Assembly: GCA_964036295.1 (NCBI GenBank)
Contig: OZ038471.1
Span: 6,322,001-6,386,000, forward strand
DNA from: Plumapathes pennacea
Lineage: Eukaryota > Cnidaria > Anthozoa > Antipatharia > Myriopathidae
Length of the DNA: 64,000 nucleotides
Direction of reading: 5' to 3'
Below, one piece after another: positions 1-64,000 of this stretch (position 1 is the first letter of the stretch; the number at the start of each line of letters is the position of its first letter). The notes under the pieces were generated by a model that was given only the letters and a program-made list of their open reading frames with translations, ran no database searches and had not been told where the DNA came from. The position numbers and the translations under genes were made by a program.

Positions 1-167
1 GGTGTTTGTGACAACCAATATTCTTGTTCTGTGATAAATACATCACAGCACTCTTCTGAGAGGAGGTATGGAATTTCCATACCCTGAAAAAAAAAGCAGT
101 CAACATGCTATTTTAAAAAAAAATAACGTAAGTAATATAGTAATATGATACTATGCACATTCTGGTT

Positions 168-395
168 AGCCTGCATAGCTGGTGGTCTCATTCAATACGG
201 TTGAACGGTGTTCACGGGCATCATTTTGTACTGATGGCAGATGTGAGACTGAGTTCGAGTGACAAAATTATGGGGCGGGGTCTCCCGCCCCGTAATTTTG
301 TCACTCAACCTCAGTCTCCCATCCGCCATCAGTACAAAATGGCGCCCGTGAACACCCTTCAACCGCATCGAATGAGACCGCCAGCTACGCAGGCT
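168..395. mobile_element. Fold-back MITE
   Basis: The two arms are near-perfect inverted copies meeting near 285. The left arm starts AGCCTGCATAGCTGGTGGTC and the right arm ends with its complement. The ends resemble short sequences at about 38906-38931 and 59824-59846 upstream of two TPR genes. No coding function is seen, and the overlapping open frames on both strands are a by-product of the palindrome. Confidence 0.75.
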
Positions 396-516
396 ACATT
401 CTGGTTGGCTAAATAACCTTGTAAGATGAGAGTACAGTTTATTACACACTGACATGATACGTGATGTATTATATTGACTAATTATCTTCAAAAAAGTAAT
501 ATATATAACATATTCC

Positions 517-600
517 AGTGTAATATAGCCTCATCTAAACATGTGAGAAGTTGGGAGAACACAAGAGTAGCATAGGGAAACCACAAGGCTGCCAGTGAGT
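517..600. repeat. Partial MITE (same family as 8163-8307)
   Basis: The sequence from GTGTAATATAGCCTCATC onward matches the left arm of the palindrome at 8163-8307, including the GAAGTTGGGAGAACA stretch. The second arm is mostly missing here. Confidence 0.6.
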
Positions 601-719
601 CTATATTACAGAGGAATGAGTTATATAATTCTTAATATTTTATGGTTTTGTTTATAAACTTGGATGTTGACAGTAATAGCATGTGTATTGGAGCAAGTGT
701 ATTGTTTAGTAATACTCAC

Positions 720-3700
720 GAGTCGTTTTGGGTAAAAGACTTCTATCTTCCATGGTATCTCAATATCCACCTGGAGAGTGGATCTTGACTTGGAGTGGAC
801 CTGAGTCAACTGACTTTCATCCACTGCAATAAAGAAGCAAACAAAAAAAACAACAACAAAAAAACAAAACAACAAAAATCCACACCATGATTTAGTTATT
901 GTGACTTGGTCAGTACTGTAAATGCAAAAAAATAACAAACCTGAGTCAAATGCTGTCTTGATGGAATCAAAGACTTTTGTGACTTGCCGACTCAACATCT
1001 GAAGACAAAAAAAAAAAACAAAGATCATTCTCCAAAGATATTGATAGTGTCCATTCAAGTATTTTCCCTTGGTATTCGATTTAACCATACAGTACCTTGT
1101 CAACCCTTGGAACCTGCACAACACTTGGCCTGACAAACGACACAAGCTCCCCACCAGCCACACCCAGGAATTGCTTCAGCTCGTCAGAGTTCCGTAATAC
1201 AGGCTTCGAGACAAGACTCTGAATAGAAAGCAATGACAATAAGTCACAAACAAACTGTAATATTTTTACAGATGCATTGTAGTTGGAGACACATGCATAG
1301 TTTCAAGAGCTTATATTATTATATAGACACGAGTGTTTTACTGGAAAATATACCGTGCGTAAAATCTATATGAAACTACATCCGGGACCCGAGTGGCGTA
1401 TTTTCCATATCCTCACTAGTGAGGATATCGTTTGCATCATTTCCCGCTTTTGCACGGTTGTTTGTGCAATTTCTCGTAAAACACTCGTGTCTAATATAAT
1501 AAAAAGAAAATTTCACTGTGGCTTGAAGTATGGATTTTATTTTCTCGTGGTAAAAACAATATTTTGCTCACTCGCGAAGCGCTCAATCGTAAAATATTGT
1601 TTTTACCACGAGAAAATAAAATTCATATCTTCATGCTGCCATGTAATATCCTCTATATATTTTTTATGAGAGGATCATACTGAGTAGTCTTGTTGTACAT
1701 CCCACACATTTCTGTATTGAAGGTTGTTTAGACCAGAGGCACACTTCATAGAAAAATAATTATGACAACACTCACAACAACATAATATTCCAATAGAGTC
1801 CGACGGCCTTCTACTACCCCTGGTTCCAGTCGAGTAAAATGAAGGCTGTACTTTCTGTTCGGCTTCAGGACATCTAAAGACAGATATATATTATTTATTT
1901 AGTATGGAAATAAATGCACTATCTTGTACACTGTATGTAATTCAGAAAACAACTTGAAAGTTTAGTGCAGCCTTCTATGGTTCAGTACTACCCCTGGGCC
2001 CGGTTTTTCAAAGGCGATTAAGCTAATCCAGGATTAACGAAATTCTTTCTCTCGACCTCTCTGCCAATAAACTGCTGGCTTTTGTTCGAAGATGGATTAG
2101 AAAGCTTGTTCCAATTTAAAACGTTATCAAGAAAGTCGTTGTGGATGAAACTTTCAGGTTTTCAGGCTAAAAAATGACAAGAAAGTTTAGACCTAATCCA
2201 GGATTAGCCTAATCGTGCTTTGAAAAACCTGGCCCTGATTTCTGAAGTTGCAGACTTTTGCTTCTTTTCTTTATTTTTTAGGGAGGGGGAATTAACCTTT
2301 AGAACCTATGTCAAGGAATAATTAATGAAATAAGAAATTGCTTGAGGGCAAACACCCATGGCAGGTGTTGATACTTGAATTAAAAAAAAAAAAGAGATTG
2401 CAGTGTACTGACCATACTCAGTGTACTGTACAGTTAGGTCAAGAAATCAACAATATTTACTAAAACATTGTACACAAAACTGGAGTTACATGACTTGTAC
2501 AGCTGTCACTATGAGTAAAAGTAAGAGAATAATTTATATCAAATTTAGCTATAATAAATTTTATTTATGTAAATTTATTCCTTATCTGAATGTTTGACAG
2601 CAGGTGTCAAATCTTATATGCCATTTTATAGTTAAATATAAACAGGTGAATTAAGAAAGATAAAAAAATTTAGGTTTCAACCTTTTTTAGATTGTACTAA
2701 TAAAGGCAAATGTCCCACCAATCATCAATTATCTTCCACACTATTTTCTTACTCCAGCTAATACATATTCTGTACAGTATAACTCCCTGATCATTTTTTT
2801 ACTGTGTACTAACTTTCATACACTTAATAAATTTCCACTGGTTTGCCGTGGTGTGTACTCTTATTTACCACAATTTACGTCATCACACAGTCAAAATGTT
2901 GTGGACTCACGAGGCGCTTTGCCGAGTGAGTCCACAACAAATTTTGACCATGTGATGACGTAAATCGTGGTAAATAAGAGTCCACACCACGGCAAACCAG
3001 TGGAAATTTGTTTTTTACCACAATATTTAGAAATATACAAGAAAATTTTGTTGTATTTCGCTGCAAAGCGTGACACGCTGGCGTCAGCTAGCGTCATATC
3101 ATTGTCTGGACTTTTATTTACCACGGTTAATCGACCAATCAGAGTGTGAGAAACTAGTGTGTTGTGGTAAAAAATACTATTGCAAGACAATATCTTATTT
3201 AATGGCAGGAAAGGTAATAAAAAATTTGGAATCTTTCCATTTTTACCTTTCATTTCTTCTTTGTAAATACCAGTGCAAAGACGATGATGCAGTTCCATAA
3301 ACTCTCTGTAGCGACGCTTGATCTTCCTCTTAACAAACACTGTCCTGAATTGTGACTCATCTTGCTCTGGGGCTGGTGGGGATTTCCCATCATCTATCTC
3401 ATTCTTCTTTGGATCCTCGGCTTTAGATTCTTCTATTGCAGCTTCATAAACCTCTGGCCAGATTCTGATGTCATACTAAGTGAGAATGTTCAACTTCAAT
3501 TTTCTCCTTTTTAGTTTCTTACCAGAAATATGTCATACAGCATGGAGAACTTGGCGTTTGATAGCTATCTTATATAGAACTGATTAAACTGTCAATAATT
3601 GATGTATCAGAATTATTCTCACTTTATTATAATAAATAGACACGAGTGTTTTACTGGAAAATATACCGTGCGTAAAATCCATACGAAACGACATCTGGGA

Positions 3701-6700
3701 CCCGAGTGGCATATTTTCCATATCCTCACTAGTGAGGATATTGTTGGAATCATTTCTCACTTTTGTACGGTTGTTTGTGCAATATCTCGTAAAACACTCG
3801 TGTCTAATATAATAAAAAGAAAATTACATGGCGGCTTGAAGATATGGATTTTATTTTCTCGTGGTTAAAACAATATTTTACTCACTCGTGAAGCGCTCAT
3901 TCGTAAAATATTGTTTTTACCACTCGAAAATAAAATTCATATCTTCGCACCGCCGTGTAATATCCTCTATACATCACTCATACATTTTCCTCAATCTTGG
4001 CATGATCTTTAATACTGTGCTGTATGTGAAGTAAGATCTTACTAAAATCTTGGCCAAGATTCTCAACCTAGGAAAAATATATAATTATTTTATGTACACT
4101 GTGGAAAGAATTTGTAGGTTGGCCATCTATTCCTGTACTGTAGAATATTGTCTGAGCAACCTATCAGAAACCAAGTACTGCATCCTAAACTGTATGAAAT
4201 ACTCCAATACATTATCCCTTTAAGTTCTCTTTCAGTTTCCGAATTACAGTTTCTGAACTACAGCTTTTCAAATTCAGAAATTGAAAGAGAACTGAGAGGG
4301 TGAAAGGATTAATCAAAAGCATCATACCGTACCTCAATCAAGTACAAAGTGTACTTGCTTCTTCCTGGTTCCCACACACTTTCATTAGCTGTTTCTGTGC
4401 TGGGGATGGTAATCAGCTTGCTGGGGTGAATCCTGATCACTCTTTCCAGGGCTCCATCTACGCTGTCAGCCTCAGTCATGCCAGAGCATCCATATACAAT
4501 CTCCTCCCTCGTGGGATTGGTATCTTCTGGTGACCCATAATATGTTTCTACATCACTCTCTGAGGACTGCAAGACCAAAGCATCACTCCTTGAGAATCTT
4601 CTCACAGTTTGCCCAGCTTCAATGCCTAAAATGTGCCCAGTCTCAGATCCACCAACAACTGCATTGTCCTGACTTGTGGATGATGGTGCACTCTGTAGAC
4701 TAGACTGGGAGGCCATGCTTGTCTCGCTTGATTTGGTGCTTCCAGTGCTGTTGCTGATGAAGGGCGGCTTAAGGTTTGAGACAAACTTCCGGCCAGCACT
4801 CAGGATGCTTTCTGCAAAGAAAGACTCAGGATCACTTCCAGACTCCTTATTCTTCCATGCTTTCTGGGGACGATCTTGGTTGCTCTTTGCTACCTGAAGC
4901 TCTCCAGACTGCTCTTTTATGTCCTCCAAGACAGGAGTCTCCTGAGATCTTTTACTGCTCCTTCCTGTACCCTCACTCCAGGAAGGCTGAGCTTCGCTTG
5001 GTCCACAAAGCGGAAAACTCAGCACTTCTGCAGCTGGGTGCTGGAACTGCCGACCATAGCTCTCTTCAAATCCAGCTTGCTTGGTGATGCTTCGCCTTTT
5101 TCTTGGGTATCCAACATGGTTTCCTGCACTTGCTTGAAACAACATGCTGAATGTGTCTCTCACATCGCTCCCATCATCTTCATATGCCTCCATTGCTTCT
5201 TCAGCATCCTCACTTTCGTCATCGGTGGATACAGATTTGAAGCTTTCTGAGCTGCTGTAAAAGCTACAGAATGGGGAGCCATAAAACCCTGGCCCAGAAT
5301 TTAGAGAGCTTAAGGTTCTAGATCTGTCATGATTTTTAATGGAGGCATCTGGTTCAGACAACTTGGTTCCTGATTGCAAGTTGCATGGCACACTGATGGA
5401 TCGTTTCACTTTGTCATGAGATCTTTTATGATTCACTTTTTCAGAATCTTTATCGTGAAGCTGAGGTAATGAGAAGCTTTTGCTTCTTAGTCTGCTAAGG
5501 TTACCCTCATCTCCCCTGGAATCTGGGCAAACGTCTACACTTTCTTGCAAATAGCCACAACAGGCCAATGTTTTGATGTTTTGGCCGAGATCTGATTTCC
5601 CATTCCTGGAGTTGTTGTCCTCTTGGGACTGCAGTTTCTTCCTCATCTTCTCAAAGCTTCCAGTATTAAAGGTGTCATTCTTCGGTGATGGACACACATG
5701 CCATGATGATGATAAACTGGATGATCTTGAAAGCTCTTCCAGAGAAGAAGGTGGAATGACCTCAGTGGACCAAGCTTTACTGTCCATATTTTTGAGTTTG
5801 GGCTCGTTTTCTTGCTTACTATTTTCCATGGAAATAACAAGAAATGATTCTGAATGCTCCTTGCACATTCCATCATCTGGAGAATGCCTGTATAGATTTA
5901 CGTTAGTCAGGGGAGTCATCTTTTCTTGAGATGATCCTTGCACATTCTCATCTTCAACAGCTGTTTCTGTTCCTAATTTGCCATCTTCAGCATCCACACT
6001 TGTCACCTTGGTTTCCCTGGACAGATCTGCATAGCTTTCTGCCACTGCAGACTGAACAGAATCAATTTTTTTGACATCACGATTTGTTATATCCTTTGTT
6101 GACTGTTTCCCATCTGCTTGGTCTTTCCCATCAACAGAATCAGGAGCCGATATCTTGACACTATCCTGTGAGATTTCATTTGGGGTGAGGAGATCTGTCA
6201 GTGCTTCATTAATCCAATCTGGATCAGTAAGCAACTTTGAAACCAAAGGCTGCATAACCTCCACAGCCACAATCTCACGCAGAATAAAGAACCCAGCATT
6301 GCAGGCGAAGCTATCTTTGGGAACCAAAGCATGGAGAAGTGAATTCACCACATTTCTCAAGTAGCTCAATTCTTGGGCTTGTCCTGTCAACGCTGGATGT
6401 TTTGTACGCAGCTGAGACTCATAAGTCTGGAATAGCAGCTGCGCCGGCGAAATCTTCAACCTGAGTTTGGGATCTTTTGCTTTGACGACCCTTAAAGATT
6501 TATTGAATCGATCCAAATGTGCGTGATACGTCAACACGGTTTGCTCAATCAAATAGTAAATGTCAACTTGGCAGGCACGCCTGTAAAGTTCAACTGATAA
6601 CATCTCAAGGACTCGGCGGCTCTCTTCGACAAAGCTTTCCCCTCTCGCGACATCGTTGTACCACACCAGAATGAAATCCCTGACGATGTTGTCGATAAGC

Positions 6701-6996
6701 CTTCTGATACTGTCCTCTAGAGGTTTGGGGATTTCGTCGAGCCTGCTGTAGCCGTCTACTGCGGTGTAAGACGTAAAGGACATCCTATCCAAGCGGTGGG
6801 GGGTTCCGCAGCCGAAACGTTCAAATGTTTTGAAGACCTGTTCGAAGTACCAGTCCGTGTCCCAGCCATTTCTAACGAAGGCGTGTGTGAGCCAGAAACT
6901 TGCACCAATGCATAGCGCAAATAATAAGAACGCTCCCCAAGAGAAACCAAGACAGGACACTGCGATAAACGCGAGGAAAATCTCCAACCAGCCCAT
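720..6996 (-). CDS. SNX19-like: Sorting nexin 19-like protein, 5' part (PXA + PX), gene runs off left edge
   Basis: Seven exons can be joined on the minus strand with GT-AG borders and consistent phases: 6996-4333, 4067-3984, 3475-3271, 1873-1776, 1218-1096, 998-941 and 823-720. Exon 1 encodes two N-terminal hydrophobic helices (from MGWLEIFLAF), then a PXA domain (roughly residues 60-290) and a long Ser-rich acidic linker. The following exons encode a PX domain, recognised by KRRYREFMELHHRL, RLEPGVVEGRRTLLEYY and the SDELKQFLGV end. PX domains bind phosphoinositides, and SNX19-type proteins sit on ER/endosomal membranes. The Nexin_C domain expected after the PX domain is not in the window. 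The open frame extends upstream to about 7080 without an ATG; 6996 is the first in-frame ATG and has a good context (CAAGATGG). The exon 7 donor leads left, but I found no further exon in 1-620. Assignment to SNX19 rather than SNX13/14/25 rests on domain order and is less sure than the SNX-PXA class. Confidence 0.85.
1322..1664. mobile_element. Composite MITE, copy 1, in SNX19-like intron
   Basis: It begins GACACGAGTGTTTTACTGG and contains the inverted CGTAAAACACTCGTGTC. A second palindrome follows, built on CGTGGTAAAAACAATATTTT and its complement. The same composite recurs at 3637-3966, in another intron of the same gene. Confidence 0.65.
1996..2235. mobile_element. MITE with GGGCC...TTTTTCAAAG termini
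   Basis: Terminal inverted repeats run GGGCCCGGTTTTTCAAAGG at the left and CTTTGAAAAACCTGGCCC at the right. Just inside them is an inverted AATCCAGGATTA element. Weaker relatives of the interior are seen near 8840-8895 and 15750-15840. Confidence 0.65.
2829..3009. mobile_element. Near-perfect 181-bp palindromic MITE
   Basis: The arms AAATTTCCACTGGTTTGCCG and its complement close on a centre near 2919. It lies in the intron between the third and fourth recognised SNX19-like exons. The right side is followed by further TTTTTACCACAATA-type inverted sequence up to about 3180, so this may be a nested insertion. Confidence 0.75.
3637..3966. mobile_element. Composite MITE, copy 2, in SNX19-like intron
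   Basis: Second copy of the element at 1322-1664, with the same order of motifs (GACACGAGTGTTTTACTGG, then ACACTCGTGTC, then the TGGTTAAAACAATATTTTAC palindrome) and a modest number of substitutions. Confidence 0.65.
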
Positions 6997-7139
6997 CTTG
7001 CCAGATGCAATTACGCCATGTTTTCTTTCCCAGTTTGGCAACCAAGCCTCCGGTGGGAGTCTCGACACTGACTCGGGGAATCATCGGGAATGACCGGTAA
7101 ACAATCGGAAAGGAACGACTCTCTGTGTTCCTGACAGAA
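6997..7139. promoter_or_regulatory. Probable bidirectional promoter between SNX19-like and tetraspan genes
   Basis: Only 143 bp separate the two divergent start codons (6996 minus, 7140 plus). I see no TATA box. The left part is open reading frame upstream of the minus-strand ATG and may be 5' UTR. Shared control is inferred from spacing alone. Confidence 0.5.
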
Positions 7140-10100
7140 ATGGCTGATAATTCTTATGCGTCGAAGTCAGTCCGTCCCATAGCGGCCGTACACCTTATCT
7201 CTGGTCTGATAAGCGTTGCGATTGGAGTTTTTACGAGTTGGAATCAAGATCACACAGTTATAACCGAACTGAAACCCAATGGATTGCCTCTGTGGGGTGG
7301 AATATTAGTAAGTCGCGCTTCAGTTTTGTTTAGTCGCTGGTGACATAGGCAAACACTCTCGTTTTGCCCTTGATCTCTGGGTTTGCTGTATGATTATGAC
7401 CATTTTCTTTGGAAGCTTTGAGAGACTAGACCTCTGAGCAAATACAAAGCTTGTTTAATTCTTATTTTTGATCGAACGTGAGATTAATTATTCCACTCAC
7501 TTTCGGATATGAATTTGTCGTCTGCTGTGCAAGCTTGTGTCGTTTGTATAAACTGAATGCAAAGTTTGTCGACCTTGCTGTATACATGTATATAATTTTC
7601 GCACAAGTGTTTATTGGGAGATCAAGATTGTAATTATTGATCGATACATGTAACTACCCAAAGGCAGATAAATGTACATTATGTCTGGGTAATGGTTCGA
7701 ATTTCTGTATCACAGTCCAGAATTCGGTTTATCTTGGTTTATCTTTTTCCTCAAAAGAATAGATTTTCTTGGAGCAGGTCGACAAAAACCGCGATGCGGA
7801 GAATAAAATACAGTCCAAGAAAATGAATGTACAATTTCCTGGAGGTAGAAAACGAAATACTCACATTAGTATACCCAATGTGATATCGTGACATTAGGTC
7901 CACTCCTACTTGTCGGAAGTCCTCGTCACATTAATCTGAGTATCAGGCTTTCATTTGGAATTTTTTGGGATTTTTCTTTTGTTTTCTTTCTTTTTTTTTT
8001 TTTTTTTTTTTTTTGCCTGATACTCAGGTTATTGTTCACATTGATGCTAACATTACATTATTTATGTATTTATGTTCTTCCTATTTGAGGGCCACAAGTA
8101 CATTTATTTATATATATATTTATGTATTAATTATATTTAAGAAATAATATAATGCGTCACCATGTAATATAGCCTCATCTAAACATGCAGGAAGTTGGGA
8201 GAACATGAGAGTAGCGCAAGGAAATTACCGCGAGGCCACCGAGTGGTTTCCGGCGCTACTCGAGTGTTCTCCCAACTTCCCACATGTTTAGATGAGGCTA
8301 TATTACACGGGAACATGTTATATATTTCTTTTATAAAATAATTAGTCAAGTAAAAAACATTGCGTATCACGTCTGCGTGTAATAATACTGTCATCTAACA
8401 TGGTTATTTAGTCAATCAGGGCGTGTGTAGTATCATAGTTATTTTATAAAAATAATTATGTTATATTCCCCAGTTCATTTTGACAGGATGTATGGGCATC
8501 CTTAGTACAAGAGGTCCCAAGAAATACTTGGTAAGCTCACCACTTGATTGGCTAGTTTTACTACCGTGATATTTAATTATATTGCAGAGATGTTTTATCC
8601 AGGCCTGTTTCCAGCTGGCGCCAGCCAATTATTATGCTGGGCCACTCTAATAAGTTATTTTTATCTGACTGTTTCAAAACTATTTGGCATAGGGGCAAAA
8701 CTTTCACGTCAAAGCGTGTTTGATTCGCATGAAAATGAAAATGTAATTTATGTAAAAGTGATCTTCATCGTCGGACTTGTATGATTACCATTCTTTATGG
8801 AGAACTTGGTATTATATACATCTATATGGTTCTGACCATGGTTAAAAATGACAAAAAGTTAGACCTACAATAAACCAGGTTTAGCCTAACTGACTGCTTT
8901 GAACAGAGGGACAGAAAAAAGGTTGGCACAAATCATTATCAAAATGCCCTTAGAGCCAGCTATGGCATTAATATAACCTGCTTTTAGTTTAAGTCTACAA
9001 CCTTTTTTGACATTTTTATTATGCTTTGCAGATATATGGGTTCATGATTCTATGTGCCATGTGTGTGATAGTCGCATTTGTCATGTACCGCGTTTTGCTG
9101 CCATTGCTTCTGTCTGGTGGCAAGGATATCCCATGGAATTTGTGCATTGGGTCTTACATGGCCTTGGTGGCAATCATCTGTATAATTAGTATGAAAGGAA
9201 TGTACCTCTGCCTCAAGGCCACTTTGATGTATAATAACTGCTGTCAAAAATCACCACCAAGACGGGGAGTGGTAAGTAATCTCTCAAGCAAGGACCTACT
9301 AAAAGTGCAAAACCCCATTTCTTACGACACTGAATTTCTCTTTTTTTGCTCAGAGTTGTGTGTGCCTTCAACAGCATTCAAAACTTATGCATTACATTTC
9401 AAAGTTTTAATGCGCACTAACCCCGTACGAATGATCAAATGGTGAATGATAGATAATGATGGCTATCATTTGACTATCATAGAAAGCATGATCAAACAGG
9501 AAAAACTCTTGCAACACGCCAGACAGAATTGACATCTACTGTGCTTGCGTCCCTTGCTGACCGATCTTGTTTACGTCATCAGCGTCGTCGCCATTCTTCA
9601 GTGGAGTTGACATCATCAGTATCAAGATCAACAACTGTTGTAGATGAGGGAAGGGATGGGCATAGGCAAGCGCGGAGGGTAAGGAAGTATTGTATAGAAG
9701 TTTCTACTCTGGGAAGTGAGGATGGGGACCTCTAACAGGCTTACCATCTTGATTGGAATTGGAATATGTGGGATCTACAGTGCTATTACGAGTGCAAGAG
9801 AATGTAAATTGTTTCAGTTTGTTGCACTTGCAAATTTTTACGTTTGATCACCTAACTGCGTTTGCGCTTGCTTTGCACGTGTGAACAAGGTTGGCGCTTC
9901 TAGAAAATGTATATACTTTGTTTTGAGGGTTGCGTTGAACGGAAAGAACGCGCACTTCCATGAAACCATACAGCGCCAAAATAATCACGGAGGCTGTAGC
10001 AAACACCAACCAGAAGTAATTTGGTCTTACTTTGCAGAAGAGGCCAATCAGCAGTAAGAGAAAACGTTATCGCCACGTGCTTGCTTGCGTTACCAGCTCG

Positions 10101-10608
10101 TAATCGGGTTTTATCGTTTTGTTCCTGTTTGACCAAATATTGCTAAACTTGTTTGGACCAATTCAAAAGCGTAGCAAACGCAAAACCGAAGCAATAACAT
10201 GATTACTTTCGACAAAGTGAACTGAAAACGGCTTTACAGACTGATGTGTCCGAAAACCGGGTACAACAAAATGCGTTAGTTCAAATTCATCGCGATGTTG
10301 TCATTTCCGCGTAGGTAAGTTCTCCACGCAATTCCACGTCTCCACCGACGTCATCAGGCCCCAGAAGTCACCGCCAACCCAGACCGGTAGGATCACACAC
10401 TCGCTCACACAACAGAAGAGAGCGAGAAAGGTCACCGCGCCATTCCCAGTCTCACCAGACTCCAGCACATCAAACGCCAGTCAGGATTGACGAACGACCC
10501 CCTCCCCCTCCCTACCAGACGATGAAACTGCCACACCTTCCCGCGTACCACGAGGTCGTAAGAAGTCCTCCGCCACCGCCTTATACGGAAAAAGAGGAAG
10601 ACACGTAG
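7140..10608 (+). CDS. MS4A/CD20-like four-helix membrane protein with two PPxY motifs
   Basis: Five exons joined by phase-0 GT-AG introns give about 304 residues: 7140-7307, 8474-8530, 9032-9271, 9523-9678 and 10315-10608. Exon 1 holds helix 1 (AAVHLISGLISVAIGVF) and the start of helix 2. Exon 2 continues helix 2 with FILTGCMGIL. Exon 3 carries two more helices (YGFMILCAMCVIVAFVM and SYMALVAIICIISM). Exons 4 and 5 form a Ser/Arg-rich cytoplasmic tail containing two PPPPPY motifs, in DERPPPPPYQ and SPPPPPYTEKEEDT at the very end. PPxY binds WW domains, for example NEDD4-type ubiquitin ligases or YAP. The tetraspan layout and the WGGILFILTG-type helix 2 resemble MS4A/TMEM176 proteins. A substrate or ligand cannot be given. 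Exon choice is by frame and splice-signal fit, without transcript support. Confidence 0.72.
7985..8014. repeat. Poly-T tract
   Basis: A run of thymines, broken once near its start, in the first intron of the tetraspan gene. Confidence 0.8.
8163..8307. mobile_element. Palindromic MITE in tetraspan intron 1
   Basis: The left arm GTAATATAGCCTCATCTAAA and the right arm TTTAGATGAGGCTATATTAC are inverted copies, with further pairing of GAAGTTGGGAGAACA and GTTCTCCCAACTTC. A related one-armed piece lies at 517-600. Confidence 0.75.
9960..10240. mobile_element. Diverged copy of the TA-flanked MITE family, in tetraspan intron 4
   Basis: The interior and right part align with the elements at 36298, 51205 and 63035. 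The shared stretch is GGACCAATTCAAAAGCGTAG followed by AACGCAAAACCGAAGCAATA and GATTACTTTCGACA. The left terminal repeat is not recognisable. Confidence 0.5.
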
Positions 10609-10965
10609 AGGTAGTAAGCGTGAAGTGTTGCTGTGATGTCGAGCTGGAGCTTCGTTCTAAATGTGGGTTGCAGGATGTGCACATAAAAAGATGTTACGAA
10701 CTTGCATCAAGTGTTAGCCTCTATGCGACCGTATGCGCATTAGAGCAGAGCGTCTATCATCTACTGTATCATGCGGCAGATGAGAGTAAAAGCTATAGAG
10801 TCGTGTAGTATAGAGTGCGAAAAGCACTGATAGAATTCTCTTACGAACTTCGTTACGTACGAACCCAACGAAATATACGAATAATATATTATTTTGTAGA
10901 AATTTATAGGATAAGACTAATTTTTTCAACAGTTGAAATTCTGTTAGGTGCTATAATGCTGCTGC

Positions 10966-11007
<42 letters not shown>

Positions 11008-11685
11008 ACAATATTGATCATATTCGCATAGGTAGTAGGCATAACCTTGAAAATTGTAATTTAGGTGTGTGCATACACTGGAAAAAGAACTGGACCTCTT
11101 TCGTAGTATAGGATTAGGTTGGAAGTCTGGGCACGTTGTTGAAATGGAAGAGATGATGCCCACAAGAATTTTACCAACTTTGTAAATTGTAGGTGCATGT
11201 AGATTAGAAAATTTGAGAATTTGAATGACAAAGGCGAGATTATCCCGAATGGACAATCCAGTTTTCCCTCTGAGCGGGAACCACAGTCGATTTTGGAATT
11301 GGTACTATTACACTATGAAGGAACGAATTTAAATTATTGTACCCAGAGAACCTTCTTAGATGCGATGCTGTAAATGCTTCAATCTTGTCGGTTGTTTATT
11401 TGTTAATAATGTAAATATTCCCAAAAGAATTACATGTATAATATGTATGATATATGGCCTCAAAGAGTCGTGAGCAAATAAAATTCGTTGCATCATGTAT
11501 ATTGTAATGCTCTAATAAAGCTCCCGGGGTGCCGCTTATTTTAAATTCACCTTGTATAGAGGGCGGGCTATGTTTCACTATGGAATATTTTGTGCTTCGT
11601 GCTAGCCCACTTTGAAAATATTCTCTGTATGTTCGCATTTCTGCTATTATTTGATAATCTACGTATTTCAATGTCTTGCGGCAGG
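10609..11685. other. Intergenic region, tetraspan 3' UTR and beyond
   Basis: This holds the likely 3' UTR of the tetraspan gene (AATAAA at about 11476) and a microsatellite. I see no convincing coding exon. Confidence 0.5.
10961..11007. repeat. (CTG/TTG)n microsatellite
   Basis: A run of CTG units followed by a long run of TTG units. It creates Leu-rich and Thr-rich open frames that I treat as artefacts. Confidence 0.9.
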
Positions 11686-11688
11686 CTA

Positions 11689-11934
11689 CAATCAGTGACA
11701 AAAGTCTTGGGACACTCTCAAGATTTCAGTAAATTCTCTACTATTTCAGTTGAAAACTACCCCCCTTCCCCCCGTTCAATGTTGATCTGGCGTTAACCTA
11801 TTTTTCCAAGGTTTCGCAACATTGTACAGGGGGAGGGGGGGGGCAGGGAAGCGTTCTTCGGCGTTTATAACGCTTAATTATTGACCTGTCTAAAATATGT
11901 CAATTGTTTTCCCAAGAACTTTTGTCACTGATTG
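11689..11934. mobile_element. Tc1/mariner-type MITE with TA flanks
   Basis: Inverted repeats CAATCAGTGACAAAAGT...CTTGGGA at the left and TCCCAAG...ACTTTTGTCACTGATTG at the right are each flanked by TA, the duplication made by Tc1/mariner transposases. The interior has a G-run near 11830-11849 and no coding capacity. Confidence 0.75.
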
Positions 11935-12099
11935 TAGTTTCGTTTCTGTCCGGTCCCGCCGCCTCTAGTTCCGGCCTCCACCCTCTTTTTGTCTGTAGCG
12001 TTGAACCGCAGCTGAATTTGTGAACAAAAAGCACCCTCAAGTACAAGCCCATGCACCAACATGATGTTAAAATGTTACGTGATGTTAATTCTTTTTACG

Positions 12100-13497
12100 C
12101 TAATTGCTGCTGCTGCAGTCGCCGGAGAAACCGCTGTCACTCATATACGTAATCACCGACTCGGTGTTGTGCAGCCATGCGTCCTCCATGGCTTTCAGTT
12201 CCTCGATTCGTTCTCTTAACATACCAATGGAAGAGTTTTTTTCCAACTTCTCTGCAATCTTTAGCCCTTCCTCGGCAACTTTTCTCGCTAAACGTACGTT
12301 TCCTTGACGGTAGTGCTGGTCCGAGCGGGCCCTCAGCAACTGAACTTTAGTACCAAGTGGCATGCCATCACTGAGTTGATACTCAACAAAGTCAAGTCGC
12401 TTCCTCGCTTCTTCCACATCTTCATTGCGAACTCGCTGCGTGTTCCTTGCTGCCTTCGAGCTGCAGTCAAGATGAAGGGCTGCAACCCTTATATTGTAAT
12501 ACCTCTTCTTTTTTAGCTGCACTCTTAGCCTTGTGTCCCGAGCGCCATGCTCAATTGCATTTTCAAAGCATTTTTTCGCTTTCTCTCTGAATACCTCACG
12601 GCCAAGGTTGTTTGATGCTGTCGTGCTGTACATATCTAGCCATAGAGTACCGTAGTTGTAGTACAACTCCCCTCTGTCCTCTCCCGATTCGTGGTGAGAC
12701 AGCAAAAACTCCGCCTGCTGGAGACATTGCAATGCTTTGTTGAATTTCCTTTCTCGTCTATAAGCCGCGGACTTCAAAAATAACGCTCTTGCTTCGAGCA
12801 GTTCACGATTTACCAACGAGTTTCCCATGCGTATAGCAACCTTGAAGTGCTGCTTGCACTTTTTTAGGTCGTTCGCGTAATAAAATGCCATCCCCCGTTC
12901 TATCATCAAAATTGCTCTCATATCGGAGTCGTCCCTTGTTGAAGAAGACTCCAAGATGGCGCACGCATATTTCTCGTGAGCTTCAAACTGTCCATTGTCT
13001 TGAAGAACTTCCAGTTTCGTCATGATAGTTTCACATTTGACTCCTGTTATGGAACCTTGCTTTCTGATTAACGGTATACCGTATTCCAGATCAACAACTT
13101 CTTCGATTTTCATTTTATTGTGCTGAAACTCCTTGAGAGTTGTAAGGTCTTTTGTTGACAGCGTTGATTGGCCTTCGTCGAATGCTTTAATAGAAAACGT
13201 AGAGTTAAACTCTGCAATGCTTGCTGCCTCGTCTGGAGTGCTATTCTCTTTTAATATTTCATCTTCCCTGGCCACTTGTCTTCTCTTACGTCTGTGGTTA
13301 TGGCATGGCTCGACATCATTCACAAGTTCGTTCGACTTTCCAACTTGAACGACGTGGAGGTTCGTGAAAGTCAGAGTCATTCTTTCTACGTTTACGCATA
13401 TTTCCAGTTCTTTTCTCGATTCCTGCCCCAGATAGACACTCGTATCAACTCTCTGTATTGCGTCTGCGTCCCCGTGAATTGGAATAGTGCTCGACAT
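12100..13497 (-). CDS. Intronless TPR-family protein (subgroup A)
   Basis: About 465 residues. I start at the ATG at 13497 (MSSTIPIHG) because the plus-strand paralog at 41310 starts at the equivalent MSTTIPIHE; the open frame extends 24 codons further to 13569. Order: N-terminal motif MTLTFTNLHVVQVG, a His/Cys/Arg patch (EPCHNHRRKRRQ), linker IPLIRKQGSITGVKCE, then a TPR-type helical body. One TPR reads LMIERGMAFYYANDLKKCKQ and the last repeat contains RSDQHYRQGN. The protein ends DSGFSGDCSSSN. TPRs are protein-binding scaffolds; no catalytic motif is seen. It lies head-to-head with the gene at 14083, 585 bp between starts. Function unknown. Confidence 0.85.
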   Translation of the reverse strand: MSSTIPIHGDADAIQRVDTSVYLGQESRKELEICVNVERMTLTFTNLHVVQVGKSNELVNDVEPCHNHRRKRRQVAREDEILKENSTPDEAASIAEFNSTFSIKAFDEGQSTLSTKDLTTLKEFQHNKMKIEEVVDLEYGIPLIRKQGSITGVKCETIMTKLEVLQDNGQFEAHEKYACAILESSSTRDDSDMRAILMIERGMAFYYANDLKKCKQHFKVAIRMGNSLVNRELLEARALFLKSAAYRRERKFNKALQCLQQAEFLLSHHESGEDRGELYYNYGTLWLDMYSTTASNNLGREVFREKAKKCFENAIEHGARDTRLRVQLKKKRYYNIRVAALHLDCSSKAARNTQRVRNEDVEEARKRLDFVEYQLSDGMPLGTKVQLLRARSDQHYRQGNVRLARKVAEEGLKIAEKLEKNSSIGMLRERIEELKAMEDAWLHNTESVITYMSDSGFSGDCSSSN

Positions 13498-13800
13498 GAC
13501 GTTATTTTCCCGCCGTCGTCCACAGCTGGGCTGAATATGATGCAAGACCGCGTGGTATATATGGCTCATTATAATTCATGTTCTGTGCTCAGAATAGATA
13601 TTCGATTGTTCATGCATCCATTCATTTGATCCTCTTCCAGTGGCTTGCAAACTAGAAAGAAAAAACGTGTATTTTTTGTAACTACGACTTTTTATTCTAA
13701 TGAAAATTTTCTATATAATCCTTTTTAGGAGCCTCCTTGTCAACAGCTATAATTTTTGCATGTTTTTCATAATTTATCTGTAGATTTTGGAGTCACTCAA

Positions 13801-13822
13801 TAATTCGGGGAAATACCCTGTT
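13801..13822 (-). promoter_or_regulatory. kappaB-like promoter box, subgroup A
   Basis: On the minus strand this reads GGGTATTTCCCCGAATTATT. The core is close to the kappaB consensus GGGRNWYYCC. Matching boxes precede the related genes starting at 18004 and 41310. It lies 304 bp upstream of the start at 13497. Confidence 0.45.
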
Positions 13823-14002
13823 TTTCCATCATATGCTATTTTCGGTCCATTTGTGTTTTCTGAAAATTTAAATACACGTCATATTTCCGGTTTCGCCTTA
13901 ATAAGAGATCAAAGGCAGCTCGAGGGTGATCACAGCGAGCTTTGATAGTCGTTTATTCACCAATAGCGTTGCTTGAACATTGTGGATAGCTATATAGTCG
14001 AC

Positions 14003-14026
14003 GGGTGCTATAAATTTGCATCCAGG
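14003..14026 (+). promoter_or_regulatory. TATA-like and octamer-like sequence before the 14083 gene
   Basis: GGTGCTATAAATTTGCATCC combines TATAAA with ATTTGCAT, an octamer-type POU site, 60-80 bp before the ATG. The spacing suits a core promoter with a short 5' UTR. Confidence 0.4.
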
Positions 14027-14082
14027 AGTCCTTGGGAGTAACGCAACACAGAACTTTACTTGAAATATAATTCAGAGCGAAA

Positions 14083-15750
14083 ATGGAAACGGTTGAAGCT
14101 TGGCCGGAACACGTTATATCCTTAACATTGGAAAACGAAATGCGTGGTGATCAGTCCGAAACTGCAGTTGAGCGGTTTCCTTCGGATGTTTCCGGCTCTG
14201 AGGGCACGATGGATGGCTCTGCAAGACTGAGAAACCGAAACGAAACAGAGATTGCTTCCGATCCCTCCAACGACAACGGCGACTCGGAAGCAATGCATTG
14301 GGTCACTGTAAACCCGAACTTAATGAATGGCGGAACAGTATCAGTGGAAATTGAGTACTCGAAAGAGATGCCAGCCAACAATGGTTCGTATACTATTTGT
14401 GCCAAAGAGTTGACTATCGAAGTGAATAGATGTGGTAACGTAATACAGGGTGACAACACAACGACCACCATTTGCAATCATGAGCATCACTGTTACAAAT
14501 GTAAGCCTCCATCGGCAACTTCTTCGTTCGGCGCAGTGGTTTCAGACGGGCCAACCAATAGCAGTCGTCCTCAAACTCCATCTTCTTTCAGCAAGTCTGA
14601 CCAAGGAAAGCAACGACAGAAACGAAAACCACTAAGAAAGAAAGGGAGGAAGGAAAGCGACATAAGGATATCCGGCGATGCTTCAAAGGTTCGAAAGCGG
14701 CTTTATTTCGGCGGTCTTTCCACGGCTACGACGGATCTTGTCAGAGATCTTGACTCTTACGGAAACCACGAGGATTCGGCTGTTAAAAGATTTATCGGCA
14801 GCTGGTGTCGAACTGCCATATCCTATCTTCTCCGTGAGTGCTCCGAGCAGGAAAATTACGAAGACGTTAAAGGTCTTTTGGAAAAAGCTACTGAGGCTAT
14901 TGCCGAGGAAGACTTGGTAGAGTGTATTGGTAATCTTATGGCAGTTTTACGGCTCAGTAAGGATGACCTCAAAGAAGCGACGGTTATTACAACAGATGTT
15001 CGGTTTGTTTTGGCGCAGTTTTACTCCATCAAAAACAAGCCAAGCCTTGCTCTTGAGCAGTTGAAGTTGATAAAGTTGAGTTGCTGTTCGGAAGAGCAAA
15101 AAAGCAGGATTCTACTGAAGACTGGCGAAACTTCTGCTCGGATTGCGCAGGAATGCGCCGGCGAAGAGGCGAGGTCGAGTTGTGAAGTGATGGTGGAGGC
15201 CGAAAAGCACTTCGAGGAAGCCTTGAAAAACTGCAGTGGCAAGATGATGATGACACGACAAGACCAACAAGCAATCAAAGACGCCTGCCATATGGGAATG
15301 GCGAAGCTGCTTCTCAGAACGGACAAGCCACTGACATGCGAGGGATCTGCACCCTCGAAAGAAAACTTACAAAAAGCATCAGAACATATTGATCACTTAG
15401 AAATACGAACAGTAGATTTCTCTCCTCTCATGGAAGCTCAGTATTTTCTTCTCAAGGCGTACTATCAGTGTTTTGTTAGTAACTATGAATATGCTCATGC
15501 CAGTGCTATGAAAGCAAGGGAATTAGCGGAAAAATGGAACTTTGAGGGAGAGCGCAAGTTGGCAACGGCGGCCATTTCCTTTCTGTCGTTAAAGCTGCCT
15601 GAGAAGTGTGGAACAGACGACAATCTTCGCTCATTTGCCGGTATTTCGAGCTTGGAGGATTGGGAGAGTTCTTCAGCTGACAACGAGGATTCAGACCCTC
15701 AAGACTGCGATGATAAATTAAACTTGTCGGATTCTGATTCAGATTTTTAG
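14083..15750 (+). CDS. Divergent intronless TPR-family protein with basic NLS-like cluster
   Basis: 555 residues from ATG at 14083. It is the most divergent array member. The TPR body aligns with the others: LQKASEHIDHLEI matches the family AKKHLDFVEYQL segment, and AQYFLLKAYYQCF matches IQLLKARSDQYY. Distinct features are a Ser/Thr-rich acidic N terminus, a Cys/His cluster CNHEHHCYKC (131-140), and a strongly basic stretch KQRQKRKPLRKKGRK (176-190) that looks like a nuclear localisation signal. The usual MPLIKKxGS linker is absent. The C terminus is acidic (SDSDSDF) and lacks the DSG[F/W/C]S tag of the others. It is divergently arranged with the gene at 12100. A nuclear role is inference only. 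Confidence 0.8.
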   Translation: METVEAWPEHVISLTLENEMRGDQSETAVERFPSDVSGSEGTMDGSARLRNRNETEIASDPSNDNGDSEAMHWVTVNPNLMNGGTVSVEIEYSKEMPANNGSYTICAKELTIEVNRCGNVIQGDNTTTTICNHEHHCYKCKPPSATSSFGAVVSDGPTNSSRPQTPSSFSKSDQGKQRQKRKPLRKKGRKESDIRISGDASKVRKRLYFGGLSTATTDLVRDLDSYGNHEDSAVKRFIGSWCRTAISYLLRECSEQENYEDVKGLLEKATEAIAEEDLVECIGNLMAVLRLSKDDLKEATVITTDVRFVLAQFYSIKNKPSLALEQLKLIKLSCCSEEQKSRILLKTGETSARIAQECAGEEARSSCEVMVEAEKHFEEALKNCSGKMMMTRQDQQAIKDACHMGMAKLLLRTDKPLTCEGSAPSKENLQKASEHIDHLEIRTVDFSPLMEAQYFLLKAYYQCFVSNYEYAHASAMKARELAEKWNFEGERKLATAAISFLSLKLPEKCGTDDNLRSFAGISSLEDWESSSADNEDSDPQDCDDKLNLSDSDSDF

Positions 15751-16612
15751 TCCTGAGCCCGCTTGTTTAAGGCTCAATAGGCTAATCCTAGATTAAGTTT
15801 AAACTTTCTTGTGTTATTTTTAGGCCTGAAAATTAAAACGTTTCGCTTACACTGCGTCAATTCCCCGATATGGGTTACTAGAACATGGTTTTTAGCTCAG
15901 ATCTTTGCATGAAAAATCGAAAGCCCATAGTGTGTTGGCCAAGAGGTCAAGACATTTATTTTGGTTAAGCCTGGAACAACCAGGCCCTGGACATTATAAT
16001 CAATCACTTAAGGTCAAATATAGCAAGTTTTCTTCCCAAAAGAAGTGCCAAAGACATGAAAGGATATTAATCATCTCGATCCTTTGTATGTGTGGATTAG
16101 TGGACTTGTTCACAGTGCAACTCATAAATATAATTGATTCAAGTAAATATTATCCTTTCGGAACAGTTGTGCGTATATTTAAGTGCTTCAAGTATCACAG
16201 AAAGGCCATGTATAGGAACAGTTAGCAGTGTACATACCTCACCGGTTATGGCCTAAACGATGGTAACTGATCATCTCCGAACTAGCTGTAATTAATAATT
16301 GTTCTAACAAAGTTGGAGAGAGAGAAAGAGGCAGGGTTAATTGAAGAATAGTGATTTTTAATATCATGATCCTTAAGTGTTGTAATTTTGTTTTAAATTT
16401 AGTTTAAGTTGTAATTATATAAACAAATGTAATGAAATAAATGAAAGCTGACCAACAAACTATCAATTATCGTCACATCCCTCTTACATTTTTGTTTTAA
16501 AAGGTTGGGAGAATCTGTTTGTTGACCTTGCGAGCAAACGGATTAATAATGGGTTGTCAATGTTTTCAATCATGTGTTTTACAGCTGCTTTTCAGTATTA
16601 GCTGAAGACTTA
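15751..16612. other. Intergenic, 3' flank of the 14083 gene
   Basis: Contains a degraded piece of the 1996-2235 MITE family (about 15750-15840) and an AATAAA at about 16436 that could end the plus-strand transcript. No further gene seen. Confidence 0.5.
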
Positions 16613-18004
16613 TCAATCACTACCACTGCAATCACCAGACCAGCCGCTGTCCGTCGTTGTCGTGCTGACGGGCGCATACACGGGTGATCGCATATCTTCC
16701 ATGGTTTGTAGCGCCTCTATTCGTTTCTTCAACATGGGAATCGCTGAGTTCTTTTCTAACTTCTCTGCAATCTCGATCGCTTTCTTGGCAACTTCTATTG
16801 CTAAACGTAGGTTTCCCTCACGGTAGTGCTGGTCAGAACGGATCGTCCACAGCTGAACTTTGGTACCAAGGGGCATGCCATCACTCAGCTGGTACTCCAC
16901 CAAGTCGAGATGTTTCTGAGCTTCGTTCACGTCTTTGTCGAGAACGTGCTGTGTAATCCATGATGCTTTGGAGCCGCAGTCGAGATGAAGGACCGCCATT
17001 TTCAAATTGCTGTACCTCTTCTTCTTCAGCTGCACTCGTGTTCTTTTGTCCTGGCCTCCATACTCAATTGCCCTTTCGAAGCATTTTTGTGCTTCCTCCT
17101 TAAATATCTTGCGACCTTGTTGATTGGATGTTCTGTTGCTGTACATATCAAGCCATAAGGTGCCATATGCGTGATAAATTTCAGCTTTGTCTTCGTCGCA
17201 TTTGTGATTAGATAACAAAATCTCCGCTCGCTGTAGACTCTGCAATGCTTTGTTGAATTTCTTCTCTTGTCTGTAAACGGTCGCCTTCAGAAAGAGCGCC
17301 CTCCCTTCGAGAAGATCACGATTTACCAGCCCACTTCCCATGCGCATGACAGCAGTGAAAATCCGCTTACACCGTACGTCGTCTGCGTAGTAAAACGCAA
17401 CCCCTCGTTCGATCATCAACGCTGCGCGTATGTCTCTATCTTCCTTAGCGAGAGTAGAGTCCAAAAGCCCACAAGCAAGTGTTTCGTGCTCTTTAAACTG
17501 TCCATTATCTTGGAGTGTTTCGAGCCTCTTCACAATAGTTTCCCATTTGAATCCTTTTAGAGAACCTTGTTTCCTGATCAACGGCATAGTGCGTTCCACA
17601 TCAAGAACTCCTTCGGTTCGATCGTTCACGGCTATATCATCTCTTGTCGACCGCTTACTGACATCAGATCTGTCGGTTGATGCTGCCGGTGAGAACATCG
17701 CAGATGCCAGTTCTGGCGCATTACCCGCCTGATCTATTTGGCTGTTTTCTTTAAGTTTTCCGTCGCCGTTAGAAGCCGCCAGCTTCTGCTTTCTATTGCC
17801 TCCGTGGGCACATGACTTGAGAGATTCATCTGTAAACCTGACCGAGCTTCCAACTTGAGCGACGTGAAAGTCTGCTAAAGTAACTGTTACGGTCTCTGCG
17901 TCTACGTATAGTGGCACTGGCTTGTCTGTCGAGCCTTGTTTTTGGCTGATATTTTCAATCACTCCAGGACTTACAGCGGTGCCTTCGTAAGTACTTGATG
18001 TCAT
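16613..18004 (-). CDS. Intronless TPR-family protein (subgroup A)
   Basis: 463 residues from ATG at 18004. N-terminal motif VTVTLADFHVAQVG, then a Cys-containing patch, linker MPLIRKQGSLKGFKWE (Trp replaces the usual Cys), TPR body with LMIERGVAFYYADDVRCKR and RSDQHYREGNLRL, and end DSGWSGDCSGSD. One residue is deleted relative to paralogs in the first TPR (DDVRCK for NDLKKCK). The box GGGTATTCCCCGAATATTTT at 18160-18179 lies 156 bp upstream. Function unknown. Confidence 0.84.
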   Translation of the reverse strand: MTSSTYEGTAVSPGVIENISQKQGSTDKPVPLYVDAETVTVTLADFHVAQVGSSVRFTDESLKSCAHGGNRKQKLAASNGDGKLKENSQIDQAGNAPELASAMFSPAASTDRSDVSKRSTRDDIAVNDRTEGVLDVERTMPLIRKQGSLKGFKWETIVKRLETLQDNGQFKEHETLACGLLDSTLAKEDRDIRAALMIERGVAFYYADDVRCKRIFTAVMRMGSGLVNRDLLEGRALFLKATVYRQEKKFNKALQSLQRAEILLSNHKCDEDKAEIYHAYGTLWLDMYSNRTSNQQGRKIFKEEAQKCFERAIEYGGQDKRTRVQLKKKRYSNLKMAVLHLDCGSKASWITQHVLDKDVNEAQKHLDLVEYQLSDGMPLGTKVQLWTIRSDQHYREGNLRLAIEVAKKAIEIAEKLEKNSAIPMLKKRIEALQTMEDMRSPVYAPVSTTTTDSGWSGDCSGSD

Positions 18005-18158
18005 CGCGTTATTTTGCCGGTGGTTTGTTTGAATCAGCGCTAGGTTGCTGGTCTGTCAAGCTAATAGTATAAGCACTTGCCGAGTGCCGTTTTCTCCTTT
18101 TCAATTCTAGGGATCGAAGCACTTAACAACGCTTCAATTGTTTCACTTTCGAACTAAA

Positions 18159-18179
18159 ATATTCGGGGAATACCCGGAC
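18159..18179 (-). promoter_or_regulatory. kappaB-like promoter box, subgroup A
   Basis: On the minus strand it reads GGGTATTCCCCGAATATTTT, matching the box at 13801-13822 and that at 41078-41095, at a similar distance from a paralogous start codon. Confidence 0.45.
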
Positions 18180-18813
18180 ATCAGATTGTTAAAGACAAAG
18201 TGACGCCTATTGTCGCGTGGCTCCCACAGAACCGTGCGGAAAACGTCGCTATTCACTGTACAAGAAGCTACGGTAGCCCGGATATTAGCCGAAGAACGGC
18301 ACATTGATTTTCTCAGTTTTTGGGAAATACGAATAAAGGCTGGAGTGCGTTCTTGACGTCACTTCCGTTGGTCGCTATTGTAGTATTTTGCCTTACCTCA
18401 AGGTATAATTTCCTAGTATCGAGTTTCTTGACGAATTCTTGTGGTTCAATTTCTTCAGTTATAGATCTGCATATAAGTGAGCCGTTTATAGGGACACCTT
18501 CTCTGGTTTGCTGTGATTATAAACAAATGCAAGTGTATAAATAGTTGGCTTGCGACCCGGGGAGGAGGGTGGTCCTACTCCCGGTGTCCCAATCTGAAAC
18601 GTCCCCCCATATTTCTGTCGGGCCGGACACTTCGGCCCGGACAAAAATGTCCCCTGGACATTTCAGCATGTCCGACCGGACATTCCAATCTTAAGGCCTA
18701 AGTGGTTTAAAATGTCCCCTGTTCGGAAAGGTGCTTTTGATAGTTAAAATGGGTTCTAACAAAATAGGATACTCATAAAAGATCTCATAACCTTTTAAGA
18801 CCACTGGAGAAAT

Positions 18814-18972
18814 GGTAACTTTCTCTGAGTTAGACTATTCGTAGTAGTTTACGTATGAGACAGCTAATACACAAGAGGCACCTGCCTGTGGGCTATTATC
18901 TGATCCAGATGTTTGGTGAGTCATGTTTCACCAGTACCTGAGTTTGAAGCACTAATCTTCCATACTGAACTT
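18814..18972. repeat. Direct repeat, left copy
   Basis: Begins GGTAACTTTCTCTGAGTTAG and ends at TTCCATACTGAACTT. It matches 19426-19559 in the same orientation; the right copy lacks about 25 bp in the middle. Confidence 0.7.
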
Positions 18973-19425
18973 AAACACACAAAATAGTTAACTACCGTGT
19001 TCATAATCAAACGAACTACTGTGTCGGATTTGTAAGCGGGCACCGAAATCTAAAATATACATGGTGACAATAGAGATATGTGATTACATCCAGCTGGGAC
19101 TCTTTAGTGTTACCACCCAAGTACAATTTTGCAGTAAAGTCTCTAATCAGATGCAGAATACACTCTTTTGGGTAGTAATATGCAAAAGAATGTTACATAT
19201 AACTTGATATAAAGTCTATCATAATTTAAAATATCACAGTAGTGAGTATATGTTTCGTCATACAATTGACAAAATCGCTCGTTTGATTTGTTTGATTCGA
19301 TGAGTTCGTTTAATAAACAATGACAGTTTATTGATCTCTCTTGTTCAAAATATATGGAAATTTGATAAACTTGGAGAGGGGGACATTTAAGACAAGAGGG
19401 GGACACTTTTGCCTGGGCCAGAAAC

Positions 19426-19559
19426 GGTAACTTTCTCTGGGTCAGACTATTCGCAGTAGTTTACGTACGAGACAGCCATCTATTATCTGATCCAGATGTT
19501 TGATGAGTCATGTTTCACCAGTACCTGAGTTTGAAGCACTAATCTTCCATACTGAACTT
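19426..19559. repeat. Direct repeat, right copy
   Basis: Shortened copy of 18814-18972. The pair bounds about 450 bp without coding capacity and could be remains of one duplicated or LTR-like unit. Confidence 0.65.
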
Positions 19560-19588
19560 CCTGGCCAGGGGGACAAAAAAGCCTGTTA

Positions 19589-19735
19589 CACCGGGACAAC
19601 TTTACTTCATATAAACAGGGATTAAGTCATTTTTTTTGTTTTGATTGCAAAGCAAACTCGCGGGAGCATTTCTTAATGGTGTATGATTGTGCTTAAACAT
19701 GGAGGCGGAGCAATTTAAATTTAGGTTTATGTTTT
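19589..19735. repeat. Dispersed repeat (copies also at 32158 and, inverted, 39293)
   Basis: Recognised by CGGGACAACTTTACTTCATA, a T-run, GCAAACTCGCGGGAGCATTT and ACATGGAGGCGGAGCAA. It sits just 3' of a subgroup B gene here and at 32158, so it probably travelled with the duplicated gene. Confidence 0.65.
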
Positions 19736-19901
19736 TAATACAAAGGAACGGAAATAAAACTAAATTATTATCATTACTGCCATCGGTTGGAAAGGCCTCT
19801 AATTTCGCTTGCGTTACACACACCCCGTATATATTACATATCACACGAGTGGCTACATGAGTATGTGTCATACAATCAATATTCGGCACAATTGGTCGAA
19901 G

Positions 19902-21344
19902 TTAGTTACTGCTGGTATCGTCGGCGGAGCAGCCGCTATCCCTGAAAAGTTCTGGTCTAACGTCGGGCAATAGTGAAGCCAATATGTTCGCATCTTCAAT
20001 TCTCTCATTCAGTGGAATAATCTCCAGTCGCATGTTTGCTCGTGTTGCAAGGCCGAGGGCATGTTGGGCCGTTTCTTTAGCCATAGAGAACTTCCCCTCA
20101 CGGTAGTACTGGTCCGAGCGGGCTTTGAGCAGCTGAATTTCGGTGCCAAGTGGGATCCCATCGCTCAGTTGATACTCAACGAAATCAAGATGCTTCTTTG
20201 CCTCTTTGATGTCTTCATTCGTGACCCGGCGCGTTTGCCGCGCAGCTCGGGTCCCGCATTCTAGATGAAGTGCAGCGAGCCTCAAGCTGTAGTACCTTTT
20301 CTTCTTTAACTGCACCCTGGGCCTTTTGTCTCTGTCACAGTTGGCGATTGCTCGCTCGAGGTATTCTCTGGCTTGCGTTTTAAGAACGTGCCGACCTTGC
20401 TCTCCGGAAAAGCTGTTCCAGTAGAGATAAAGATACTTGAGACCATAATAATAGCATAGTTCTGAAGTGTCTTCACCCGGTTCGTGGTTGCTCAGTAGTT
20501 GGTCGGCTTGTTTGAGGTACTCAATCGCCTTGCCAAACTCATATCTGTAGACTACAGCCAACTGTACAAAGGCCCTGCCTTGTAGCAGGCTACGATTTTC
20601 AAGTTCATCCCCCATTCGTATCACGGCTTTGTAGAGTCTCCTGCTCTTCTTGAGGTCGTTCGCGTAGTAGAATGCAACTCCTCGTTCTATCATCAAACTT
20701 GCTACCATATCAGGATCTTCATTTTTCGTGTAGAACTCCAAAAGATTGCAGGCAAGTTTTTCGTGAGTTTCAAACTTTCCATTATCTTGGAGTTCCTCAA
20801 GCGTCTTCATAACAATCTCGCATCGTTTTCCAGTAAGGGAACCGTGCTTTGTAATCAGCGGCATACGGTATTCTACATTGCTGTGTTTCTCCCGAACTTC
20901 ACCTGGAGTAATATTCTCAGATATTCGCTGGTCTTCACCAGCGTATCTGACCTCGGCATTGTGCAGAATTGTCGTCGATAAATCTGAATGTACTCTGGGT
21001 GGACATGCGTCATCTGGTACACTACTTTCCTTAAGTCGTCCGTCTGTATCACGTCGCTTTAGAAGACTGCGCTGCTGTTTGCAACCTTGATCGCAGCATG
21101 GTTCGATGTCTGATACAATTCTGCCTGAATGGCCTAATTGAACAAGGGGAAAGTTTGAAAGAGTGACTGTTAATTGATCGGAAACAATTGATACGTTGTT
21201 CTCTGCGGACTCTCGCTCCTGTCGAACTATAACCGCTCCCAGCGCGAGTTTTGATCGGTTGCTTGCTGTGGCCAACAGTCCCTCTTTAATGTGAACATGT
21301 TCATCTTCATTTGAAGTATTCTCCATCTTTCTATTTTCTGCCAT
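19902..21344 (-). CDS. Intronless TPR-family protein (subgroup B1)
   Basis: 480 residues; starts at MAENRK, with an in-frame stop just upstream (TAG before ATG). Layout by residue: variable N terminus 1-55; motif LTVTLSNFPLVQLG 58-71; Cys patch EPCCDQGCKQQ 81-91; linker MPLITKHGSLTGKRCE 161-176; helical TPR body about 175-455, including SLMIERGVAFYYANDLKKSR (216-235) and RSDQYYREGKFSMAKETAQH (409-428). C-terminal tag DSGCSADDTSSN 469-480. It is about 94% identical to the gene at 25515 by inspection. The spacer upstream carries the CCAAT/kappaB module. Function unknown. Confidence 0.86.
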   Translation of the reverse strand: MAENRKMENTSNEDEHVHIKEGLLATASNRSKLALGAVIVRQERESAENNVSIVSDQLTVTLSNFPLVQLGHSGRIVSDIEPCCDQGCKQQRSLLKRRDTDGRLKESSVPDDACPPRVHSDLSTTILHNAEVRYAGEDQRISENITPGEVREKHSNVEYRMPLITKHGSLTGKRCEIVMKTLEELQDNGKFETHEKLACNLLEFYTKNEDPDMVASLMIERGVAFYYANDLKKSRRLYKAVIRMGDELENRSLLQGRAFVQLAVVYRYEFGKAIEYLKQADQLLSNHEPGEDTSELCYYYGLKYLYLYWNSFSGEQGRHVLKTQAREYLERAIANCDRDKRPRVQLKKKRYYSLRLAALHLECGTRAARQTRRVTNEDIKEAKKHLDFVEYQLSDGIPLGTEIQLLKARSDQYYREGKFSMAKETAQHALGLATRANMRLEIIPLNERIEDANILASLLPDVRPELFRDSGCSADDTSSN

Positions 21345-22474
21345 CTACGATGCTGTCGTCGCATACTCGGAGCCAGTCCGAAACTAAAATCTAGTCACTT
21401 GACCGGATTGCACATGATATGGAAAGAAAAAGTACAGCCAATTTCAGTATAGAGTTATCCGGTTTCACTAAAACGTATAGGCCAATAAAAATCCAACAAA
21501 TTAAAGGGGCTTCCCTTTCACACTGTTTTTGATGTAACCACTCGCACAATTCGTAGAATTTGTTGCAACTCCAAGAATTTGATCGTTAGTTATTGTATCA
21601 CGTGCACGGGCTGGGCCATCAATCTGGAGTTCATGTGACATGAAGGCGGCCGTGTTGGCTTCCGTTCGCTTCTGGGATTGATTTCAACATAGCCGCCAAC
21701 AATTGCTTGAAAACCATCAGGCATTTTTTGAACATAATTTGTACACAATGAGAAACGAACAGCTATATGGTTGTCACTAAATGTATTATGACTTTCTGGG
21801 CTGCCCGATGCACCCTGCCACCCACCCAGCAACCACAACTTGTCACTTGTGTCCGGAGGCAGTGACACCCGCTTGAAAACGGCTCACTGTACTCTTTTAG
21901 AAATGTACTAGAATACGACATTTACGGATGTTTGCTTGCTCTGGAAAGAATTTTGCAACATAATTTTCGTTTTAGTGTTGTAGGACCTAAGAAATGTCAA
22001 AGCCATCTTCGGAAGACAGCTGCCGAAAGTAAGTATATGTTACGCCACAAAAAAACTGACAGGAAGTGTACTAGTAACGCAATTTAATGTATTATAAACG
22101 AAAAACGTAATTACATTTCGTCACAATATGTGCGATATATTCTACTAGAGTATCCTATGTTATGCCACAAATATATATACACACTTCTTCCTACTCAGAT
22201 ATATATTGCATAAAAATACATGATTGACCTCCAAATAACTCCTGGGCATGAGTATACAGTCATTTGCAAGATCATATTCTTGTGTGTCTATAACCAGGAT
22301 TATTGTTAGTTTCTATTGAAACGGATGAGTTCGACTGCGTTACATATCTCACATATCCGACCAGTTGCGTTGAAATTAAACCGGCATCGCATGATTACGT
22401 GATAATTCTAAATCCGAGGAGCGATTAAAGGGAACCCAATAAAGCAAAGTAAATATTTACAGTTGTGTTTGAAG
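21345..22474. repeat. Spacer of duplicated unit, copy 1
   Basis: From about 21600 to 22375 it differs from 27210-27985 at only a few positions, although the flanking genes differ far more. It contains a 92-codon open frame on the minus strand (21590-21868). A diverged copy upstream of the 33907 gene does not keep that frame open in the same way, so I do not call it a gene. Confidence 0.7.
21481..21522 (-). promoter_or_regulatory. CCAAT + ISRE/kappaB-like module of the 21344 gene
   Basis: On the minus strand GTGAAAGGGAAGCCCC is followed by an AT-rich spacer and ATTGGC (inverted CCAAT). It lies about 160 bp before the start codon and recurs before most subgroup B and C genes. Confidence 0.55.
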
Positions 22475-23770
22475 TTAGCTGCTGTTGCTACCGTCGGCGG
22501 AGCAGCCGCTATCGCTCAAAAGTTTGCTAACGTCAGGCGAAGATAAAGCCAATATTTTGGTACTTTCCTCGATTCTTTCATTGAGTGGAAAAATCTCCAG
22601 TCCCATGTTTGCTCGTTCCGCAATACCGAGGGCATGTTGGGCCGTTTTTTTAGCCATAGCGAACTTCCCTTCACGGTAGTACTGGTCTGAGCGGGTTTTT
22701 AGGAGCTGAATCTCGGTGCCAAGAGAGAGTCCGTCGCTCAGTTGATACTCGACGACGTCAAGATGGTTCTTTGCCTTCTTGATGTCTTCATTCGTGACGT
22801 GGCGGGTTTCCCGTGCAGTTCGGGTCCCGCACTCCAGATGATATGCAGCGAGCCTAAGGTTGAAGTATCTCTTCCTCTTTAACTGCACTCTGGGCCTCTC
22901 GTCTCTGGCAATATTAGCAATCGAGATGTCAAGGCTTTCTCTCGCTTTTTTTTTAAAAATCTGCCGACCTTTTTTGGCGTCGGAAAAACTGCTCCAGTGC
23001 AAATCCAGCCAGTTGACACCGTAATAATAAAACACATATGAGGTGTCTTCACCTGGTTCGTGGTTGCTTAGTAGCTCCGCGGCTTGCTTGAGATACTGGA
23101 AAGCTTTGCCAAATTTCCTTTCGTACCTGTAGGTGGCACCTAACATGACACAGGCCCTTCCGAGCAGCAGGTTCCGATTTTGAAGCGACTCTCCCATTCC
23201 AAGGGCGGTTCTAAAGAGCTTTTTGCTCTTTTTGAGCTCGCCGGCATAGTAGAATTGAACTCCTCGTTCAATCATCAAACTCGCTTCCATATCGGAATTT
23301 TTGGCTTTCCTATAAAAGTCAACAAGTTTACAGGCAATGAACTCGTGTATACGGAACTGTCCATTATCTTGAAGTTCCTCCAGCGTTTTCATCACGATCT
23401 CGCACCGCTTTCCCCTGAGAGAGCCGCACTTTTTAATCAGCGGTATTCGATATTCGACATCAGTTATTGAGCAGTCTATAGCTTCCTGAGCTTCAGGTGA
23501 AGTTGATTTCTTCGTCTCGGGATTATGCAAGTTGAGACATGGATCTAGTTTCTTAGACCCTTCTTCCGCCACAGAATCGCGTATCACAACGTCCTGCTGT
23601 GGCTCACAATTTGGTTCGTCTTCTGTTACAGTTCTGCTTGAGCGTCCGATTTGAGCAAGAGGAAAGCTCCTTATATTGATATTCATTTGATCAACAGTTG
23701 GTGTCTTGCCTTTCTCACAATAAGACTTGGTCCTGAATAATATCCGCAATGTTTGGTTGGCTGACTCCAT
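22475..23770 (-). CDS. Intronless TPR-family protein (subgroup B2)
   Basis: 431 residues from ATG at 23770. Short N terminus, motif MNINIRSFPLAQIG, patch EDEPNCEPQQD, linker IPLIKKCGSLRGKRCE, TPR body with LMIERGVQFYYAGELKKSKK and RSDQYYREGKFAMAKKTAQH, and end DSGCSADGSNSS. Closest relative is the gene at 28084. The promoter module lies 209-260 bp upstream. Function unknown. Confidence 0.85.
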   Translation of the reverse strand: MESANQTLRILFRTKSYCEKGKTPTVDQMNINIRSFPLAQIGRSSRTVTEDEPNCEPQQDVVIRDSVAEEGSKKLDPCLNLHNPETKKSTSPEAQEAIDCSITDVEYRIPLIKKCGSLRGKRCEIVMKTLEELQDNGQFRIHEFIACKLVDFYRKAKNSDMEASLMIERGVQFYYAGELKKSKKLFRTALGMGESLQNRNLLLGRACVMLGATYRYERKFGKAFQYLKQAAELLSNHEPGEDTSYVFYYYGVNWLDLHWSSFSDAKKGRQIFKKKARESLDISIANIARDERPRVQLKRKRYFNLRLAAYHLECGTRTARETRHVTNEDIKKAKNHLDVVEYQLSDGLSLGTEIQLLKTRSDQYYREGKFAMAKKTAQHALGIAERANMGLEIFPLNERIEESTKILALSSPDVSKLLSDSGCSADGSNSS

Positions 23771-23978
23771 CGGGCTACTTCTTCGACCCTGCGAAAGGTT
23801 TATGCTTCGTTGTACGCCTGAATCTGATTCACAGTCTCGATACTAAAGTTTGTATTACTGGAGGAGAAAGTACGCATAGGAATCGGCATAGGAAAAGAAT
23901 ACATTCCCCAATCGTTCACAAATAAATATTATCCTCCAGTGCTCATTCTGATGATCCTTCGGGGCATTTAACGAATCA

Positions 23979-24030
23979 GCCAATAAAAATACAGCAATCG
24001 AGGGGATTTCCCTTTCAGTCACAACTCTCA
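23979..24030 (-). promoter_or_regulatory. CCAAT + ISRE/kappaB-like module of the 23770 gene
   Basis: On the minus strand it reads GACTGAAAGGGAAATCCCCT, then an AT-rich spacer and ATTGGCTG. GAAAGGGAAA fits the GAAANNGAAA IRF/ISRE core, and GGGAAATCCC fits the kappaB consensus GGGRNWYYCC exactly. The two overlap. Confidence 0.6.
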
Positions 24031-24402
24031 TAGTTTTCAGAATCAGGAGCGAGCCATAACACAATCCCAAAATTTGACATTTTCAGTAGAGCTGTACCTG
24101 ACTTCATCTGAAAAGGGTCCACGCGTCTGGCGCATTAGGCCTGGCGGCTCTTTTGAAATACTATCACCCTTTCTCACAACAGCTAAAGGTGTGTGCAGAA
24201 TAAGAAGTAAAAATGTGAAAATGATTCACACCGCAGCTTTGCAATTGTTACACCGGCAAATATGTTACTTTGCTGAATATAAAAATTATGGCTCGTTGAG
24301 GTATTAAACTCGGACATAACAAAACTCAACGTAAGGAAAGCTTTCAAATTTGACTTCCAATAGATCTTTCATAATCTACACTGACAGATACTACTTTGGC
24401 CG

Positions 24403-24480
24403 CGCAACACCGAGTCCCATTCGGCGATTACGTATATATGTGACAGTGGTTTGTCTGACGACTGCACTAGCAGCGATTAA
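24403..24480 (+). pseudogene. Relic: C-terminal end of a subgroup A TPR gene
   Basis: One plus-strand frame reads RNTESHSAITYICDSGLSDD and continues to a stop at 24478-24480. It matches the last residues of the 12100 gene (HNTESVITYMSDSGFSGD), and the flanking sequence after the stop also matches that gene's 3' flank. No TPR body is found upstream. Length 25 codons plus stop. Confidence 0.7.
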
Positions 24481-24659
24481 CGTAAAAAGAACTGTATTCA
24501 CTCGCAAATTTAACATCATGTTGGGTTAACAAAACGAAGCCTCAGCAGGAAGATTTAAATGACAGACACTCGTTTATAACAGCAGTGACAAGACTATTTA
24601 CTCCTCCTCATAATTGTGAAAGTGGCCTATCTGTCAAGACAATCTAAATTTTATCTAAA

Positions 24660-24925
24660 GGCCTGTGTGATCACTTACACAGAAGCTCTCGAGGAGAACA
24701 TTTGTGAGGATAGAGGAAGAAACACGATACATCTTAAATCTAAATTAATTTAAGGGAAGAATTTTGCAAGATGTTAGAGATGGTACTGTATTAATAGATT
24801 TCCAGTTTTTACAGTAAACGTATTAAAAACATTTGATCAACATAATAACTTCTTATTTTCAAGAGTTTATCTTATTTCTTTTAATTGTATTTTACAATCA
24901 GAACCTGGTATTTTCCTTGAACAGG
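24660..24925. repeat. Duplicated spacer segment (partner 43188-43515)
   Basis: Shares GATCACTTACACAGAAGCTC, ACATCTTAAATC, AACATTTGATCAACAT and AAGAGTTTA in order with 43188-43515, which lies 3' of the plus-strand gene at 41310. With the relic at 24403 this suggests that a plus-strand gene copy once ended here. Confidence 0.6.
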
Positions 24926-25019
24926 GTATCAAATTAGAGCACTTTGTCTTAGACAGGGTAGCAAAATTTCCATTTTTGTGTCTTGAATAGGGTCAGGGTT
25001 TTATAGAGACAGCGGAGCA

Positions 25020-25252
25020 CCCCTACCCAAATTCCTATTGAGTACCCTCGCCGGGTCCTGTACTCAATAACTATGTAAATCACATTACATAATTTAGTTA
25101 TGTACATATTGTACTTTCTCACTTATCTGTTACATATCTCTCCAATATTACTATTAATCAAAATGTTTCTTGCATACGGCCCTCTTGGCCTCAATCTGTG
25201 TAAACTAGTTTTGGTACCTTGAGTCAAAATAAACTTTGCTTACTTACTTACT
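25020..25252 (+). mobile_element. Possible 3' end of a non-LTR retrotransposon
   Basis: AATAAACTTTGCTTACTTAC is preceded by a GGCCCTCTTGGCCTCAA stretch. This resembles the tails of LINE-type elements ending in short tandem repeats. No reverse transcriptase frame is present, so this is a weak call. Confidence 0.3.
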
Positions 25253-25265
25253 TTCTTAACGGAGT

Positions 25266-25320
25266 AGCCAATAAAGATGCAACAATTGAGGGGACTTCCC
25301 TTTCAGTCACACCTCTCAAA
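25266..25320 (-). promoter_or_regulatory. Orphan CCAAT + ISRE/kappaB-like module
   Basis: On the minus strand GACTGAAAGGGAAGTCCCCT is followed by ATTGGCTA, as in the promoters of the array, but no family gene starts within the next 1.4 kb on that strand. The module belongs either to a lost gene or to an unseen transcript. Confidence 0.5.
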
Positions 25321-25514
25321 ATTTTCAGAGTCACGCAGGGGCCTGTCATAACTTAATCCCAAAATTTGACATTTTCAGTAGAGCTTTGCCTGACTTAGGC
25401 CTGGCGGCTCTTTTGAAATAGTATCATCCTTTCTCACTGAACAACTAAAGGTGTGTGCAGAATAAGAAGTAAAAATGTGAAAATAATGCACACCGCAGCT
25501 TTATGATATACAAG

Positions 25515-26957
25515 CTAGTTACTGGTGGCATCGTCGGCGGAGCACCCGCTATCGCTGAAAGGTTCTGGGCTAACGTCAGGCGATAGTGAAGCCAATATGT
25601 TCGCATCTTCAATTCTCTCATTCAATGGAATAGTCTCCAGTCGCATGTTTGCTCGTTTTGCGAGGCCGAGGGCATGTTGGGCCGTTTCTTTAGCCATAGA
25701 GAACTTCCCTTCACGGTAGTACTGGTCCGTGCGGGCTTTGAGCAGCTGAATCTTGGTCCCAAGAGGGATCCCCTCGCTCAGTTGATACTCAACGAAGTCA
25801 AGATGCTTCTTTGCCTCTTTGATGTCTTCATTCGTGACCCGGCGCGTTTGCCGCGCAGCTCGGGTCCCGCATTCCAGATGAAGTGCAGCGAGCCTCAAGC
25901 TGCAGTACCTTTTCTTCTTTAACTGCACCCTGGGCCTTTTGTCTCTGTCACAGTTGGCGATTGCTCGCTCGAGGTATTCTCTGGCTTGCGTTTTAAGAAC
26001 GTGCCGACCTTGCTCTCCGGAAAAGCTGTTCCAGTGGAGATAAAGATACTTGAGACCATAATAATAGCACAGTTCTGAAGTGTCTTCACCGGGTTCGTGG
26101 TTGCTCAGTAGTTGGTAGGCTTGTTTGAGACACTCAATCGCCTTGCCAAATTCAGTTCTGTAGACTACAGCTAACTGTACAAAGGCCCTACCTTGTAGCA
26201 GGCTACGATTTTCAAGTTCATCCCCCATTCGTATCACGGCTTTGTAGAGTCTTATGCTCTTCTTGAGGTCGTTCGCGTAGAAGAATGCAATTCCTCGTTC
26301 TATCATCAAACTTGCTACCATATCAGGATCTCTATTTTTTGTGTAGAAATCCAAAAGATTGCAGGCAAGTCTTTCGTGAGTTTCAAACTTTCCATTATCT
26401 TGGAGTTCCTCGAGCGTCTTCATAACAATCTCGCATCGTTTGCCAGTGAGGGAGCCTTGCTTTGTAATCAGCGGCATACGGTATTCTACAGTGCTGTGTT
26501 TCTCCCAAACTTCACCTGAAGTGATATTCTCAGATATTTGCTGGTCTTCACCAGCGTATCTGATCTCGGCATTGTGCAGAATTGTCGTCGATAAATCTGA
26601 ATGTACTCTGGGTGGACATGCGTCATCTGGTACACTATTTTCCTTAAGTCGTCCGTCTGTATCACGTCGCTTTAGAAGACTGTGCTGCTGTTTGCAACCT
26701 TGCTCGCAGCATGGTTCGATGTCTGATACAATTCTGCCTGAATGGCCTAATTGAACAAGGGGAAAGTTTGAAAGAGTGACTGTTAAATGATCGGAAACAA
26801 TTGATACGTTGTTCTCTGCGGACTCTCGCTCCTTTCGAACTATAACCGCTCCCAGCGTGAGTTTTGATCGGTTGCTTGCTGTGGCCAACAGTCCCTCTTT
26901 GATGTGAACATGTTCATCTTCATTTGAAGTATTCTCCATCTTTCTATTTTCTGCCAT
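25515..26957 (-). CDS. Intronless TPR-family protein (subgroup B1)
   Basis: 480 residues from MAENRK. Sister of the gene at 19902, with about thirty amino-acid differences by inspection and no length change. Motif LTVTLSNFPLVQLG, patch EPCCEQGCKQQ, linker MPLITKQGSLTGKRCE, TPR body with LMIERGIAFFYANDLKKSIR, end DSGCSADDATSN. Upstream spacer and promoter module are almost identical to those of the sister gene. Function unknown. Confidence 0.86.
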   Translation of the reverse strand: MAENRKMENTSNEDEHVHIKEGLLATASNRSKLTLGAVIVRKERESAENNVSIVSDHLTVTLSNFPLVQLGHSGRIVSDIEPCCEQGCKQQHSLLKRRDTDGRLKENSVPDDACPPRVHSDLSTTILHNAEIRYAGEDQQISENITSGEVWEKHSTVEYRMPLITKQGSLTGKRCEIVMKTLEELQDNGKFETHERLACNLLDFYTKNRDPDMVASLMIERGIAFFYANDLKKSIRLYKAVIRMGDELENRSLLQGRAFVQLAVVYRTEFGKAIECLKQAYQLLSNHEPGEDTSELCYYYGLKYLYLHWNSFSGEQGRHVLKTQAREYLERAIANCDRDKRPRVQLKKKRYCSLRLAALHLECGTRAARQTRRVTNEDIKEAKKHLDFVEYQLSEGIPLGTKIQLLKARTDQYYREGKFSMAKETAQHALGLAKRANMRLETIPLNERIEDANILASLSPDVSPEPFSDSGCSADDATSN

Positions 26958-28083
26958 CTACGATGTTGTCGTCGCATACTCGGAGCCAGTCTGAAACTAA
27001 AATCTAGTCACTTGACCGGATTGCACATGACATGGAAAGAAAAAGTACAGCCAATGTCAGTAGAGTTATCCGGTTTCACTAAAACGTATAGGCCAATAAA
27101 AATCCAACAAATTAAAGGGGCTTCCCTTTCACACTGTTTTGATGTAACCACTCGCACAATTCGTAGAATTTGTTGCAACTCCAAGAATTTGATCGTTAGT
27201 TATTGTATCACGTGCACGGGCTAGGCCATCAATCTGGAGTTCATGTGACATGAAGGCGGTCGTGTTGGCTTCCGTTCGCTTCTGGGATTGATTTCAACAT
27301 AGCCGCCAACAATTGCTTGAAAACCATCAGGCATTTTTTGAACATAATTTGTACACAATGAGAAACGAACAGCTATATGGTTGTCACTAAATGTATTATG
27401 ACTTTCTGGGCTGCCCGATGCACCCTGCCACCCACCCAGCAACCACAACTTGTCACTTGTGTCCGGAGGCAGTGACACCCGCTTGAAAACGGCTCACTGT
27501 ACTCTTTTAGAAATGTACTAGAATACGACATTTACGGATGTTTGCTTGCTCTGGAAAGAATTTTGCAACATAATTTTCGTTTTAGTGCTGTAGGACCTAA
27601 GAAATGTCAAAGCCATCTTCGGAAGACAGCTGCCGAAAGTAAGTATATGTTACGCCACAAAAAAACTGACAGGAAGTGTACTAGTAACGCAATTTAATGT
27701 ATTATAAACGAAAAACGTAATTACATTTCGTCACAATATGTGCGATATATTCTACTAGAGTATCCTATGTTATGCCACAAATATATATACACACTTCTTC
27801 CTACTCAGATATATATTGCATAAAAATACATGATTGACCTCCAAATAACTCCTGGGCATGAGTATACAGTCATTTGCAAGATCATATTCTTGTGTGTCTA
27901 TAACCAGGATTATTGTTAGTTTCTATTGAAACGGATGAGTTCGACTGCGTTACATATCTCACATATCCGACCAGTTAAGTTGAAATTAAAACGGCATCGC
28001 ATGATTACGTGATATTTCTAAATCCGAGGAGCGATTAAAGGGAACCCAACTAAAACAAAGTAAATATTTGCGGTTGTGTGAAG
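26958..28083. repeat. Spacer of duplicated unit, copy 2
   Basis: Almost identical to 21345-22474. Differences are concentrated at the ends; the central 780 bp show only about three to five substitutions by eye. Confidence 0.7.
27091..27137 (-). promoter_or_regulatory. CCAAT + ISRE/kappaB-like module of the 26957 gene
   Basis: Same sequence as at 21481-21522: GTGAAAGGGAAGCCCC and an inverted CCAAT on the minus strand, about 160 bp before the ATG. Confidence 0.55.
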
Positions 28084-29391
28084 TTAGTTGCTGTTGCTAC
28101 TGTCGGCGGAGCAGCCGCTATCGCTCAAAAGTTCTGTGCTAATGTCAGGCGAATATAAAGCCATTATATTGGTACTTTCCTCGATTCTTTCATTGAGTGG
28201 AATAATCTCCAGTCGCATGTTTACTGTTGTTGCAAGGCCGAGGGCACGTTGGGCAGTTTCTTTAGCCATAGCGAACTTCCCTTCACGGTAGTACTGGTCT
28301 GAGCGGGTTTTGAGCAGCTGAACCTTGTCGCTAAGAGGGATTCCATCGCTCAGTTGATACTCAACAAAGTCAAGATGCTTTTTTGCTTCTTTGGCGTCTT
28401 CATTCGTGACCAGGCGCGTTTGCCGCGCAGCTTGGGTCCCGCACTCCAGATGAAGTGCAGCGAGCCTAAGATGGAAGTATCTCTTCTTTATTAACTGCAC
28501 TCTGGGCCTCTCGTCTCTAGCAATGTTGGCAATGGAGCTCTCAAGGCTTTCTCTCGCTTGCTTTTTAAAAATCTGCCGACCTTTTTCGGCGTCGGAAAAA
28601 CTGCTCCAGTGCAAATCCAGCCAGTTGACACCGTGATAATAATACAGATTTGCTGTGTCTTCACCTGGTTCGTGGTTGCTTAGTAGCTCGGCGCCTTGCT
28701 TGAGATACTGGGAAGCTTTGCCGAACTTCTTTTCGTACCTGTAGGTTGCACCTATCATGATACAGGCCCTTCCCTGCAGCAGATTCCGATTTTGAAGCGA
28801 CTCTCCCATTCCTAGGACAGTTTTATAGAGCTTCCTGCTCTTTTTGAGCTCGTTGGTATAGTACAATTGAACTCCTCGTTCAATCGTCAAACTCGCTTCC
28901 ATATCGGGGTTTTTGGCTTTTCTATAAAAGTCCAAAAGTTTACGGGCAATGTTCTCGTGTTCACGGAACTGTCCACTACCTCGGAGTTCCTCCAGCCTTT
29001 TCATCACGATCTCGTACCGCGATCCCCTGAGAGAGCCGCACTTTTTAATCAGCGGTATTCGATATTCATCAGTTATTAAGCAGTCTGTAGGTTCCTGAGT
29101 CCCTTCAGCTGAAGTCGATTTCGTCGTCTCGGGATTATGCAGGTTGGGACATGGCGTATCTTGTTTCTTAGACACTTCTTCCGCCACAGAATCGCGTATC
29201 ACGTCTTGCTTTGGTTCGTCTTCTGTTACAATTCTGCTTGAGCGTCCGATCTGAGCAAGAGGAAAGCCCCTTATAGTGATATTCATTTGATCAACAGTCG
29301 GTGGCATGCCTTTCTTAGCAGAGGCTTGGTCCTGGTTAATATCCACCTCCAGTGTGCGATGTTTGTTTGGCTGAGACTGTGTACATTCCAT
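28084..29391 (-). CDS. Intronless TPR-family protein (subgroup B2)
   Basis: 435 residues from ATG at 29391. Motif MNITIRGFPLAQIG; the Cys of the patch is lost (EDEPKQDVIRD). Linker IPLIKKCGSLRGSRYE has Tyr for the usual Cys. TPR body with LTIERGVQLYYTNELKKSRK and RSDQYYREGKFAMAKETAQR; end DSGCSADSSNSN. Sister of the 22475 gene but clearly more diverged than the B1 pair next to it. Confidence 0.85.
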   Translation of the reverse strand: MECTQSQPNKHRTLEVDINQDQASAKKGMPPTVDQMNITIRGFPLAQIGRSSRIVTEDEPKQDVIRDSVAEEVSKKQDTPCPNLHNPETTKSTSAEGTQEPTDCLITDEYRIPLIKKCGSLRGSRYEIVMKRLEELRGSGQFREHENIARKLLDFYRKAKNPDMEASLTIERGVQLYYTNELKKSRKLYKTVLGMGESLQNRNLLQGRACIMIGATYRYEKKFGKASQYLKQGAELLSNHEPGEDTANLYYYHGVNWLDLHWSSFSDAEKGRQIFKKQARESLESSIANIARDERPRVQLIKKRYFHLRLAALHLECGTQAARQTRLVTNEDAKEAKKHLDFVEYQLSDGIPLSDKVQLLKTRSDQYYREGKFAMAKETAQRALGLATTVNMRLEIIPLNERIEESTNIMALYSPDISTELLSDSGCSADSSNSN

Positions 29392-29589
29392 CGGGCTACT
29401 TGTTCGACCCTGCGAACGGGTTGTGCTTCGTTGTACGCCTGAATCTGATTCACAGCTTCTATACTGAGGTTTGTATTACTGGAGGAGAAAGTGCGCATAG
29501 AAATCCTCATAGGAAAACAGTACAATCGTTCACGAATAAATATTATCCTCCAGTGCTCAGTGTAATAAACCTTCGGGGCATTTGAATAA

Positions 29590-29632
29590 GAATGCAGCAA
29601 TCGAGGGGGTTTCCCTTTCAGTCACAACTCTC
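29590..29632 (-). promoter_or_regulatory. ISRE/kappaB-like module of the 29391 gene
   Basis: On the minus strand GACTGAAAGGGAAACCCCCT. Both the GAAANNGAAA and the GGGRNWYYCC patterns fit. The CCAAT box seen in sister copies is missing here. Confidence 0.55.
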
Positions 29633-29754
29633 AATATCTTCAGAGTCATACAAAGGCGTGTCATAACTTAATCCCAAAATTTGACATTTTCAGTAGACTT
29701 GTGCCTGACTTCACCTGAAAAAGATCATGCAGTATTCCGCACAATTTGTCGAAG

Positions 29755-29845
29755 TTAGTTACTGCTGGTATCGTCGGCGGAGCACCGCTATCGCTGAAAA
29801 GTTCTGGGCTAACGCCGGGCGATAGTAAAGCCAATATGTTCGCAT
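29755..29845 (-). pseudogene. Relic: C-terminal end of a subgroup B1 TPR gene
   Basis: Matches the last 30 codons of the B1 genes (ANILALLSPGVSPELFSDSG). A 2-bp loss after the DSG codons shifts the frame, and homology stops abruptly at about 29846. Confidence 0.7.
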
Positions 29846-30075
29846 GTCTCACGTTTACATATATATGCATTCAACTTAAAACTCAAGCCAAAAAAAGAAA
29901 GGCTTGGCACACCGCTTTCACGCGAACATCAACCAATCAAATTACATTTCTTTGCTTACACTTCAATCAAACTCCAAAGTCCAAGAGGGCGGTTCCTTTT
30001 ACCAATATTGAAATGATACCTACGCTTGGCTTTTGGGTGAAAACATTTATGTAACTCTTTGTGTATTGCTCGATC

Positions 30076-30090
30076 GACTGTTTGGTATAT
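30076..30090 (+). promoter_or_regulatory. TATA-like box before the truncated plus-strand copy
   Basis: TTTGGTATATAAACGG, identical to the sequence near 40977-40991 upstream of the 41310 gene. Confidence 0.45.
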
Positions 30091-30169
30091 AAACGGCCTT
30101 CAAAGCAGAAATAGCGTAAAGTGTATTTGCATCGGGTTTTCCCCGGACGGCACAATCTGCAGGTTGTTG

Positions 30170-31257
30170 CATTCTCGACTAAAGCGATAAACGAAAATGA
30201 AGATTGTTTGTGTACGCTGCCATCACAGCAGGAAGAGCTTCTCGATGTTGAACACGGTATGCCCTTAATCAGGAAGCAAGGTTCCATAACAGGAGTCAAA
30301 TATGAAACTATCATGAAAAAACTGGAAAAACTCCAAGATGATGGACAGTTTGAAGCGCATGAGAAATATACATGCGCTATCTTGGAATATCTAACGGCAT
30401 CGACGAAGGACGATCCGGATATGAGAGCAACTTTGATGATAGAACGGGGGATGGCATTTTATTACGCGAACGACCTAAAAAAGTGCAAGCAGCAATTCAA
30501 TATTGCTATACGCATGGGAAACTCGTTGGTAAATCGTGAACTGTTAGAAGCAACAGCGCTCTTTTCTAAGGGCGCGGCTTATAGACGAGAAAAGAGATTC
30601 AACAAAGCATTGCAGTGTTTCCGGCAGGCGGACTTGCTGCTGTCTCCCTACGAATCGGGAGAGGACAAAGCGGATCTCTACTACAACTACGGTAATCTAT
30701 GGCTCAATGTGTACAGCATAAAATCATCAAATGAAAAAGGTCAGAAAAAAATAAAAGATGAAGCACAAAAATGCTTCGAAAAGTCAATTGACTTTGGCAG
30801 CCGAGACGAAAGGGTACGAGTACGACTGAAAACAAATAGGTATAGCAGTCTGAAACTTGCGGTCCTTTACCTTGACAGCGGATCGAAGTCATCGTGGATT
30901 GCGCAGTCGGTCGTTCTTGACAAAGACGTGGAAAAAGCGAAGAAACATCTTGACTTCGTGGAGCACCAACTCAGTGACGGTATGCCTCTTGCTCCCACAG
31001 TTCAGCTGTTGATGACACGCTCTGATCAACACTACCATCAGGGAAACCTGCATCTGGCGAGAGAAGTTGCCAAGGAAGCGATTGAAATAGCAGAGAAGTT
31101 AGAAAAGACCATTAGAATCCCCATGTTGAGAAAACGATTAGAGTTGCTACAAATGGAACTAGACAAAACCATGCGATCATCCAATAAACGGGCCATTGCA
31201 ATAACGACAGACAGTGGCTGGTCTGGTGGCTGCAGCAGCAGTGATGGCAGTGAATAG
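30170..31257 (+). pseudogene. 5'-truncated TPR-family gene (subgroup A)
   Basis: From about 30170 to the stop it closely follows the gene at 41310, but the first 100 or so codons are missing and a further 15-codon stretch before ELLDVE is deleted. The open frame reaches upstream to 30121 without an ATG; the first ATG is at 30259, just at the linker (MPLIRKQGSITGVKYE). The TPR body (LMIERGMAFYYANDLKKCKQ) and the end DSGWSGGCSSSDGSE are intact. Promoter-like upstream sequence, including TATATAAACGG and GGGTTTTCCCCGG, now abuts the truncated frame. It may be a pseudogene or may make an N-terminally short protein of about 332 residues lacking the N-terminal motif and Cys patch. Confidence 0.75.
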
Positions 31258-31975
31258 AAAACGCTCTTTTTTCCCCCTTGTCTTTAGGCGCATTTGTACA
31301 CTATTGAGAAATTAGTACGTAACCCTGTTTTAACCGTTCCCAGACCAGGGTCGTTCATGGTCCCGGGACATTTGGCGCGAAACGGATACCTTTGACACGG
31401 ATAAAATGAGAACGGTTTGGAACGTTCCAACCACCTCAGACCCACCACCTCAGGCCCTCGGGGGAATGGGGACCAGCAACCTCAGGTCTCTGAAATTACC
31501 GCTGCTTCAAGGTTGGTTAGTTATTAATACAGTGGGCATAATACAATCAGACTGCGGGAGGGGGTAACCATCCTTACGTGGGAATTCGCTTCCCTTATTG
31601 TAAAAGGTGAAATTTGCCACGGTGATTGTTCGATTTCCACCAACTGTATTTTGCTATTTCTTTCTGAAGAAGTGTCTGCGTTTTAACACAATACTGGCGT
31701 CTGGGATTGTGTTCAGGTCTACCAGTTGTGCCTTTAAGAATCCGTTTCACGGCTAGTAAGCTTGCCTCCCATACACCGGCAAAATATCCGAGCAAATTAC
31801 AGCCGTCCGTCGAACTGCTTGGCCTTGTATCTGCATCTTATTGTACAAAATCACTTCCGTTCGTACTCTACAGCTACCGCATGTCACCAAGAAAATGGCG
31901 GTTTACAGTTAAGCTGCCGATGTAACCTCGCCTGCAGTGGTCGCTCGACGCGGATGGCCCTGGGGACAAGGTACC

Positions 31976-31985
31976 CCTCCCCCCC

Positions 31986-32016
<31 letters not shown>

Positions 32017-32029
32017 ACACACACACACG
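31976..32029. repeat. Poly-C followed by (CA)n microsatellite
   Basis: A run of more than twenty cytosines passes directly into a run of CA dinucleotides. Confidence 0.9.
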
Positions 32030-32157
32030 AACATTAAATTTCGAGATGGCGACACGCTTGGAGTCTTCAAATAAGGCGATTTTGCTGCATTAGCGTCGTG
32101 ATTATTTCCCTCACTTCGTTCGGGGATAATCTACAGTAGGGAGGAAGGTGGTCCTAG

Positions 32158-32310
32158 TCCCGGGACAACTTTACTTCATATAAACAGGGACTAAGTCACT
32201 TTTTTTTTTTGTTTTGATTGCAAAGCGAACTCGCGGGAGCATTTTTAGTGGTGTATGATGGTGCTTGAACATGGAGGCGGAGCAAGTTAAATTTAGGGAC
32301 ATGTTCTTAA
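32158..32310. repeat. Dispersed repeat (copy of 19589-19735)
   Basis: Same orientation and same position relative to a B1 gene as at 19589; carries ACTCGCGGGAGCATTTTTAG and ACATGGAGGCGGAGCAA. Confidence 0.65.
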
Positions 32311-32473
32311 AACGAAAGAACGCGGAAACAACTAAGTACATTATTACCATATTGCTGCGATCGGTGGAACAGGCTTCTAACTTCGATTGTGTTACACACC
32401 CCCAGTTTAAATTTCATATCACATACACGTAACACGCGTGTGATCATGCAATATTCCGCACAATTGGTTGACG

Positions 32474-33907
32474 TTAGTTACTGCTGGTATCGTCGGTGGA
32501 GTACCCGCTATCGCTGAAAAGTTCTGGGCTAACGCCGGGCGATAGTGAAGCCAGTATGTTCGCATCTTCGATTCTCTCATTCAGTGGAATAATCTCCAGT
32601 TGCATGTTTGCTTGTTTTGCAAGGCCGAGGGCATATTGGGCAGTTTCTTTAGCCATACCGAACTTCCCTTCACGGTAGTACTGGTCTGAGCGGGCTTTGA
32701 GCAGCTGAATTTCGGTGCCAAGTGGGATCCCATCGCTCAGTTGATACTCAACGATGTCAAGGTGTTTCTTTGCCTCTTTGATGTCTTCATTCGTGACCCG
32801 GCGCGTTTGCCGCGCAGCTCGGGTCCCGCATTCCAGATGAAGTGTAGCGAGCCTCAAGCTGCAGTACCTTTTCTTCTTTAACTGCACCCTGGGCCTTTTG
32901 TCTCTGTCACAGTTGGCGATTGCTCGCTCGAGGTATTCTCTGGCTTGAGTTTTATAAACCTGCCGACTTTGCTCTGCGGAAAAGCTGTTCCAATAGAGAT
33001 AAAGATACTTGAGACCATAATAATAGCACAGTTCTGAAGTGTCTTCACCCGGTTCGTGGTTGCTCAGTAGTTGGTCGGCTTTTTGGAGGCAGTCAATCGC
33101 CTTGCCAAGCTCATACCTGTAGACTACAGCTAACTGTACAAAGGCCCTGCCTTGTAGCAGTCTACGATTTCCAAGTTCATCCCCCATTCGTATCACGGCT
33201 TTGTAGAGTCTCCTGCTCTTCTTGAGGTCGTTCGCGTAGTAGAATGCAACTCCTCGTTCTATCATCAAACTTGCTACCATATCAGGATCTCCATTTTTCT
33301 TGTAGAACTCCAAAAGTTCGGAGGCAACTTTTTCGTGAGTTTCAAACTGTCCATTATCTTGGAGTTCCTCAAGCGCCATCATAACAATCTCGCATCGTTT
33401 TCCAGTAAGGGAACCGTGCTTTGTAATCAGCGGCATACGGTATTCTACATTGCTGTGTTTCTCCCGAACTTCACCTGAAGTGATATTCTCAGATATTCGC
33501 TGGTCTTCACCAGCGTATCTGACCTCGGCATTGTGCAGAATTGTCGTCGATAAATCTGAATGTACTCTGGGTGGACATGCGTCATCTGGTACACTATTTT
33601 CCTTAAGTCGTCCGTCTGTATCACGTAGCTTTAGAAGACTGTGCTGCTGTTTGCAACCTTGCTCGCAGCATGGTTCAATGTCTGATACAATTCTGCCTGA
33701 ATGGCTTAATTGAACAAGGAGAAAGTTTTGAAAAGTAACTGTTAATTGATCGGAAACGATCGATACGTCGTTCTCCGCGGGCTCTCGATCCTGTCCTCCC
33801 AGCGCGAGTTTTAGTCGGTGGTTTGCTGTGGCTACACGTCCCCCCTCTTTGGTGTGAACATGTTCGTCTTCATTTGAAGTATTCTTATCCTTTCTATTCT
33901 CTGCCAT
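32474..33907 (-). CDS. Intronless TPR-family protein (subgroup B1)
   Basis: 477 residues from MAENRK at 33907. The frame stays open upstream to 33946 only because the in-frame stop that precedes the ATG in sister genes is changed here. Motif LTVTFQNFLLVQLS departs from the usual form (Pro and the final Gly are lost). Patch EPCCEQGCKQQ, linker MPLITKHGSLTGKRCE, TPR body with LMIERGVAFYYANDLKKSRR and RSDQYYREGKFGMAKETAQY, end DSGYSTDDTSSN. Third B1 copy, more diverged than the 19902/25515 pair. Confidence 0.85.
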   Translation of the reverse strand: MAENRKDKNTSNEDEHVHTKEGGRVATANHRLKLALGGQDREPAENDVSIVSDQLTVTFQNFLLVQLSHSGRIVSDIEPCCEQGCKQQHSLLKLRDTDGRLKENSVPDDACPPRVHSDLSTTILHNAEVRYAGEDQRISENITSGEVREKHSNVEYRMPLITKHGSLTGKRCEIVMMALEELQDNGQFETHEKVASELLEFYKKNGDPDMVASLMIERGVAFYYANDLKKSRRLYKAVIRMGDELGNRRLLQGRAFVQLAVVYRYELGKAIDCLQKADQLLSNHEPGEDTSELCYYYGLKYLYLYWNSFSAEQSRQVYKTQAREYLERAIANCDRDKRPRVQLKKKRYCSLRLATLHLECGTRAARQTRRVTNEDIKEAKKHLDIVEYQLSDGIPLGTEIQLLKARSDQYYREGKFGMAKETAQYALGLAKQANMQLEIIPLNERIEDANILASLSPGVSPELFSDSGYSTDDTSSN

Positions 33908-34030
33908 CGACGATGTTGTCGTCGCATACTCGGAGCTAGTCCGCAACTAAAATTTAGTCACTTGATCTGGCTGCACATGATATGGAAAGAAAAAGTGCAG
34001 CCAATATCAGTAGAGTTATCCGGTAGCCGA

Positions 34031-34076
34031 GGCCAATAAAAATCTAGCGAATTAAGGGGGTTCCCCTTTTACAGTG
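34031..34076 (-). promoter_or_regulatory. CCAAT + kappaB-like module of the 33907 gene
   Basis: On the minus strand GTAAAAGGGGAACCCCCTTA then ATTGGCC. The kappaB half (GGGGAACCCC) is kept while the IRF-like GAAA half is broken by base changes. Confidence 0.5.
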
Positions 34077-34901
34077 TTTTGATGTAACCACTCTCAGAAT
34101 TCGTAGAGTTTATTGCAACTCCAAGAATTTGATCGTTAGTTATTGTATCACGTGCATTGGCTGGGCCATCAATCTGGTGTTCATGTGACATAGAACGGCC
34201 GTGCTGGCTCAGTTTCCTTCTGACTGATTTTAACATGCATGGCCGCCAACAATTGCTTGAAAACCATCAGGCTTTTTTGTGCATAATTTGTACAAGAAAA
34301 GAAGCGAGGTGTTTGTGTGGTTGAGTAGAGGTAGTGACTGTCAATCCATAGTTTTGTTTGCATTCGGGAACGTGCAATAATCCCTATGTATAATCTTAGA
34401 TGAAATTGTTGGGTAAATAAACAACTTAGCCCTTTGACCGATTGTAACACGCTTAAAATCATCCAGCTGTAGCTAATAAGTATTGTTTTAACGTCGTTTA
34501 AACATCATTATAATACATCTATTTCACACTGATGAAAGTCTCTACTGTCTTTAAATGTCTTCCCACCATATCCTCGGGGTTTCATCCTTAACTGTTAACA
34601 CTTTTTGAAAGTGTTGTTTTCTATGTGTTCTTTCAGAAAATAGTGATGATTTTTATCCCCACTTTTGCAAATCAGTCAAAAAGTCATCACACCTCAGAAG
34701 AGCAAATAGGCTCAGACAGTGGCACAGAAAGATTTTCAAGTCCCACGTAAACTATAAAATTTCAGTCCTTTTAGTGCCCAAAATAGGTGGTTACTTTGTG
34801 TATTGTTTCTGCCCAGTAAACGGAGCTCAGGCGAAAGCTGCACTTATCCTTTACAGAGAGGATTAAAGGCATAAAAGATATTATATTCATAAGACAGGCA
34901 C

Positions 34902-36630
34902 CTAATTCCGTTTGGATAACTCATCACTGCTGCTGACCTCAGAGGACCAGCCACTGTCGCTCAAACTTATTGTACTAAATCTCACGTCAGGTGTTGGTAA
35001 AGACAGTAAGTTGACTCTTTCTTCGATTCTTTCTTTCAGTGGAATAGTTTCCTTGGCCATGTTTATTCGTTCCGCAAGAGCCAGGGCTTCCCCGGCAGTT
35101 TCTCTGGCCATACTAAGCTTTCCCTCGCGGTAGTATTGATCAGAACGAGTTGTAAGAAGATGAAACTTCGTGCAAAAGCGAGTCCCATCGCTCAGTTGAT
35201 ACTCGACGAAGTCAAGAAGTTTCTTTGCCTCTCTGATGTCTTCATTCGTAATCTGGCAAGTTTCCCGTGCAGCTCGGGTACCGCAGTCCAGATAAAGTGC
35301 AGCAACTCTTATGTTGTAGTATCTCTTCTTCTTTAACTGCACCCTGGGCCTCTCGTCTCTGGCACAATTTGCTATTGCGCTTAAAAAGTGGTCTTGCGCT
35401 CGCTTTTTCAGAACTTCTTTTGGCGTTCTCCGGCGTGCGGCAAAACTGTTACAGTTATAGAAATCTAGCCAATTCGCTCCATAGCAGTAACTTAGTTCGG
35501 CTGCGTCCTCCCCTGGTTTTTGATGGCTCAGTAACCCCTCGGCTTGCTGGAGACACCGAAACGCTTTGCCGAACTTCTTTTCACGTCTGTAAGTAATAGC
35601 TAATTGCACATAAGCTCTTCCTTGGAGCAAGTTACGATTTTGAAGGGACTCTCCCATTCGTATTACATCTTTGTAAAGTTTTCTACTAATTCTGAAGTCG
35701 TCGACGTAGTAGAATGCCACTCCTCGTTCTATCATTAAACTTGCTACCATATCAGGATCTTTGTTTTTCGTGAAAAACTCCAGTAGATTACAGACAAGAA
35801 CTTCGTGAGCTTCGAACTTTCCGTCATCTTGAAGTTGCTCCAGCGTTTCCATCACCATCTCGCATTGTTTTCCAGTAAGGAAAAGAAGTAATTGTTTTCC
35901 GCGCTTTTTTATCAGCGGTATACGGTATTCAACATCAGTTAATAAACAGTTGGCAAATTTCCGAGCTATAGCGGAAGGTACATCGTCAGACTTTCGTTGC
36001 CCTCCGTCAATGTATTCCGCGGTCGTCTTGGAAACGTGAAAATCAGCAATGGCGATCCGAGGTGAATTTGATTGTGTTTTGCGTGCGTCATCTAGTTCCC
36101 TGTGTTTCTCAGATGGACCTCGCGTCGAATCACTTGTCTTTACGAGACATTGTTGATTTTCACAGCGGGAGTCGACGTCTGCTAAAATGCTTCCCGAGCG
36201 TTCAAACTGAACAAGAGGGAAGTTCGCTACGGTGATCGACGTTTGAGTAGCAACTAATGTTTGGTTCTGGAAGATATCAATTCGTTTTGCGGCATTAGAG
36301 CCGTTTTCGGATGACTGTCGAAAACCAAAACCAAAGTAATCACACAGGCCAATCACAGAGACTGAGAGAAAACAGTCCAGCCAATCAGAAGCCAAAGTAA
36401 TTCACGTTTGGTCTTGCGTTTGGTTTTACTTTCCAATCAGCAATGCGAGTACACGCCATCGCTTGCGTGAGAAGTGTTTGGTTTTGGTTTTGGTTTTGTT
36501 CCTGATTGGTTGAGAATGCTGCCAAACTTGTGTGGACCAATTCGAAAGCGTAGCAAACGCAAAACCAAAGCAATCACACGATTACTTTCGACAGTCATCC
36601 GAAAACAGCTCTAACGTGGCTGTTCGTCAT
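34902..36630 (-). pseudogene. TPR-family gene (subgroup C) with MITE inserted in codon 7
   Basis: The body from about 36297 down to 34902 is an intact frame: motif ITVANFPLVQFERSG, TPR body (LMIERGVAFYYVDDFRISRK, RSDQYYREGKLSMARETAGE) and end DSGWSSEVSSSD. The linker carries an unusual insertion of hydrophobic residues (KKRGKQLLLFLTGKQCE). The upstream 33 residues of this frame come from the MITE at 36298-36611, and no ATG exists before the TPR body. On the far side of the MITE an ATG at 36630 followed by six codons lines up exactly in frame with the body if the element and one TA are left out. The insertion thus split the N terminus; expression would need splicing or an alternative start. 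Confidence 0.75.
36298..36611. mobile_element. TA-flanked MITE, copy 1 (inside a TPR gene)
   Basis: 314 bp with termini GAGCCGTTTTCGGATGACTG and, inverted, GAGCTGTTTTCGGATGACTG, continuing to about 27 bp. Flanked by TA on both sides (36296-36297 and 36612-36613), as made by Tc1/mariner transposases. No coding capacity. Full copies also at 51205 and 63035. Confidence 0.85.
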
Positions 36631-36800
36631 GGTTAGCCACGCGATGTCCTGTAGTCAAAGTGGGTGTGAAAAAAGAAATGCTTAAAACTGAAATCACTTG
36701 AGTAATTTGCACAATACTTGTAACGTGGAAAGGAAAATTACAGCCGTATGAATGATTCTTGCTCGTTCGGTTGCTCATGTTGAATTAAGGTTTATAGATG

Positions 36801-36842
36801 AGCCAATAGAAATCACACAAATTAAGGGGATTACCCCTGATG
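36801..36842 (-). promoter_or_regulatory. CCAAT + kappaB-like module of the 36630 gene
   Basis: On the minus strand CAGGGGTAATCCCCTTAATT followed by an AT-rich spacer and ATTGGCTC. It sits about 190 bp before the pre-insertion ATG at 36630, which supports that ATG as the original start. Confidence 0.5.
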
Positions 36843-37100
36843 TTTGACATTACTCACTGAGCAAACTTGTCACTGGACAAAGATTGTGCAAATAATTGAA
36901 GTCATACTTTCGTCTCCTAAATTTGCCAACTTGTAAAAACAAATGCTCCATTTCCTGAATACATAACATAGCAATCTAAAACACTGCAGGGTTTCAACCT
37001 GTTATGTTCACATCTGGGGACAAGCACCTGTGCGACGTTAAACGCCGTCTCAAGAGGTTTTTACTTGTATACTAAATTCCTTATGATTGGTTGACTCAAG

Positions 37101-37122
37101 CTTTTTTTTTTTTTTTTTTTTT
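37101..37122. repeat. Poly-T tract
   Basis: Uninterrupted run of T 3' of the gene at 37349. Confidence 0.85.
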
Positions 37123-37348
37123 GTTGTCAGTAGATCAACCACTCAAGTCACTGATTCATATGGGCGGCATACGTATTATAGCGGCTTGAGATGGAGCTAT
37201 GTATATGCATGTTTTATGTTCTGTATGCATGGCATATCTGCACGATATTTGCGTTGCATACTTTCTTTAGAAAGGTATATGGAGGTTGAATCGACTGTGA
37301 TTGACATCTATGTTGTAACAAAAGTGCACATTAGTAGCCATGACTACT

Positions 37349-38827
37349 CTAAGCACTGCAGCTGCTGACACCGGCAGACCAGCCACTATCGGCGCTTATG
37401 AAGCGTGACATGTTAAGTCCCATCTCAGATATGGGTGAAGCCGTTAGTGGTAAGTTGCCTCTTTCTTCAATTCTCTCGTTCAGTGGACCAATATGCATGT
37501 TCATGTTTATCCGTTTCGCAAGAGCCAGGGCTTCCTGGGCAGTTTCTTTAGCAACAAAGAACTTCCCCTCACGGTAGTACTGGTCAGAGCGGGTTATCAA
37601 CAGCTTAATCTTCATGCTAGGGGAGATGTAATCGCTGAGGTAATGCTCGACGAAGTCAAGATGTTTCTTTGCCTTTCTTATGTCTTCACCCGTCACCTGC
37701 CGAGTTTCCCTCGCAGCTCGGGTACCGCAGTCCAGATGAAGTCCAGCCAGCCTGATATTGAACAGAATGTTTAATTGCACCCTGGGTCTCTCGTCTTTAG
37801 CGGAATGAGCAATAGCGAGCTCGTAGTATTCTTTTGCGCGTGATTTAGACACCTGTCGACATTTGTCATCGGCAAAATTGTTCCAATGAAAATGCAACCA
37901 TTCGACAGCGTAGTTATAAAATAACTCTGCTGTGTCTTCACCTGGTTCGCAGTGGTTCAGTAACTGTTCTGCTTTCTGGAGATACTTGATCGCTGTGCCG
38001 AACTTCGTTTGACGTCTGTACGTCGTAGCTAACAGAAAGTAGGCCCTCCCTTGAAGCAGGTTACGATTTTGAAGCGACTCTCCCATTTGTATCACATCTT
38101 TGTAGAGCTTTCTACTTCCTCTGAGGTCATTTTCATAGTAGTGGGCCACTCCTCGTTCTATCTTCACACTTGCTACCATATCTGGGTCGTTGGTCTTTGT
38201 GAAAAACTGTAAAAGCTTACAGACCAAATAATCGTGAGCTTTAAATCTTCCGTCATCTTGGAGTTCCTCGAGCGTTCTCATAACAATTTCGCATTTCTTT
38301 CCAGCGAGGGAGCCCTGCTTTTTTATCCGTGGCATAGGTTTTTGTACGTCGCTTAAACGGTCGTTGCGCTTCCGTGCTTTACCGGCAGCTGCTTGTTTAT
38401 CTCCAGCTGCTTGAGCGTCGTCATCGTTATATCTAGTCTGAACAGCAGGAATACTTGAGACTTGTGACGAGCTTGAGTGTAACTTGCATGCGTCTTCTGG
38501 TACATTAATATTAGTGTCATCTGGCGTGCTGTTTATCTTCAGTGGGGTTTCTGCTGTATCGGGTACTAGTTCTACAAGACCCTGCGGTCGCTTGCAGCCT
38601 TGCTTGCGGCACGGTTCGACCTCAGTTAAAATCCTGCCAACTTGAACCAAAGGAAAGTTTGCCAAAGTTATCGTCATTTGATCAACGAAAGATACGTCGT
38701 CGTTTACCGATGGTTGTTTCTCCTGCTGGAGGCTGCATCTGTTGTACGTCACGGTTACCCGTTCGCCTTCCGAGCAGCTAGTTTGTCCTTTCGAAACTCT
38801 ACTGTCCTTCCTTTCTGCTTCTGCCAT
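37349..38827 (-). CDS. Intronless TPR-family protein (subgroup C)
   Basis: 492 residues. I start at MAEAERKD (ATG 38827), as sister genes start with MAAAERKD and MVDVQRKD; the frame extends upstream to 38890 without another ATG. Motif MTITLANFPLVQVG, Cys patch EPCRKQGCKRPQ, linker MPRIKKQGSLAGKKCE, TPR body with VKIERGVAHYYENDLRGSRK. Two codons (KK) are missing in the RPRVQL segment compared with the 58277 gene. End DSGWSAGVSSCSA. Very similar to the 58277 gene over the middle and C-terminal body. Function unknown. Confidence 0.85.
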   Translation of the reverse strand: MAEAERKDSRVSKGQTSCSEGERVTVTYNRCSLQQEKQPSVNDDVSFVDQMTITLANFPLVQVGRILTEVEPCRKQGCKRPQGLVELVPDTAETPLKINSTPDDTNINVPEDACKLHSSSSQVSSIPAVQTRYNDDDAQAAGDKQAAAGKARKRNDRLSDVQKPMPRIKKQGSLAGKKCEIVMRTLEELQDDGRFKAHDYLVCKLLQFFTKTNDPDMVASVKIERGVAHYYENDLRGSRKLYKDVIQMGESLQNRNLLQGRAYFLLATTYRRQTKFGTAIKYLQKAEQLLNHCEPGEDTAELFYNYAVEWLHFHWNNFADDKCRQVSKSRAKEYYELAIAHSAKDERPRVQLNILFNIRLAGLHLDCGTRAARETRQVTGEDIRKAKKHLDFVEHYLSDYISPSMKIKLLITRSDQYYREGKFFVAKETAQEALALAKRINMNMHIGPLNERIEERGNLPLTASPISEMGLNMSRFISADSGWSAGVSSCSA

Positions 38828-38979
38828 GCGACTTTGGTGTTGTTGTGATGTTATAAGTGTGGGGAAAAGGATAGTGATTTGTGGCGCCACGGAGGTGCTG
38901 TTTACTTCTACTAAGACCGCGACCTACACAGGCTAGTATTCTGCATGTTTCACATTAGCGGACTGAATACCTACGGATG

Positions 38980-39026
38980 AGCCAATGAAACTAGTTTATC
39001 AAGTTTAGGGGATTACCCCTGTGACC
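38980..39026 (-). promoter_or_regulatory. CCAAT + kappaB-like module of the 38827 gene
   Basis: On the minus strand CACAGGGGTAATCCCCTAAA then ATTGGCTC. About 180 bp before the ATG. Confidence 0.5.
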
Positions 39027-39187
39027 AAAAAAAGAAAAGAGAGATGATGTCACAAGCATTACCATAAAACAATTCGTAAATTAGTACTTTTTAGACGTTT
39101 AAGAAAAGTACTTATAATATTTTAACCTTATAGATTGATTATTTATTTTCGTTTAGATTATTAGACTACACGACGACAGCATCGTAG

Positions 39188-39289
39188 ATGGCAGAAAAAG
39201 GAAAGGTTAAAAATACATCAAATGAAGACAAACATATTCACACCAAATAGGGACTGGTGGCCACAGCAAGCACCCGATTAAAACTCGCA
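39188..39289 (+). pseudogene. Relic: N-terminal start of a subgroup B1 TPR gene
   Basis: From ATG 39188 it reads MAEKGKVKNTSNEDKHIHTK and then a stop, where B1 genes read MAENRKMENTSNEDEHVHIK; homology continues past the stop (GLVATAS). The preceding ACGACGACAGCATCGTAG matches the 5' flank of B1 genes. No body follows; an inverted copy of the 19.6-kb repeat begins right after. Confidence 0.75.
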
Positions 39290-39292
39290 CAT

Positions 39293-39437
39293 GTCCCTAA
39301 ACTGAAATTTATCCGCCTCCATGTTCAAGCAATTTCATACACTACTATAAAAAAAAAAAAATGCTCCCGCGTGTTTGCTTTGCAGTCTAAAAAAATTGCT
39401 TACTCCCTGTTTACATAGGGTAAAGTTATCCCGCCGA
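39293..39437. repeat. Dispersed repeat, inverted copy of 19589-19735
   Basis: Reverse complement of the repeat at 19589 and 32158 (CCGCCTCCATGTTCAAGCAA, ATGCTCCCGCGTGTTTGC). The next about 120 bp match, inverted, 18443-18545. Confidence 0.6.
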
Positions 39438-41077
39438 GTCGCGAGCCATATACACCTGCTTTTGTTTATAATCACAGCGAACCAGAGAAGGTGTCCCTGC
39501 CCCCGAGACAAGTTGTGGTTTATCCCGATACAAACGGCTCACTTAGATCTATAAAGAAAGTGATCAATAGTTGACAGGGAGGACAAGTTTTCTTCGTATA
39601 TAGAACGGGGCTTTACTGCGATGTGCCTTTCCATGAGTCAAATAGGTTTTAACATAAGCAGCCTGGCAGAGCAAGACGCTATCAGTCGTGGCACTGCAGT
39701 AACCTTAGTTTTTAGTCAGCGGTCATTGCAAAAACAAATGTGGATCATAACTAAAGAATTCGCAAAGAATGCAATACTAAGATTCGATACTCACCTAAAA
39801 GTTAGTTCAGTGCATTTTCTATAACATATAACCTTGTGCACAAGACAAGCGGGCCTTGCACACGATGTGGAATTTAACTCAAAACAAACTGTTCTTCTTG
39901 ATGTACGATACATTCCCATATAAACTCTTAAGGTCTTTTTTTATCCTTTCATCCTCCGCTCTTGTCTAATTTTTTGTTTTTCTTTCCTATTTATATGTAA
40001 TGTGTGGAAATATAAAACCTTGAAACCTTGAACCATATGGTGGGAATTTCCCTTGATACTTTTCTGAATTACAGCATAACAACTTTTGTCGCGTGGCAGC
40101 TCTCCGCATTCATCATTAGAATTCTTCAATGAGGAATCTCTGGACTAGAGCTAGACTCCCAAGAGTGATCAATTTCAATTTTTTTTTTCAGTTTATCACC
40201 AGAAAAATATTATACAGTATAGGGAACTTGACTTTTATGGAAACCTTACTCAAATGAACCTGTAAACTATAAATTATCATTACAACACTCATACATTTGC
40301 ATCTAAGAGGTTGAGAGAATCTGCATTTTGAGCTTGGGAGTGAAAGAGTCAGCCAGCAAAGAAAAGAGTAACGCGTGACTTATCTCATTTTCATGCACAG
40401 TCGATTTTGACAGTTTGACTTCAAACACTTATTTCTAATCAGAGGCCACGATTAATCCAGCCTGCGCTTTATTACTTATCTGTTTTACTTTTTTTCTAAA
40501 ATGCGTTTCTTCTACTAAGCTTTCTGAATTGCCAGTTGGTCTGTTTGTATTTCAGAATTATTAGCACCGAGGCTGTGGTTAATTCTCGGTTGCTTGACAA
40601 GCGTAGGTCGTAGTAGGTTAAAGCTGAAAAACCCGTGACAGCCGGGAGACTTCATGTAAATATATTCAAGAAATATATTCGAGACTACATATAAATATAT
40701 TCAACTTGAAACTCAGCCAAAAAAGGCTTGACACGCCGCTTTCACGTGAACATCACCCAATCAAATTACATTTCTTTGCTTACACTTCAGTCAAACTCCA
40801 AAGTCCAGGGGGGTTCTTTTATCACTATTACCATGATACCTACGCTTGGCTTTTGGGTGAAAACAATTATATGCTGGGCCCACGGGCCCGCATAAAACCT
40901 CTTCTTTCAAATAATTTCTGTATTGAGCGGCTCCCAAAGCCTTCTGAAAGTAAGTCAATACAGTTTCCGTCGACTGTTTGGTATATAAACGGACTTCAGA
41001 GCCGAAATAGCGTATATTTGTATTTTGCTGTATAAATGACATTCACTATGTAACTGTATATGATAGGGTTTTCCCCG
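39438..41077. other. Intergenic and 5' flank of the 41310 gene
   Basis: 40690-41070 resembles 29865-30140, the flank of the truncated copy, including TATATAAACGG. No other gene is supported. Confidence 0.5.
40977..40991 (+). promoter_or_regulatory. TATA-like box upstream of the 41310 gene
   Basis: TTTGGTATATAAACGG, shared with 30076-30090. It is more than 300 bp before the ATG, so either the 5' UTR is long or another initiation site is used. Confidence 0.4.
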
Positions 41078-41095
41078 TGGTATTTCCCCGAATAG
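41076..41095 (+). promoter_or_regulatory. kappaB-like promoter boxes, subgroup A
   Basis: Two boxes side by side: GGGTTTTCCCC and then GGTATTTCCCCGAATA (to 41095). The second matches the boxes before the 13497 and 18004 genes in sequence and orientation relative to the gene. Confidence 0.5.
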
Positions 41096-41309
41096 GAGCG
41101 CAGAAAATCCCCCTCCGAATCATTGACTGATATACCTAGTACACAAGCAGCAGTGAGTTACAGTAGTTTCACAAAAAAAATAAGGATAGCAACTCTAAAT
41201 TCTATCAGCCAGGAGAGAATTAATTGGATGAACGACCAATCGAGTCAAGCCCGGCCATAAACAAAAAGCATTCCGAACCAAGCTGTTTTTGAGACGTTGG
41301 GAAGACGTC

Positions 41310-42737
41310 ATGTCGACTACGATTCCGATTCACGAGGACACAAACGCAATCCAGAGAGTTAATACGAGTGTCCATCAGGGACAGGAATCGACAGAAAGAC
41401 AACTGGAAATGTGTGTGGATATAGAAAGAATGACTGTGACTTGCTCAAACGTTCACGTCGTTCAAGTTGGAAGGACGAGCAAACTTATCAATGATATCGA
41501 GGCATGCTGTAACCACTGTAGAAACATAAAAGCAAAACCGTTGAACGAAGAAGACGAAAGTCTAAAAAAAAGCAGCACACACGATGACGCAACAGGCGTC
41601 GCAAAGTTGGATTCTGCGTTCTCGACTAAAGCGATAAACGAAAATGAAGATTGTTTATCTACGCTGCCATCACAGCAGGCCAACAAAGCTCCTGAGATTC
41701 TTCAACATAATGACAGCAGAAGCAAAGAGCTTCTCGATGTTGAATACGGTATGCCCTTAATCAGGAAGCAAGGTTCCATAACAGGAGTCAAATGTGAAAC
41801 TATCATGAAAAAACTGGAAAAACTCCAAGATGATGGACAGTTTGAAGCGCACGAGAAATATGCGTGCGCCATCTTGGAGTCTTCCTCCACAAGGGACGAC
41901 TCCGATATGAAAGCAACTTTGATGATAGAACGGGGGATGGCATTTTATTACGCGAACGACCTAAAAAAGTGCAAGCAGCAATTCAATGTTGCTATACGCA
42001 TGGGAAACTCGTTGGTAAATCGTGAACTGCTCGAAGCAAGAGCGCTCTCTTTCAAGGGCACGGCTTATAGACGAGAAAAGAGACTCAACAAAGCATTGCA
42101 GTGTTTCCAGCAGGCGGAGTTGCTGCTGTCTCCCTACGAATCGGGAGAGGACAAAGCGGATCTCTACTACAACTACGGTAATCTATGGCTAGATATGTAC
42201 AGCATAAAATCATCAAATGAAGAAGGTCAGAAAAAAATCAAAGATGAAGCACAAAAATGCTTCGAAAAGTCAATTGACTTTGGCAGCCGAGACGAAAGGG
42301 TACGAGTAGGACTGAAAACAAAGAGGTTGAGCAGTTTGAAACTTGCGGTCCTTTACCTTGACAGCGGATCGAAGTCATCGTGGATTGCGCAGTCGGTCGT
42401 TCTTGACAAAGACTTGGAAAAAGCGAAGAAACATCTTGACTTCGTGGAGCACCAACTCAGTGACGGTATGCCTCTTGCTCCCACAGTTCAGCTGTTGATG
42501 ACACGCTCTGACCAACACTACCGTCAGGGAAACCTGCATCTGGCGAGAGAAGTTGCCAAGGAAGCGATTGAAATAGCAGAGAAGTTAGAAAAGACCATTA
42601 GAATCCCCATGTTGAGAAAACGATTAGAGTTGCTACAAATGGAACTAGACAAAACCATGCAATCACCCAATGAACGGGCCATAACGACAGACAGTGGCTG
42701 GTCTGGTGGCTGCAGCAGCAGTGATGGTAGCAAATAG
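41310..42737 (+). CDS. Intronless TPR-family protein (subgroup A), plus strand
   Basis: 475 residues from ATG 41310 (MSTTIPIHE). The frame is open seven codons further up, but with no ATG. Motif MTVTCSNVHVVQVG, Cys patch EACCNHCRNIKAK with three cysteines, linker MPLIRKQGSITGVKCE, TPR body with LMIERGMAFYYANDLKKCKQ and RSDQHYRQGNLHLAREVAKE, end DSGWSGGCSSSDGSK. Intact sister of the truncated copy at 30170. Function unknown. Confidence 0.86.
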   Translation: MSTTIPIHEDTNAIQRVNTSVHQGQESTERQLEMCVDIERMTVTCSNVHVVQVGRTSKLINDIEACCNHCRNIKAKPLNEEDESLKKSSTHDDATGVAKLDSAFSTKAINENEDCLSTLPSQQANKAPEILQHNDSRSKELLDVEYGMPLIRKQGSITGVKCETIMKKLEKLQDDGQFEAHEKYACAILESSSTRDDSDMKATLMIERGMAFYYANDLKKCKQQFNVAIRMGNSLVNRELLEARALSFKGTAYRREKRLNKALQCFQQAELLLSPYESGEDKADLYYNYGNLWLDMYSIKSSNEEGQKKIKDEAQKCFEKSIDFGSRDERVRVGLKTKRLSSLKLAVLYLDSGSKSSWIAQSVVLDKDLEKAKKHLDFVEHQLSDGMPLAPTVQLLMTRSDQHYRQGNLHLAREVAKEAIEIAEKLEKTIRIPMLRKRLELLQMELDKTMQSPNERAITTDSGWSGGCSSSDGSK

Positions 42738-44250
42738 AAAACGCTCCTTTTTTCACTTTGTCTTTAGGCGCGTTTGTACACTATTGAGAAATTAGTACGG
42801 AACCCTGTTTTAACCGTTCCCAGACCATAGTCGTTCATGGTCCCGGAACATTTGGCGCGAAACGGATACCTTTGACACGGATAAAATGAGAACGGTTTGG
42901 AACGTTCCGACCACCTCAGACTCACCACCTCAGGCCCTCGGGGGAATGGGGACCAGCAACCTCAGGCCCCTCGGGAGAATGGGAACCAACAACCTCAGAC
43001 CCCAAACAGCATGGAACGTATCGTTTACAAAAACAATTGTACGGGTCGTTCTATTGCTTTCGTCCGAGCCGTGTTATATTCACACAAAAACGTGAATTTG
43101 CTCTAAAAATCCCATTGTATCAATCATTTCTCATGTTGGGGCTCATGATCATTCAATCTCTTTGCTTGGTACAACTTTAATAAACTGCTCGATCACTTAC
43201 ACAAAAGCTCTCGAGAAGAACATTCGTGAGGGTAAAGGAAGAAACACCATACATCTTAAATCAATTTAAGGGAAGAGTTCAGTCGCTGTACACAAGTTAG
43301 CACCATCTTTTCTAAACTCCAACAATTTATTGAAGCAAATAGTGAAATTTTGCAGGATGTTAGAGATATTTATATAATTAATATATTTCCAATTTTACAA
43401 TAAACTTATTGAGAACATTTGATCAACATGATAACTATCATTATTAAGAGTTTACCTTATTTTCTTATGCCCTTACTTTTTCAATTGTAGTTTACAATGC
43501 AAACCTGGTGTTTGCTTCACTGAATCACAAAGTCAAACCTATTTCCCAAATTGCGCTGCCATAGCAACAAGGTTATCAGGTTTAACATGCACTAACTTTA
43601 ACTGTATTAATCAAAATAATAGAAAATGCTCAATAGGTTTGTACAAGAGCCTCCCATGGGTAACTGGGCAACAGAATAAACACAAAAGGGAACAGATCAT
43701 AAAGCCAATGCCATGTGGAGTGGCGTGTATATAAATGACTTTCAAAAAGACTATAATTAAAACAGAACAGACAGTTCCTTAAGATGGGCGCGCATCCCAA
43801 CTTGACATGCCATAACCTTCAATATGAGAAATGTTTAGCGAGCACTGACCGTTAATGTTGTAAAAACGGCCTTAAACTCGCCAAATACAGTCCGCCGTGA
43901 AAAAAAAAAAAAAAAAAAAAATTGACTATCAATATCTCGGCCCGTCAAGCATGCATGAGCGCACTCTTACGCAGTCTATGCATAAGTCTCAGTCTATACA
44001 TATATTCTATGCATAGGTAATATTTACCTTGAGGTAATTTCTGTGCTGTCTGACCCTGTCATACTCCTCCCTATAAGCGTAAACAAATAACTATAACTGA
44101 TGTGTCAACTTACTGACGATAACATATCAACAAGTCAGTCCAAGTCCTCAAATAGAGTCAACTAATCTGATCCTGTTAAGTCGTTTAGAGACCAACCAGG
44201 AATCTCAGCTCCAGGAATCTGTTTAAATGTGCTATCTTCTTGTAGTTCTC
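42738..44250. other. Intergenic with duplicated flanks
   Basis: 42738-42960 matches 31258-31490. 43188-43515 matches 24660-24925. A poly-A tract lies at about 43899-43921. No gene seen. Confidence 0.55.
43188..43515. repeat. Duplicated spacer segment (partner 24660-24925)
   Basis: Longer copy of the segment at 24660, with about 75 extra bases after the TTTAAGGGAAGAG stretch. Confidence 0.6.
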
Positions 44251-44254
44251 TTAA

Positions 44255-47200
44255 AGCGGCGCGAGCGCAATCTGGTTCGTCAGATTCTGGTTTTGTTTAG
44301 TGTTCTCCCGTAGTTCTCACTGAGCGACTGATGCACAAGTGGTCTGGTTCGTTAGGTTCTGGTCCTGCTGGTTGTCCTCTCGTGGTTGTCAATGAGTGAC
44401 TAATGCACAAGTGGTCTGGTTCGTCAAGTTTTGGATTTGCTTGTTGTCCTCTCGTATTTCTCACTTAGTGACTAATGCACAAGTGGTCTGGTTCGTCAGG
44501 TTCTTGTTTTCCTTGTTGTCCTCTCGTAGTTCTCACTTAGTGACTAATGCACTAGTGGTCTGGTTCGTCAGGTTCTGGTTTTGCCTGTTGTTCTCTCGTA
44601 GTTCTCACTGAGTGACTGATGCACAAGTGGATTGGTTCGTCAGGTTCTGGTTTTGCTTGTTGTCCTCTCGTAGTTCTCACCGAGTGACTATTCCACAAGT
44701 GGCCTGGTTCGTCAGTTTCTGGTTTTCTTTGTTGTCCTCTCGTAGCTCTCACTTAGTGACTAATGCACAAGTGGTCTGGTTTGTCAGGTTCTGGTTTTGC
44801 TTGTTGTCCTCTCGTAGTTCTCACCGAGTGACTATTGCACAAGTGGATTGGTTCGTCAAGTTCTGGTTTTGCTCGTTGTCCTCTCGTAGTTCTCACTGAG
44901 TGACTAATGCACAAGTGGATTGGTTCGTCAGGTTCTCGTTTTGCTTGTTGTCCTCTCGTAGTTCTCACTGAGTGACTAATGCACAAGTGGATTGGTTCGT
45001 CAGCTTCTGGTTTGCTTTTTGTCCTCTCGTAGTTCTCACTGAGTGACTAATGCACAAGTGGATTGGTTCGTCAGGTTCTGGTTTTGCTTGTTGTCCTCTC
45101 GTAGTTCTCACTGAGTGACTAATGCACAAGTGGATTGGTTCGTCAGCTTCTGGTTTGCTTTTTGTCCTCTCGTAGTTCTCACTGAGTGACTAATGCACAA
45201 GTGGATTGGTTCGTCAGGTTCTGGTTTTGCTTGTTGTCCTCTCGTAGTTCTCACTGAGTGACTAATGCACAAGTGGATTGGTTCGTCAGGTTCTGGTTTT
45301 GCTTGTTGCCCTCTCGTAGTTCTCACTGAGTGACTAATGCACAAGTGGATTGGTTCACCAGGTTCTCGTTTTGCTTGTTGTTCTCTCGTAGTTCTCACTT
45401 AGTGACTAATGCACAAGTGGCCTGGTTTGTCAGGTTCTGGTTTTGCTTGTTGTTCTTTCGTAGTTCTCACTGAGTGTTTGCTTGTTCTCTTCTCGTAGTT
45501 CTCACTGAGTGACTAATGCAAAAGTGGTCAGCTGGTTCGTCAGGTTCTGGTTTTGCTTGTTGTCCTCTCGTAGTTCTCACTGAGTGACTAATGCACAAGT
45601 GGTCTGGTTCATCAGGTTCTGATTTTGCTTGTTGTCCTCTGGTACTTCTTCACTGAGTGACTAATGCACAAGTGGTCTGGTTCATCAGGTTCTGATTTTG
45701 CTTGTTGTCCTCTCGTAGTTCTCACTGAGTGACTAATGCACAAGCGGTCTGGTTCATCAGGTTCTGGTTTTGCTTGTTGTCCTCTCGTAGTTCTCACCGA
45801 GTGACTAATGCACAAGTGGATTGGTTCGTCAGGTTCTGGTTTTGCTCGTTGTCCTCTCGTAGTTCTCACCGAGTGACTATTGCACAAGTGGTTTGGTTCG
45901 TCAGGTTCTGGTTTTGCTTGTTGTCCTCTCATAGTTCTCACTTAGTGACTAATGCACAAGTGGTCTGGTTCGTCAGTTTCTGGTTTTCTTTGTTGTCCTC
46001 TCATAGTTCTCACTTAGTGACTAATGCACAAGTGGTCTGGTTCGTCAGTTTCTGGTTTTCTTTGTTGTCCTCTCATAGTTCTCACTTAGTGACTAATGCA
46101 CAAGTGGTCTGGTTCGTCAGTTTCTGGTTTTCGTTGTTGTCCTCTCATAGTTCTCACTGAGTGACTAATGCACAAGTGGTCTGGTTCGTCAGGTTCTGGT
46201 TTTCCTTGTTGTCCTCTCGTAGTTCTCACCGAGTGACTATTGCACAAGTGGTTTGGTTCGTCAGGTTCTGGTTTTGCTTGTTGTCCTCTCATAGTTCTCA
46301 CTTAGTGACTAATGCACAAGTGGTCTGGTTCGTCAGTTTCTGGTTTTCTTTGTTGTCCTCTCATAGTTCTCACTTAGTGACTAATGCACAAGTGGTCTGG
46401 TTCGTCAGTTGCTGGTTTTCGTTGTTGTCCTCTCATAGTTCTCACTTAGTGACTAATGCACAAGTGGATTGGTTCGTCAGGTTCTGGTTTTCCTTGTTGT
46501 CCTCTCGTAGTTCTCACCGAGTGACTAATGCACAAGTGGTTTGGTTCATCAGGTTCTGGTTTTGCTTGTTGTCCTCTCGTATTTCTCACTGAGTGACTAA
46601 TGCACAAGTGGTCTGGTTTGTCAGGTTCTGGTTTTGCTTGTTGTCCTCTCGTAGTTCCCACCGAGTGACTAATGCACAAGTGGATTGATTGGTTCGTCAG
46701 GTTCTGGTTTTGCTTGTTGTCCTCTCGTATTTCTCACTGAGTGACTAATGCACAAGTGGTCTGGTTCATCAGGTTCTGGTTTTGCTTGTTGTCCTCTCGT
46801 ATTTCTCACTGAGTGACTAATGCACAAGTGGTCTGGTTCATCAGGTTCTGGTTTTGCTTGTTGTCCTCTCGTATTTCTCACTGAGTGACTAATGCACAAG
46901 TGGTTTGGTTCATCAGGTTCTGATTTTGCTTGTTGTCCTCTCGTAGTTCTCACTTAGTGACTAATGCACAAGTGGTTTGGTTCGTCAGGTTCTGGTTTTG
47001 CTCGTTGTCCTCTCGTAGTTCTCACCGAGTGACTAATGCACAAGTGGTTTGGTTCATCAGGTTCTGGTTTTGCTCGTTGTCCTCTCGTAGTTCTCACCGA
47101 GTGACTAATGCACAAGTGGTTTGGTTCATCAGGTTCTGGTTTTGCTCGTTGTCCTCTCGTAGTTCTCACCGAGTGACTAATGCACAAGTGGATTGGTTCG

Positions 47201-47500
47201 TAAGGTTCTGGTTTTGCTTGTTGTCCTCTCATAGTTCTCACTTAGTGACTAATGCACAAGTGGTCTGGTTCGTCAGGTTCTGGTTTTGCTTGTTGTTCTC
47301 TCGTAAATAAATATCGTTTATTTAAAGTCAAAGCATTAGGGAGTGGTTGCCCATTCTCCCGAGCCAGGGGCTCATGTTTCAAATGTCCGCCGTAGTTCAA
47401 ACTTAGTGACAAATGCACAAGTGGTTTGCTTCGTCAGGTTCTGGGTTTGCTTGTTCTCCACTCATAGTTCTCACTGAGTGACTAATGCACAAATGCTGTA
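44255..47500. repeat. Minisatellite, 72-bp unit, about 41 units plus edge fragments
   Basis: The unit includes GTGACTAATGCACAAGTGG, TCTGGTTCGTCAGG, TTCTGGTTTTGCTTG and TTGTCCTCTCGTAGTTCTCA. The regular block is about 44310-47307, followed by 85 bp of other sequence and 1.5 degenerate units to 47500. Because 72 is divisible by three, long open frames appear on both strands with 24-residue periods (minus-strand unit contains SHSVRTTRGQQAKPEPDEP). Units with one or more lost bases (near 45015 and 45155) break every frame, and there is no start context or partner exon, so I do not call a protein. A unit set of 360 bp (five units) is repeated at 45868 and 46228. Confidence 0.9.
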
Positions 47501-47871
47501 CCCAAGGGCCTTGTATAGCTGGTACAGTTCTTCAATTAACATGATCGAGCCAGTCATAAATTATAATAGGGCTGAGCTTTTCTTTTCTTCATCTTATAAT
47601 TAAATTAAAAAATAATTTAATTAACGGTATATACAAGTTGGACTAATATTATTAACCATTAGAACACACATTTAATCCAATATACCATGACTATTATACT
47701 GTTTCAATAATTATGCATAAATGAGACCTGTATCCAAAACATCTTGCAGACTTCAACAGACAGTCAAAATAATAATAGTCCAACTTGTAAGATACAAATG
47801 TACAGTAATTTTTATTGCATAACTGGCACCTGACTTATTTAGCTTAATCAAACTTTGAACAATATTAGACC

Positions 47872-48170
47872 CTTTTCAGATGACTGGATCAAAAACTAAA
47901 ACAAAGGTAATTACACTACCAATCATAGAGGCTGTAAGAAGCACTTTCAGCCAATCAGCAGCCAAAGTATAAGTTGCAGTTGGTTTTACTAAGAAACCAA
48001 TCAGTAGTGCAAGAAACTCTTGCCACTTCCTTTCTTGCATGAAAAGTTTGCAATAATGGATTTTGCTTTTTTGCCTGATTGGCTGAGAATGTTGCCAAAC
48101 TTGTTAGAAAAAATCCAAAAAGAATAACAAACACAAAACTTTGGCAGTCATTGAAAAAATGATCTGAAGT
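47872..48170. mobile_element. Diverged copy of the TA-flanked MITE family
   Basis: Starts near CCTTTTCAGATGACTGGATC and follows the 36298 element through CAGCCAATCAGCAGCCAAAG and TGCCAAACTTGTTAG to GGCAGTCATTGAAAAAATGA. It lies just 3' of the piggyBac-derived gene. Confidence 0.55.
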
Positions 48171-48234
48171 GAAATAAAGCTAGTATGTAACAATTGTAAT
48201 AATTTTAAGTGCACATATTGGATAATTTCTGTGT

Positions 48235-50757
48235 TCACTGCCAATACTCTGCACTGTGATACTCAAGGAAGCAGTTTCTTTCCTTGGTAATGTGCATGTA
48301 AACCCCGCACTGAGGAGCACTGAGAAAAGAAGAAACCTTCAATTTACCTCTACCCTGCTTGTAACAGACAACACATTCCCTTCTTGCATCTTCTGAGAAA
48401 GCAGGCATGTGGGCCATTGCAGATTCATGAGCAGGTTCAACATCTGCATCAGCATCGCCAGCAAACCCAGTCAGCTGCCTCATAAGTTCTTCCCTGAAAT
48501 CAACTAAAGTATATGGCTTTGGCCTTTGAAGAGCTTCAATGTCTGGATTGTTAGCTCCATGTTCCCTAAAAAGAATGAAGCTGTTAACAATGGCAATATC
48601 GACAAGATGGAAAAATAATGTTTTCCACCATTTCATCTTTCCAAGAAGATTGGTGACCAGAATCTGATCTGATAGACCAGCACAATATACGTTTGTGTTA
48701 TACCTTTTGATGGCATTAGGCTGGGGTACGCTAACCTTACGGTAAGTACTCTTCTCTTTCCTGGTAACAAGTACACTCTCATTAGCATTGTCAATGGTTG
48801 TTAGCAATGACACTACCTTCTTATCCTTCCATTGTAAGGCAAGGCAGGGTGAAATCCTTTCCCATCGCATACTTCCCTTCCTCTTGTTTTTTGCCCAGTG
48901 GTTGCTGTTCTTGAGACATGCAGGAAATTTGCTGTGTTCTGAAAGAATACCTGTTGCAGGAACTCCAAGCCCAAACAAATCACTGACAAGTTGAACGGAA
49001 GTGTAAAAGTTATCAAAGAATAAGTGATAGCCCTGATGAAGAAAAGGATGCATTAATTTCATTACCACATCGTAACCAAGACCATGTTCTTTCACATTTC
49101 TCCCTGCATCTTTACCTTTGTAGATGTCAAAATTACACACATAGCCATTAGCACTGTCACCCAGTACCCACAGTTTCATACCATATTTGGTAGGCTTGTC
49201 TCTGATATATTCATGAAAGTCAGGCCTGTACCTGTATTGTGCCATCCGCTCATCAACCGAAACATTTTGGTACGGTTGGTATAAACTAGTACACTTATCT
49301 TTGAAATGGTTGACAAAAGATTCTACTTTGTGCAACATACCACCTTTGTCCTTCGTCAAGGGGTCAGCAACATGCAACATGGCCAAAAGGGCATAGAATC
49401 TTTCTTCAGTCATTATGGCCTGTGCCCAGAGACCATTATAGAGTGTTTGCGTGCTCCAGTATCTATCAACAGAATTAAGTGATACGACACCAAAATAAAC
49501 CAGAATTGCGATCAGTTGACTTATTTCCTCAGGATTCGTTTCTGACCAGCTGCCATCTGATGACCTGGCATAAGTATTAGTATGGGTACATATGGTATTG
49601 ATCATTTCCACACTGAAAAACAGATGAAAAAATTGTAAAGCAGTGGTCATTGTATCTGTAAAGACACGATTACCGGTAGGTAAGTGTAAGCCAGGGGGAC
49701 GGGTGGGTGCAAATGGTGGTAACACATTTCCAACATCAGGATGGTCATAGCTCTTGAAGCTGCCTCCTGGTGCATTGGAGTCAGCTCGCCTGCCCCTTCT
49801 GCCATGACTACTACCACCACGGCCACAATTACCACTGTGACCATGAACCTTGCCACCTTTTTTACTGCCCCCATCACTGTCTTCATCATCGTCTGTGATC
49901 TCTTCTTCATCACTTAAAGATCAAATCATAAGAAAACAAAAATGACTAAGCTCCCTTGATGAGCTCATAGGTCCTGGAGCTAATGTAAAGAATAAATATT
50001 GCTTTAAAAAAACCCTTTATCCTGGGATTGCAGTCAATTTAATGAGCCCCTGCATGAATCTGAAAATCTCCTGCTTCCCAAAATCAAGAACATATTTTGG
50101 TGAAGCTTCTTACCTTTAAATAAAAGTCGAATGCAGCAAAAAGACTTGTAAAGAATTGTGCCTTACAGTGTTGGCTAAAGTTCTTCGGCTCTGAAGTGGA
50201 CTTTACACCCTTGTACCCCCATTTGACCAAGTAGGCACCAGACCCCTGGCCAAAATCTCCCGCCTGAAAATTTCTTGGAAGGTTCATAATACTGTATTAA
50301 TCCAGGATTGTTTTCTGTTACCAGCTGGTGGGCCTATAAACTAGGGAGGGAGGGATGTTGGGGTTTGCTCGTAACCGGGATTTTAATTTACAGTATTTTC
50401 AAAAAGACACCTGCACACCAGGCAAGGTCTGGACTGTTCAAAAATATTCGCTCATCACTGACCCATCACTGCAACTCGTGAAATTCCAAATGTTTGGCCA
50501 AGTTTGCAATTTCTAACAACTTAATTACTTGTTATTCGAATATGTTGTTGATGCGATAAACCCACAGCAAGTCGTATGGTCTGTCACACACGTGCTCGAT
50601 TCTCCAAAATTCACCTCGATTCGAAGACAAAGCCCATCAGTTCCCGGTCTATTCCAGACTCCTCGGCGCTTGATAGTCCTCCGGAATCACTGTCCTCGTT
50701 GCTAAGTTGGTCATCGTCATTTTTCGCTCGCCTCCATCTTTCTGCAGCAGACGCCAT
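48235..50757 (-). CDS. PGBD4-like: piggyBac transposase-derived protein, two exons
   Basis: Exon 1 is 50757-50615 and exon 2 is 49912-48235. The join is in phase and gives 606 residues with no stop. The N terminus is acidic (NEDSDSGG, DEEEITDDDEDSDGG), as in many piggyBac proteins. The RNase-H-like DDE domain (DDE_Tnp_1_7) follows: VSVDERM with the first Asp at about 268 and FFDNFYTS with the second at about 348. The usual GGVDxxDQ block after YN reads YCAGLSDQ, so the third catalytic Asp is Gly (about 460) while the later Asp is kept. The C terminus has a Cys/His zinc-binding pattern (CVVCYKQ ... C ... H ... C ... H). Known members cut and paste at TTAA; this one may be catalytically dead or domesticated. 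I found no convincing terminal repeats. Confidence 0.85.
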
Positions 50758-51015
50758 ACTTGATCCACTCTACGCGCCGCCGTAAAGTGCTGGTCAGCGT
50801 TCAGAGCCCAAAGCGATGTTGAATTTTACAAGGGGAGTTGAGTGGATATTTTTCTGACACAAAAACAATGTCTCAAATACTGAAATAAAAAAAATATAAC
50901 TTTCCAACTTTCCTGGTGTGTTTATCTGTTGTTGGGGTGTATGTATTAGCAATTTCAGCAATTTTCAGCTTCGGTACAAACAGAAGTTTGGAGGCCGGAA
51001 TCGGCCGGGAATCCA

Positions 51016-51062
51016 GTACATCAAGGGGATTTCCCTGTCCGTCACAACTCTCATGATTTTGA
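51016..51062 (-). promoter_or_regulatory. Array-type promoter module upstream of the piggyBac-derived gene
   Basis: On the minus strand GGACAGGGAAATCCCCTTGA, followed on the plus-strand right side by CACAACTCTCATGATTTTGACATTTTCAG, which also flanks the modules at 24002 and 25290. The GAAA repeat of the IRF half is lost, the kappaB half GGGAAATCCC is perfect. It lies 270 bp upstream of exon 1 at 50757; whether it drives that gene or is a relic is unknown. Confidence 0.45.
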
Positions 51063-51204
51063 CATTTTCAGGACAGCTGTGCCACTTAAAATGAAATGAG
51101 TCTGATCAAATTTTGATTAAAGTATCCCCTGCCTTCTTGTCCCGCAAAGCGAGCTCAGCCGCATTTACGGCGGGTTCACTAATATGCGCAGTTGTTTAGG
51201 CATA

Positions 51205-51517
51205 GAGCCGTTTTCGGATGACTGTCGAAAACCAAAACCAAAGTAATCACACAGGCCAATCACAGAGACTGAGAGAAAACAGTTCAGCCAATTGGAAGCC
51301 AAAGTAAGTTACGTTTGGTCTTGCGTTTGGTTTTACTTTCCAATCAGCAGTGTGAGTACACGCCATCGCTTGTGTGAGAAGTGTTTGGTTTTGGTTTGGT
51401 TTTGTTCCTGATTGGCTGAGCATGCTGACAAACTCGTGTGGACCAATCCGAAAGCGAAGCAAACGCAAAACCAAAGCAATCACACAATTACTTTCGACAG
51501 TCATCCGAAAACTGCTC
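51205..51517. mobile_element. TA-flanked MITE, copy 2
   Basis: 313 bp, same termini as 36298-36611, TA at 51203-51204 and 51518-51519. Interior nearly the same as copies 1 and 3. Confidence 0.85.
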
Positions 51518-51914
51518 TAAAGATGTTATTAGTTCACCAATGAAGACTTTATTTCTGACACGTTGTTTATTGCTAATTATATTACTGAAGAGTCACGAGT
51601 TTTGCGCGTGCATGGCGCACGGTGGGAGGAGGGGGTGGGGGTGTTTGACATAACACGAGACTGACTTTGTCAACCGTCCTTAGCCGTTCACTGACAGCGT
51701 ACCAACTCTTTTACTTGCTAGATTAACTTCTACGTGTTATGCGTTATTTGACTCCCCACCTCTGCTGGGCAAACAAGAATACTGGTTGTATCTTTCATTT
51801 ATATTACCTTATTAAAGCGGCTAAGTGCTTAGCACTTAGCCAATTCTCTCCAACTTGGTATCCCTGTGTTCATGCTCCCCAAAGCGAGCTCAGCATTGAC
51901 GGCGGATTCACCTA

Positions 51915-52245
51915 GGCCCTGTTTACATGGAAGAAGGGGGACACCCTCTTAACCTCCCCAGCAGGGACAACTTTTGGCTATGTAAACGCTCGAGGTAGGG
52001 TTGCCCTTCTAGGGGGCTAAGTTTAGCGGTCCCAGGTTACTTATTAAATCTCGTGACCGCGCGATGCCTGTCAGATTCTTGACGACTGCAAAGGAAACCC
52101 TCTTCCTAGGAGTGGCCCTACCTATCATGCAAACGAAAAGAATTTCAGTAGAGAAGGGTGAACCTACCTATCATGCAAACGAAAAGAATTTCAGTAGAGA
52201 AGGGTGAACCTTTTTGGCCGGGTCTCCTTCTATGTAAACAGGGCC
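51915..52245. mobile_element. MITE with GGCCCTGTTTACAT termini and internal tandem duplication
   Basis: Left end GGCCCTGTTTACATGGAAGA, right end CTTCTATGTAAACAGGGCC. A 46-bp segment beginning CCTACCTATCATGCAAACGA is present twice in tandem (52117-52208). Confidence 0.75.
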
Positions 52246-52426
52246 TTAGAGCAGTGTTAGGCATCAAATACAGTTCAAGTTAGCAAATGTCACACACTGT
52301 GATAAATCAGTTTCTCGTGTCATATAATTTCTCTGACCTGTTTTATAACCTACGGATTTCAACGGCTACGGGAAGGTTTCTATTTCTTTGGCTAGATAGG
52401 TGACGAAAGGATAAAAGTTGGTCCTA

Positions 52427-53779
52427 TCAATTACTGCTGACCTCGGCGGACCATCCACTATCGCTCGAAGAGCGCACTGCGGTAAAATGGTCAGGGGAGA
52501 GTGGAGCCAATAGCTTTACTCTTTCTTCAATTCTCAAAGTCAATGGAATAATTTCCATGTTCCTATTTATTTGTTTCGCAAGATCCAAGGCTTTCTGGGC
52601 AGTTTCTATGGCCAAACAGAGCTTCCCCTCGCGGTAGTACTGGTCAGAGCGAGTTTTGAGAAGCTGAATTCTTTGACCCGGGCGAATTTCCTCATGCTTG
52701 ACGAAGTCAAGATGTTTCGTTGCTTCTTTGATGTCGTCATACGTCACGTGGCGGGTTTCCCGCGCAGCTCGTGTACCGCTGTCCAGGTGAAGCGCAGCAG
52801 CTCTCATGTGGATGTCTGTCTCTTTCTTTAACCGCACTCTACGCCGCTCGTCTCTTATGGAATGGGCAATGGCGCGATGGAAATACTCTTCAGCTCGCGC
52901 TTTAAACACCTGTCTACTTTTCTCATCCGCAAAACTGTTCCAGTAGACATCAAGCCAAGTAACACCGTAATAATAAAACAGTTCTGCTGTGTCCTTCCCT
53001 GGTTCGTGGTGGCTTAGTAACTGCTGAGCTTCCTGGAGACACCGAATCGCTTTTCCGAACTTTTTTTCATATCTGTAGGTCGTAGCTAATTTTACATAAG
53101 CCCTTCCTTGTAGCAGGTTACAATTTTGAAGCGACTGTCCCATATTTCGTATCACAGTTTTGCAGAGTTTTCTGCTAACCCTGTGGTCGTTTGCGTAATA
53201 GAATGCAACTCCTCGTTGTATCATCAAACTTGCTACGATATCAGGAGCTTTGTTTTTGGTTGACGTAAAAAACAATAAAAAACCACGGGCAAGGTCTTCG
53301 TGTGCATCAAACTTTCCACTATCCTGGAGTTCTTCTAGTCTTTTCATAAGAACTTCACATCGCTTTCCACTGAGGGATCCGTGCTTTTTAATCAGAGGCA
53401 TAGTGTATTCCACATCCCTTAACCAACAGTCTGTGTTTCTCCGAGTTTGACCTGAAGTTGTGCTATTCTTAGGTATTTTCCAGTCTTTGTCAGTGCAATT
53501 CGTATCCGAGTTGCGTGGAATAGTTAGCATCCTCGATGAATTTGAATGTACGTCATTCGGTGTGACAGTTTCCATTTCATCCTGAGGCGTTTGAAGACTT
53601 TGCTCAGTTGAAAGTCTGCCTGAACGTCCAATCTGAACGAGAGGAAAGTTCGACAAAGTGAGCGTCATTTGGTCAATGGCTGCTAGCTCTTCCTCCAATC
53701 TTTTGTGCTGAGAAATATCCACTCCCTGTGCGAGGTTTGATGTTCGGTTGTGCTCCATGCGAGACGTGACTGATTTCAT
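52427..53779 (-). CDS. Intronless TPR-family protein (subgroup C)
   Basis: 450 residues from ATG at 53779 (a second ATG, MEHNRTSN, is at 53758 and could be the start). Motif MTLTLSNFPLVQIG. The Cys patch is lost (TEQSLQTPQ). Linker MPLIKKHGSLSGKRCE, TPR body with LMIQRGVAFYYANDHRVSRK (Gln replaces the near-invariant Glu) and RSDQYYREGKLCLAIETAQK. End DSGWSAEVSSN. Separated from the main block by the minisatellite and the piggyBac gene. Function unknown. Confidence 0.84.
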   Translation of the reverse strand: MKSVTSRMEHNRTSNLAQGVDISQHKRLEEELAAIDQMTLTLSNFPLVQIGRSGRLSTEQSLQTPQDEMETVTPNDVHSNSSRMLTIPRNSDTNCTDKDWKIPKNSTTSGQTRRNTDCWLRDVEYTMPLIKKHGSLSGKRCEVLMKRLEELQDSGKFDAHEDLARGFLLFFTSTKNKAPDIVASLMIQRGVAFYYANDHRVSRKLCKTVIRNMGQSLQNCNLLQGRAYVKLATTYRYEKKFGKAIRCLQEAQQLLSHHEPGKDTAELFYYYGVTWLDVYWNSFADEKSRQVFKARAEEYFHRAIAHSIRDERRRVRLKKETDIHMRAAALHLDSGTRAARETRHVTYDDIKEATKHLDFVKHEEIRPGQRIQLLKTRSDQYYREGKLCLAIETAQKALDLAKQINRNMEIIPLTLRIEERVKLLAPLSPDHFTAVRSSSDSGWSAEVSSN

Positions 53780-54019
53780 CTGTCAACTGAAATATACGCG
53801 AGGTATTAGTTTGTTCACGCTATTTTAAATGTGTTTGTCTTCATTAGAAGCTTTTCTGTGTTCCTCTGGCCGCTGCAAATGTCGTAGATTAACCAAATTT
53901 AGCGAAAGAAATGATGATTCGATTTGCTCGTGACTGACCAGAATAGAAAAGTGGAATCACATGTCTACTATTTTGTTTTGAATGACGACACGACTATAGT
54001 TCTCGAATAAATTAGCATA

Positions 54020-54062
54020 GCCAATTATCTATGAAAAAGAAAGGGACTTACCCTTTGATTCT
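54020..54062 (-). promoter_or_regulatory. CCAAT + degenerate kappaB-like module of the 53779 gene
   Basis: On the minus strand CAAAGGGTAAGTCCCTTTCT and ATTGGCTA. The order and spacing match the other modules, with weaker match of the box. Confidence 0.4.
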
Positions 54063-54649
54063 GATGTCGTCATCTGTGCCGAAGTTTCAATAACCTGTGC
54101 TGTACTTGATTATAGAGACCAGAGTAAACTAATTAAAATAATAGTTGTAGCAAATATTTTGATCATCTAACAGAGAATTTTATTATCTATGCTGTGCTGA
54201 ATATAGTGTACAGACAATGGATATGACACCTGCTTCGTATGATGTCATCTTTCAAAACTTCGTCGCTTTCAAGTTAAAAACAAAACAAAAATCTTGTTTC
54301 AATGTTTAGCATCGAAAAATAAATGTAGAACGTTGAGGTGGAAAGAAGCTTTACCTGTCGCCAAAAGTTTTTGGCAAAATTATCCGTAGCTGGTTAATTG
54401 ATATTCCGGCACAAATTGAATACAATATCGATTTGCATGTGGTAAATATACTCAAGCCGCTATTGGGAATATATCTAACAGAACAAACAGACAAACAATT
54501 CAATCGCCCCAAATAAAAGTAAGTGAAAAATCGAACCAAAAACTAAGAAACCAAACCGGAATTAAACGTACAAAACGAATACGGAACAACAAAGACTGGT
54601 ATTCAAGAACTGAAAGAGACAAAGTATGAGACGGAAGTATAATATCATT

Positions 54650-54769
54650 GGGCGTGATTGTATAAAACGCCAACGCTAAGATATAGGCGTTAAAAGCAAT
54701 AGATGAAACAACTTAATATCCATGCATTGGTATTTCTCGGGCGTTAGCGTTTTTTATGCAACCGGGCCT
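54650..54769. mobile_element. Short MITE with GGGCG...ATAAAACGC termini
   Basis: Left end GGGCGTGATTGTATAAAACG and right end CGTTTTTTATGCAACCGGGCC are imperfect inverted repeats, with inner CCAACGCTAA and GCGTTAGCG. Confidence 0.5.
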
Positions 54770-55974
54770 TGGTGACCATTTCTAAGACATATAGTTGTCG
54801 CACTAAGCTCTCTGCCCACGCCGCGAGAAATGTATGGCTCGCTGTGGAAATTTTTCGGTAATGTTGTTTATTCTGGCTTCATCTTTCCTTGACGTAATCT
54901 GTAAAAAGTTTCCGGTACGAGTGTAGTGGGCAATATATCCTCTTGAGTTGTTTTGATCTGTTGTATAATTAGAAAGTTTTTCTCCACCAAAATCGATTTG
55001 CTTCATGATCAGCATATTTATTTAGACAAAAAGAGTAAAAAACAGCTCAGCTGGATTAACTGGATTAACTGATAAAAACTACGTGATTCACTAATCTGAT
55101 TTCTCATCCGAAAATTACAATATTTAAAGATACGTTTCAGTTCAGTTCTCCACCGACACAGCTTTATAATACTTCACTAATATATGATCAGTTTTTGATG
55201 ACGTTTTCTAAAATTACAAAATTTATGAAACTTTATTTTTAGACCTCCTAAAATTGGCTCTCCTATCAATGAACCTAATAATATACTAATTAATGATGTA
55301 TATTCAGGACCGCATCCACGTGCGTGTCTCTTTCTTAAACAGGTTGTTATTTGGTAGTCACTGAACTTTAATTATCATATCATCATTTCAGTTATTCCTT
55401 TAGGAAAAGGATTTGGTATACAATGTTCAATATTAACTTTTTAACTATTTAATACTGGCTGGTACAGTATGTTCAATCTTTACCTTTTATTTATAAAAAT
55501 TCTCGCTCTCTTTCAAAAAATCAGTACACAAGCGAGGTAAGAACTGATAGTATCAGTTCACTAGTTTTTTTGTCTGTAGAACAAGCTATGAATCCCAGCA
55601 TGCTTTCATGATGAAACTGAGAGTTGATGAACCTTACAAACATGTTTAGTCTCATTTGATTTGAGTAGCAACAACAACAACAACGACAACGAATTATTTA
55701 TATCTCAAACGTTTTCAATGCAGCCGAAGAAAAAAATTGATTCAATCCTTACTGGAACTGTGAAATGGTGGGATGATTAAAAAGAATCATGGGAATGCTC
55801 TCGATGAGTAAATGTCAATAACAGTGTTTACATTGCGGTTGTTTTCTTTCCGCAAGAATGACGTTTATTGTCGACAAATGAACTTGGTAAGTCAAAGAGA
55901 TCGACACATATCAAGGGATTCGACAAAATCAATAATTGCGTTTATTGTTGACAAGTGTCAAGCGAAAAATCAAT

Positions 55975-57500
55975 CTAATCACTGCTGCTGGCCTCAGCAG
56001 ACCAGCCACTGTCACTCAAGCGTGCTGTGCTAAGTCCCAGCTCAGGTGCAGGCAGACAAACCAGGAAATTGGCTCTTTCTTCGATTCTTTCGTTAAGTGG
56101 TTTAACATGCATGTTCATCTCGACTCCTTTCGCAAGAGCCAGTGCTTCCTCGGCGGTTTCTTTGGCCATGGATAACTTCCCCTCGCGGTAGTACTGGTCG
56201 GAGCGAGTTTTGATGAGTTTGATCTTCCTGCCCAGGGGGATTTCATCGCTCGCCGCTTGACACTCAACGACGTCTAGATGTTTCTTTGCCTCCATGATGT
56301 CTTCCTTTGAAACTTTGCGAGTTTCCCGCGCAGCTCGAGTACCGCAGTCCAGGAGAAGTGTTGCAACGCTTAGGTGGAAGTGTAACTTCCTCTTTGACTG
56401 CACTCGGGGCCTATCATCTCTGTCGTTATGGGCCGCTGCACGCTCGAGGTACTCTTTTGCCCGCGCTTTCAAAACTGGTCGACCTTTGTTATCGGAAAAA
56501 CTGTTCCAGTAGAGATACAACCATTCGACAGCGTAGTTATAAAGTAACTCTGCTGTGTCTTCACCTGGTTCGTAGTGGTTCAGTAGTTCCTCTGCTCTCT
56601 GAAGATACTCGATCGCTTTACCGAATTTCTTTTGGCGTCTGTACGTCGTAGCTAACTGAAAGTAGGCCCTCCCTTGAAGCAGGTTACGATTTTGAAGCAA
56701 CTCTCCCATTCGTATCACATCTTTGTAGAGCTTCCTACTTCCTCTGAGGTCATTTTCATAATAGCGGGCCACTCCTCGCTCTATTTTCACACTTGCTACC
56801 ATATCTGGGTCGTAATTGTTCTTTGTGAAAAACTCCAAGAGATTACAAACGAGAACCTCATGTGCTTCAAATCTTCCGGCATCTTGGAGTTCTTCGAGCG
56901 TTCTCATAACAGTTTCGCATGCTTTCCAGTGAGGGAGCCCTGCTTTTTTATCAGTGGCATAGGATTTTCGACGTCGCTTAAACGGTCGACGCAATTTTGT
57001 GTATTACCAGAAGCTGCATCTACATACTCAGTTGCTTGAGGGTCTTCTTCATTGATATGTTTAGTCTCAGAAACGTGAAGAGCACACTCAATGGTTGAGA
57101 TTCGTGATGAGTTTGAAAGTCTTTTGCAAGCGTCATCTGGTACACTGTTATTCTTCAGTGGGTCTTCTGCTGTATCGGGCGCTAGTTTTAAAAGACCCTG
57201 CTGTCGCTTGCAGCCCCGCTCGCGGCACGTTTCGATCTCCGTTAAAATCTTGCTCGAATGTCCAACTTTAACCAAAGGAAAGTTTGCTAAAGTTATCGCC
57301 ATTTGACCAACGACGGATACGTCTTCGTTCGCCGATGTTTGTCCCTCGAAGATATCCGCTCTCTGTTCGGGGATGGTTTTGTTGTACGTCACGACTACCT
57401 GCTCCCCTTCTGAGCGGTTATTATGTCCATTGTTCACTTCAGTGTGAACATTCCCGTCGTCTTTCGAAGATCCTTTGTCTTTCCTTTGTACGTCTACCAT
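55975..57500 (-). pseudogene. TPR-family gene (subgroup C) with single-base frameshift
   Basis: The first part (57500 to about 56925) has start MVDVQRKD, motif MAITLANFPLVKVG, patch ETCRERGCKRQQG and linker MPLIKKQGSLTGK. The second part (to 55975) carries the TPR body (VKIERGVARYYENDLRGSRK, RSDQYYREGKLSMAKETAEE) and the tag DSGWSAEASSSD. They are in different frames: at about 56922 the sequence GCATGCTTTCC lacks one base compared with GCATCGCTTTCC in the 58277 gene, in the codon for Arg of GKRCE. Both parts are otherwise open, so the change is recent, or an assembly error. Confidence 0.82.
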
Positions 57501-57640
57501 GTTTGGTGTTGATGCTGTGTAGAGTTATTAGGATTGGGAAAAAGCCCAGTGCGAAGTAACTTACACTTGATCTGTATACTGCGCGAAATGAAAGCACATT
57601 CTTCCGGTTTCACTATTAGCGGACTCAAAGTGCTTACGTA

Positions 57641-57682
57641 TAAGCCAATAAAAATTCAACAAATTCAGGGGATTACCCTAGT
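57641..57682 (-). promoter_or_regulatory. CCAAT + kappaB-like module of the 57500 gene
   Basis: On the minus strand CTAGGGTAATCCCCTGAATT and TTTTATTGGCTTATACG, 165 bp before the ATG. Confidence 0.5.
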
Positions 57683-58021
57683 TCTGATATGGTGATGTCA
57701 CAAATATATTTTGCAAGCCACTTTAATATTAACCTGAGTTGATAAAACTTTAACAGAAGGGATTTCCGTTGACTGCGTTCAGAACAACCTCTGACCTTTT
57801 CAGAACAACCACTGAATTTTGGACCGAGAATCATGCACTACAAACTCTAATACTGAGCAAACCCAGAGTAATACTGAGACATGATCATTGTTCCAGTCAA
57901 ACCTCTATTAAGCGCCCTCCTCGGTTTAGCAAAACGGTTTCTGGGTAACAATGTTGGGCGATGTTGTGACAACATGTTGCGTTCCTTTGCTCAGGCCTTT
58001 ACTTGTCGACATCATTTATTG

Positions 58022-58183
58022 TCCAACTTGAACTAAAGGAAATTTCCCTAGAGCTATTGTCATTTGACCAACGACAGATACGTCTTCTTTGACCAATGTT
58101 TGTCCCTTGAAGATATCCGCTCTCTGTTCGAGGCTGGCTCTGGTTGTACGTCACGGCTACCCGCTCCCCTTCTTAGCGGCATA
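58022..58183 (-). pseudogene. Relic: N-terminal segment of a subgroup C TPR gene
   Basis: Matches the 57275-57430 part of the neighbouring gene, including the motif region (VGQMTIALGKFPLVQVG) and the preceding ADIFKGQTLVKEDVS. Nothing of the TPR body follows. Confidence 0.7.
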
Positions 58184-58276
58184 TCGCTGGCACGGCAGTT
58201 TTTGCGGCATTATTCTATAGAAACGTATATGAGCATGCGCCAAATGCCGCGTGTACTATTAGTAGCCGTGACTCCT

Positions 58277-59725
58277 CTAAGCACTGCAGCTGCTGACCCC
58301 AGCAGACCAGCCACTGTCGCTTATGAAGCGTGACATGTCACGTAAGGGTGGAGCAATTTGTAGCAAGTTGCTTCTTTCTTTAATTCTCTCGTTCAGTGGA
58401 CCAATATGCATGTTCATGTTTATCCGTTTCGCGAGAGCCAGGGCTTCCTGGGCAGTTTCTTTGGCCACAAAGAACTTCCCCTCACGGTAGTACTGGTCAG
58501 AGCGGGTTATCAACAGCTTAATTTCTATGCTAGGAGAGATGCAATTGCTGAGGTAATGCTCAACGAAGTCAAGAAGTTTCTTTGCCTTTCTTATGTCTTC
58601 ACCCGTCACCTGCCGAGTTTCCCGCGCAGCTCGGGTACCGCAGTCCAGATGAAGTCCAGCAAGCCTGATATTGAACAGAATGTTCTTTTTTAATTGCACC
58701 CTGGGTCTCTCGTCTTTAGCGGAGTGAGCAATAGCGAGCTCGTAGTACTCTTTTGCGCGTGATTTAGACACCTGTCGACTTTTGTCATCGGCAAAATTGT
58801 TCCAATGAAAATGCAGCCATTCGACAGCGTAGTTATAAAATAACTCTGCTGTGTCTTCACCTGGTTCGTAGTGGCTCAGTAACTGTTCTGCTTTCTGGAG
58901 GTACTTGATCGCTGTGCCGAACTTCGTTTGACGTCTGTACGTTGTAGCTAACAGAAAGTAGGCCCTCCCTTGAAGCAGGTTACGATTTTGAAGCGACTCT
59001 CCCATTTGTATCACATCTTTGTAGAGCTTTCTACTTCCTCTGAGGTCATTTTCATAGTAGTGGGCCACTCCTCGCTCTATCTTCACACTTGCTACCATAT
59101 CTGGGTCGTTGTTCTTTGTGAAAAACTCCAAAAGATCACAGACGAGAACCTCGTGTGTTTCAAATCTTCCGGCATCTTGGAGTTCTTCGAGCGTTCTCAT
59201 AACAGTTTCGCATCGCTTTCCAGTGAGGGAGCCCTGCTTTTTTATCCGTGGCATAGGATTTTCGACGTCGACCAAACGGTCGACGTGTTTTTGTGTTTGA
59301 CCAGCAGCTGGCACATCGTTATCCCTAGTTGTTTGAGCGTCGTCATAGTTATATCTAGTCTCAACAATGGGAACAGCGGGAATGCTTGAGGTTCGTGGCG
59401 AGTGTAATTTGTATGCGTCATTTGGTACACTATTAATGTCATCTGATATGCTGCTCACCTTTAGTGGGGTTTTTCCCTGGTCGCGACACGATTCAATCTG
59501 AATTGAAATCTTTCCAAAATGTCCAACTTTAACAAAAGGAAAGTTAGCTAAAGTTACTGTCACGTGACCAACGAAGGAAACGTCTTCGCTCACCGATGTT
59601 GAGTCTTTCAAGACATCCGCTCCCCGTTCGCTTTCCGAACAGTTACTTTGTCCGTTATTCACGTCAGTGTGAATATTTCCATCTTCGTTCGATGCTCTTT
59701 CGTCTTTCCTTTCGGCCGCTGCCAT
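58277..59725 (-). CDS. Intronless TPR-family protein (subgroup C), likely mosaic
   Basis: 482 residues from ATG 59725 (MAAAERKD). Motif VTVTLANFPFVKVG, Cys patch reduced (IESCRDQGKT), linker MPRIKKQGSLTGKRCE, TPR body with VKIERGVAHYYENDLRGSRK and RSDQYYREGKFFVAKETAQE, end DSGWSAGVSSCSA. The early body (ETVMRTLEELQDAGRFE) follows the 55975 gene. From the first TPR to the stop it follows the 37349 gene, down to the terminal SSCSA. Function unknown. Confidence 0.85.
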   Translation of the reverse strand: MAAAERKDERASNEDGNIHTDVNNGQSNCSESERGADVLKDSTSVSEDVSFVGHVTVTLANFPFVKVGHFGKISIQIESCRDQGKTPLKVSSISDDINSVPNDAYKLHSPRTSSIPAVPIVETRYNYDDAQTTRDNDVPAAGQTQKHVDRLVDVENPMPRIKKQGSLTGKRCETVMRTLEELQDAGRFETHEVLVCDLLEFFTKNNDPDMVASVKIERGVAHYYENDLRGSRKLYKDVIQMGESLQNRNLLQGRAYFLLATTYRRQTKFGTAIKYLQKAEQLLSHYEPGEDTAELFYNYAVEWLHFHWNNFADDKSRQVSKSRAKEYYELAIAHSAKDERPRVQLKKNILFNIRLAGLHLDCGTRAARETRQVTGEDIRKAKKLLDFVEHYLSNCISPSIEIKLLITRSDQYYREGKFFVAKETAQEALALAKRINMNMHIGPLNERIKERSNLLQIAPPLRDMSRFISDSGWSAGVSSCSA

Positions 59726-59887
59726 TGTAGTGTATTAGGATTGGTGCGAAGTAACGACTAAGCAACAGTCTTGATTTGTGGCGCCCGGACGTTCACGGAG
59801 GTGCAGTTTACTCGTATCTACTGAGACCGCCAGCTACGCAGGCTAGTATTCTGTATGCTTCCTATTAGCGGACTGAATGTCTACAGA

Positions 59888-59921
59888 TGATTCAACAAAT
59901 TTAGGGGATTACCCTGGTTAC
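59888..59921 (-). promoter_or_regulatory. kappaB-like module of the 59725 gene
   Basis: On the minus strand CCAGGGTAATCCCCTAAATT. The CCAAT box is not present at its usual place. The flank to its left (59820-59880) resembles the flank of the 38827 gene. Confidence 0.45.
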
Positions 59922-60854
59922 CAAGAAAAAAGATGATGTCACAAAATATTTTAATTTCCTGATTTCGTTGTGGAATACCTGGATACTAGCTTCAAGCGTA
60001 GAGTATTTTCCACGTCTGTTTTGCAGTTAATTCTCGTAAGTGTCGTATATTCGCTGCCCTTCATTGGCTGTTCTTTAACAATGAGAAATGACGAAAAAAA
60101 CAACCTGCAATGTCAGAGGTGAAACACAGCCGCGATGATGAAGGTATGAAAATCTCACTCTCCAAAAGAACAAAGCAGCCAACCAATCTTAATGAAAAGG
60201 GCTAAAATAAATTGAGTTTTCATAGAGGAAGTGATCTCCATACGTCAGTTGGACGCGTTTGAGTATTGGCAACTACTGCAGGGTGCGTGTTTCTCACTGG
60301 GAGTTGATCCGTGATCTGCTACAGGTATCGTTACGTTAGTGTAGGAGATAAGAATTAGAAAATAATGATTCATCTGTATTCTCTTCCCAGACTGTAATAT
60401 ATATGTACTGCTGTCCTCTAAAGCCTTGGTTTATTTATGATAAGGACCCTCAGGTTAAAAAATAAGCTTTTCCCGCTCATTTGCGTTGACCTTGCTGGTT
60501 GAGCTCAAACTTAGTAGACGAACCCATTTTAGCGTTTGGTACGGCAACGTTACTAAAACCATACAAATTATCTTAAAGTTCTCAATTCGAACAAATTTAT
60601 CTATTTTATTAATAAAGTAGCAAAACGTTGCAGGTTATTAATTTCAACGCCTTTTCTATCAGCCCTGATTTTTCCATGTCGCTATAATGCTGCATTTCTT
60701 TTATGTGATTGATTGGGCTTGTACTTTCAAGCTTGGGAGGCCGAACCACTGTCTGATACTATGTTCAAAAAACAGCTGACTCAAGCATCAGTTCTCTCCA
60801 TGTTACTCGTGCCTTCCTTAGTAATGATGAATGACAGGGGGGAAGTTTGTGATA
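59922..60854. other. Intergenic region
   Basis: AT-rich, no coding region or clear repeat recognised. Confidence 0.5.
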
Positions 60855-62300
60855 TCAGAGCTGGTCATCACTGCTGCCATCGGCTGACCAACCACTGTCA
60901 TTCATGCAACACGCCTTCATTTCACTTGCAGGAGACAGCGGTGCACAGACTAATAGATTCTCGAGCTCTTCGATCCTTGTCTCCAGTGGCGCGATTGCAG
61001 TGTTAATTTGCTTTCTCTGTGCAATCATGAGGGCATTCTTGGCCACTTCTCTTGCTGCCCAAAGGTTTCCCTGGCGGTAATGCAGGTCGGATCGGTTTAT
61101 CATTAACTGGACCCTGGTTCCCGAAGGCTCGACTCCGTCACTTAATTGAAACTCGACGAAATCAAGACGTTTCTTTGCATTTTTGATATCTTCTTCAAGA
61201 ATTGGGGATGTTCTTCGCGCTGTTGTTGTGCCACAGTTGAGATGGAGAGCCGCAATTTTCAGGTGAACATATGTCTGAAATTTCAACTGAATTCTTTGCC
61301 TGTCGTCTCTGCTACAGTTCTCGATTGCCATCTGGTAGTACCCAATCGCTTTGGCTTTGAGCTTCTCTCGTGCTTGCTTGCTTTGCACTTCTCTCGTGCT
61401 TGCTTGAGCTTCTCTCGTGCTTGCTTGCACTGGATTTTGCGCGGCGATGCTGTAAAAATTCAGCCACAGACCGCCATAATTGTAGTAGAGCTCCGCTTTA
61501 TCACCTCCAGGTTCTTGACTGTCAAACAGCTGCTCAGCATTTTGGAGACACTGAAGCGCCCTGTTGAATTTCTTCTTTCGTTTGTTTACGGCTGATAGCA
61601 GAAAATACGCTTTTCCAACGAGCAGGTCACGGTTTTTCAGCGAGTCTCCCAAGCGGATTACATCAGTAAAGAGTTGTTTACATTTTTTTAAGTCGTTCGC
61701 GTAGTAAAATGCCATTCCTCGCTCTATCATCAACGCAGCCTGCATGTCGACATCATTTCTTTCGGAGTAAAACTCGATAAGACTAGAAACGAGGCTCTCG
61801 TGCTTGTCCATCTCGTAACTGTCTTGGAGTTCTACCAAAGTTTTCGTAATGGCTTCGCATCGCTTGCCCCTCAAGGATCCACACTTATGAATCCAAGGTA
61901 AAGGGTGCTCTACACTGACTAGCATCATCTTGTCATGATCAAGCGCTTCACCTGATAAGAGTTCGGCCGTTTCGTCTAGTTTTGTTTCCCAGTTGTGTGA
62001 TGCGGCCAGGACCTTTGAGAGCGAAGTTGACCCTACCTGATTAGCATTATCAGGAATACATTCGTCCTTTAGTTGTTTGTCTTTATTTGTAGTCGCTTTT
62101 ACGAGACATTCTTGCTTCGTTTTGAGGCTGCCACAATCACAGCAACACGTCTCCACCTCTTGGACTACAGTTTTGGCTGATATTCCAACATGAGCAAGGC
62201 AGAAGTTCTGTAACTTAACAATCATTTTATCCGCATAATTAGCTACGTCTTCCCTTCCACGGATAGATTTCCCGTCTTGACAAACAGTGTTATGTTCCAT
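60855..62300 (-). CDS. Divergent intronless TPR-family protein (subgroup D)
   Basis: 481 residues from ATG 62300. Motif MIVKLQNFCLAHVG, an extended Cys patch (ETCCCDCGSLKTKQEC), linker LPWIHKCGSLRGKRCE, TPR body with LMIERGMAFYYANDLKKCKQ and RSDLHYRQGN, end DSGWSADGSSDDQL. Between the middle TPRs it has an extra repetitive segment (QASTREAQASTREVQ) encoded by triplicated TTCTCTCGTGCTTGCTTG-type DNA (about 61363-61432). No CCAAT/kappaB module was found within 400 bp upstream. Function unknown. Confidence 0.85.
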   Translation of the reverse strand: MEHNTVCQDGKSIRGREDVANYADKMIVKLQNFCLAHVGISAKTVVQEVETCCCDCGSLKTKQECLVKATTNKDKQLKDECIPDNANQVGSTSLSKVLAASHNWETKLDETAELLSGEALDHDKMMLVSVEHPLPWIHKCGSLRGKRCEAITKTLVELQDSYEMDKHESLVSSLIEFYSERNDVDMQAALMIERGMAFYYANDLKKCKQLFTDVIRLGDSLKNRDLLVGKAYFLLSAVNKRKKKFNRALQCLQNAEQLFDSQEPGGDKAELYYNYGGLWLNFYSIAAQNPVQASTREAQASTREVQSKQAREKLKAKAIGYYQMAIENCSRDDRQRIQLKFQTYVHLKIAALHLNCGTTTARRTSPILEEDIKNAKKRLDFVEFQLSDGVEPSGTRVQLMINRSDLHYRQGNLWAAREVAKNALMIAQRKQINTAIAPLETRIEELENLLVCAPLSPASEMKACCMNDSGWSADGSSDDQL

Positions 62301-64000
62301 TTTCAGTACAATGTTGTCGTTGCTTATTCGGCCGTGAGTAGGTTAATCCGGTTGCCAGAGAAAGCTCTGTAATCTTGGTAAAATGCAAAAGTAGATATAC
62401 TCTGCTAACCAGTCAAGAAAGAGGTCGAACGTACGTTTTCTTTTCGCTATTTACCTTAGTTGACGTCATTTGTGTCATGCATCTACTTTTAGCAGTACTT
62501 ATGACAAAATTGTGATAGCGTTAGCCGGCGGGGGAGGAGAGGGTGGAGGAAAAAACGAAACAAACCAAGTCGGTAAGCCAAGATCAATATAATTTCTAGA
62601 GTCAATAGCACCAAGTACACTGTGACATATTTAGTTTGAAAATTTAAATTTACAGTCAGGGGATACACTCAGAGGTATACATCATGCAGTAAGGAGAACT
62701 TGGCTTTTGACACCTTGCTCAAGTAAAAGCTGATTAATTTATCAATTCTATTTACTTCACTCATACATTTTCTTCGTAAAATGTTGGAAAAACTGCATTT
62801 TGAGCTTGGGTTAAATTACTTTTGGGCGAGTTGGACTGGTGGATATTTAGTTTAGTGTGACTCTGCGTTTCCATCACAGTTGCATAAATCTGAGCTTTGA
62901 AGAAAGCTGCGCCTTGTTTTGGTTTTATAAAATGTGTCCGGCGCTTACGTCAACGGACGATTCATTAATGTCTCGATTTGCATGTGTAGACTTACACCTC
63001 GTTCGCACCAAACCTGTTTAAAAGGTGTTTAATAGAGCCGTTTTCGGATGACTGTCGAAAACCAAAACCAAAGTAATCACACAGGCCAATCACAGAGACT
63101 GAGAGAAAACAGTTCAGCGAATCAGAAGCCAAAGTAATTCACGTTTGGTCTTGCGTTTGGTTTTACTTTCCAATCAGCAATGCCAGTACACGCCATCGCT
63201 TGCGTGAGAAGTGTTTGGTTTTGGTTTTGGTTTTGTTCCTGATTGGTTGAGAATGCTGCCAAACTTGTGTGGACCAATCAGAAAGCGTAGCAAACGCAAA
63301 ACCAAAGCAATCACACGATTACTTTCGACAGTCATCCGAAAACAGCTCTAAAACTTGTTTAGTTAGGTCGGCCGTTCACAATTCGCGCACGGCAAAAACT
63401 AACTGGTTTACAACCCGACGTCTAACTAAACAACCTGTGCGAGGTGGTGTAAAATGTTGGTGTAAAATGGCGCAAAATCAAAACAGGTTTTAGGAAACCC
63501 AGTCTAGTAAACTTGGTTTAATTAGACAGGTTTAGTTGGTGTAATGTAGGGTACAATTCAATTTTGAAGTGCATTTAATATTCCGCTGCCTTTTGGCACA
63601 CGTCACTAATGATTTCACATTCTTACTTGAGAGGGGCTGTTACCTAGGCAGTACTGTCACTTCCGAATTTGACAGCCTTTTATTACTTTTAACTGCTGGA
63701 AACTTTCGCTTCTCTGTTAACAAGTTGTACAGTCACTTGAGCAGTGATAATCAAAGTCAGGCAATACGTAGAAACTGGACCTTTCGGGTTTGATGCTTCG
63801 GCCAAAAAGCCAAGTAGACGGTGATATAACATCAGGGGGGACATTGGCACCAACAATAACTCAACTGAAGAGCGGTCGGACTGCCAACAGAAAGTAATTT
63901 TCTATTCCTTCATCTTGTGTCCGTTCGACGCTCAGACTAAGATTATATCAGAGGTAAATGAATGGTTTGTTTTTATGTCTCACTTTTGGCTTGTGAACGC
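62301..64000. other. Right-edge intergenic region
   Basis: Contains MITE copy 3 (63035-63348). This seems nested in an older element whose ends may be near 62996 (CACCTCGTTCGCACCAAACC) and 63550. The open frames here are short and unsupported. Confidence 0.5.
63035..63348. mobile_element. TA-flanked MITE, copy 3
   Basis: 314 bp, same termini as copies 1 and 2, TA at 63033-63034 and 63349-63350. Confidence 0.85.

Follow-up and report, generated by a model that had tools for sequence, protein, structure and literature searches.

The window, meaning the whole stretch of 64,000 nucleotides that was analysed, contains an array of about 50 kb with 15 mutually similar intronless TPR open reading frames (ORFs), a weakly matching divergent member (B) and four relics. 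The 15 ORFs (339-513 aa) were aligned over a shared plan with a mean column identity of 48% (alignment A1), and 12 of them possess an ATG and the complete plan:

12100..13569, minus strand: member A, probably starting at 13497; its RHIM-like motif, at 13321-13380, contains VQVGKSN
16613..18004, minus strand: member C, from the family alignment
19902..21344, minus strand: member D, motif LTVTLSNFPLVQLGHSGRIV at 21114-21173
22475..23770, minus strand: member E, from the family alignment
25515..26957, minus strand: member F, 93% identical to D
28084..29391, minus strand: member G, from the family alignment
32474..33907, minus strand: member I, from the family alignment
37349..38827, minus strand: member K, from the family alignment
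41289..42737, plus strand: member L, likely start at 41310
52427..53779, minus strand: member M, motif MTLTLSNFPLVQIGRSGRLS
58277..59725, minus strand: member O, from the family alignment
60855..62300, minus strand: member P, longest branch among the 15

The remaining aligned copies are damaged, and are listed here with the relics, an inserted MITE and member B:

14083..15750, plus strand: member B, probable divergent member; disordered N-terminus containing NVIQGDN (14419-14469), then a helical body and an acidic tail
30121..31257, plus strand: member H, an L-type copy with its 5' third deleted
34902..36395, minus strand: member J, 5' end inside the MITE (overwritten), no ATG before the TPR body
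55975..57524, minus strand: member N, frame change (frames 57524-56907 and 56994-55975), N-terminal motif in the upstream frame
36295..36614, unstranded: MITE of 320 bp with 29-nt terminal inverted repeats; further copies at 51199-51520 and 63033-63351
24385..24477, plus strand: relic, C-terminal end
29758..29855, minus strand: relic, C-terminal end
39164..39289, plus strand: relic, N-terminal end
58019..58180, minus strand: relic, N-terminal part including FPLVQVGQ

The deletion in H fuses promoter sequence to the linker, so that the first codons of its ORF are former promoter. Weak evidence makes B a probable divergent member of the TPR array: against the family HMM it reaches E 0.012, just beyond the inclusion threshold, and hhalign aligns it with the family over 216 colinear columns (E 2.6e-4, probability only 42%). 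The model predicted for B from its alignment with the family has a disordered N-terminus and a helical body; a Pfam TPR match and the DSG tag are both missing in B. These features bear out the copy tally of the preliminary description. Its claim of intronless genes holds for the coding frames, with which an untranslated upstream exon would remain compatible. The domain plan, which it could not match to a named family, gave only generic TPR matches in Pfam and in a profile search of PDB sequences. The plan itself is fixed in part: the N-terminal motif, the PLIxKxGS linker, the TPR and the DSG(W/C/F/Y)S tag (at the C-terminus in 15/15 ORFs of A1) are conserved islands, whereas the described 'Cys patch' is variable. 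Pfam TPR_2 scores above cut-off in 8 of the 16 ORFs (A, C, E, G, H, K, L, O), and weaker Pfam TPR matches are found in D, F, I, J, M, N and P; neither CHAT nor NB-ARC domains are among the Pfam matches of the array ORFs.

Single-protein searches of the 290-Mb genome with D, P and X2, whose counts are lower bounds, returned this cluster, at least two relatives at C10:1.448-1.452 Mb and at least one remote relative, Y, on C1. The C10 pair, X1 and X2, are distant paralogues (28-29% identical) located 4.9 Mb from the array, and hhalign relates X1 to it at E 1.1e-23 through the TPR and the DSG tag. They combine one or two better-spaced RHIM-like cores (TQVGAEN, LQLGDNN, AQLGARN; X2 carries two) with an extra beta-rich-looking region and a TPR, and one of them has the DSG tag. 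A macro-domain ORF is among their neighbours, and a TPR-CHAT ORF is found elsewhere in the genome (L038:3324-7736). Prokaryote and viral contigs yielded pattern matches only, none confirmed as relatives.

Sites bound by Rel proteins have the layout GGG-N4/5-CCC. For 12/16 ORFs a palindrome of this NF-kB/Rel type is located in the 300 bp upstream, and for 14/16 in the 450 bp upstream, at the following unstranded positions:

13808..13818: one kB-type palindrome for both members of the divergent pair A/B, GGGAAATACCC
18165..18175: site of C, GGGTATTCCCC
21506..21515: site of D, GGGAAGCCCC
24002..24012: site of E, GGGAAATCCCC, overlapping GAAAGGGAAA
27117..27126: site of F
29605..29615: site of G, GGGAAACCCCC, overlapping GAAAGGGAAA
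30134..30144: site of H, within the H open frame and identical to the L site
34056..34066: site of I, GGGGAACCCCC
36826..36836: site of J, past the MITE
39008..39018: site of K, GGGTAATCCCC
41066..41076: site of L, GGGTTTTCCCC
54043..54053: site of M, GGGTAAGTCCC
57668..57678: site of N, GGGTAATCCCC
59904..59914: site of O, GGGTAATCCCC

Controls with mirrored or altered arms were found in 0-1 of 16 upstream regions and other spacings in 0-5, the downstream flanks gave 1/16, and the background rate is 5.1% of 3000 overlapping 300-bp segments of the window. The central bases vary between sublineages while the palindrome is kept; sites are common to sister copies by descent and represent about six sublineages by our own count. 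The stricter GGGRNNYYCC occurs in only 5/15 promoters, and no kB palindrome was found upstream of P or Y. Upstream of X1 and X2 we observed GGGGAATCCCC and GGGGATTCCCC, at -84 and -251, respectively. This 11-mer has 172 copies on both strands of the 290 Mb versus 45 for its mirror control, with about 0.0006 expected per 1000 bp, and TNFR-domain ORFs in another stretch lie near copies of it. A Rel-homology locus is present in the genome. NF-kB control of the array is well supported by these sequences, and Rel would presumably bind the sites and induce the genes. HSE and AP-1 sites were found in 0/15 upstream regions each. As to other promoter motifs, ETS-type sites occur in 7/15 versus 10% of background, GAS-type in 5/15 versus 8%, CCAAT in 11/15 versus 49% and TATA in 4/15 versus 36%.

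The N-terminal 'beta-like motif' of the preliminary description is indeed a conserved island within the arm and resembles the RHIM amyloid core, but it is not proven to be a RHIM, and Pfam and PDB profile searches miss it. The RHIM core tetrad is (V/I)-Q-(V/I/L/C)-G (extract of PMC9444067). When 17-mers were scored against two RIPK cores, the top five of 7124 were the array's N-terminal motif, and in a MAFFT alignment the X1 core and the second X2 core fall on the family motif. Q-[VILC]-G-x-x-N is present in A, X1 and X2 (twice) among 19 proteins, i.e., 4 observed versus 0.2 expected in 9134 aa. By an aggregation-propensity scale, the motif holds the highest-ranking 11-mer of the arm in 12/14 cluster members (tied in E, second in J). 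Its dN/dS is 0.24 versus 0.67-0.86 in the following linker for the pairs D-M and D-K, but is not low in many others (K-O 0.44, M-J 0.46, D-E 0.63, A-P 0.69, A-C 0.77, D-I and F-I 0.83, E-G 0.84, A-L 1.27). AlphaFold leaves the arm disordered, which may be compatible with a monomeric amyloid motif, and amyloid assembly through the motif is plausible. Together, the RHIM-like motif, the TPR scaffold and the NF-kB-type sites point away from IFIT and towards an inducible family of immune signalling proteins that has yet to be described. In our preferred reading, held at even odds, the array is a lineage-expanded innate-immune family of an anthozoan whose intracellular products are induced by NF-kB and serve an amyloid signalling pathway as adaptors or decoys.

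Possible, though on the doubtful side, is that the proteins are NF-kB-inducible TPR effectors without an amyloid role, the motif being a short beta-hairpin or docking peptide that resembles RHIM by chance. The exact tetrad is missing in 9/15 ORFs of A1 and present in 6/15, inexact forms being AQ(V/I)G in C, E and G and VQLS, VQFE, VKVG or AHVG in other members. The RIPK scores of B and X1 were matched by many of 1000 shuffles (219 and 934), those of A and X2 rarely (9 and 40). Profile searches also fit this alternative: RHIM (PF12721) was absent from the Pfam matches of the 16 ORFs (nine at E<=1, eight at E<=0.01, E in both) and, at E<=10, from pieces of A, B, C, L and M and from X1 and X2. 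A six-frame genome search with this model hit two places, both below cut-off and outside the window. A profile of 12 N-termini retrieved two ULK4 kinase chains and no RIPK1/3 from PDB sequences at E<=10, in a type of search where RIPK3 reaches RIPK1 only at E 0.02-0.12. A chance resemblance is at odds, however, with N-x3-(V/I)Q(V/I/L)G at RIPK spacing in six ORFs and with Q-[VIL]-G-x-x-N in X1 and, in two copies, in X2.

It is improbable that the array encodes IFIT-like effectors by convergence, i.e., inducible clustered TPR proteins that would bind non-self RNA. Like vertebrate IFIT, the array has clustered, nearly intronless coding frames, TPR, inducible-type promoters and turnover; the ISRE-type GAAANNGAAA occurs in 4/15 upstream regions versus 4.6% of background, yet kB-type sites are commoner. 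The AlphaFold model of A is a regular TPR superhelix of about 300 aa whose best fold matches (about residues 166-478) are LGN/Pins, APPBP2 and MalT domain III at 9-17% identity; these have the fold in common with the array, but not the N-terminus and the tag. The fold matches also include IFIT5 and IFIT1, ranked under other TPR folds with an rmsd of 7-16 A. The structure comparison proposed earlier favoured other superhelices over IFIT. To our knowledge, neither the long disordered arm nor the C-terminal tag that the array proteins add is an IFIT feature. IFIT homology was rejected in the profile search as well: none of 22 matches at E<=10 was IFIT among PDB sequences that include IFIT5 and IFIT1, distant homology being beyond reach of this search. 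The nearest invertebrate TPR matches are placed outside the IFIT family in the extract of PMC3688568. The interpretation given in the preliminary description is partly supported, and the fold comparison does not favour its IFIT parallel.

Least probable is that the array is a rapidly turning-over family that acts outside immunity (e.g., gametic or developmental), with a palindrome used by another regulator. In favour of this, birth-and-death turnover also occurs in reproductive genes; the Rel site layout, the macro-domain ORF near the distant paralogues and the TNFR-domain ORFs near the same kB 11-mer speak against it.

For the amyloid adaptors or decoys, the following mechanism could be proposed. 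Infection or stress would activate NF-kB, which would bind the observed kB palindromes and induce the whole array together. According to alignment and model, each protein has a flexible arm with one RHIM-like beta motif, a PLIxKxGS hinge, the TPR superhelix and the tag. The TPR groove may hold a protein partner or a product of the pathogen, and the arm may join the stack of an amyloid signalling fibre or cap it, as with RIPK1, RIPK3, ZBP1 and TRIF or, through RHIM-like motifs, fly IMD. Potentially, intact-core copies are adaptors and those whose core has decayed (VQFE, VKVG, AHVG) serve as regulators or decoys, and it is tempting to speculate that the DSG tag is a phospho-degron-like turnover signal. 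The founder was probably like the C10 paralogues; the cluster would have lost the extra beta-rich-looking region and then been amplified. Somewhat short of an even chance, we place the fuller scenario in which the tandem array encodes RHIM-TPR proteins that NF-kB induces and that form a new amyloid adaptor/decoy class. It would include a double-RHIM TPR founder, a cnidarian link between NF-kB and signalling of the RHIM type, birth-and-death diversification and core loss that generates inhibitors.

Amyloid signalling through RHIM or RHIM-like motifs is known from mammals and flies, and fungi and bacteria have related motifs (extract of PMC7885112). Like RHIM adaptors (RIPK1, RIPK3, ZBP1, TRIF; RHIM-like fly PGRP-LC/LE and IMD), the proteins of this family pair a folded domain with a disordered arm that bears a short (V/I)-Q-(V/I/L/C)-G beta motif, once or, in X2, twice, and they have an NF-kB link. 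Their folded partner, however, is a TPR superhelix instead of a kinase, TIR or Z-alpha domain, and the tetrad is degraded in many copies and out of reach of the Pfam model. Duplicated cnidarian TPR proteins also make up the anthozoan TPR-CHAT (TTC28-like) and NB-ARC-TPR expansions (PMC12314368, PMC10236652, in extract), and the same genome has one TPR-CHAT ORF, but neither CHAT nor NB-ARC is among the Pfam matches of the array and its TPRs are degenerate, whereas theirs are near-identical TPR_12 arrays. Among the matches listed in open-licence PMC for RHIM in TPR proteins, cnidarians, corals or lancelets and for expansions of IFIT-like or intronless TPR genes, the array family was not recognised, which is weak evidence of absence. 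New in this analysis are the kB-type palindromes before nearly all copies and the RHIM likeness of the N-terminal motif. In one survey, RIPK1 homologues with kinase, RHIM tetrad and death domain were found in lancelets and some spiralians, not in cnidarians (PMC12119088, in extract). If the proposed reading is true, cnidarian RHIM-like arms on TPR scaffolds with kB switches would fill this gap with a different architecture. The array supplies short peptides and promoters open to quick testing, and represents a natural series from intact to degraded cores within one genome.

In this study, tblastn of the intronless ORFs A to P against the window, combined with a family HMM run against its six frames, detected 15 mutually similar members and four relics, in agreement with the preliminary description of a tandem TPR family with four relics. 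Of the sixteen paralogs claimed there, fifteen stand as such, and the divergent sixteenth, B (14083-15750, +), is a probable member. B gave no tblastn match to the other ORFs of the array and its family-HMM score lies narrowly beyond the inclusion threshold; a colinear alignment of B with the family profile spans 216 columns (E 2.6e-4, probability 42%), and modelling with the family's alignment predicts a similar plan. The alignment of the 15 ORFs without B (mean column identity 48%) contains the proposed linker, TPR body and DSG tag: a variable N-terminal arm with a single conserved motif is followed by a PLIxKxGSLxG linker and then the TPR body, and the proteins close with DSG(W/C/F/Y)S, found in 15/15. 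H, an L-type copy whose arm was deleted, corresponds to the truncated member, and J, which starts within a 320-bp element that has 29-nt inverted repeats, to the MITE-disrupted one. In the tree, P joins A/C/H/L and N joins K/O; a further group holds D/F/I, E/G and, with weaker support, M and J. K (37349-38827) and O (58277-59725) are mosaic: their TPR bodies are nearly identical (synonymous distance 0.11) while arm (0.77), linker (0.46) and tag (0.59) are divergent, which suggests gene conversion.

The genome searched comprises 290 Mb in 24 contigs, with the window at C10:6322001-6386000, and all counts of relatives are lower bounds. Using D, P and X2 as queries, genome-wide searches returned this cluster and the following relatives.
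C10:1.448-1.452 Mb (stretch L017): X1 (578 aa) and X2 (643 aa), adjacent long open frames
C1 (stretch L019): Y, a remote relative
X1 matched the family profile in the TPR and DSG tag (E 1.1e-23), and the alignment of X1 with X2 starts at the RHIM-like core and runs onwards. X1 and X2 have as neighbours (L017/L018, C10:1.443-1.460 Mb) a coiled-coil ORF and one with a macro domain, the latter also giving a weak PARP14-like KH match. The left flank of the array carries one long frame.
4309-7068 (-): PXA-domain open frame, 919 aa, presumably SNX19-like
Within the array are a satellite (44271-47495; 72-bp unit, ~42 copies, higher-order 216 bp) and a long transposase frame (48235-49725, -; DDE_Tnp_1_7, E 3.7e-73), which we assume to be piggyBac-type; an ORF that combines an ETX/MTX2-type domain with a weak DM9 match lies ~9 kb right of the window end (L021:9099-9890, -).

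A kB-type palindrome, GGG-N4/5-CCC, was present within 450 bp upstream of the start in 14/16 ORFs, with one palindrome common to A and B. The distance was 159-275 bp in 12 ORFs, 321 bp in A and 442 bp in J, where the MITE intervenes. P has no such site in its 450 bp, and H keeps one within the open frame rather than upstream. Control palindromes with mirrored or altered arms occurred in 0-1/16, and spacing controls in 4/16 (N2/3), 3-5/16 (N6/7) and 0-1/16 (N8/9), counts that in part reflect overlapping runs of C or G within the kB-type site itself. The stricter GGGRNNYYCC was found in 5/15 ORFs vs 6.6% of background. X1 and X2 carry exact GGGGATTCCCC palindromes upstream, and Y has no palindrome of this type upstream. 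The 11-mer GGGGATTCCCC occurs 172 times genome-wide (mirror control 45). GAAANNGAAA, which we take to be an IRF-type site, is present in 4/15 promoters (C, E, G, M) and overlaps the kB-type site in E and G. One Rel-homology locus was found, as two exon pieces. Judged from these promoter sequences, the array is very probably under NF-kB control. Among the matches listed, GGGGATTCCCC copies are also clustered at C2:32.56-32.62 Mb (4), C2:33.72-33.83 Mb (5) and C1:33.43-33.67 Mb (6). Three GGGGATTCCCC-cluster stretches were sampled: one contains a TPR-CHAT ORF, one TNFR-domain ORFs, and the third no clear gene. Clustered GGGGATTCCCC may mark further NF-kB gene arrays. At least one TPR-CHAT ORF is present in this genome, and PMC12314368 describes this family as expanded in anthozoans. 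Two STING genes were observed (L034, L035), the ligand-binding domain of each within one long open frame; for the STING gene on C12 the best match among PDB sequences was 5cfp/5cfo, presumably sea-anemone STING. Together, this match and the TPR-CHAT ORF point to an anthozoan cnidarian as the probable source of the genome.

The top conserved island of the arm has the consensus TxTxxNFPLVQxGxSxR. The RHIM core tetrad, (V/I)-Q-(V/I/L/C)-G as defined in PMC9444067, is exact in 6/15 ORFs, each with an asparagine four residues ahead, as in RIPK3 (NIYNCSGVQVG) and RIPK1 (TIFNSSGIQIG). Across all its six frames the window has 12 tetrads in 127,996 residues, 6/12 of them within family ORFs. When 17-mers were scored against the two RIPK cores, the top five of 7124 were the family motif, and after inclusion of X1, X2 and Y the six highest scores fell on the motif in A, M, X2, L, F and D. 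The distant paralogues have the cores TQVGAEN (X1) and LQLGDNN and AQLGARN (X2), of which the X1 core and the second X2 core aligned onto the family motif. The Pfam RHIM model (against proteins, their pieces and the genome) and PDB profile searches did not detect the motif; a comparable profile search from RIPK3 reached RIPK1 at E 0.02-0.12 only. Shuffles attained the RIPK-core score 934 (X1), 219 (B), 40 (X2) and 9 (A) times per 1000. Motif dN/dS was low in some deep pairs (D-M 0.24, D-K 0.24, D-J 0.29) and 0.44 to 1.27 in others. Because of the profile misses, the shuffle scores and this uneven dN/dS, we term the arm motif RHIM-like by sequence and do not call it a RHIM.

Kinship with IFIT is highly improbable. 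RHIM-type assembly by the arm is predicted with somewhat less than even confidence. The family is best read as tandemly amplified TPR scaffolds that are probably switched by NF-kB and carry an arm resembling an amyloid-signalling motif.
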